From Sunxiuqinia indica (lineage in GTDB: Bacteria; Bacteroidota; Bacteroidia; Bacteroidales; Prolixibacteraceae), in assembly GCF_009847015.1 (NCBI RefSeq), contig NZ_WVEM01000022.1:1-37614 (forward strand): 37,614 bases of DNA. Direction: 5' to 3'. The position numbers and the translations under genes were made by a program. Position 1 is the stretch's first letter. Every line of letters starts with the position of its first letter. This document shows, one piece after another, positions 1 to 37,614 of this stretch. Under the pieces are notes generated by a model. That model was not told the origin of the DNA. It did not search any database and saw only the letters and a list, made by a program, of their open reading frames with translations.

Positions 1-1
1 G

Positions 2-562
2 CCCTTGTATTTATATCCCCATCAGAATTTGACGCAATTTTTATTAAATCCAACGATCAAAAATAAAACCCCGCAAATTACAATGTCCGATTCTTTGGCT
101 GATGAATAATGCGGGTTAACTGTTATTATCGATTTGTTTGACCGCAAAGTTGTAGGATGGGCAATGAGTAAAGGATTGAGTGCTGAAGAAACCACAATTG
201 CTGCATGGCGGATGGCAATTAGAAACAGACCAATTACGCAAAAACTCATTTTTCACTCAGACAGGGGTATTCAATATGCTTGCTCGGCATTTACCAATGT
301 ATTGAATGCAAACAAATGGGTTTGCAGAAGTATGAGCAGAAAAGGAAATTGCTGGGATAACGCAGTTGCCGAAAGTTTCTTTAAAACAATAAAAGTTGAG
401 TTTGTGTATAAAAATCAGTTTTCAACTCAGGACCATGCAAAACTATCCTTGTTCAAATGGATTGAAACATGGTATAATCGTAGAAGGAGACACTCAGCTT
501 TGGGGTATAAAACAATGGAAGAGTTTGAATTAATAAATAACAATCAAAGAATTGCAGCATGA
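2..562 (+). pseudogene. IS3-family transposase OrfB, 5'-degraded C-terminal remnant
   Basis: This is the integrase-core half of an IS3-family DDE transposase. From position 134 the product reads FDRKVVGWAMS, then FHSDRGIQY (second catalytic Asp, about residue 43) and NAVAESFFKTIK (catalytic Glu, about residue 80), and ends with the WYNRRRRHSALGY motif typical of the family. Upstream in the same frame, a TAA at about positions 107-109 interrupts the reading, and the expected segment with the first catalytic Asp (the SDITYI region) is scrambled or partly deleted. The full protein should be about 280 residues and would begin before the window. It is therefore a dead remnant. The right end of the element probably lies near 575-600, in TTTTGTTGCATATCCA, which resembles IS3-type ends, but the partner end is outside the window. 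Confidence 0.85.
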
Positions 563-598
563 CTCTTAACTAATCGTACAGGGTTTTGTTGCATATCC

Positions 599-769
599 AG
601 TGGAAGCGTAATAAATTTTTCAATCGCCGGCAAAGAATCTAAAACATATTCGATTATGGGGGTTAGTTTTACCGAATCAAGGTCAATAAATGCATCTGGC
701 AACTTCGATACAAATGCAGGTACAGGCACAATAAACCTTAGTGGCAATGGATATTGGTTTCAAGATTAG
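599..769 (+). pseudogene. 3' stub of an unrecognised gene, broken by the IS3 insertion
   Basis: After the IS3 remnant, an open frame reads from about 599 to a TAG at 767-769. It encodes a Ser/Gly/Thr-rich, beta-strand-like stretch of about 56 residues that ends GTINLSGNGYWFQD. It has no start codon of its own. The composition looks protein-like rather than random, so I read it as the C-terminal end of a gene whose 5' part was displaced by the insertion. It lies 8 bp upstream of the small membrane-protein gene, which suggests the two were once cotranscribed. I do not recognise the family. It could still be chance. Confidence 0.35.
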
Positions 770-777
770 GTGAAAAT

Positions 778-1047
778 ATGAAAACATCACAAATAAAATT
801 GATTTGGGCGGGTGCGGTCTTCACTACTATCATGACGATATTGGCAATTCTTCAAGTTAAACTTATTTCAAATGCACTTTTATATTTATTGTCTGGTTTA
901 TATTTCTTAATTGCTGGGGTGTATATCATAATAAAACATGAAAGGTTGAGCACAAACCAACGACTTATGTGGTTAATATTAGTAGTTTTTTTCAATATTA
1001 TCGCCATAATATGTTTCTTATATTTTAACAAGACAGACAACGATTAA
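778..1047 (+). CDS. Small integral membrane protein, PLDc_N-like
   Basis: An 89-residue protein with about three hydrophobic segments: near residues 6-25 (IWAGAVFTTIMTILAIL), 30-52 (ALLYLLSGLYFLIAGVYIII) and 62-80 (LMWLILVVFFNIIAIICFLY). The last segment followed by a short polar tail resembles the phospholipase-D-nuclease N-terminal (PLDc_N) family of small membrane proteins, but the resemblance is weak. I chose the ATG at 778 because AGGTGA stands a few bases before it. An in-frame TTG at 754 would add eight residues and overlap the upstream stub. Its function is unknown. It is not obviously tied to the glycan-uptake genes downstream, from which it is separated by 355 bp. Confidence 0.6.
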   Translation: MKTSQIKLIWAGAVFTTIMTILAILQVKLISNALLYLLSGLYFLIAGVYIIIKHERLSTNQRLMWLILVVFFNIIAIICFLYFNKTDND

Positions 1048-1402
1048 GTGCTAAATATTGCGTTCCGTCCGTAACTGTTTCCAGGATCCGGGCAAAAGCA
1101 ATGGCTTTCCTGAAAGAGAGTTGATCACAAAAAGGGAACAAAATTTCATTGTCCCATCACTGCACAGCTACAGTGCTAAATCTCGTTTGTATATAAATAA
1201 TCCCGAATCCTCCCCCCTTTTAGCCTATTTTGACCCTCCTCTATTCTTGAGATAGTTCGTTAATTTGTCCATTATTTCTGAGACGTAATCTTGAAAACGC
1301 AGAAAAACAAAAAATTGAAAATTAAACACGATTTTAAATTACTGGATTAAAATATACACGACTAAATTCAATATACAGTATAAAAATGAGCGTTATAAAC
1401 TT
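1048..1402. other. Intergenic region with operon promoter and paired C-tracts
   Basis: This 355-bp stretch has no convincing gene. A 65-codon open frame at 1058-1255 lacks an ATG start and any recognisable motif. The stretch holds the C-tract pair at 1211-1240 (separate entry). Downstream are weak Bacteroidota-type promoter matches: CTTG at 1245-1248 with TATTTCTG at 1273-1280, or TTTG at 1264-1267 with TAATCTTG at 1286-1293. The 5' leader to the ATG at 1403 would be about 100-120 nt and AT-rich. Confidence 0.5.
1211..1240 (+). promoter_or_regulatory. Candidate HTCS operator A: paired C-tracts upstream of exbB-like operon
   Basis: CCCCCC at 1212-1217 and CCCTCC at 1234-1239 are separated by 16 bp, and each is followed by T. 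The same arrangement stands upstream of the first SusC gene and of the MG2-plug gene. Tandem repeats about two helical turns apart are what a dimeric AraC-type HTH would be expected to recognise. Operator function is inferred. Confidence 0.5.
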
Positions 1403-2833
1403 ATGAAAACAAGAATGATGATCAATCGAAAAAAAAACAGTTTAATGTTTGCAGTTACTATGTTAATATCTGCATTTTTGCTTTTAAACTCGCATGTTTC
1501 TGCACAAAACAACAAAAAAGCAGAGAATGGTTCGAAATTGGAAATATTCAGCAACAAGCTGCCGGCTGGAGCAAAATGGGTCGGCGATAAAAATTTTGTG
1601 CGCGAAGGTGGAATCAAAATACAGGGAACCTTTGATAATTACATATATCTTCAGTCATCAGACAGTCTCGCCAAAATAGCCGGTTTGTCAATTCCAATTC
1701 GCGAAAATCCGGGTCCTGGAGAGTATCGCTATTTGACCTTTGCCTGGATTAAATGGGGAGGGGGACAGGTTGGAATTCAACTTGGCCATCAATTGTCTTC
1801 GACGTTTCCCAACCAATCTGGCAAAAAATATAATTATACGTATGTTGCCGGTGAAGGAAATGTGATAAGTGAAGGCTACGTGTTAAGCGAAGAGATCCCG
1901 GGCAATTGGATTATTACTACCCGCGACCTTTGGAAAGACTTTGGTGATTTCACCCTAACAAGTGTATCATTTCTTTGTCCCACTCCGCGGGATGCCGGGT
2001 TCGATGGAATTGTACTTGGCACAACAGAAGATACGTTCGCTTTTGCTCCAGGTGTTCTTCCGAGCGAAGTGGCAGATCCGGTTGCCGTTAGCGGGGATGA
2101 TGAAGTGGCACTTAGTGGTACCTCCATAGCAGAGAGCTCAGAACAGCCACAAGGCGTACAAATTGACTGGGCAGCCCAAGTAAAAGCCGGAGGATTTATG
2201 ATGTATCCGTTGTATTTGATGGGTCTTTTGACAATTGTAATAGCCCTTCAACGAATAATGACCTCGCGCCAATCACGTTTAGCGCCCAAACCGCTTCGTT
2301 CATCTGTACGGGAGTACCTGAAAAAAGGAGATTTTGCAGGAGCAATTGATGCTTGTGAAAAGTACCCATCCACTCTAGCCGAATCACTTCGGTTTATTTT
2401 TAAACACCGAAATGCCGGGCGAGAAGTAGTAAGTCAGACTGCCGGAGATATAGCGGGGCGCGACATTCGAGAGCATTTGTCAAGCATTTACCCGCTTTCG
2501 GTTATCGCCTCACTATCACCTCTATTGGGACTGCTTGGCACTATTGTCGGAATGATTGAAGCCTTTGGACTAGTAGCTCTTTATGGCGACGAAGGTGGTG
2601 CTGCGATCCTTTCCGACTCAATCTCGAAGGCATTGATCACAACGGCTGCAGGTTTAATTATTGCTGCTCCGTCAGTAGCTATCTATTTTGTCCTTAAAAA
2701 ACGTATTATGGGACTGGCTTCAACTATTGAGGTAGAAATTGAAAATGTCATTACAGACATTTATTTAAATGATGAATCGCCTGAAGTAGCGAGTCCAAAA
2801 CACCAGGAGGATTGCCATGCGCCTGTCTTATGA
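1403..2833 (+). CDS. ExbB/TolQ/MotA-family proton channel with N-terminal periplasmic jelly-roll-like domain
   Basis: A 476-residue protein. Residues 1-34 form a signal peptide (cleavage near HVSA-Q). Residues about 45-210 form a periplasmic beta-rich domain with aromatic patches (YRYLTFAWIKWGGGQVG) ending FDGIVLG, like galactose-binding/LamG-type folds. A linker of about 40 residues follows. The MotA/TolQ/ExbB domain has transmembrane segments near 264-284, 364-387 (LSPLLGLLGTIVGMIEAF, the family signature) and 409-430. ExbB proteins are normally about 230 residues, so the N-terminal half is a fusion. ExbB forms the pentameric inner-membrane channel that, with ExbD, turns the proton gradient into mechanical work on an outer-membrane partner. 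The gene overlaps the next exbD-like gene by 17 nt. The ATG at 1403 gives a complete signal peptide. The C-tract pair lies about 160 bp upstream. The domain's ligand is unknown. Confidence 0.88.
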   Translation: MKTRMMINRKKNSLMFAVTMLISAFLLLNSHVSAQNNKKAENGSKLEIFSNKLPAGAKWVGDKNFVREGGIKIQGTFDNYIYLQSSDSLAKIAGLSIPIRENPGPGEYRYLTFAWIKWGGGQVGIQLGHQLSSTFPNQSGKKYNYTYVAGEGNVISEGYVLSEEIPGNWIITTRDLWKDFGDFTLTSVSFLCPTPRDAGFDGIVLGTTEDTFAFAPGVLPSEVADPVAVSGDDEVALSGTSIAESSEQPQGVQIDWAAQVKAGGFMMYPLYLMGLLTIVIALQRIMTSRQSRLAPKPLRSSVREYLKKGDFAGAIDACEKYPSTLAESLRFIFKHRNAGREVVSQTAGDIAGRDIREHLSSIYPLSVIASLSPLLGLLGTIVGMIEAFGLVALYGDEGGAAILSDSISKALITTAAGLIIAAPSVAIYFVLKKRIMGLASTIEVEIENVITDIYLNDESPEVASPKHQEDCHAPVL

Positions 2834-3281
2834 TGACGATGATAAGGTTGATGTTCAAATGTCGCCGCTGATCGACTGTGTTTTTCTGCTCCTCATCTTT
2901 TTCCTGGTAACCACTATGATGAAAAAGTGGGAAATGCAGATTCCTCTGTCGCTGCCACCAATGACATCAAGTTTGTCAACGACGAGGTCAGGTCAGGATG
3001 CCGTGATTATTGCCGTGGATGAGAACAAAAATCTGTACCAGGTGCTGAACCACGACGCTTATAACGGGCGTAATGACTATGTACAGATTGATGACCTAAC
3101 CGTTTTTCTTAACAGTTTAAAAAATAGCGAAGGGGCGGATATAACCATTGATGTTGCCGCCTATCGGGCGGTTTCGGTCAAATCGGTGATTGATGTATTC
3201 GATAAATGTCAACTACAAGGATTCACACGTACGCGAGTACGATTAGGAAGCAAACCATATGAACTTACCGTTACAGAATAA
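2817..3281 (+). CDS. ExbD/TolR-family biopolymer transport protein (first copy)
   Basis: A 154-residue protein with the ExbD layout: a short cytoplasmic N-terminus, one membrane segment (about residues 16-36, MSPLIDCVFLLLIFFLV) and a periplasmic domain. The Asp in PLID (residue 20) matches the essential proton-carrying Asp of ExbD/TolR. It should assemble inside the ExbB pentamer. Its start lies inside the end of the exbB-like gene (17-nt overlap), which implies translational coupling. The periplasmic part is slightly longer than usual and ends LGSKPYELTVTE. It is followed, again with overlap, by a second ExbD-type gene. Confidence 0.9.
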   Translation: MRLSYDDDDKVDVQMSPLIDCVFLLLIFFLVTTMMKKWEMQIPLSLPPMTSSLSTTRSGQDAVIIAVDENKNLYQVLNHDAYNGRNDYVQIDDLTVFLNSLKNSEGADITIDVAAYRAVSVKSVIDVFDKCQLQGFTRTRVRLGSKPYELTVTE

Positions 3282-3684
3282 CGAAGACGAACCGGAAGTA
3301 TCTATGTCGCCATTGATCGACTGTGTCTTCCTGTTATTAATTTTCTTCCTGGTCTCAACCATGACCAAGGTGAAGAACAGAGATATCCCAATTGATTTAC
3401 CGACTTCGGAATCGGCAATCAAGCTAAAACCAGACGACAAACAGGCGATCGTTGGATTAGACAACGATGGTAACTTTTACTGGGATGGTCAACCCTGTTC
3501 TACTAATTTTATGCTTGAGCAATTAAGAACAATCTGCATAACAACTCCAGACCGTCGCATCCGAATCGATATGGACAAGGGTACTCCATTTGGCCGCTTT
3601 GTTGAGGTCATGGATGCATGTCAGTTTTACAACCTTAGTAATATAGGGATACGAACTTATGATGAAAACTACAACAAAAACTAG
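3259..3684 (+). CDS. ExbD/TolR-family biopolymer transport protein (second copy)
   Basis: A 141-residue ExbD-type protein with the same membrane segment as its neighbour (MSPLIDCVFLLLIFFLVSTM, about residues 16-35), including the conserved Asp. The periplasmic domain differs clearly from the first copy. The two are therefore old paralogues rather than a recent duplication, and they may form the ExbD heterodimer thought to sit inside one ExbB pentamer. The gene overlaps the first exbD-like gene by 23 nt and the next gene by 26 nt. Double ExbD genes are common in Bacteroidota and Planctomycetota Exb loci. Confidence 0.9.
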   Translation: MNLPLQNNEDEPEVSMSPLIDCVFLLLIFFLVSTMTKVKNRDIPIDLPTSESAIKLKPDDKQAIVGLDNDGNFYWDGQPCSTNFMLEQLRTICITTPDRRIRIDMDKGTPFGRFVEVMDACQFYNLSNIGIRTYDENYNKN

Positions 3685-5194
3685 CAGAACTGCAGTAATT
3701 CTTTCGTGGGCGATCGCATTGATCGGTTGCATTGGGTTGGTGCTGTTCCTTTGGCTTTTGCCAACACCTGAAAAGGGAGCAATGAGGCTTCAGGACAAAT
3801 ATAATCGACCAGTTCGCAATGTTGGTCGTAGAATTAAGAAGGAACAGTCGCAGCGAGCCCTTCCACCTGACTATGCCCGGCAACTCGTTAAGCAGTCTGA
3901 AGTACTTATTAAAAAGGATCTTGAGACTCGGCTGAAAAAATTTCAGGAGATGTCTGAAAAGATGAGGCAGCGAAAAGATGGGCTGCTGGAGCAAGTTGAA
4001 AAAAGACAACTGCCACCTTCGGCACCGGACGATGCTAATAATACTTCAGTAGCACGCAATATTCCGCGAGCGGGAAGTCCACCGCTTGCCTCGAATCCTA
4101 CTGTTAAGGATTTGTATGACATGCTAAAGCAATATGAAGTTGAAATTCAGAGAAGCCATCTTGCTTCCATTGCTGCAAAACAATCCCTATCAAAGGGGCT
4201 TTCCTTTCCTGAAGTGTATAATTCGTTGCAATTAGGATCGTCGTTTATGCCCGATTTTGATGAGCTGATTCGCAATCAGACCAACGGACAAGACTGGAAT
4301 CGCTCTTTGAGCAGCAACACCAGCGGTGATCTAGAGATTAACAACACGGCAGATCTGAATAATTACCGGGGTTTGCTTGGCCAAACTTCCCGGCAGGCAG
4401 GGTTGGCCGGAGCACGTCTGGAAAGTTTATTCGGCGTTCCAAACCCCGGCGGCAAAAAACCAGACGGAGGCTCCAACTATCCTGGAGAAGGTAGTGGAAG
4501 CGGGGACGGCGGAATGGAGGTGAATTTCTCGAATACCGGTAGCAAAACTCCAATGAGCCATTATCAGGGTGGCCGACTGGATCAGGAAATGGTAAAAGCA
4601 CAAGCCCTTTCTGGACGGCGTGTCACGAAACAAGCAGAGCGTAAAGGGTGGTTGTACATTAACACCTGGTATATGATTGGACCTTGGGAAAATTATGGTC
4701 GCGATGACTTTGCAATCGTTCATCCACCAGAAATTTCGATTGACTTTGATGCTGTTTATACCGACGGACAGGTAGGCCAAGGAACTGCAGAAACCGATTC
4801 TGATCCATTGAAGATGATAGGTGAAGAGGTTGAGCTGGATGGAACCCTTCGGTGGAATTTTATGCAAAGCGAGTCAATGCATAACACGGTTCCTGTTACT
4901 ACTGGACATTCAACTTACTACGCTTACACTGAATTGTATTTTGATGAGCCAGCAACTATGTTGGTGGCTATTGGAACCGATGACAGCGGGCGCGTTTGGA
5001 TTAATGGGAAGGATGTTTGGCAAGACAGGGGGACCAGCTGGTACTACATTGACGAAAGTATGACCCTTTTCCAATTTCGGCAGGGGTGGAACAGGGTTCT
5101 TGTCCGCTTGGAAAACAGCGGAGGAGGACCTGCAGGCTTTAGTCTTTTGATTTGTCCACCTGAAGCTGTAAGTAGTGACAAACTTGACAAATAA
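3659..5194 (+). CDS. Single-pass inner-membrane protein with coiled coil, Gly-rich linker and C-terminal PA14/jelly-roll-like domain
   Basis: A 511-residue protein. It has one uncleaved membrane segment (about residues 12-34, AVILSWAIALIGCIGLVLFL), a charged helical/coiled-coil region (about 70-118), a low-complexity region with a Gly-rich linker (about 263-287), and a C-terminal beta-rich domain (about 328-500). That domain carries WYMIGPWENYG, DDSGRVWINGKDVW and GWNRVLVRLENSGGG, a pattern of PA14-like carbohydrate-binding modules. The topology (short N-terminus inside, one helix, long periplasmic arm, C-terminal domain) is that of TonB, and the gene occupies the position TonB often takes after exbB-exbD. 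No TonB C-terminal domain is visible. It overlaps the second exbD-like gene by 26 nt, so it is very likely part of the same complex. A role as a periplasmic transducer or sensor is inference. Confidence 0.75.
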   Translation: MMKTTTKTSRTAVILSWAIALIGCIGLVLFLWLLPTPEKGAMRLQDKYNRPVRNVGRRIKKEQSQRALPPDYARQLVKQSEVLIKKDLETRLKKFQEMSEKMRQRKDGLLEQVEKRQLPPSAPDDANNTSVARNIPRAGSPPLASNPTVKDLYDMLKQYEVEIQRSHLASIAAKQSLSKGLSFPEVYNSLQLGSSFMPDFDELIRNQTNGQDWNRSLSSNTSGDLEINNTADLNNYRGLLGQTSRQAGLAGARLESLFGVPNPGGKKPDGGSNYPGEGSGSGDGGMEVNFSNTGSKTPMSHYQGGRLDQEMVKAQALSGRRVTKQAERKGWLYINTWYMIGPWENYGRDDFAIVHPPEISIDFDAVYTDGQVGQGTAETDSDPLKMIGEEVELDGTLRWNFMQSESMHNTVPVTTGHSTYYAYTELYFDEPATMLVAIGTDDSGRVWINGKDVWQDRGTSWYYIDESMTLFQFRQGWNRVLVRLENSGGGPAGFSLLICPPEAVSSDKLDK

Positions 5195-5197
5195 GCC

Positions 5198-5597
5198 TGC
5201 TTCGTTTTGTTATCAATTGTTTTGACACTAACAGCCTGTAGAAAGAAAAATAACCAATACACATTGGTTGAGTTGCAAAATTATATTATCCCACGGGTTA
5301 TTTTGCCGATCCTTCAATTGTTGAGCATGAAGGGAAGTTTTACCTTTATGTTACTGCCGATCCCTGGGATACCGAATGGGTGTCAGATGATATACAGAAA
5401 TGGACATTCCGCCGGCTGAGCTAGCCAACCAAAGCGGCATGTACCTTACCACGATCCAATAACAATAAAGTGTGGGCATACTCTGTGGTGAAGAAAGGAG
5501 ACGCTTTTTATATGTATGTTTCGGTAGGCTCTGGGGGCTGGTGCGGCAAAGCAGGGCATCTTCCAGGAGCCTGTCGGACTTCCAATTTTCTAATTTA
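5198..5597 (+). pseudogene. GH43-type glycoside hydrolase lipoprotein, broken
   Basis: The frame at 5207 reads LLSIVLTLTAC RKK, a lipoprotein signal without an ATG. Near 5280 the reading shifts to a second frame beginning YYPTGYFADPSIV and EGKFYLYVTADPW, the N-terminal blade of GH43 beta-propeller hydrolases with its catalytic-base Asp in ADPS. It continues WVSDDIQKWTFRRL, is cut by an in-frame TAG at 5422-5424, then resumes NNNKVWAYSVVKKGDAFYMYVSVGS. It ends where the IS1182-type element begins near 5598. The rest of the gene, normally another 200 or more residues, is not found after the element, so it was deleted. Intact relatives act on arabinan- or xylan-type or related glycans. Its place directly behind the Exb operon suggests it was that operon's last gene. 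Confidence 0.75.
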
Positions 5598-5659
5598 GGG
5601 TCTGCTGATTTTCTACGCGCCACACGAGTTGAATATTGGAACAAGCAAAAGATTCTTGT

Positions 5660-5668
5660 CAAATAATT
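5660..5668. repeat. IS4 target-site duplication, left copy
   Basis: CAAATAATT here is repeated exactly at 6866-6874, on the other side of the IS4-family element. Joining the two sides at this word restores an open C-terminal reading frame of the IS1182-type transposase on the minus strand, which supports it as the true target duplication. Confidence 0.65.
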
Positions 5669-6865
5669 ATAAGTACATGACAAAAATTTGAATATATCTA
5701 TATTATCCTGAAATAAAGCGTTTAATAGTGCCGAAGCGATGTAAGTTAGCCCATATTAAAAAATACTTTTAGCTCTTTTCCCATGCTTTTTGATGGCGAT
5801 TGGTTTAATGTGTTTATGCAAATAATCACCTACCAGATATGCCCATGTAAAAGCAACGATCACCAATGCAAATAGTTTTTCGTTCCGTTCGATTTCCGTT
5901 AAGTGGGTGTCCTCAATGTTGAACCCACTTGTTTTCGGCGCTCTAAAAGCTGTTTCAATCTGCCATCGTTGCTTGTATATTTCCAAAGCATCTTCAGGTT
6001 TGTTGAACGAGATAACAATCTGCAATTCAGGTTTTCCCTCTTTGTCTTTTCCTTTTGATGCAGAGAGATAACAGAGTTGATTGTTCAGGTAAACAATCCG
6101 GTGATTTACCCGGCAACCGTTCATTGGCAAATCGGCAAACAACCAACTGGCTTTGACATGCTTCCCATTGTGAGCTTGCACAACCCAAAAGTTTTCGCGG
6201 ATGCGGATACAGTATCGAATCCGGTTCTCATTCCGATATTTGATCCATCTTTCACCAACAAACTCGCGATCTGCCGTTAAACAATCCAACGATTCTGAAC
6301 CAAACAGACCGACAAAACGATCAATCAATTCAATCCGTTCATTGGTATTTGAATTACTAAATTTGGGCAACAACTTAAACAGCAACTCCGTTATAAACAA
6401 CCGCAAGTACCAATACATTAATATTGCTTTGCCCAAACTTCCAATTGGTGCGGTCCATTGCCAGGCGAAAAGGTGGATTATGCGGTAATAGCCGAAATAT
6501 CAATCGAGCCATCAATTCCGTATCAAGTAAATATGCTGCCATAAACCGTTGAATTCTCCGTAGAGAAGAACTGGTATTGGCACTTGAATCAAATGCCGAA
6601 GCAAGCTTTTCAAAACCAACTGTTCGCACCTTGCAGAGTGCACTGATAAATAAAACAAAGAACTTAACACGTGCCATATTCCAACCTGATTGCTCATGGA
6701 AAATGGCAACTAATTCACTATATTTCGACTCTAGCTTGGGTGTCATATCTCTCACAAAGCGACTTGATAATTCCTTATAATATACTTATAGATAAGTTGT
6801 TAGTCAAGTTTTTTTCCTGCTTGTTTTACAGATAGTCAGATGTTTATATTTTTGTCATGTACAAG
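5669..6865 (-). mobile_element. IS4-family insertion sequence, about 1.2 kb
   Basis: The near-terminal inverted repeats are perfect over 15 bp: GTACATGACAAAAAT at 5673-5687 and its complement at 6848-6862. They are flanked by the 9-bp direct repeat CAAATAATT (5660-5668 and 6866-6874). The outermost 3-4 bp of each end do not pair perfectly. The only gene inside is the frameshifted transposase at 5756-6755. The element sits near the 3' end of the IS1182-type transposase gene, so it arrived later. Confidence 0.75.
5756..6755 (-). pseudogene. IS4-family DDE transposase, frameshifted
   Basis: Two overlapping minus-strand frames make up one transposase. The N-terminal piece (6375-6755) carries LAMDRTNWKFG with the first catalytic Asp and ends NGVAV at a stop. 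The C-terminal piece (5756-6436) resumes at LLFKLLPKFSNSNTNERIEL and carries CLTADREFVG (second Asp) and YKQRWQIETAFRAPK, which fits the IS4 signature Y-2-R-3-E-6-K. The junction near 6400 has lost a few codons and shifted frame, so no full-length enzyme is made unless by frameshifting. All catalytic residues are otherwise present, which points to recent inactivation. The C-terminal frame ends at HGKRAKSIF. Confidence 0.85.
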
Positions 6866-8343
6866 CAAATAATTTTAATCTTACCAGGTTTTTGATGGCC
6901 GTTTTTAAGTTTTTAGATAAGAGCATAAAAGAATCTTTCCATTTTTTTGCCACTTGCAGTAACTTGGCCAGGTTCATGACAAAAAGTATCGCATTGATCC
7001 ATGATTCGGAGGTTTCGGGAAGTCTGACCATGATATTATTGAGCCCGTACCCACGTTTAGCTTGCCCGAACTTGCTTTCCACATGGTTGCGTTTGGATGC
7101 TTCTTTTTTATCACGGTATTTCTGTCCCGCAGTTTGGCTGTCATTTTTCGGTGGCCTTCCCATGGGTTTACCATAGATCTTAATCCCTTTTTCTTTGAGG
7201 CATTTGCGGTTTTCCCTTGTCTGGAAAATCTTGTCACCAAGGAATACCTTGGAGGAGCAGTCATAGGTTTGTTTAAAATTTTCTACCTGCATTTTTACAT
7301 CTGCACTTTCATTATAGGGCATTCCAGCTGAACCAGTCTATCCGACAGAATCCGTTTACCTCACTGATGTTAGTTTTCACACCAAATTCCATTTTCTCTT
7401 AGCCCCAGACAATCGGACGCACATGGGGCTGGAAAGGTTTACAATGCGATTCCTGCATTGATGGGTTTTATTCTCATACATCAATTTTTGCTGGCTGTAC
7501 ACTTTCCGGATGGTTTCCATCAGTTCCCTGTCGCGTTTTTCAAGCAGCCCTGCCTGGCCGGGTTTTAACAACAAGCTGTCAACTATTTTTATATAGCGGG
7601 AAATGTATTGAAGCTGCCCCCTGATGCCACGGCGGATCTGCTTCTTTGTTTTCTGTTTCTTCTTGGCAATGTTCAGGGAATGCTCACGGGCAATCCTGCG
7701 GTAAGTTCTTGGTTTTGTTCCATCTGCTGATCGAAGGTACAGCAGGTCTATGATTCGTTCCAGGTTTTCCCTGGGGGTGTTTAATAGTTTCAAATCTGTA
7801 GGATAGGTGATCCCCTGATCGGCCACAGTCACGTCTTCTTTCAGTGTTCCCCGGTTATTGTTCTTTTCGGCTCCCTCACTTTTCCCTTGGCTTTTCCAGC
7901 TGTTGCTTTCTTTAAATACGGGACTGGGGCGGTTTAATCTGTTCGGATGCTTCGATGATCCGTTGGTTGAAAGCCTCAAACTCCTAGCTTCCCAGTCTTT
8001 TCTTGATATCGACAAACAGGCTGGCATCAAAAACCGGTTGGGTGGTAAAAGACGGCAGCCCGCAAAAGTATTGCAGGTAAATGTTTTCCTGTATCATTTC
8101 TATGGTACCCCGGTCATCGCCACCAAGCTTGTGCTTGACGATCAATGCGGCTATGAATGTGCGGAGGTTTACACTTTTACGCCCGGAGCCCGCATCAAGC
8201 TTCCGGCTATAAATGGCTTCAAGGGAACCCCAAGGAATTAATGAGGCTAATTTTACCCATCGGTTCTTCTTATCCAACTCTTGCTGGAAAAGATGTTTGA
8301 ACATTTTTAAACTTAACTGGCTTTGTGGCGTGTAATCAATCAT
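6855..8343 (-). pseudogene. IS1182/IS5-type DDE transposase, multiply broken
   Basis: Three minus-strand pieces belong to one protein. Piece 1 (7984-8343) is the DUF772-type N-terminal domain (SLEAIYSRKLDAG, VFDASLFVDIKKRLG), ending at an in-frame TAG. Piece 2 (about 7377-7920) runs from GTLKEDVTVADQGITYP through MYENKTHQCRNRIVNL. Piece 3 (6855-7322) includes VFLGDKIFQTRENRK and RNHVESKFGQAKRGYGLNN (later catalytic Asp and Glu) and ends VRLKLF before running into the IS4 end. Frameshifts lie near 7916 and 7425, and a small deletion near 7325-7335. The original C-terminal tail is at about 5618-5668, beyond the IS4 element. Confidence 0.8.
6866..6874. repeat. IS4 target-site duplication, right copy
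   Basis: Exact repeat of CAAATAATT at 5660-5668. It marks the right boundary of the IS4-family element inside the IS1182-type transposase gene. Confidence 0.65.
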
Positions 8344-8506
8344 ATTTGCAAGGGTTTTGAACCCAATTTATACAAAACCTTGCATTTACCCCAATCCTGA
8401 ATCTTAAGAATACGAACAATTAACTATTTATAATCAGTAAGTTGTACGTGAATTTCATGAAAATAAGCAGACTCTATGTAATTCGATGATGCCGTATGTT
8501 AAAAAA

Positions 8507-8540
8507 TTACCCCCCCTTATCTTATTGATTTGTCCCCCCT
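8507..8540 (+). promoter_or_regulatory. Candidate HTCS operator B: paired C-tracts upstream of the first SusC gene
   Basis: TTACCCCCCC (C-run 8510-8516) and TTGTCCCCCC (C-run 8534-8539) form a direct repeat with a 23-bp period. Each C-run is followed by T, and 17 bp separate the runs. It ends 8 bp before a candidate -33 element (TTTG, 8548-8551), the position expected for a class of activator that contacts RNA polymerase. It shares its layout with sites at 1211-1240 and 32597-32629. Confidence 0.6.
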
Positions 8541-8547
8541 GAGGGGA

Positions 8548-8583
8548 TTTGAAATGCACTTATTTTGATGCGAAATAAATTTG
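8548..8583 (+). promoter_or_regulatory. Candidate Bacteroidota promoter of the SusCD operon
   Basis: TTTG at 8548-8551 and TAAATTTG at 8576-8583 match the -33 and -7 elements (TTTG and TAnnTTTG) of the primary sigma factor of Bacteroidota. The spacing is 24 bp, slightly long. Transcription would start near 8590. That excludes the in-frame ATGs at 8565 and 8568 as starts and favours the one at 8616. Confidence 0.5.
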
Positions 8584-8615
8584 ATTTTAACTCAAACCTA
8601 ACGAAAGCTGATAGA

Positions 8616-11600
8616 ATGAAAAAAAGATTTCACTGGCTTATCTATGTTTGTTTTACTTTACAAGGCCTATTCATTTCACCTTGGATTTGGGGAAACAACC
8701 ATTACAAAGTCATAGCTCAAACATCTCCTGGTTTTACTGGATATCAATTTGTGCAAGAATTGGATTCTGTATCATCTTTAAGATCCGAGAAGTTAGATAC
8801 TATAGTTCTTTACAATAAGAATGGACACAGGGGAATAGACTTGAATCGTAATTCGTTTTTACTTAGTGGTGAAAAACTGGATTATTCTACTCGGATTCTA
8901 CCTCCATTTATCTCTGTACAGCAGCTATTAAAAGGGAATGCTTCGGGTGTATTTATACAGGAAACCAGTGGGGAGCCTGGAGCTAGCCAAAATATTTTTA
9001 TGCGGGGGATTTCCAGTCCGTTATTTCTACAGAAGGACGTACGGGGATCGCAACCAGTTGTTTATTTAAACGGAATACCATTAACTCAAAACAATCCATT
9101 TGTTTTTGACATTCAGCAATACGATTTGAACCCCATAGGGCCGGCTACTAATCTGTTGTCGACTATAGATATTAATAATATCGAATCAATTGAGGTTATT
9201 ACCAATCCTGCGGATTTGGCGAGATTGGGTCCACTAGCGGCCAATGGTGCGATCTGGATTATTACCAAAAATGGTGATTCCCGTAAGACGGAGGTAGAAA
9301 TTAACACCTATGTAGGAATGGTTACTGCTCCGGGGTATATTAATCCGGCAAATGGGGTCTATGAAAAGAGCTTTCGTAATAAATTTTTTGACCAATATGA
9401 TATTACGGAAAGCGACCGCTCGTTTCCTGATTATCTGAAAGATGAAACTAACCCTGATTATTTTGGTGATTCCAGGTGGTCAGATGAATATTATCGAAAT
9501 GCCCCAAAATATAATATGAATGTTGCTGTAACCAGTGGAGCAGAACGTGCTAATTTTCGTTTTGTTGCAGGTTATACCGGAGATGCCGGAAATGCTGATA
9601 AAACCTCTCTTCAAAAAGTGAATGTTAGTCTTTTTGTGAATATGACCCCCTTGAAAGGGGTTGAGCTAAATTATATGTTGAGTGGTTCATCAACGACAAG
9701 AGATCGCAACCGGAATTTTGTTGATCGGTTAGCTGAAATGGAATATTTACCGGATTTGTCAACTCCAATTGGTTCGTCAATAAATGCGTATAAAAAATTC
9801 ACAGATTTCTATCAAGAAGCGTTGGATGATAATACCACCAATGTCATTCGAGGTTATATCAATTTAAACGCGAATCGAGGGAATTTTAACTTTGGAACTA
9901 ATTTGTCTTTTGATTACGTTGATAATGTTCGGGGGGTATTCTACCCTTCAACAATTCTCGAATCAGTTAATTATGTGTCAAACTATAGTGGCTACAACCA
10001 ACGTGTTATTTGGAACAACCATTTTAGATATTATCCTAAACTCAATGAAAAGCATAGATTGAATTTGGAGTTAACGTCATCGCTTACTAATGATACTTAT
10101 CATTATAATTATGCACGGGCGTTCGATGGTCCGAATGATTATAATAAAAGTAGCAGTAGCGGCAATTACGTAATGTATCGGTATATTGACAAAGAGAATT
10201 CGCGCTTGATGTCATTCGCCGGAATCGTTGATTATTCCTATAACAATATTTTTGATCTGGGTTTAACACTTCGTTATGATGGCACTTCGGAAGTACAACC
10301 TGACCACAGGTGGTTGTTTACGCCCAGTGTTGGTGCAACATGGAACCTTAAAAATCATTTCCTGAACCATTCTAAAACACTGTCGGATTTGAATATTGGT
10401 GTTTCCTGGTCCCGATTGACAAAGCTGCTGTACACCAATCAATATTCCATTGGGCCACAGTATACTTCAATGGAGCTAAGTTGGGAGGATGAAACCATTA
10501 TTCCGTCGTATAGTGGGTTTGCCTCTATTACAAGACCATACACAAAGGGCTGGATAGGCTACGATATGGGATGGCCTTATGCCGATTGTTTAAACTTGGT
10601 GTTGAAGGCCGGCTTATGGGATAATCGTTTGAGCTTTAAAATGAGTGTGTTTAATCGTGAGAACAAAGATATGGTGGTTCGCATAGCAGTTCCTCAGGAA
10701 TTGGGCTATAAAGATCAGTTTAGCAGCGGAATGCAGGTAAACAACCGTGGTATTGAACTGAATATTGGCAGTTCAATTTTGTCAAATCGCAACGGATTAA
10801 ACTGGGATGCTGATTTTAACATTACATACGTTGATAATAAATTAAAGAAATTGCCAAATGGATTAACCCAACTAGCAATAGATGATCGATTATTAATGGT
10901 AGGGCGATCGATTGATCAATTCTGGGTACTTAAGAATGAAGGTATTTACAACGATGCCAGTGAAATTCCTATTAATTCAAACGGAAAACTTCTAAGTACA
11001 GATGGCATTAGCTTTAGTGTTGGTGACCCGAACTGGTCAGACATGGATGGGAACGGTGTGATTGATTCTGACGATAAAATATTAAAAGGACATTCAACCC
11101 CACCTATTTACGGAGGGCTATACAATCGATTCCGATATCGGCGTTTTGACCTGAATTTTCACCTGTTCTTTGCAGCCGGGCACGATGCTTTAAATGTTCG
11201 TTCATCTCAACGGTATGATTTTATGACCCTGGATAATGAAAATTCGTTGAAAGCTGTTAAGGAAATTTTCTTTTGGCAATACACAAACGATAAAAATAAT
11301 TATCCAATTTACAATCCTTTAAGTGAAGTTCACCCCTATCGTCAGGATCAGGATATTTTTCTGGAAAGTCTTTCTTACGTCAAGTTAAGAACGGTATCGT
11401 TGGGGTACAACTTTAAATTATTCAACAAAAAGAAGTCTGACAAGAATAATGCATATCTCTATTTTGTTGCTAATAACCTGCTAACATTTACTGATTTTAG
11501 TGGTGATGATCCTGAATTGGTAAACTTTAACGGGTATTACACCGGGTATTCTTTACCTATCCCGAGATCTTTTGTAATGGGCTTTAAATTTACATTGTAA
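8616..11600 (+). CDS. SusC/RagA-family TonB-dependent outer-membrane transporter (first)
   Basis: A 994-residue TonB-dependent receptor of the SusC type. It imports oligosaccharides or glycopeptides across the outer membrane together with the SusD lipoprotein encoded next. After the signal peptide (MKKRFHWLIYVCFTLQGLF) comes a short region of about 75 residues. The plug follows (about residues 75-230; SVQQLLKGNASGVFIQETSG, IFMRGISS, NIESIEVITNPAD, NGAIWIITKNG), and then the 22-stranded barrel with the late SusC motif SYVKLRTVSLGYNF. It ends VMGFKFTL. Unlike the second SusC here, it lacks a recognisable carboxypeptidase-regulatory-like domain before the plug. I chose the ATG at 8616 because it gives a clean signal peptide and lies downstream of the predicted transcription start. 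SusD follows after 15 bp. Confidence 0.9.
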   Translation: MKKRFHWLIYVCFTLQGLFISPWIWGNNHYKVIAQTSPGFTGYQFVQELDSVSSLRSEKLDTIVLYNKNGHRGIDLNRNSFLLSGEKLDYSTRILPPFISVQQLLKGNASGVFIQETSGEPGASQNIFMRGISSPLFLQKDVRGSQPVVYLNGIPLTQNNPFVFDIQQYDLNPIGPATNLLSTIDINNIESIEVITNPADLARLGPLAANGAIWIITKNGDSRKTEVEINTYVGMVTAPGYINPANGVYEKSFRNKFFDQYDITESDRSFPDYLKDETNPDYFGDSRWSDEYYRNAPKYNMNVAVTSGAERANFRFVAGYTGDAGNADKTSLQKVNVSLFVNMTPLKGVELNYMLSGSSTTRDRNRNFVDRLAEMEYLPDLSTPIGSSINAYKKFTDFYQEALDDNTTNVIRGYINLNANRGNFNFGTNLSFDYVDNVRGVFYPSTILESVNYVSNYSGYNQRVIWNNHFRYYPKLNEKHRLNLELTSSLTNDTYHYNYARAFDGPNDYNKSSSSGNYVMYRYIDKENSRLMSFAGIVDYSYNNIFDLGLTLRYDGTSEVQPDHRWLFTPSVGATWNLKNHFLNHSKTLSDLNIGVSWSRLTKLLYTNQYSIGPQYTSMELSWEDETIIPSYSGFASITRPYTKGWIGYDMGWPYADCLNLVLKAGLWDNRLSFKMSVFNRENKDMVVRIAVPQELGYKDQFSSGMQVNNRGIELNIGSSILSNRNGLNWDADFNITYVDNKLKKLPNGLTQLAIDDRLLMVGRSIDQFWVLKNEGIYNDASEIPINSNGKLLSTDGISFSVGDPNWSDMDGNGVIDSDDKILKGHSTPPIYGGLYNRFRYRRFDLNFHLFFAAGHDALNVRSSQRYDFMTLDNENSLKAVKEIFFWQYTNDKNNYPIYNPLSEVHPYRQDQDIFLESLSYVKLRTVSLGYNFKLFNKKKSDKNNAYLYFVANNLLTFTDFSGDDPELVNFNGYYTGYSLPIPRSFVMGFKFTL

Positions 11601-11615
11601 TAACTGTGAAATAGT

Positions 11616-13169
11616 ATGAATAAAAATGTATTACATAAATTAAGCATCTCAGGGTTACTAAGTTTCCTGTTGATGATTGGATTGACTATCAGCCTGAGTT
11701 CGTGTGACAACTTCTTGGATGAAAGTCAAGTTAACAATGCTGCTGCTGAGACACAGCAATGGAATACTTTTGCAGATGTACGTAGCGCATTTATGGGGGT
11801 TTACGGGTTAACCCGTACCGCTTTGGCTGAGAATAATTCGCATTGGGTTTTCGGTGAATTGCGTTCCGGTGATTTTGCTTCCTATGAACGTAAAGATCTG
11901 AAGTCAGTAATAAATAATGACTTAGGTGGGGCAAGCAAGCTAATACAAAAATTGTCCAACTGGCGCCGGTTTTATGCTGCAATTAATGCGGCAGCTGTTT
12001 TTATTGAGAATGCTCCACAGGTCGCCGAAAAAGACATTAAATACTCTGAAATAAATCTGAATTATGATATCTCGCAGGTTCGAGCATTAAGAGCTTTCCT
12101 GTATTTCTATATGGCTCGGGTCTGGGGCGATGTTCCATTAGTCACAAATTCATATGATAACGGAACATTTCCTGAGTTTGCACAGTCATCAGCGACAACA
12201 GTTTTAAATTATGCTGAAAGTGAATTGAGAGCGGTGATCGATGATTTACCATTTCGTTACGGGGTATCGCCACAGAGCTATTACGGACAGAATGATGATT
12301 ATTGGCAAGGTGAATTGTTTACAAATGTTTCAGCAACAGTAGTTTTAGCTCACATTGCAGCATGGAAGGGAAATTATACAGATGTTGATGCCTACACCTC
12401 TTATATACTGAATAATTTGGAGCAAGTTGATGCTACTTATACTTTAGTTGAAGATTTGACTTCTCCTACAGGTTTATTTTCTGTAAAAAGCGGTTCCAAA
12501 TTATTGGGATTCAGTTTTGGTTTTGAAAATCGAGAAACATCTGAATCCGGGCATATCGAGGATTTGACACTAGCTTATCCGATAGTGCAAAAATCTTATC
12601 CTGATGTTTATGTCCCGATGGACACGATTCTAACAATGTTTCCTGAGACCACTGATTTGCGATTTGGTATGGATACTGTAAGCATGCGTTATCGTTCAAA
12701 CTATTTCTACGATATCAATATGCCTGTTCCTATTTTTAGTAAAATACAGGTAGTTAAGGATGGACAAAGTAACGGTGATTATGGAATTTTTGCTTCAGCA
12801 CTTATTTTTAGCCGTCCTGAAGAGATTGCGCTATTGCGAAGTGAGGCATTAGTCGTTTTAAATTATCCTGAAGATGCTCTATCGATCCTTAACGCACTCC
12901 GTTCTACCAGAGGCTTACGTGTTCTTCGGTATTCCGAAGACTTAAATGATGACAAGCTGGTGTTATTGAAAGAAATTTTTAATGAAAGAAGGCGTGAATT
13001 GATCGGTGAAGGTTGGCGGTGGTACGATCAGGTCAGATATCAGAAAATTGTGGGTGACAACCCTGAGTTAATGGCATTAATTCAGTATGGAGGGATATAT
13101 TGGCCCGTCGCTCAGGATGTCTTGAGAAGTAACTCTCTTTTGGTTCAAAATAGTTATTGGCAAAATTAA
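11616..13169 (+). CDS. SusD/RagB-family surface glycan-binding lipoprotein (first)
   Basis: A 517-residue lipoprotein with signal peptide and lipobox ending LSSC (Cys about residue 30), then DNFLDESQ, the usual N-terminus of SusD proteins. TPR-type helices carry the motif RALRAFLYFYMARVWGDVPLV (about residues 153-173). The C-terminal region has LLRSEALV, LNALRSTRGL and NERRRELIGEGWRWYDQVRY, all typical of the RagB/SusD C-terminus. SusD caps the SusC barrel as a hinged lid and binds the glycan ligand at the surface. Its position directly after SusC defines the first SusCD pair. The ligand cannot be told from sequence. Confidence 0.93.
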   Translation: MNKNVLHKLSISGLLSFLLMIGLTISLSSCDNFLDESQVNNAAAETQQWNTFADVRSAFMGVYGLTRTALAENNSHWVFGELRSGDFASYERKDLKSVINNDLGGASKLIQKLSNWRRFYAAINAAAVFIENAPQVAEKDIKYSEINLNYDISQVRALRAFLYFYMARVWGDVPLVTNSYDNGTFPEFAQSSATTVLNYAESELRAVIDDLPFRYGVSPQSYYGQNDDYWQGELFTNVSATVVLAHIAAWKGNYTDVDAYTSYILNNLEQVDATYTLVEDLTSPTGLFSVKSGSKLLGFSFGFENRETSESGHIEDLTLAYPIVQKSYPDVYVPMDTILTMFPETTDLRFGMDTVSMRYRSNYFYDINMPVPIFSKIQVVKDGQSNGDYGIFASALIFSRPEEIALLRSEALVVLNYPEDALSILNALRSTRGLRVLRYSEDLNDDKLVLLKEIFNERRRELIGEGWRWYDQVRYQKIVGDNPELMALIQYGGIYWPVAQDVLRSNSLLVQNSYWQN

Positions 13170-13189
13170 AAGTTTGAAAATTTAAACTT

Positions 13190-13990
13190 ATGGAAAAAAT
13201 TATAAAAACCTTATTGGGTTTCACCTTGCTGTTCTGCTGCCTGGTTTCATGTAGAGATTATGACAGCCCCTATTCCGAGGATGTGGTTGGAATGAATCGA
13301 TACAATGGTACTGTTCTGGATTATTTGGAGGAAGGCGATCTGGTAAATAAATTGCTGTTTGACTCCATGCTTTTTGTCATTGACAGTATTCCCGGCTTTA
13401 GAGACTCTTTGGAGGAAAGTTCTGAGTTAACCATTTTCGCGGTACCCAATACTTGTTTTAAAACCGCAATTACTGCATTGGGAAATTTCAGAGCAGATAA
13501 GTCGCGACCTCCTGTATTTCTGAGAGACCTGATGATTGAGCCATTCACAGTCGAAGACACGCTGATTGTACCATCAGAAATGTTACCTGATGGTACAATT
13601 ATCCCTGCCGATACAACTTATACTTACCGGGACTTTGATTATCGTTCTCAACTCGAACGTATGACTTGTAAATACATATTCAATGAATCGATCGATACCG
13701 AGAAAATTAAGGTCAATACAAATGGTATGGTGATGACAAGTTTCAAGTATGATGATGAAATGAATGCTAAGTACGAACTAATGCCTGCTTCCGGTTTATT
13801 GGAAGCAGGAAACCAACGGCTTGCTTTTAGTGACATGAATGGTTCGACCCTGGAATCAGATTGGATTTCAACTTACACCAGTACAATTGATATCTATGCA
13901 ACAAATGGGGTCATTCATGTGATTACGACAGGCCATTTTTTTGGGTATGACAATTTTATTGCTGATTTCAAAAATTTAGGATATGAATAA
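13190..13990 (+). CDS. Fasciclin (FAS1)-domain lipoprotein (first)
   Basis: A 266-residue lipoprotein. The signal peptide ends in LVSC (Cys about residue 21). One FAS1 domain fills the rest: the N-terminal helix region (VLDYLEEGDLVNKLLFDSMLF), the H1-like motif ELTIFAVPNTCFKTAI, and the H2-like end NGVIHVITTGHFF. FAS1 domains are adhesion or ligand-binding folds. In Bacteroidota polysaccharide loci, single-FAS1 lipoproteins often follow SusD and are thought to be surface components of the uptake complex. It starts 20 bp after susD and overlaps the next gene by 8 nt, so it is cotranscribed and probably translationally coupled. Confidence 0.85.
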   Translation: MEKIIKTLLGFTLLFCCLVSCRDYDSPYSEDVVGMNRYNGTVLDYLEEGDLVNKLLFDSMLFVIDSIPGFRDSLEESSELTIFAVPNTCFKTAITALGNFRADKSRPPVFLRDLMIEPFTVEDTLIVPSEMLPDGTIIPADTTYTYRDFDYRSQLERMTCKYIFNESIDTEKIKVNTNGMVMTSFKYDDEMNAKYELMPASGLLEAGNQRLAFSDMNGSTLESDWISTYTSTIDIYATNGVIHVITTGHFFGYDNFIADFKNLGYE

Positions 13991-15035
13991 TGCTTTTTTA
14001 AGATATTCCAGACACTTTATACTGCTGATTTTGACTGTATCTTTCGTTTCATGCGTCAATCAATATTTGCCTGAAACAAAGGATGCGTTTGACCCTGAAG
14101 CAGGGTTCTCGCAGTATTTATATACACCCAAATTGGGAAAAAACACACTAATGACCGGGAATTTTAACCCGGGAAGTTCAACATTGCCATTTACTTATGA
14201 AATTGTCAATCTGAGAAGGTATGATGGGAGTGAAGCACCCGAGTTTAGCGATAAGTTTCCAGTAAAAGTTTGGAAAACACCTTATTTGGGTACTGAAACA
14301 TCATTGGAAGCGATTGAAGCCAAAAGAGACATTGAATACCGGCAGCTTTTCCAGATTCGTAAACACACAGGAGAGTTTATCCTTTGGGAAAATGCAAAAG
14401 CTGCGTTTGTGAGATGTGATCCGGATCCAGGGTATGTGTTCGACATTAAGGTGGAGAATTCTGGAGGGCTAAAATATTATAAAGATTTTCGTTTAGTACC
14501 TGAACGTGAAGCTTCCTACGAACCTTCCAATATTGATCCGAAAACAGGTTTAGCGGCTATCGAGTATGTGAATCCAACGTCAACTTCAATGTTGGTTACG
14601 CGAAAAGATCAACGTTTTTACGTTCTGTCTGCGGAAGATATTCATGTGTATTTTCATAAGAATCTGGAAATGCCGGATACAGTAAGCACAATCACTTTTC
14701 GTTTTTTAAATGCGGATTATACTCCAATTAATCCTGACAAGTTTAATACCACCAAATGGGAGAAATTAGTGCATGGGTTCGATCTGGTTAAAGATACTGT
14801 TAACAAGTTTGTTCGCTATAAAGTTGCTTATCCAATTCCGTTGGTCGAAACTCCCACCTCTTACACAAATAAAACAGGAGAAAGAGCTCATGTAAGTTTC
14901 TCCTATAACTGGATTTACTATGGTTACCGGATGGATTCGGAGATGACCTTTGATTTCGCTATTTATGAAAAGGGAAATTGGGAAATCAGTATTGTATTTG
15001 CAGAGGGGAACCCATACTTTGGAGAAGGTAATTAA
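13983..15035 (+). CDS. DUF5007-like lipoprotein
   Basis: A 350-residue lipoprotein with lipobox FVSC (Cys about residue 24). It then reads VNQYLPETKDAF and continues as a beta-rich protein with PFTYEIVNLRRYDG and a C-terminal part ending with an aromatic stretch VSFSYNWIYYGYRMDSEM. From memory this matches the DUF5007 family, known mainly as a neighbour of fasciclin lipoproteins in SusCD operons and of unknown function. I am fairly but not fully sure of the family name. It overlaps the fasciclin gene by 8 nt and precedes the second SusC by 27 bp. It is likely a surface lipoprotein that binds ligand or partners. Confidence 0.7.
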   Translation: MNNAFLRYSRHFILLILTVSFVSCVNQYLPETKDAFDPEAGFSQYLYTPKLGKNTLMTGNFNPGSSTLPFTYEIVNLRRYDGSEAPEFSDKFPVKVWKTPYLGTETSLEAIEAKRDIEYRQLFQIRKHTGEFILWENAKAAFVRCDPDPGYVFDIKVENSGGLKYYKDFRLVPEREASYEPSNIDPKTGLAAIEYVNPTSTSMLVTRKDQRFYVLSAEDIHVYFHKNLEMPDTVSTITFRFLNADYTPINPDKFNTTKWEKLVHGFDLVKDTVNKFVRYKVAYPIPLVETPTSYTNKTGERAHVSFSYNWIYYGYRMDSEMTFDFAIYEKGNWEISIVFAEGNPYFGEGN

Positions 15036-15062
15036 TCAACCCATATTGAAAATTGAATATTC

Positions 15063-18000
15063 ATGAAAAAATATAAGATACTTTACTTGCTAATTATTCC
15101 GTTCGCGATAATGGGATTTACTTCTTATGCACAGGATGTAGTTGTTAGTGGTGTAGTATTGGACAAAGATAGTGACAGTCCATTACCAGCAGTTACCATT
15201 GCAGTCTTAGTGCCGGATTTGAACGTAGAAGGAACGGAAAGATATAAAATCATAGGTGGAACTATAACTGATAACGACGGCAAATTTCGTGCGAAAGTGC
15301 CTTTAAACTGCAAGTTGCAATTTTCATTCATTGGTTATGTTCCGGTTACAAAAAAGATAACTGCAACAAAATCTGATTATAAAATCTACATGCTCGAGCA
15401 GGACAACATGATGGATGAAATTGTCAGCTATGGATATCAAGAGAAACGTACAGGCGATATAACTGGATCGAATACCCTTATTGACAGCAAAGATTTAATT
15501 CAAACTCCAGTACAGAACGTTATGGAACTTTTGCAGGGGCGTGTACCTGGACTTAATATCCAGCAAAATAATGGAACTCCAGGTATGGCTGGGAGTTATG
15601 TCGTTCGAGGGATCTCTGATATCAATACTGTAGGTGAGGGAGATAATATGTACTTGACTGGTACCTCTCCTTTATTCGTGGTCGATGGCATCCCTGTTTT
15701 CGATACCTCGGAATTTAATTACGAAGGATTAGTGGCAGGTAGCAATGTTAGCCCATTATCAATGATTCCCCAAGAGGATATCGATAATATTCAAGTTTTA
15801 AAAGATGCCTCGGCTACAGCTCTCTATGGCTCTGCAGGCGCATATGGGGTGATTTTAATCAATACGAAACGCGGAAATTCATTAGTACCGATTATTTCAT
15901 ATAATGGAAGTGTCAGAATAAGTACACCTCCTGGACTGAGAAACGTGTTGGCAGGTACTTCGGAGCGGAGATTGAGGATTCAAGAGATGCTTGAGAATGA
16001 AACTTCGAGAGAATATGCCGAGCAATTGATTAATTCTAACCCTGCATTTGCTGACAGTTTAAATGCCTTTTATAACAACAATACCGATTGGCAACAAGTA
16101 TTCTATAGAACTACCTACAATCAGTCGCATAATATTAATTTTTCTGGAGGGGATGATTCCTTTAATTATAAGACAAATGTTGGCTATTTCGAACAAAAAG
16201 GGATTATTGAAAATACTGGTTTTACCCGGTATTCATTACGCTCCAATATAGGCTACAAACCAAATAAAAAGTTTATGATGTCAGCCAATCTGAACACTAA
16301 TGTTGGGTTAAACAGTACTGGGAGTGGTAATGCGTTGGCGCAAACAGGTGTTGCAAAAGGTGCTAATACGTCTTCTTTACTGCCTGCACCATCCTTATTT
16401 ACAGCCAGTAATCCTACTTTGGGTGCTATATCTGTCGATAATGAAAATAAAAATCTAGGCTATGATGCGGGACTTAATTTAACATATAGATTGACGGATT
16501 CTTGGTCGGTCAACGGTACATTGGGCTATGCCTATAAGAATACAGTGATAGAAAATTTTGTGCCAGGCATGTTGAATAACGAACAAGCTAAATTGGAGTC
16601 CACTAATTCTTTTTCATCAAGTTTGTATAACCGGAACAGTATTTCATGGAATGATCGGTTTGGTCTTTTTAAGATTGGAATGACAGTAATGATGGAGATT
16701 ACTTCAAGAAAAGAAAATGGTAACAACTTATATTTGGTAGGTTTACCAAGTGATGAAATTTTAGGGCCGGGAGGTTATGCTGTGAAGAGTTCCTCGGGAG
16801 AAGCCCAATCAACAAAAGAATATAAAACTTTATCGTTCACCTTTGCCCCGTCTTTTGGTATTGGCAGTCCAACAATTGGAGATAAATATGTTTTTAACCC
16901 GTCAATTCGTCCTGATGCTAGCTCAGTGTCTGGAAGTGGTAAACGGTGGACAATTAACCCTGGATTAGGATTTCGCTGGAACTTCCATATGGAACCTTTT
17001 ATGGAGCGCTTTAATTCAGTGAGTTCAGGTTCATTCCGCATTAGTTGGGGACGAACAATTCGCCAAAATGCCAATATCTATGATATTTATGGACGTTATT
17101 ATATCCATGAAAATACCTATGACGGTCAATCTGTTATTCCGATTAACCTAGAATCAATTCCTAATCCCAGTTTAGAACCAACCACTAATACTAGCTGGAA
17201 TTTTGGTTGGGACATGGGATTCTATAATAATAAGTATTCTTTCAATATTGATGCTTATTATAAGCAGACTGATAATATCTTAAAGAATCGGGAGATTGCT
17301 AATCACAATGGCTTTGATGGTATGCGCAGCACCGAAACAAGTCTAGTGAATTATGGTCTGGAGTTGGCTCTACAGGCTCGTCCGTTACCTACCAGAAGTA
17401 AACTGGACTGGAATATGTCTTTTAATTTGGCTATAAATAAAGATATCCTGACAGCTCTTCCAAACGAGGTAAGACAATTTATTACAGGATCTGGTAACCC
17501 GGTCGTAAACCGAGTGGGGGCAAATGCGCTGTCAAATTACCTGTTTGTCTACCAAGGCGTTTACGAGTCTGACGAAGATGTTCCGGTAGATCCGGCTACA
17601 GGCTTACGTTATCGTGTGGGTGGAAACAATACCGATGATGCATTTTTTAGGGCAGGTGATCCCAAATGGTTAGACGTAAATGGCGATTATGTGTTAGACG
17701 ATAAAGACCGTAAAATTGTCGGTAATTCACAACCTCGTGTTACTGGAGGTTTCTATACTTCGTTACGTTACGGGCCGCTATCTTTATCAACCAGTTTGTC
17801 TTTTACACTTCGTCGGGATATTATTAATCAAACTTTAGCTGATCAGTTTCATACCTATTATAAACCACAGGAATTGAATGCTTTGGTACCAATCGAGGCA
17901 TACGATTTCTGGACTCCTGAGCACCGTGTTGCCAAATATCCTAATCCATTTGATTACAGACGATCTAGTATTATTGATCCTTTCCGTTATGATCAGACCT

Positions 18001-18245
18001 TATTTCAGGAAGATGGATCATTCATAAAAGTAAATGGTATTTCCGGTTCTTATCGTGTTGATAAGAAACACCTTGAAAAAGTTGGAATTTCTTCTTTAAC
18101 ATTTACATTTAGTGCAAACAATCTGCTGGTAATTAGTAAATATTCAGGTATTAATCCGGAAAATGTGAACAGTCTGGGGCGAGATACTTCAGGTGGATAT
18201 CCTAATAGCCGCGACTATTCATTTGGTGTTAATATTCAGTTTTAA
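15063..18245 (+). CDS. SusC/RagA-family TonB-dependent outer-membrane transporter (second)
   Basis: A 1060-residue SusC-type transporter. Residues 1-23 form the signal peptide (ends TSYAQ). Residues about 25-112 form the carboxypeptidase-regulatory-like beta-sandwich (VVVSGVVLDKDSDSPLPAV, FSFIGYVPVTKKI). A short TonB-box-like segment follows (about 115-125, MMDEIVSYGYQ). The plug comes next (PVQNVMELLQGRVPGLNIQQ, SYVVRGISDIN, DIDNIQVLKDASATALYG), and then the barrel to the C-terminal YSFGVNIQF. It is the classic SusC layout, complete where the first SusC of the operon lacks the N-terminal sandwich. The two are only distantly similar, so they probably import different products or products of different sizes. 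The second SusD follows. Confidence 0.93.
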   Translation: MKKYKILYLLIIPFAIMGFTSYAQDVVVSGVVLDKDSDSPLPAVTIAVLVPDLNVEGTERYKIIGGTITDNDGKFRAKVPLNCKLQFSFIGYVPVTKKITATKSDYKIYMLEQDNMMDEIVSYGYQEKRTGDITGSNTLIDSKDLIQTPVQNVMELLQGRVPGLNIQQNNGTPGMAGSYVVRGISDINTVGEGDNMYLTGTSPLFVVDGIPVFDTSEFNYEGLVAGSNVSPLSMIPQEDIDNIQVLKDASATALYGSAGAYGVILINTKRGNSLVPIISYNGSVRISTPPGLRNVLAGTSERRLRIQEMLENETSREYAEQLINSNPAFADSLNAFYNNNTDWQQVFYRTTYNQSHNINFSGGDDSFNYKTNVGYFEQKGIIENTGFTRYSLRSNIGYKPNKKFMMSANLNTNVGLNSTGSGNALAQTGVAKGANTSSLLPAPSLFTASNPTLGAISVDNENKNLGYDAGLNLTYRLTDSWSVNGTLGYAYKNTVIENFVPGMLNNEQAKLESTNSFSSSLYNRNSISWNDRFGLFKIGMTVMMEITSRKENGNNLYLVGLPSDEILGPGGYAVKSSSGEAQSTKEYKTLSFTFAPSFGIGSPTIGDKYVFNPSIRPDASSVSGSGKRWTINPGLGFRWNFHMEPFMERFNSVSSGSFRISWGRTIRQNANIYDIYGRYYIHENTYDGQSVIPINLESIPNPSLEPTTNTSWNFGWDMGFYNNKYSFNIDAYYKQTDNILKNREIANHNGFDGMRSTETSLVNYGLELALQARPLPTRSKLDWNMSFNLAINKDILTALPNEVRQFITGSGNPVVNRVGANALSNYLFVYQGVYESDEDVPVDPATGLRYRVGGNNTDDAFFRAGDPKWLDVNGDYVLDDKDRKIVGNSQPRVTGGFYTSLRYGPLSLSTSLSFTLRRDIINQTLADQFHTYYKPQELNALVPIEAYDFWTPEHRVAKYPNPFDYRRSSIIDPFRYDQTLFQEDGSFIKVNGISGSYRVDKKHLEKVGISSLTFTFSANNLLVISKYSGINPENVNSLGRDTSGGYPNSRDYSFGVNIQF

Positions 18246-18292
18246 GATATACTGTTATGAGTGAATGTAATGTTAAAAAAGTGAATGCAACT

Positions 18293-19807
18293 ATGAAAAA
18301 GTATATAGTAATCTTATTAACCTTCCTAACCTCCCTTTCTGTTTTTTCAGGATGTGATAGTTTTCTAGATGTTGAGAATATTGATGAACTTTCAGGTAAT
18401 GTTTTCTGGAAAGATAAAGAGGATGTAGAGGGCTTTACTCTAAGTATCTATTTTAAGCTTCGTGAAGCTGTCATGCAAAATAGTGCTTTTTTTCCTGCTA
18501 CCGGAGACTTGCGCTGTGCTCCTGTTGTTCCGAGTTTTGGTGATAGGCAGTTTGATTATCTAAGGTCGAATGATTTGGGTACCTTAATTGCGCAATATTA
18601 TGGCGATTATGTCGAGATAACAAGATGGGATAAGCTGTATGAAGTAATTAGTTCCGCGAATATTTTGCTGGAGGAAGTTGATAACATGGATGCTGGTGCA
18701 CTTACTGATATTGATGCTCGGCGATATAAAGCCGAGGGTATCTTTATGCGAAATTTAGCCTATTTTTTTCTGGTTCGATTATACGGTGATGTGCCGTATT
18801 ATATCGAGGCTTATAATGTAGGATCCTTGCCTCGTTTACCGATGGTCGAAGTGTTGCAGAATTGTTCTAGGGAATTAGAAGATATGTTGACATCTGATGT
18901 TGACGCGAGTGTATTACCTTGGACTTATGAAGATGCTTCAAAGGTTTCAGTGCGTGCTATGCGTGGAAGTGTAATTGCATTGATGATGCATATTAATCTT
19001 TGGCTAGCCGGATTTGATGAAAACAATGCCTCTACTTATTATTCCAAAATTGTTGTTTGGGGTAAAGATATAACACTAAATGGCAGATACGAGTTGTTGG
19101 ATTTGGATCGTACACGTGCTATTTTCTCTGGAGGATCAAAAGAGAGTTTGTTTGAAATTGTTCAGGACATCAACTCTAATGAGACCTTTAAATACGACGC
19201 AGTGTTTTCCAATTATATGATTCCTAGAGGATTGGGGAATAATTATCCAAGGTCTTATTACATGAGCGACTTTTTGACTGATATTTATCCGCCAGCAGAA
19301 ACTGATAACCGAGCAACTACTTGGTTTAAAAACATCTATGCAAGTGACGTTCCAATTAATTACGACGATGCAAGATGGTTTGTAAAGTTTATGAATACTT
19401 ATACAGACCCGGATGGAAATTTTACTAGTAATAAAGGCAACCAAGTCATTTTTAGATATGCAGATGTGTTGCTGATGTATGCGGAAGCCAGCGCAAAGTT
19501 GGGAGGAGACAATGAGATTGTTGCTCTCGACATGTTGAACGAAGTTCGTCATCGTGCAGGTGCAGAACCGGCATCATCGAGCGGAACTGAATTGCAGGAC
19601 GCGATATATTGGGAACGAGTTAGAGAATTAATAGGCGAGGGGCAGTATTTCTATGATTTGGTTCGTACTCATAAAATTTATAATTCGGCATTTTGTTATT
19701 ACCCGATCAGTCGTAGCACTTTTGATAAAGGGGCTTGGACTTGGCCAATTCATAAAGATGCGTTATTGAATAACCCATATATGAGACTCAATCAATATTG
19801 GAACTAA
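18293..19807 (+). CDS. SusD/RagB-family surface glycan-binding lipoprotein (second)
   Basis: A lipoprotein of about 504 residues paired with the second SusC. Starting at the ATG at 18293 gives a clean lipoprotein signal (MKKYIVILLTFLTSLSVFSGC). The upstream in-frame ATG at 18257 would add 12 polar residues before it, which is less likely. After DSFLDVENIDEL come the SusD helices with RNLAYFFLVRLYGDVPYYI and VLLMYAEASAKLGG. The C-terminal region has LNEVRHRAGAEPA and YWERVRELIGEGQYFYDLVRT. It should form the lid of the SusC barrel and bind ligand. It is cotranscribed with the fasciclin gene that follows. Confidence 0.92.
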   Translation: MKKYIVILLTFLTSLSVFSGCDSFLDVENIDELSGNVFWKDKEDVEGFTLSIYFKLREAVMQNSAFFPATGDLRCAPVVPSFGDRQFDYLRSNDLGTLIAQYYGDYVEITRWDKLYEVISSANILLEEVDNMDAGALTDIDARRYKAEGIFMRNLAYFFLVRLYGDVPYYIEAYNVGSLPRLPMVEVLQNCSRELEDMLTSDVDASVLPWTYEDASKVSVRAMRGSVIALMMHINLWLAGFDENNASTYYSKIVVWGKDITLNGRYELLDLDRTRAIFSGGSKESLFEIVQDINSNETFKYDAVFSNYMIPRGLGNNYPRSYYMSDFLTDIYPPAETDNRATTWFKNIYASDVPINYDDARWFVKFMNTYTDPDGNFTSNKGNQVIFRYADVLLMYAEASAKLGGDNEIVALDMLNEVRHRAGAEPASSSGTELQDAIYWERVRELIGEGQYFYDLVRTHKIYNSAFCYYPISRSTFDKGAWTWPIHKDALLNNPYMRLNQYWN

Positions 19808-19827
19808 ATAAAGCTAAACCAAAAGAC

Positions 19828-20562
19828 ATGAATAAGATAAAGTTATTAACGATTTTTTCAATTGGTATCTTGATTTTGGGTAGCCTGACAAGTTGTACCG
19901 ATGACAGTTATTTTAACGATGGAGGCACAAGTAATCCTTTGTACGAAGGGAATATACTGGAATATTTAAAATCCCGACCAGATTATTTCAATAAGCTTGT
20001 GAATATTATCGAATATACCGGAATGGAAAAAACATTTGAGGAAGAAGAAATTACCTTTTTCGCCCCCACCGATTTTTCGATTAATAAGTCCATTCAGCTG
20101 CTTAATAGTCAGTTATATATTCAGGGAAAAGACACGGTTGAACTGATTGAGCAAATTAATCTGCAGGTTTGGAAGGACTTCCTGACCTTATACATCGTAG
20201 AGGGTAAATATCTCTTAAAGGATATCCCACAGATGGATACTACGGCAATGAATGTATTTTCCGGACAGGGTTATAAATCGCTGAATGGAAGGCCGATGAA
20301 TATGGGGGTTGTTTATCACGATTCAGAAGGAGTGAAATATGCCGGATACCGCGAGCTATTCTATTCATATATATATGATTTCGCTGAAAATGATTTGATA
20401 AATTCGCATGTTGCAACGTCTGATATTCAACCTTTAAATGGTGCCGTTCATGTTATTCGTTTCAAGGATCATTATTTAGGTTTTAGCCCCTATAATTTTC
20501 CGTCAAGGGCGATAAGTAGCGGAATTAAAAGTATGGATGAAATCGTTAATAACCAAAATTAA
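19828..20562 (+). CDS. Fasciclin (FAS1)-domain lipoprotein (second)
   Basis: A lipoprotein of about 244 residues. The ATG at 19828 gives MNKIKLLTIFSIGILILGSLTSC, a complete lipoprotein signal. The earlier in-frame ATG at 19798 lies inside the end of susD and adds ten polar residues. One FAS1 domain follows (GNILEYLKSRPDYFNKLVNI, EITFFAPTDFSINKSI, then NGAVHVIRFKDH near the end). It has the same place in its SusC-SusD-FAS1 module as the fasciclin gene at 13190-13990, but the two sequences differ considerably. It is probably a surface adhesin-like or ligand-binding partner of the second SusCD pair. Confidence 0.85.
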   Translation: MNKIKLLTIFSIGILILGSLTSCTDDSYFNDGGTSNPLYEGNILEYLKSRPDYFNKLVNIIEYTGMEKTFEEEEITFFAPTDFSINKSIQLLNSQLYIQGKDTVELIEQINLQVWKDFLTLYIVEGKYLLKDIPQMDTTAMNVFSGQGYKSLNGRPMNMGVVYHDSEGVKYAGYRELFYSYIYDFAENDLINSHVATSDIQPLNGAVHVIRFKDHYLGFSPYNFPSRAISSGIKSMDEIVNNQN

Positions 20563-20571
20563 GCTAAACCG

Positions 20572-22218
20572 ATGAATATGAATAAGCTATTTCAATATCT
20601 AGTTAGAGGGAGAGTGATCATGCTCCCGATGCTGTTTGCCTTTTTTTTGATCGCTTGTGAGGGCACGGGGGGGTTGGCAGAAGATCCTTACGCCGGAGGT
20701 AAAGAACCATTGGGAATCAAGTTGTTGGACGAACCTCCTGTTCCAGATAGCGGAATTCCAGGAACTGAGGTGGTATTCAGGGCAAAAGGATTGTCGAAAT
20801 ACAGTAATCCCGCAACGGGGGAATATAAATTTGAATTCTTCATTAATGATGAAAAAACAGAAATTATCAATGCAACCGATACAACTTTAACAGTCCTCAT
20901 TCCTGCTAATATTAGTTCGGGTGCGTCTTTCCTTGAAATGGAAGGGCAAATATTTTTCGGGCCCCGTTTTACAGTGCTGGGAAATGTTAGTATCGATGAG
21001 AACTACGGAATAAAAGAAGGAGCCAGTGGACCGATATACGATTGTCTTTCACATAGTAACGGTGGCTTCTATATTGTCGGAAATTTTAGTTACATTGATA
21101 ATAGCATTGAGAATAATGAAGCTTACAATTCAATTGCGGTCTTAACTAATCAAGGTAACGTCGTTAAAAAATCTGCAAATTATAATACCGACGGCGCTTT
21201 GGGAAGTCTAAATTCGATTTCCCAATTTTCAGATGGACGTCTTTTAGTTTCCGGGAATATTGTTCGTTACGATCAGACTTCAGGCATTGGAAATATTGCC
21301 ATTATCAAAAGCGATTGCTCGCTTGTAACCGAGGACATTGAATTACTCAGGCAAAACGGGGAATCTACTGTAAGAACCTTCAGCAGTTTCAATGGAGGGG
21401 CTGAAGATGCTAGCATATTGAAGTCATTCGTTACATCTAACGATGATGTTATTGCAATTGGAAATATGAAGCAATACCGACGGGCAGATTATGCAAATTC
21501 AACCTACAGCTACATAAAGTATGATATAACTGAGGTGAATTCGGTGATGAAAATGTCTATAGATGGTAACCTCGACTTGACTTACCACAATGGAGAAAAC
21601 GCATCCGGTTCAAACGGAATTGTTAGTGATGCCTACTTAGATGGAAGTGATGGCGTTATTATCGCTGGGGATTTTACTGCTTTTGATGGCATGCCAACCG
21701 GTAATATTGTTCGTTTAAATAGCGACGGCGAGGTTGATCAAGACTATCTGGCCAATATTGGAACTGGAGCCAATGGGGCAATCAATGTGATTCGCTACAA
21801 TAAAGCAATGGATAAAACAATGGTTACGGGTAATTTTACCGAATTTAACGGATTTAGTTGTTCTGGTGTGGTCATGTTAAATGGCGACGGTACCGTAGAT
21901 GACAACTTTAAATTGAAACAGATTTCGGGAGGTGCTGTTAATTTTGCAACCATGTTAAATAGTGGAAAAATTGTCCTCTCCGGAACATTCGAAAAATATG
22001 ATGAAATTACAAGGTCAGGTATCTTGATCCTGGAAGCGAGCGGAGATGTTGAACAGGACTTTAACGTTCCGGGTAACTTCTCTGGACAATTATATAACGT
22101 GTTCGAAACCAGTTCTACCGAAGGCTATTATGCCTTGCTTCTTGTTGGGAATTTTAACCGGTTTGACGATCAGATCGTTCGTAATATTGTTAAGATTCGA
22201 GTGATGGATGTTGAATGA
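20572..22218 (+). CDS. Lipoprotein with IPT-like (DUF5008-type) domain and DUF5122-type beta-propeller
   Basis: A 548-residue lipoprotein with lipobox LIAC (Cys about residue 29). Residues about 45-140 look like an IPT/TIG-type immunoglobulin fold (GIPGTEVVFRAKGLSKY, TTLTVLIPANISSGASF), consistent with the DUF5008 family. Residues about 145-548 hold delta-60/DUF5122-type repeats: VIIAGDFTAFDGMPTGNIVR LNSDGEVD, TMVTGNFTEFNGFSCSGVV, VLSGTFEKYDEITRSGIL and LLVGNFNRFDDQIVRNIVK, about 50 residues each, predicted to close a propeller. This combination is known from SusCD loci, and the role is probably surface glycan or glycoprotein binding. The TGA overlaps the ATG of the next gene (ATGA at 22215-22218), so translation is coupled. 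The family names are from memory. Confidence 0.75.
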   Translation: MNMNKLFQYLVRGRVIMLPMLFAFFLIACEGTGGLAEDPYAGGKEPLGIKLLDEPPVPDSGIPGTEVVFRAKGLSKYSNPATGEYKFEFFINDEKTEIINATDTTLTVLIPANISSGASFLEMEGQIFFGPRFTVLGNVSIDENYGIKEGASGPIYDCLSHSNGGFYIVGNFSYIDNSIENNEAYNSIAVLTNQGNVVKKSANYNTDGALGSLNSISQFSDGRLLVSGNIVRYDQTSGIGNIAIIKSDCSLVTEDIELLRQNGESTVRTFSSFNGGAEDASILKSFVTSNDDVIAIGNMKQYRRADYANSTYSYIKYDITEVNSVMKMSIDGNLDLTYHNGENASGSNGIVSDAYLDGSDGVIIAGDFTAFDGMPTGNIVRLNSDGEVDQDYLANIGTGANGAINVIRYNKAMDKTMVTGNFTEFNGFSCSGVVMLNGDGTVDDNFKLKQISGGAVNFATMLNSGKIVLSGTFEKYDEITRSGILILEASGDVEQDFNVPGNFSGQLYNVFETSSTEGYYALLLVGNFNRFDDQIVRNIVKIRVMDVE

Positions 22219-23996
22219 AAAAAAATAAACTTATGAAAAAAAATATTATCATTTTTAAGAACATCTTTAACCTTTCTAAATTGATTCTTTCAATGGCGTT
22301 TCTGTTATTAGGATTCTCTTGTAACACAGACTTTGACAGGATCTTAAATGAAAATTATCCACAGTCCGGTACTAAATTTGAATCCGGGAAAGTACTGTAT
22401 ATCATTCTGGATGGAGCTAGTGGCTCAGCAATGAGGACCGCTTTATATAATGGTAAGGCCCCGAATCTTTTGGGCATGGTTACCAATGCCAGTTATTCGT
22501 TCAATAGTCTTGCTGATCAGGAAGGAGGCACAATGACAAACGAACGAGGTTGGGCTAACCTTTTAACCGGAGTTGGAGCTGCCCGACACGGAGTTGAAGG
22601 CAGCGATTTATCCCAATTGAGCGCACCGACGGTTCTTAGCTTACTAAGTAGCACAAATATTGCGATACAGTCCAGTATCATTACTGCAGATTCGGCTTTT
22701 TACGATGCATTCTCGTCTGGTGTAAATTCTTCTTCAGTTGTGTTGGATGATTCCTTCGTAAAAGATAAATGTATTGAAGAACTAGAAAAGGAAGGTACTA
22801 CAGTTTCTGATGTTGTTTTGGCTCACTTTAAAGGCATTGAATTAGCGGGTAAAAGTAACGGCTATTTTGATCCGGATACAGATGGCCCGGGATCGGCGGT
22901 TATTGATGCAGTCCAAACAGTAGATGACTATATCGGTGATATTATGGGGCAATTGAAAGCAAGGCCTAATTATTCTCGCGAAAATTGGTTGGTTATTGTT
23001 GCGTCAAGTTATGGAGGAGTTTTAAGTTCCTCTAGTTCCGATTTGTATGATGATAAAAGCAGAAATGCTTTTACTTTAATGTTTAATCCCCGTTTTTCCT
23101 CTAAGTTAATTCAAAAGCCAGCTTTAGAAGATAGTCCATATTTCGGGTATGGTGTAAGATACACTTATGAAAATGATAATTATGTGAATGCTAGTTTGCG
23201 AGATCCAACTCTTTATAACATGGGAGCAGACAATTCCTACACGATTCAGTTTATGTTTAAAAATACTGCCGGAACCTATGGGTGGCCCACCATTTTGTCG
23301 AAGAGAAAGGAAGGATTTAGTGGGTTGGGTTGGAATATTTTTCTCAAAGGAAACTACTGGACCATCAATACATCTAAATCGGGCGAAACAGCAGGAGGCA
23401 CTGTTAGTGACGGGAAATGGCATGTACTTACAGTCGTTTTTGAGCAATTTGAGTCAGGTGTGCATGGTACAATAAAGGTTTACACCGATGGTATATTTAA
23501 TAACGAAAATAGGTTGTGGAATAATTCGTGGGATTTAATGGATAATGATATTCCATTGCGCATCGGAAGGATACCATCGGATGGAGATGCTAGTCCGGAT
23601 TTCTTGCTCACAAACCTTCAGATATATAATACGGCACTTAGTAGTGAAGATATCAGTACATTGTCTTGTATTTCAGATGTTAACGAATCTCACCCGTATT
23701 TTGAGTATTTGGTCGGATATTGGCCGAGTGATGAAATTGGTGGCAATATTATTAAAGAGAAGACCAGAAAGTGGGGGAGTAAGGCCGATTTTGTGTTAAC
23801 CGGACCTTATACCTGGAAGGATTTCAGTGATAATAGTACAAATGTTTGCCCTCCGGCTCCTGGAGCATATTACCGGTTAGTACCCAATTCGGTAGATATG
23901 CCCTTTCAGATTCTGCAATGGTTGGGAATCTCATCGGATACAGCTTGGAACCTGGAAAGTCGGGGATGGGCACCAGTTTATTCGATCTTGAATTGA
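22215..23996 (+). CDS. Alkaline-phosphatase-fold lipoprotein with LamG domain (DUF4983-type), catalytic residues missing
   Basis: A 593-residue lipoprotein with lipobox GFSC (Cys 36). Residues about 58-300 have the alkaline phosphatase/phosphodiesterase fold outline: VLYIILDGASG (metal Asp 66 kept), GWANLLTGVGAARHGVEG, and a helix with VDDYIGDIMGQL. Three of the expected metal or nucleophile positions are changed. The nucleophile Ser/Thr position before GWANLLTG appears to be Asn 109. The usual DDxDHxGH stretch reads KGIELAGK (206-213). The usual SDHGG reads SSYGG (264-268). Residues about 330-490 form a LamG/concanavalin-like domain (YTIQFMFKNTAG, GKWHVLTVVFEQ). The C-terminus resembles DUF4983. 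It looks like a binding protein built on an enzyme fold. A paralogue is at 26413-28152. The start overlaps the previous stop codon. Confidence 0.75.
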   Translation: MKKNKLMKKNIIIFKNIFNLSKLILSMAFLLLGFSCNTDFDRILNENYPQSGTKFESGKVLYIILDGASGSAMRTALYNGKAPNLLGMVTNASYSFNSLADQEGGTMTNERGWANLLTGVGAARHGVEGSDLSQLSAPTVLSLLSSTNIAIQSSIITADSAFYDAFSSGVNSSSVVLDDSFVKDKCIEELEKEGTTVSDVVLAHFKGIELAGKSNGYFDPDTDGPGSAVIDAVQTVDDYIGDIMGQLKARPNYSRENWLVIVASSYGGVLSSSSSDLYDDKSRNAFTLMFNPRFSSKLIQKPALEDSPYFGYGVRYTYENDNYVNASLRDPTLYNMGADNSYTIQFMFKNTAGTYGWPTILSKRKEGFSGLGWNIFLKGNYWTINTSKSGETAGGTVSDGKWHVLTVVFEQFESGVHGTIKVYTDGIFNNENRLWNNSWDLMDNDIPLRIGRIPSDGDASPDFLLTNLQIYNTALSSEDISTLSCISDVNESHPYFEYLVGYWPSDEIGGNIIKEKTRKWGSKADFVLTGPYTWKDFSDNSTNVCPPAPGAYYRLVPNSVDMPFQILQWLGISSDTAWNLESRGWAPVYSILN

Positions 23997-24246
23997 TAGT
24001 TATTTTTTCTGTAATAAAAGCGATGAAACGAGTGAGTTGTATCAACCTTTTCGTACAAAGGAAAATATTCAGACCGGAGTTCTTTACAGTAATACAAAGT
24101 ACTTTTGTATACAGATGGAAAGACCTTGAACAAAATTTTGCACACACATTTGGTTTTCTGAAAAGTTCCATCGTATTAATATACAAAAAATGAAGAAATA
24201 CAGTTTGATCCGAAATTTGCAGAACGTTAATTTGAAAAATAAACAG

Positions 24247-26382
24247 ATGAAAATAAAAAATAATTTTCTCGAAATTTTATTCATCGGAATCCTGACAGGT
24301 CTCTCCATAATGGGATGTGATGTCAGTTATAACTATGACTTTAAAGACGGTTACGATGACTATGTTTTTGACAGTGATAGTGTTACTATTGATACTCTTA
24401 CAGGTATTGATCAAAGCATGTTGGCTAAAGCTTTTATTTTCCCGGGTTTGGTTGGCGATAATGAGCGAAGGATACAAGATACTGTTATTCGTTTGGATCT
24501 GAGTTATAAATATGTAAGTCCCCGCAAACTAAATATCACAATGGTCCCTGAGCCAATTTACAGCACTGGTTTATATGCCGGACCTGGTGAGCTTATTGAA
24601 ATATCCGTTCCGGCTGGGGTCATGGGACTGAGTGTTCAGATCGGATCTCAGATGGACGATTTGTCTGATATAAATCCAGCAAAACGTGAACCCATAATAT
24701 ATACCCGTAAAGCATTAAATCCGGGAACAAACACGATCCGCAATCCGATGGGGGGGTATATTTGGATTCGTAGGCCAAAAGAATACGGGGTAAGTCAACA
24801 GGTTGATTTACAGGTAAAAGGGGCTTGTCGTGCTCCTGACTACATTGCCGGACAAACAATTCCGACGGACTGGAAGAATGAGATTTTAAACTCGAAGGTT
24901 CCTTGGCTTGAGCTTCGTTCTCAGCGAATTGCTTTCACTGTGTCACGTAGTTGGATGGTTGCCAAGATGGTAAATAACCCCAATTTTGCGAATGAGGTTG
25001 CAGCTGTAATCAATATGTGGGATGAATCTATTTCCCTTGATTTTAACTATTTCTTTGGGTTAAATGATTTGGACGAAGAGCTGGAGTACCGTGCTCCGGA
25101 ATTTCCTTTTAGAGTAATTTTAGATGCTCAGTTACAAAATTCTGAATTTATTCATTGGGAAAGTCAGCCCATTGTCGCGATGAACTCCGAATATTGGGTG
25201 GATGAGTTAACCGATCTGAGCGGCTTTCGGAATGGTAAATCATGGGGAATTTATTCTGTCCTGGGAAACAATTTCGACCCGCTTGCTACGCCTTGGTGGA
25301 CTAGTATCAGCCAAGCTGCTACAAAATTGCCACTGTACAAATCGGTTGAGAGGAATCGTGAAGATAAAACCAATATGCCACCGTTGTTCACCGAAAATGG
25401 TATTGACGAACAGTTTCCGCTGGCTCTCTCTTATGCAATTGCTGACAGTAGTAAGATGATGGGGAGGGATATCGGTACATCATACGACGGTTTTATGTTA
25501 TTGCCATTGGTTCAATTAGGACATTACAGTCCTGGAGGTATTCAGGATTGGTCTTTCTATAACTATTTGTTTGGTGAAGGGAGGAGTGAACTTACTTCCA
25601 ATCAATGGTATAAACCACAAGATTTATTATACAAACTTCTTTGTGAGTATTATCAGAAAAATTTTGCGCAATTCTTTGATCAATGGGGGATTAATATTGG
25701 AGATAACGTGAGAGTGGAAATGGATAATAAGTTCGGATTTCTCGATGTTGCTTTATGGCGCTATGATCCGGTTAAAGAAACTTATTCTGGAGGAAATGAT
25801 GTTGATATATCCAATTATCGTTATCGTGATGCTCGTACTAATTGGACGGTTACGGTTTATGATGCTGAAGGTAATTTCAGTGATCAGGAAGATCAGGGAC
25901 AAGGAATCCGGAACCTAATTGACGGTGACATGGACTCTTATTGGCACACAACCTGGCAAAATCTTTCCAAACCTCGTCAGCTTCCATTTACACTTTATTT
26001 TGATATGCAGCAAGAGAATGTGGTGGACGGTTTCTATTTGGCAGATGGAACGCGTAAGTATCGTCCTCGTAAACTGATTATTTATACAACAGATGATGAG
26101 CCTTATTCAGGGACAATATGGACACCGTTGGATACGATTTTCCCCGCCTATGACAACCCGGTAAATGGCGGATTGAAGCCCAATATCCGTAACCTACAGT
26201 TTTTTGATTTAGCTAATCGTTCAACCTTCAGGTATTTCAAAGTTGTCATACCCGAGCCCTCTTTTGATTCTGAGGTTAGCAAAGATGGAGTAGATGTCAT
26301 GTGGATGCCCGGTGATGCCATTGATCCGAATGTTTATTACCACCAAACAATTGACGAGTTCGGTACCTACCATTACAAGTAA
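24247..26382 (+). CDS. M60/enhancin-like lipoprotein with F5/8-type C domain, HExxH motif lost
   Basis: A lipoprotein of about 711 residues. The ATG at 24247 gives a signal ending SIMGC, while the ATG at 24190 adds 19 polar residues. Numbered from 24190, residues about 130-200 match the M60 N-terminal beta domain (SVPAGVMGLSVQIGS, NPGTNTIRNPMGGYIWI), and 230-340 the domain leading to the active site. Where M60 peptidases have WGxxHExGHN, this reads WGIYSVLGNN (352-361), so both zinc-binding His and the catalytic Glu are gone. A C-terminal F5/8-type C (CBM32-like) domain follows (about 560-700, NLIDGDMDSYWHTTWQ, FYLADGTRKYRPRKL). M60 enzymes cut mucin-type glycoproteins. This one probably only binds. 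The 250 bp before it contain TACTTTTG at 24100-24107, a possible internal -7 box. Confidence 0.75.
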   Translation: MKIKNNFLEILFIGILTGLSIMGCDVSYNYDFKDGYDDYVFDSDSVTIDTLTGIDQSMLAKAFIFPGLVGDNERRIQDTVIRLDLSYKYVSPRKLNITMVPEPIYSTGLYAGPGELIEISVPAGVMGLSVQIGSQMDDLSDINPAKREPIIYTRKALNPGTNTIRNPMGGYIWIRRPKEYGVSQQVDLQVKGACRAPDYIAGQTIPTDWKNEILNSKVPWLELRSQRIAFTVSRSWMVAKMVNNPNFANEVAAVINMWDESISLDFNYFFGLNDLDEELEYRAPEFPFRVILDAQLQNSEFIHWESQPIVAMNSEYWVDELTDLSGFRNGKSWGIYSVLGNNFDPLATPWWTSISQAATKLPLYKSVERNREDKTNMPPLFTENGIDEQFPLALSYAIADSSKMMGRDIGTSYDGFMLLPLVQLGHYSPGGIQDWSFYNYLFGEGRSELTSNQWYKPQDLLYKLLCEYYQKNFAQFFDQWGINIGDNVRVEMDNKFGFLDVALWRYDPVKETYSGGNDVDISNYRYRDARTNWTVTVYDAEGNFSDQEDQGQGIRNLIDGDMDSYWHTTWQNLSKPRQLPFTLYFDMQQENVVDGFYLADGTRKYRPRKLIIYTTDDEPYSGTIWTPLDTIFPAYDNPVNGGLKPNIRNLQFFDLANRSTFRYFKVVIPEPSFDSEVSKDGVDVMWMPGDAIDPNVYYHQTIDEFGTYHYK

Positions 26383-26412
26383 AATCTAATTACAACCTAA
26401 TTTTAATTAACA

Positions 26413-28152
26413 ATGAGATACAAAATAAATCGCGATATTGCCATTCTGGTATTTACCATTGCTCTGGTGGGAACGATCTTTACTTCATGCGAGAAATATG
26501 ATACTCCAGCATCAATACGAGAAAGCCTGGAGGACGAAGGCCAGGATACTTCAATTGTCCGAAAAGTACTTTTAATTAATGTTGATGGTGGGGTGGGGCA
26601 ACTTGTAAAAGAAATAATGCCTCAAAATATTGCTTCTTTATTACCCAAAAGTAAATATAGCTTTGACGGATATTGTGCCGTAGCAGAGGGTGAGCGTAAT
26701 AGTGGAGAGGAAGAGCCTGTTAGCTGGGCGAGTATGTTGACTGGAGTTTTAAACGTGAAGCATAAAATAAAAAATAACACTTACATTCCTGTTGTTTCAA
26801 TGACTCCGGATGCTCCTGATGTTGTAATTGATTATTATCCAACATTACTTTATCGGATTCGTAATAACGATCCGTTAGCTCGAACAATTTGCATTACACC
26901 ATGGCAGGCATTGAATGACCGTTTCTTAGGAGATGCCAATAAAACCATCACTAGTATTTCTGATGAAGCATCAAAAGACTCTACTGTTTTCAGTTTGCAA
27001 AACGATGATTATGTTTTTACCATGGCTAGTTTTAAAGGGGCATTGGAAGTAGGTAAAACAAATGGATTTAAGATAACCAATGCCGATTATATATCACAAA
27101 TTGAAACCATCGATGGATATATTGGTGAGATAATTGATGCCGTTAAATCCCGGGAAACTTATGAAAAAGAAGATTGGCTGATTATCATTACATCGACTAA
27201 TGGCGGAACCCCTGAAGGCAGTTATGGTGGAACAAGTGATGAAGAGAGAAATACATTTACCATCTTCCATTACATGAATTTCAACGAACGGGAATTAAAT
27301 GGCACGTTTATAACTTCGCCACGTTTTACGGGTGATATAGCCGGAAATGTATCTGACCCTGAACAACGTTATGCGTTAACTCCGACTGATACCATGACCA
27401 TTGAAATGATTTTTAAAGTTAATGCTCGGGAGGATGACGGGTCTTTCGGTTATGGTAATTGGATAAAGGTAATGGGAAAACAGAATTGGGGTTTTTTCCA
27501 GAAGTGGTCAACTTTGAATTTTAGATGCGAATCCAATACCGGAGTCACAATAGAGCGAGGAGTTACCGGCTTCGATGATGGGCTTTGGCATTCATTCGCG
27601 GTTTCATCTTATTTTAATCAGCAAAAAGAAGCAAGAACTTTCAAACTTTATTATGATGGGAGCCTAACGTATACGGGCGATTATGATTTGGATATGAATG
27701 CATCTGCTGTCGATACCGCTGATTTGCAAATGGGGGGATTATCTGATATTGACTTTAATGCGGCCGTTGTTCGTATTTGGGATACGGTTTTAAATGAATA
27801 CGAATTTGATCAGAATGCATGTTTGTTGGAAATGACCTCAACACATCCCAATTATGATCGTTTAATTGGCTATTGGAATTTGTTGGATCAGGGGGCAATT
27901 AGAAATGACACTGTTCTGGCTAGTCCAATTTCAGGAATCCCCGATATGTATATAACCGGGCAGCCGTTAACTTATAGTAAGAGTGCCAATACATTGGCTT
28001 GTCATTTTGCCGATGATGATATTGTAGTGGAAAGTGAGACGATTGCTCCTCAGATATTTTATTGGCTGAATATCAATCCATCAAGTGACTGGAGACTTGA
28101 TCGACCTGAATTTCTGTCAAAATATGATCTGGAAATTTATCGGCCTGAATAG
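26413..28152 (+). CDS. Second alkaline-phosphatase-fold lipoprotein with LamG domain, catalytic residues missing
   Basis: A 579-residue lipoprotein with lipobox FTSC (Cys 26), paralogous to the protein at 22215-23996 and with the same domain order. The phosphatase-like part keeps VLLINVDGG (Asp 58) and VSWASMLTG. Glu 101 stands at the expected nucleophile position, the DDxDHxGH-type stretch reads FKGALEVGK (about 207-215), and SDHGG reads STNGG (261-265). The LamG-like part covers about 330-480 (TIEMIFKVNARE, DGLWHSFAVSS, FKLYYDGSL), and a DUF4983-like C-terminus follows (PQIFYWLNINPSSDWRLDRP). It is the last gene of the operon and is followed after about 60 bp by a strong hairpin terminator. 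It is likely a surface binding protein rather than an esterase. Confidence 0.75.
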   Translation: MRYKINRDIAILVFTIALVGTIFTSCEKYDTPASIRESLEDEGQDTSIVRKVLLINVDGGVGQLVKEIMPQNIASLLPKSKYSFDGYCAVAEGERNSGEEEPVSWASMLTGVLNVKHKIKNNTYIPVVSMTPDAPDVVIDYYPTLLYRIRNNDPLARTICITPWQALNDRFLGDANKTITSISDEASKDSTVFSLQNDDYVFTMASFKGALEVGKTNGFKITNADYISQIETIDGYIGEIIDAVKSRETYEKEDWLIIITSTNGGTPEGSYGGTSDEERNTFTIFHYMNFNERELNGTFITSPRFTGDIAGNVSDPEQRYALTPTDTMTIEMIFKVNAREDDGSFGYGNWIKVMGKQNWGFFQKWSTLNFRCESNTGVTIERGVTGFDDGLWHSFAVSSYFNQQKEARTFKLYYDGSLTYTGDYDLDMNASAVDTADLQMGGLSDIDFNAAVVRIWDTVLNEYEFDQNACLLEMTSTHPNYDRLIGYWNLLDQGAIRNDTVLASPISGIPDMYITGQPLTYSKSANTLACHFADDDIVVESETIAPQIFYWLNINPSSDWRLDRPEFLSKYDLEIYRPE

Positions 28153-28458
28153 ATTTTAAAGAATATATAAGGGCGTCTAAGGTAAAGTATTATTCCTTTT
28201 ATCCCTGTTTTTACTAGTAATCAATCGTAACTAAATAGCGTTGATTACTAGTTTTTTCATGCGTAAGATGCAATGGAGTATGTGGATGATGTATCCCCGG
28301 TTGTGTGAGTCATTTTTTTAATTTACTTTAATTTGCAGTATATTTTTGGTAGTGATTGAGTTCCTTTAGAGGTGTATTTGCTATTTTATTATTTAGAGGG
28401 TTATTCGCTTTTTTTAATTGTTATTTTGATATTACCTTTGTATTTGTAATTCAGATCA
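28153..28458. other. Intergenic region between PUL operon and regulator
   Basis: 306 bp without a gene. It holds the terminator (28213-28257) and, near its end, TACCTTTG at 28433-28440, an exact match to the Bacteroidota -7 box TAnnTTTG 18 bp before the regulator's ATG. A clear -33 TTTG at the right spacing is not seen. No paired C-tract of the kind found at operators A-C is present, so the regulator is probably expressed constitutively at low level. Confidence 0.55.
28213..28257 (+). terminator. Intrinsic terminator of the SusCD operon
   Basis: ACTAGTAATCAA (28213-28224) pairs perfectly with TTGATTACTAGT (28241-28252) over 12 bp around a 16-nt loop. The final T of the stem begins a run of six T (28252-28257). 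It lies about 60 bp after the last stop codon of the operon and insulates the regulator gene from it. Confidence 0.8.
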
Positions 28459-31400
28459 ATGTCAAAAGTAATTCGTTATATTGTTACCTTATTAATTCTT
28501 CAATTTATAATGGTTGAATCATTTTCAATGGATATTGATAATGATTTTAAGATAGATTATAAGGGAATTGAAGATGGCTTGTCAAATAATTCTGTTACGT
28601 CAATTTATCAGGATGATAAGGGTTTTATTTGGATTGGGACTTTTGACGGTTTGAACCGTTTTGATGGCTATGATTTTAAGTTGTTTCGAAATCAACCAGG
28701 TGATGATATGAGCCTGATTCATAACCGAATCGTTAGTATTTCAGGAACTGGCGATGAAATTTGGGTGGGAACTAAAAAAGGATTAAGTATTTACAATTTT
28801 CATACGGGAACTTTTTTAAAAGCAACGTACAAGGATAATAAGAGCACTGAACAAACCATTTTAAGTTATCCGGTAAACGAAGTGTATAGCCATAAGGGAA
28901 AAGTGTACATTGGGACAGCAGGCAAAGGGCTATTGGTTAGTGATGGAGATAAAGGAAATTGTGAGAGAGTTCCATTGGGACGGGATAACGAGATAAGCTG
29001 GGATTATCACGTTCAGGGAATTGATTTTGCTGTAGATGGAGTACTTTGGTGTTTTGTGCAGGGTGAAGGAATCGCGAAATTCGATGAAACTTCCAAAAGG
29101 CTAAAAATAATCTATTCTGCGGTAAAGAGCGGGCGTTGTATGACTTTTGATGATGAAGATAATTTATGGGTTGGTCTGGACAACGGTTTGTTAAAATATA
29201 ATATAAAGGAAGATTCTAGTTTTATTTTCTCTCATAAAGAAGTACGTTTTCAATATACAAGTATTATCTATCTCGAGGATAGACAACAAATCTGGGCTTC
29301 AACGGACGGGAATGGAATTATAGGATTCAATCTGAATGAAAAAAAATTCTTCACAATAACAAAGGATAATACAAATAACGGCTTGTCGAGTAACTCGATT
29401 TACTGCATGTTTCAGGATAAGGATAAGAGAATATGGTTAGGTACAATTAGAGGTGGGATAAATACAGTTGAAGAGCAAAACGAAATGTTCCAAACTGTTG
29501 CTATAAATGAGAAAGGATCTGGAGAGTCACTTTCAAATAATTATATTTCTGCGTTTTGTGAGCAAGATGAAAACAATGTTTGGATAGGGACCGACGGAAG
29601 TGGGTTATACCTTTGGAACATGAAGCAGAACACGTACACAAATTATTCTAATAATCCTAAAAAGCTCCGATCGTTACCGAGCAACTTCATTACCAATATA
29701 AAAAAAGAGCCCACAGGACTTTGGGTTGCGACCTATGGCGGTGGAATTTGTCGTTTTGATGAAAAGACTCATAATTTTATCCGTTATAGTCTTTTTGATG
29801 ATAAGCATAATGTTAATCATCTAAATATTTGGACACTTTTTGTTGACTCCAAGCATGTTTTATGGGCAGGTTCATCTGATCAGCCCGGAATTTTTAAATA
29901 CAATCAAGAAACCGATTCGTTTGAATATCTCGATGTGCCTTTCATCGGAATTTTGTCCATCAAAGATGATCAACTTAACGATCTATGGGTGGGAACCTTC
30001 AGCGAATTGAGCCGGTTCAATTCAGAAACGATGGATATTAAAAGTTTTAAAATGGATTATCCGGTACGGTCAATTGTGCCGATTAACAAGAACGCGATCC
30101 TTATTGGTACTGAAGGGGGGGGACTAATCAAATTAGACCCTGTTACCGGAGAGCAAAGGGTTTTTATTGAGAAAGACGGACTTTGCAATAACTCTGTTCT
30201 TAACATTATAAAAGATGATAATGACTTTTATTGGTTGAGTACATACAACGGAATATCAAGATTTGATATTAGAACAGAGCAATTTGTTAACTACTATGAT
30301 TCAGACGGTCTTCAAAGTAATCAGTTCTCCTATAACGCTGGATTAATGCTTACTTCAGGAAAAATATTGTTGGGAGGAATAAAAGGATTTAATATTGTCA
30401 ATCCTGGTGTTACTACGACAAAAGCTAAATTCCCAAATCTCTTAATCACTCAGATAAGCGTCAATAATGTTAACATTGAAAAGAGTGGAAAATCTGCTTT
30501 AACAATTCACCGGCTCAAACTTCCAAGTGATCGTTCGATGTTAACCATCAATTATGTCGGAGTTGAATATTCTAAACCGAATAAGATCTTGTATGCCTAT
30601 TATTTGGATGGTTGGGATTTTGAATGGCATTATGTTGGTAAATCCAGAGTCGCAAATTATTCGAAATTGACAGAGGGAAATTATACATTAAAAATTAAGT
30701 CAACGAACGCTGATGGAACGTGGCGTGATGATTATCTTGAACTTCCTATTATAATTACCCCTCCATGGTACAGATCAAAATTAGCTTATTTTTTCTATTT
30801 GGTCTTTGTTGTTGGTGTTATTTATATGATATACAGCTATAAAAAGAAGCAGAATCTGTTGAGGTATGAGATTCGGCTTTCTGAAGAAAAAATAAAATAT
30901 GAACAAGAGTTGAGTGAAAAGAAGCTTAACTTTTTTACAACAGTTTCGCATGAGTTTAGACTTCCGTTAACTATGATTATCAATCCATTAAAGGATATGT
31001 TGTATGGAGGGAAGATTGAGCCTGGAGCAATAAGCATGGCTTATCGGAGTTCACGTCGCTTGCTCAATATGGTTGATCAACTGTTAATGTTCAGAAAGAT
31101 CGAAAGTGAGAGAAACAAAATGAACATCCGTAAGTTGGACATTATTGAGCTTTGTAACGAAGTTTATTCTAGCTTTATCCATCTGGCAAACAGTAAGGAT
31201 GTCGATTATCGGTTTTTTACTTCAATTGAACGTGAATATATATATGCTGATCGTCAGAAAATGGAGATTTGTTTACATAACTTAATCTCCAATGCTTTTA
31301 AGTATACCGATGTTAAGGGAGGTCGGGTAATATTGAAAGTTAAACAAAATCAGAATCCTGATGAACTAATTATACAGGTGTCCGATAATGGTATTGGAGT

Positions 31401-32565
31401 CAAAGATGATGATAAAGAAATGATATTTAATTTATTCTACCAATCGCATCAAAGCGGTAGTAACGAATTACGTGAGAAAGGTTTTGGTATCGGTTTGTAT
31501 ATTGTCGAAATGTATGTAAAGCAACATCATGGAGTGGTTCGCTGTTATGATAATGGAACAGGCGGTTCAATCTTTGAGATTCGTCTGAAGATGGGAAAAG
31601 AACATTTTGCTGGTTTTCCAATTGATGAAGAAGCTTCTGAAGGATCTAATTTCGAAAAAGTAAGATTGAACCTACAGCAGGAGCAAGCAGCGGAGAATCA
31701 GGAGATATTTGATGAAAGCGAAGATATGGGAGCAGAGAATCAAATGAATGTGAAGAGTGATCTAATTTTGGATCGTAGGTACATTCTGCTGATCGATAAT
31801 GATCTTCAATCGATCAATTTCATGAAAAAAATTCTTTTTGATCAATACATCATCACGGAAGCGTTAACGGCACAGGATGCTCTGGCACAGATAAAACAAA
31901 AACACCCTGATCTGATTGTTTCAGATGTCTTATTAAAAGACATGAACGGTGTTGATTTGTGTAGAAGCTTGAAAGAAGATTCGGAAACACAGCACATTCC
32001 GGTCATACTGCTTACAGCTGCAATTTCTGAAGAGATCAAATTAAAAGGAATTGAAGTTGGCGCTGATGATTACCTAACCAAACCCTTTGATCAAGATTAT
32101 CTGAAGGCCAAAATTAATGGGATATTTAAACGTCGGGAAGTAATGCAGGATAGACTTCTGAAAATTGTCACGTTGAATTCTGCTGATTTTAAGCTATCGG
32201 ATCAGGATAAGGAATTTTTGGATCAGATTGTTGAAATTGTCGAAAATGCCCCGGAAAAGTTCAATATAACGAAGTTATCTTCGGAGCTTGGCATGAGCCA
32301 TTCCCTATTGTATAAAAAGGTAAAGCAGTTAACGGGAAAAACAGTTATCGAGTTCGTCCGATTTATCCGGTTGCGCATGGTAGCTGTAAACCTTATAACC
32401 ATGGACGTACAAATTAATCAAGCAGCTTTAGCTGCCGGGTTTAATGATCTCAAATATTTCCGTAAACATTTTCAATCTCAATATGGGATGAGTCCTTCGG
32501 CATTTCAGAAAAAATATAAAAGCAGCTTACAGGACAAACAATACATTTTGAAGGATAGTTTTTAG
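28459..32565 (+). CDS. Hybrid two-component system regulator (HTCS)
   Basis: A 1368-residue one-protein two-component system. A signal peptide (about 1-23) leads to a periplasmic sensor of two-component propeller repeats (about 30-650, with recurring WIGTFDGLNRFDGY / VWIGTDGSGLYLW type units) and a Y_Y_Y domain (about 700-770). One membrane helix follows (about 776-794), then HisKA (SHEFRLPLT, phospho-His 831), HATPase (NLISNAFKYT; SDNGIG; GFGIGLYIVEMY), a receiver (phospho-Asp 1156 in VSDVLLKDMNG; Lys 1208 in TKPF), and an AraC-type double HTH at the C-terminus (about 1265-1355). HTCS proteins bind oligosaccharide in the periplasm and activate the adjacent SusCD operon. All signalling residues are present. 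It has its own -7 box and stands between two of the genes it probably controls. Confidence 0.93.
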   Translation: MSKVIRYIVTLLILQFIMVESFSMDIDNDFKIDYKGIEDGLSNNSVTSIYQDDKGFIWIGTFDGLNRFDGYDFKLFRNQPGDDMSLIHNRIVSISGTGDEIWVGTKKGLSIYNFHTGTFLKATYKDNKSTEQTILSYPVNEVYSHKGKVYIGTAGKGLLVSDGDKGNCERVPLGRDNEISWDYHVQGIDFAVDGVLWCFVQGEGIAKFDETSKRLKIIYSAVKSGRCMTFDDEDNLWVGLDNGLLKYNIKEDSSFIFSHKEVRFQYTSIIYLEDRQQIWASTDGNGIIGFNLNEKKFFTITKDNTNNGLSSNSIYCMFQDKDKRIWLGTIRGGINTVEEQNEMFQTVAINEKGSGESLSNNYISAFCEQDENNVWIGTDGSGLYLWNMKQNTYTNYSNNPKKLRSLPSNFITNIKKEPTGLWVATYGGGICRFDEKTHNFIRYSLFDDKHNVNHLNIWTLFVDSKHVLWAGSSDQPGIFKYNQETDSFEYLDVPFIGILSIKDDQLNDLWVGTFSELSRFNSETMDIKSFKMDYPVRSIVPINKNAILIGTEGGGLIKLDPVTGEQRVFIEKDGLCNNSVLNIIKDDNDFYWLSTYNGISRFDIRTEQFVNYYDSDGLQSNQFSYNAGLMLTSGKILLGGIKGFNIVNPGVTTTKAKFPNLLITQISVNNVNIEKSGKSALTIHRLKLPSDRSMLTINYVGVEYSKPNKILYAYYLDGWDFEWHYVGKSRVANYSKLTEGNYTLKIKSTNADGTWRDDYLELPIIITPPWYRSKLAYFFYLVFVVGVIYMIYSYKKKQNLLRYEIRLSEEKIKYEQELSEKKLNFFTTVSHEFRLPLTMIINPLKDMLYGGKIEPGAISMAYRSSRRLLNMVDQLLMFRKIESERNKMNIRKLDIIELCNEVYSSFIHLANSKDVDYRFFTSIEREYIYADRQKMEICLHNLISNAFKYTDVKGGRVILKVKQNQNPDELIIQVSDNGIGVKDDDKEMIFNLFYQSHQSGSNELREKGFGIGLYIVEMYVKQHHGVVRCYDNGTGGSIFEIRLKMGKEHFAGFPIDEEASEGSNFEKVRLNLQQEQAAENQEIFDESEDMGAENQMNVKSDLILDRRYILLIDNDLQSINFMKKILFDQYIITEALTAQDALAQIKQKHPDLIVSDVLLKDMNGVDLCRSLKEDSETQHIPVILLTAAISEEIKLKGIEVGADDYLTKPFDQDYLKAKINGIFKRREVMQDRLLKIVTLNSADFKLSDQDKEFLDQIVEIVENAPEKFNITKLSSELGMSHSLLYKKVKQLTGKTVIEFVRFIRLRMVAVNLITMDVQINQAALAAGFNDLKYFRKHFQSQYGMSPSAFQKKYKSSLQDKQYILKDSF

Positions 32566-32859
32566 ATGAAATGTGGATAAACTGCATAAAAGATAATTAC
32601 CCCCCCCTAAATTACGATTATTACCTCCTTTCGATAAAACAAATTTTAATAATTTCGAAATTATTGAAGCTGCTAATCGTTTTGACGGATGAGCATGTCT
32701 TATTTGTATTGGCTGCTGAAATTTAGATTTTGTGATCCCTGTTCTGGTGCTTCCTTCTGAATATTAGTATGGAAAAGACGTTGTGCCAACATTTTGATCA
32801 CATTAATTTGGTATTTAGGGATAATACAGAAAATTAAACAAGACTCTAAAATTATCTTT
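32566..32859. other. Intergenic region upstream of the MG2-plug gene
   Basis: 294 bp without a gene. It contains operator candidate C (32597-32629). I do not see a convincing TAnnTTTG/TTTG promoter pair or a strong terminator for the regulator gene here. An in-frame upstream extension of the next ORF (from 32794) lacks a good start and is treated as leader. Confidence 0.4.
32597..32629 (+). promoter_or_regulatory. Candidate HTCS operator C: paired C-tracts upstream of the MG2-plug gene
   Basis: TTACCCCCCCC (C-run 32600-32607) and TTACCTCCT (C-run 32624-32628) are separated by 16 bp, and each C-run is followed by T. Both halves begin TTAC. The layout matches sites A and B. It lies about 230 bp before the ATG, farther than at the other two genes. 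Confidence 0.5.
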
Positions 32860-35484
32860 ATGAAAATGGTATTTATCTTTGTATGCAGCCTGTTATTTTG
32901 TCTGTCTGCAAGAAGTCAGGGTGTGCAAACGATCACTTATGATTCTATCATGCATAGAATGTCCCGACAAATTGTTGCTTATCCGGAAGAGAAAATTCAT
33001 CTGCACATCGATAAGAGTACGTATATGGCCGGGGAGAAAATCTGGCTTCGTGCTTATCTTCTCAATTCTTGCTTTCATACAACATCGTATTTAAGTCATT
33101 ATGTATATGTGGAGCTTATAAATCCATTTGACTCCATCGTTTCACGAGTGAAAATTCGCTCGGTGGATGGTGGTTTCCCTGGTTATATCTCATTGTCGGA
33201 AGACCTTCCGGAAGGAGAATATACACTCAGGGCTTATACAAAGTATATGAGAAACATGGATGACGATTATTTTTATCGGCGACATGTACAAATTGGAAAC
33301 CCAATGTCTGCTCTGGTTCATTCATCTTTAGAAATAGATTCTAGTAACAAGGGAAAATTGAATGCTTCAGTAAGATTTTCAGGATATTCACAGTCAGAGC
33401 TTTCTGTGACTGATTTTGATATTCAGGGAAAGGATAGAGAATACTTTGATGTTAAGCAGGAATTGGACAATTGCTTTAGTTTTAACTTTGGGGAAAAGCT
33501 AACAAAAGAAAACTCCACCGTTTTAGTTACGCTTCAGGATGACTCCAGGCGAACCTATCGGAAATTTATTAAATTAGATTCTGCGTATGATTTCGATGTT
33601 TCCTTCTATCCAGAAGGGGGAAATTTATTAGGCGGAAACATTAACAGGATTGCATTCAAAGCACTTAAAATGAATGGCGAGGATGAATGGGTTCGGGTTT
33701 CGGTACTCAATACAGAACGAGATACAGTTGCCTCGGCTGTAACCTCTGTGAACGGAATGGGTTTGATAACATTTTTTGCAACTCCAAATGAAACGTACAC
33801 CGCTATATGTGTTAATTTGCAAGGCAAACAAAAAACAATTCGTTTGCCTGAATCGAATGTAAAGGCAATCTCTTTAAAACTGGATAAGGTGCAAAACCGA
33901 ATTGTGGTGACTCCAGTAGCAGCTTCAGAGGCAAAATGTGATTCCGTGTTTTTGGTGGCACATGTTCGTGGGGTAATCGTTTATGCGGACTGGTGGAAAA
34001 AATCAAAGCCAATAATTCGGTTTGATCAGCGATTATTTCCATCGGGAGTTGTTCAATTCCTGCTTCTTGATAAACACATGAATCCCCTTAGTGAACGCCT
34101 TACATTCGTTGATAATATGACTGATGCATTGGTGTCATTGAGTCTCAATAATTCGGTTATTAAACCTCGCAAACTGGTCACTGGACAAGTGAAACTTACA
34201 GATCAATCTAATAGTCCTTTGGTTGGCAATTTTTCAATTTCGGTCGTTGATGAAAATTTGACTAACGTCGATACGGCATTCAATATAAAAGCGGATTTGT
34301 TACTTCGTTCTGAATTGAAAGGATATATCGCTAATCCTGCGTATTATTTTGAATCCGATAACAAGCACGCAAAAGTTGGGGTGGATTTGTTGATGATGAC
34401 ACACGGCTGGCGGAGATATAATATTCCCCAAATAATCAAAGGTAAATTTGAGCTGTCAACGATTCAACCGGAAAGGAGTCAACAAGTTTCGGGTATCGTG
34501 AAGGACGGCCTGTTGTTGAATTCAAATGCAGGTGATCATGTTGATGTTTTAATTCTAGGAGACAACAGCACATACAACGATGTAACATCAACAGATAAAA
34601 AAGGTGAGTTTAAGTTCGAAGGAATTGAGTTCCCGGATGGCACCGGTTTCGTTTTGCAGGTGTTAAAAAGAAATGGAAGCAAACATCTGTTTTTGGATAT
34701 AAAAGAGGATTCAATTCCCACCCCACAAGCTGTTCAGTATAGAGCGAAGAAAGAGCCCGATGATCGTTTTCAAAAATACATGTATTACGCGGAGCAGAAT
34801 TTGAATCATGATTCGGCACTAATGGATGTGATCTATTTGGAGGAAGTTGAAGTAACCGGGCAACATCTCGGTGATGATATCCCTTTTCGTTTTACCGATT
34901 CAGAGTCTTTTTCAGAAAATGTAATTAAATCTTATGCTGCATCCACATTTCGTGATTTCTTGGAGCAACAGCTGAGAATTACCTTCGAACTTGACAAACC
35001 GTTATTCAGGAGAGAAGATGTATATTTTGTCGTCGATGAATTTAGTTGTTCATATCAGGATTTGCAGTACGATTTACAGATGAATAATGTTGAGCGAATT
35101 GAATTGATTAAAGATCACGGAGCTGCCAGTTTCTGGGGAGGAGGGGCTAATTATGGAGCAACGGTTTGGATTAAAACAAAAAAAGGAATGTATGCGTCTG
35201 TAAAGGAGCAATTTAATTTGAGGAAGATTTTTCCGTTGGGCTATCAAAGGCCAATTGAGTTCTATTCGCCGAAATATGAAAAAGAAGAACAAAAACATCA
35301 TAATCTATCGGATTACAGATCAACCGTATATTGGAATCCGGTAATTTTTACAGATAGTCAGGGGGAGGCTTCATTTTCGTTTTATTCTACCGATCAAACA
35401 ACTGATTATCTCGCCGTAATTGAAGGGATTTGCACAAGCGGTGAGATTATTTATTTGGTTAAAAAATTGAACGATAACTTTTGA
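32860..35484 (+). CDS. MG2-domain protein with TonB-receptor-plug-like domain
   Basis: An 874-residue exported protein. The ATG at 32860 gives the signal peptide MKMVFIFVCSLLFCLSARSQ. An in-frame extension to 32794 has no good start. Residues about 44-140 form a macroglobulin MG2 domain (EKIHLHIDKSTYMAGEKIWLRAYL, EDLPEGEYTLRAYTKYM). Further beta-sandwich domains follow. Residues about 661-775 resemble a TonB-dependent-receptor plug (EVEVTGQHLGDD, DVYFVVDEFSC, NVERIELIKDHGAASFWGGG, ATVWIKTKKG) without any barrel. The C-terminus (YSPKY, TVYWNPVIFTDSQGEASFSFYSTD) is typical of this Bacteroidota family. A plug without a barrel suggests it interacts with SusC-type barrels or the periplasmic TonB system. 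Its function is not established. The C-tract pair upstream suggests co-regulation with the SusCD operon. Confidence 0.85.
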   Translation: MKMVFIFVCSLLFCLSARSQGVQTITYDSIMHRMSRQIVAYPEEKIHLHIDKSTYMAGEKIWLRAYLLNSCFHTTSYLSHYVYVELINPFDSIVSRVKIRSVDGGFPGYISLSEDLPEGEYTLRAYTKYMRNMDDDYFYRRHVQIGNPMSALVHSSLEIDSSNKGKLNASVRFSGYSQSELSVTDFDIQGKDREYFDVKQELDNCFSFNFGEKLTKENSTVLVTLQDDSRRTYRKFIKLDSAYDFDVSFYPEGGNLLGGNINRIAFKALKMNGEDEWVRVSVLNTERDTVASAVTSVNGMGLITFFATPNETYTAICVNLQGKQKTIRLPESNVKAISLKLDKVQNRIVVTPVAASEAKCDSVFLVAHVRGVIVYADWWKKSKPIIRFDQRLFPSGVVQFLLLDKHMNPLSERLTFVDNMTDALVSLSLNNSVIKPRKLVTGQVKLTDQSNSPLVGNFSISVVDENLTNVDTAFNIKADLLLRSELKGYIANPAYYFESDNKHAKVGVDLLMMTHGWRRYNIPQIIKGKFELSTIQPERSQQVSGIVKDGLLLNSNAGDHVDVLILGDNSTYNDVTSTDKKGEFKFEGIEFPDGTGFVLQVLKRNGSKHLFLDIKEDSIPTPQAVQYRAKKEPDDRFQKYMYYAEQNLNHDSALMDVIYLEEVEVTGQHLGDDIPFRFTDSESFSENVIKSYAASTFRDFLEQQLRITFELDKPLFRREDVYFVVDEFSCSYQDLQYDLQMNNVERIELIKDHGAASFWGGGANYGATVWIKTKKGMYASVKEQFNLRKIFPLGYQRPIEFYSPKYEKEEQKHHNLSDYRSTVYWNPVIFTDSQGEASFSFYSTDQTTDYLAVIEGICTSGEIIYLVKKLNDNF

Positions 35485-35511
35485 GGAGTGCTTTGTGAGA
35501 TTAGAAATGAA

Positions 35512-35583
35512 GAAGGTGGTTGGAGCGACGCGCACCTTCAATGGAGAAGAAGGTTATTGAGGTCTATTTTTTTTATAGTTATA
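35512..35583 (+). terminator. Possible terminator with alternative hairpins
   Basis: GAAGGTG (35512-35518) can pair with CACCTTC (35533-35539). Alternatively ACCTTC (35534-35539) can pair with GAAGGT (35549-35554). A run of eight T lies farther on (about 35576-35583), not directly after either stem, so this is a weak candidate. Confidence 0.3.
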
Positions 35584-35675
35584 CCAATTTAACTTTGTAT
35601 TGCCGTATATGATTTGTATCTTTAGGTATGAAAAATCCAATACCTATTGATATAAAAGAAAGCCTTCCCGAACTG

Positions 35676-35736
35676 AAAAAATCAAGGTCAAAACAACCCA
35701 CTTTGTTGAAACAAAAACGGGTAGATTGCTTAATCC
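35676..35736. repeat. 61-bp target-site duplication, left copy
   Basis: The 61 bp from AAAAAATCAAGG to GCTTAATCC are repeated exactly at 37380-37440, directly outside both ends of the IS1634-family element. IS1634-type elements are known for unusually long and variable target duplications. Confidence 0.9.
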
Positions 35737-35831
35737 CCTGAGTTCCGCACTTTTTCAGGCATAAAAATCACAAGTCACACACAATCAGCGAAATAATCTA
35801 TTTTTTCTTGCCAACATGGGTGTCCCAGCGG

Positions 35832-35839
35832 TATATTTG
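35832..35839 (+). promoter_or_regulatory. -7 box of the IS1634 transposase promoter
   Basis: TATATTTG matches TAnnTTTG exactly. It stands only 4 bp before the ATG at 35844, so transcription from it would begin at or within a base or two of the start codon, implying a leaderless or nearly leaderless mRNA. Confidence 0.4.
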
Positions 35840-35843
35840 TACC

Positions 35844-37352
35844 ATGTTTGTGAGAAAAAAGAAGAATAAAAGTGGAGTTGTAAGTGTTCAAATCATTGAT
35901 AAAAGTTCTGGAAAGTACAAAATGGTTAAGACAATTGGCAGCTCTAGCGATCCTGCTGAGATTGACATACTCTACAATCAAGGTTTAGATTACATTGAAC
36001 ATTACCAGGGGCAGCAAACCTTTGATTTCTCCACTCAGGATTTCAACCAGACGATCAAACAAAGCATTCAAAAAATATACATAAATGGGATTCATCTTTT
36101 ACTGGGTAAGATTTATACAGAAATAGGTTTTGATAAAGTTTGCGATGATCTTCTCAAACAATTGGTTTTGGTTCGGCTCTCCCATCCAGCCAGCAAATTA
36201 AGAACGACACATTATTTGCGGCGATACTTTTCCGTTAATATTAACGAAGATCGCATCTATAGATACCTGGATAAGATTTATACAAGTCACAGGGAAACAC
36301 TTCAGCAAATTAGCTACAACCATACCAAGAGGGTTCTTGGAGGTATTGTCAGTATTGTTTTTTACGATGTAACTACCATCTATTTTCAGATAGATGATGA
36401 AGATGAAGTTCGAAAACGAGGTTTTTCCAAGGAAGGAAGACATCAAAATCCACAAATTGTCTTAGGACTTCTTGTTGGTCTGGAAGGCTATCCATTGGCA
36501 TATGAGATTCATGAAGGTAATAAGTTTGAAGGACATACAATGCTACCGATTATTGATGCATTCAAAGCCAAATACGAACTGGATAAGCTAATTGTGATTG
36601 CTGATTCTGGATTACTCTCATCATCGAATGTAAAAGAGCTACAAGAAAAAGGTTACGAGTTTATTCTTGGAGCACGAATTAAAAATGAAAGTGCATCTGT
36701 GAAACATAAAATACTTTCATTGAAGCTGGATGATAAAACAAGTGCAATTATTAAAAAAGAAGATGGAACAAGGTTAATTGTAGGCTACACAGACAGAAGG
36801 GCAAAAAAAGATAAGCATAACAGGGACAGAGGATTGATGAAACTGGAACAGAAAGTAAAATCAGGTAAAATGACCAAGTCCTCAATTAACAATCGAGGCT
36901 ATAATAAATATTTAAAATTAGAAGGAGAGATCAACATTTCTATTGACCATGAAAAGTTTGCTGACGATGCTGCATGGGATGGATTGAAAGGTTATCTTAC
37001 TAATACAACACTATCAAAAGACGAGATTATCAGTAATTACGGTCAACTTTGGAAAATTGAGAAGGCTTTTCGAGTTTCAAAACACGATCTGAAGATCCGA
37101 CCAATTTACCATCGATTGCACAAGAGAATAGAAGCGCACATTACCATCAATTTTGTAGCTTATAAAGTTTACAAAGAGCTTGAGCGCCTGTTAAAACTGA
37201 AAAATAACAAAATTAGTTGCGAGCAGGCTATTGAAATAGCCAAATCAATTTATGCAGTTGAGTTTACAGATCCAACTAATGGCAACACTTACAAAGAGAC
37301 TTTACTACTAAGTGAGGAACAAAATCAACTCGCAGAATTATTTGAATTCTAA
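35844..37352 (+). CDS. IS1634-family transposase
   Basis: A 502-residue DDE transposase. I chose the ATG at 35844 (MFVRKKKNKSGVVSVQIID), the usual family N-terminus. The in-frame ATG at 35808 lies upstream of the -7 box. The catalytic residues are Asp 175 (FYDVTTIYF), Asp 254 (IVIADSGLLS) and Glu 406 (YGQLWKIEKAFR), followed by KHDLKIRPIYH. The N-terminal region contains the family pattern VRLSHPASKLRTT. No frameshift or stop is seen, so the enzyme should be functional. It catalyses cut-and-paste or copy movement of the element that carries it. Confidence 0.93.
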   Translation: MFVRKKKNKSGVVSVQIIDKSSGKYKMVKTIGSSSDPAEIDILYNQGLDYIEHYQGQQTFDFSTQDFNQTIKQSIQKIYINGIHLLLGKIYTEIGFDKVCDDLLKQLVLVRLSHPASKLRTTHYLRRYFSVNINEDRIYRYLDKIYTSHRETLQQISYNHTKRVLGGIVSIVFYDVTTIYFQIDDEDEVRKRGFSKEGRHQNPQIVLGLLVGLEGYPLAYEIHEGNKFEGHTMLPIIDAFKAKYELDKLIVIADSGLLSSSNVKELQEKGYEFILGARIKNESASVKHKILSLKLDDKTSAIIKKEDGTRLIVGYTDRRAKKDKHNRDRGLMKLEQKVKSGKMTKSSINNRGYNKYLKLEGEINISIDHEKFADDAAWDGLKGYLTNTTLSKDEIISNYGQLWKIEKAFRVSKHDLKIRPIYHRLHKRIEAHITINFVAYKVYKELERLLKLKNNKISCEQAIEIAKSIYAVEFTDPTNGNTYKETLLLSEEQNQLAELFEF

Positions 37353-37379
37353 TTTGGGTGTCCCAGCGCGGAACTCAGG

Positions 37380-37440
37380 AAAAAATCAAGGTCAAAACAA
37401 CCCACTTTGTTGAAACAAAAACGGGTAGATTGCTTAATCC
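37380..37440. repeat. 61-bp target-site duplication, right copy
   Basis: Exact copy of 35676-35736. It belongs to the coding frame of the interrupted IS630-like transposase on both sides. Confidence 0.9.
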
Positions 37441-37614
37441 TATTGAAGACATCAAAATTTGAAACCCGGCAGGAGTTAGCCGATCATCTCCGTGTACATA
37501 TCCGCACACAGGAACGGTGGTTAAACAAATATAGGGAAGGGGGAATTGCCTGGCTTCTTGCAGATGAACCAAAGATCAGGACTTCAAAAATAATAACCCC
37601 ACAAATCCATAATG

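Follow-up and report, generated by a model that had tools for sequence, protein, structure and literature searches.

Paired runs of C precede three groups of genes in the 37,614-nucleotide stretch analysed here (the window): an operon for an ExbB-ExbD energiser (Exb operon), a polysaccharide utilisation-type locus (PUL) beginning with a SusC gene, and a gene for an MG2-like protein. The locus raises the question of whether these C-tracts are the operators of one regulator, the HTCS encoded at 28459-32565, and whether an energiser of the outer membrane belongs to its regulon. From the sequence comparisons described below we regard it as highly likely that the paired C-tracts are tandem operators of this HTCS.

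Candidate operators and the genes behind them

All three sites are on the plus strand. Site A (1212..1239), upstream of the ExbB operon, consists of CCCCCC (1212-1217) and CCCTCC (1234-1239) with 16 bp between the runs. Site B (8510..8539), upstream of the first SusC gene, consists of CCCCCCC (8510-8516) and CCCCCC (8534-8539) with 17 bp between them, and site C (32600..32628), 34 bp past the stop codon of the HTCS gene, of CCCCCCCC (32600-32607) and CCTCC (32624-32628), again 16 bp apart. When the sequence was re-read, coordinates, run lengths and spacers were all as given by the original prediction, as were the T after every C-run and the first letters of the halves (TTAC and TTGT at B, TTAC twice at C). 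The ends of the two runs are 22 bp (A), 23 bp (B) and 21 bp (C) apart. The half-sites, with a consensus of about AATTtACCCCcTt and gttTTaCCCCCct, thus follow each other on one strand at a distance of ~21-23 bp, i.e. two helical turns.

Behind each pair, a Bacteroidota-type -7 box (TWNNTTYG) ends 28-29 nt past the second run: TTAATTTG of the Exb operon promoter (1260..1267, plus strand) and TTATTTTG (8560..8567, plus strand) stand 20 nt after the second run of A and B, respectively, and TAATTTCG (32650..32657, plus strand) 21 nt after that of C. The accessible text of PMC9723704 gives the sigma-A -7 consensus of F. psychrophilum as TAnnTTTG at -12 to -5. From the position of the box, the second half-site would overlap the -33 region or end shortly before it, where activators usually bind. 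A looser scan of the window found four C-rich pairs on the plus strand, three of which (A, B and C) have a -7-like box, and none on the minus strand.

Site B precedes the genes at 8616..28152 (plus strand), which encode a first SusC and SusD, a protein of 266 aa (fasciclin-like by eye), DUF5007, a second SusC and SusD, fasciclin and DUF5008, followed by phosphodiesterase/LamG, M60 peptidase and DUF4983 genes; their close spacing indicates that they probably form one operon. Pfam finds no glycoside hydrolase in this operon, for which the original prediction assumed a sugar signal. M60 peptidases act on glycoproteins, so that glycans of glycoproteins are a more likely candidate for the inducer than a simple polysaccharide would be. 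Behind site C, the gene at 32860..35484 (plus strand) had been described as an "MG2-plug gene". The MG2 domain is retained as a likeness below the curated cut-off (PF01835, 1.1e-4), and Pfam detected no plug domain at E ≤ 1e-3. When the window's PUL was compared with the loci fetched from other genomes (E ≤ 1e-4), matches were limited to SusC/SusD-type genes and to generic ExbB/ExbD matches in loci brought by the ExbB search. Further downstream, a transposase gene of the IS1634 family (35808-37352) is flanked by two perfect direct repeats of 62 bp (35675-35736 and 37379-37440), which we read as a long target duplication.

The HTCS gene itself (28459..32565, plus strand) adjoins two SusC-SusD pairs, both upstream of it. 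Its product contains Reg_prop, Y_Y_Y, HisKA, HATPase_c, receiver and AraC-type HTH_18 domains, all above the Pfam cut-off, in agreement with the AraC-type output domain proposed before. Residues 1178-1181 read QHIP; the three closest relatives from the G-numbered genomes have KHIP and many others SHIP. According to the accessible text of PMC11253607, S or C precedes HIP in the receiver of 84% of HTCSs and this motif is linked to inhibition of the DNA-binding domain. The S/C-HIP motif, absent here, is a common rather than a defining feature of HTCSs.

Rarity of the motif and recurrence beside related HTCS genes

In the host genome (5.25 Mb), the pair pattern CCCYCCN{14,19}CCYCCT has six separate matches, A, B and C among them, and its reversed control none (forward) and one (reverse). 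The composite pattern, which adds the -7 box, leaves A, B and C as the sole host matches and has a single match (G382) in 392 further genomes of the order; the reversed control of this search gave four matches. None of 300 first-order Markov resamples of one window strand contained the composite pattern. The surroundings of the other host places read in context (L192, L195 and L199) are unlike promoters of the A/B/C kind, and the remaining places were viewed as matched letters only. The motif is rare in the host genome, as the original prediction required. Both patterns were shaped on the sites themselves; a weight matrix derived from other genomes was therefore used as a more independent test.

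For this, relatives of the HTCS were required. The best-scoring other HTCS match in 140 genomes of the host family has 34% identity. A phylum sample of 395 genomes contains 15 others with relatives much closer by score (E ≤ 1e-180), the best of which are 48-49% identical and all belong to the same class and another order. Queried against a contig collection, the single HTCS sequence gave no relatives, whereas an alignment query, made from the window HTCS and 13 of 20 phylum-sample matches, did find relatives; the best 80 of 586 candidate loci were taken. Genera among these best 80 loci include Flavobacterium, Algoriphagus, Pedobacter, Chitinophaga, Mucilaginibacter and Niastella. Three of them (L133, L181 and L184) match three of the 19 loci around HTCS relatives in the G-numbered genomes (G-loci), so that the two sets overlap. 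Forty control loci were hand-picked from the HTCS matches, 38 from other genomes of the host family and two from the host; they may include basal relatives of the clade (L201).

A tree built from 89 kinase-to-HTH regions places the window HTCS in a group with ten others (support 0.95), which an eleventh sequence joins next (1.0); judged by distance, these neighbours are ten Flavobacterium and one Algoriphagus sequence. None of the 16 control HTCSs in the tree falls inside the node holding 72 clade sequences, the support of which is only 0.39. Eight of the 80 clade and 24 of the 40 control loci are not in the tree, as the ORF filter, which keeps the longest fitting ORF of a locus, missed them.

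The strict pattern is present in only 2 of the 19 G-loci, G607 (directly behind the HTCS gene) and G665. After this result, a looser criterion was set, i.e. paired C-rich 5-mers plus a TTYG box. It gave 18 sites on the HTCS strand versus 3 on the other strand of the G-loci, and 3 versus 1 in the reversed sequences; with slightly narrower spacing, the counts were 18 and 2. In non-coding DNA, 17 sites were on the HTCS strand and none on the other, distributed over 15 of the 19 loci. For the best 80 of the 586 candidate loci, 57 versus 14 sites were counted by strand (reversed, 23 versus 12) and 49 versus 9 in non-coding DNA, the latter in 45 of the 80 loci. Seven of these nine minus-strand sites are located ~190-330 bp ahead of the start of the HTCS match, toward a divergent gene. 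The 40 control loci contain nine non-coding sites in six loci, three of the sites being one tandem repeat. Expressed per 100 kb of non-coding DNA, this corresponds to 7.0 sites in the controls, compared with 16.7 and 20.2 for the G-loci and the 80 clade loci taken as two sets. The conservation beside related HTCS genes that had been anticipated thus extends to other orders in the looser form, and the strict pattern is not generally shared.

The first genes behind ten hand-chosen clade sites (of 52 rows) encode GH2, GH43, two TonB-receptor/SusC types, BNR_4, GH88, galactokinase, GH28, GH97 and GH16, so the regulators of this clade seem to act on a broad range of carbohydrate genes.

The weight matrix has three parts, one for each half-site and one for the -7 box. 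Of 58 candidate sites 2 were removed, and the remaining 56, all from genomes other than the host, served for training. On both strands of the window, the matrix ranks B (39.3), A (34.2) and C (24.1) as the top three, followed by a score of 14.9. Site C combines its low score with a start-to-start spacing of 24 bp, which exceeds that of 55 of the 56 training sites (19-23 bp). Clade loci were scored with leave-genus-out models and controls with the full model; loci titled only by family or phylum formed groups of their own, and near relatives of a scored locus may therefore in part have remained among the training sites. At a threshold of 28, sites were present in 56 of the best 80 clade loci, 2 of the 40 control loci and none of the 80 reversed sequences. 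The corresponding numbers were 65, 2 and 6 at a threshold of 24, and 73, 6 and 16 at a threshold of 20. Chance alone as the origin of the sites was ruled out by the rarity in genome and order, the resamples and the leave-genus-out scores. Within 1.58 million control positions, only two loci score over 28. L201 (G116:C1), which encodes the HTCS with the top score among other genomes of the host family, has two strong sites, one ~0.2 kb ahead of a SusC match, and L220 (G031:C10) has one just behind its HTCS gene. The motif is, therefore, not strictly private to the clade. As both are HTCS loci of the host family, the motif may predate the clade as defined.

By these comparisons, the C-tract motif is very probably the tandem operator of this HTCS clade.

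A consensus-type search detected a fourth host site outside the window (G000:C13:50746-50774, equivalent to L242:747-775). Its matrix score of 45.5 is above those of A, B and C, and a TTAATTTG box follows at the same distance as in A and B. The site precedes a gene for a 302-aa protein (lipoprotein by eye) without a Pfam family. Upstream of this gene, contig C13 carries genes for an alpha-galactosidase (Melibiase_2), GH31, GH127, GH43, GH16 and GH2; the site thus adjoins a galactoside/arabinoside-type PUL. No HTCS match was found on C13, and a search of the host genome for a comparable DNA-binding domain in another HTCS gave 38-40% identity as the next best; control in trans by the window HTCS would hence be the simplest reading. 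The proposal of one HTCS regulon with tandem operators accordingly gains support from rarity, relatives, -7 boxes and the weight matrix, and its restriction to three operons is probably too narrow, given the fourth site.

The Exb operon and alternative readings

The first gene of the Exb operon (1403..2833, plus strand) encodes an ExbB-like protein of 476 aa with an extra N-terminal region; the MotA/TolQ/ExbB domain covers residues 341-442 (PF01618, 1.5e-19). Two ExbD genes follow on the same strand (2817..3281, PF02472, 9.7e-19; 3259..3684, PF02472, 3.8e-35), and all three matches are above the cut-off. The fourth gene (3659..5194, plus strand) encodes a 511-aa protein whose translation has an N-terminal membrane helix by eye and which matches no family in Pfam or NCBIfam at E ≤ 1e-3. 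No TonB was recognised in the operon, which a TonB encoded elsewhere could serve. Neither the N-terminal region of the ExbB nor the 511-aa protein had a PDB sequence match below E 0.1. Such ExbB N-terminal regions may resemble planctomycete proteins.

A full-length relative of this ExbB was found in none of 139 other genomes of the family (E ≤ 1e-40) and none of 392 other genomes of the order (E ≤ 1e-25, at most four candidates scored per genome). Among 394 other genomes of the phylum, again with at most four candidates scored per genome, there were two partial matches (31 and 33% identity, residues 234-450); the three samples overlap. Plasmids gave partial matches only, in seven records. The host genome contains three further MotA/ExbB genes. 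Two of these copies (C11 and C35) encode ExbB proteins of 235 and 275 aa, and each has an ExbD-like neighbour by eye. Because full-length relatives are missing from the samples and the genome has further MotA/ExbB genes, the Exb operon looks additional and was perhaps acquired.

Directly behind the operon, at 5195-5700, there are frame-broken protein remains with a GH43-like start, ADPSIVEHEGKFYLYVTADP (likeness by eye). Transposase pieces flank the operon at 1-562 (rve domains at 134-562) and 5756-8343 (by eye), and insertions may have separated it from the PUL.

The strongest alternative concerns this operon. Only B and C would be HTCS operators, A being a chance or decayed C-rich stretch or belonging to another regulator, and the Exb operon would stand outside the regulon. 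The left flank of A, CGAATCCT, indeed fits the half-site less well than the left flanks of B or C. In addition, no relative of the Exb operon occurs in the loci fetched near clade HTCSs, which leaves site A without a counterpart elsewhere and thus beyond a phylogenetic check. Against this, the matrix, which never saw A, rates it as a full-quality site that is surpassed in the window by B alone; the -7 boxes of A and B are equally far from the second run, and scores of this height are confined to L201 and L220 in the control positions. We consider this alternative unlikely.

More improbable still is that another factor, which acts on many SusC-type promoters, binds the C-tracts in place of the local HTCS. 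Strong sites at two control HTCS loci would agree with such a factor, as would the fourth host site on a contig without an HTCS match. Their frequency speaks for the clade (2 of 40 loci beside other HTCSs versus 56 of the best 80 beside clade members), and the strict composite pattern in the host genome does not leave the locus of the window. Phase variation, in which slippage in the C-runs would alter the spacing of the promoter, might be suspected from runs of 6-8 C differing in length among the three sites, and this was rejected as hardly credible, as the runs of the relatives often have only 4-5 C or are interrupted by T, with flanks and spacing conserved.

We thus return to the HTCS as the regulator of all three sites: the regulon is very probably real, with one unusual member, the Exb operon. 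The HTCS would sense a periplasmic ligand and phosphorylate its own receiver, whereupon its AraC-type domains would bind both half-sites on one face of the DNA. Bound just upstream of the -33 region, it would recruit sigma-A RNA polymerase. The Exb, SusC and MG2 operons, and probably also the gene behind the fourth site on C13, would be induced together, and the Exb operon would provide extra proton-driven energisation while the two SusCD transporters are made.

Relation to known systems and significance

In the accessible text of Ravcheev et al. 2013 (PMC3878776), HTCS regulons of B. thetaiotaomicron are described with direct-repeat motifs, on average 21 bp between tandem sites, and some include distant genes. 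This is in line with the original prediction that tandem repeats about two turns apart are typical of the class. The system described here shares with those regulons a one-protein sensor kinase/regulator with an AraC-type HTH, direct repeats about two helical turns apart before susCD operons and the possibility of distant genes. It differs in the half-site core of this clade, CCCC(C/T), in the occurrence of sites near HTCS genes of genera such as Flavobacterium, Pedobacter and Chitinophaga, and in the C-tract site that precedes an Exb operon in the host genome; one of the 16 published B. thetaiotaomicron HTCS motifs may itself be C-rich. The geometry of the sites is what known HTCSs lead one to expect; new are the C-core motif, its spread with the clade and the Exb operon. 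A literature search, which covered neither figures nor supplements, listed no paper that named C-tracts as operators of an HTCS or an Exb operon under HTCS control.

Like ExbB-ExbD-TonB energiser operons, the operon in the window combines MotA/TolQ/ExbB and ExbD proteins. Unlike those, it encodes an ExbB of 476 aa with an extra N-terminal region, has two ExbD genes and no recognised TonB, and is preceded by an HTCS-type candidate operator. The accessible text of a review (PMC11658791) states that Bacteroides have many more TonB-dependent transporters than energisers; with so few energisers per transporter, one under the control of a single HTCS would be unusual. We tentatively propose, at somewhat less than even confidence, that a regulon for the uptake of glycans or glycoproteins has acquired an energiser of its own: an ExbB-ExbD-ExbD set, seemingly foreign to the order, whose ExbB is unusual and in which a fourth protein replaces TonB, set under the HTCS operator so that energisation of the outer membrane would rise only together with these SusCD transporters.

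For an HTCS clade present in several Bacteroidota orders, two C-core half-sites and a fixed -7 box constitute a testable operator code by which regulons would become readable from sequence. Energisers are usually seen as shared parts; the arrangement found here suggests that an outer-membrane energiser can also belong to, and be co-regulated with, a single locus of the polysaccharide type.
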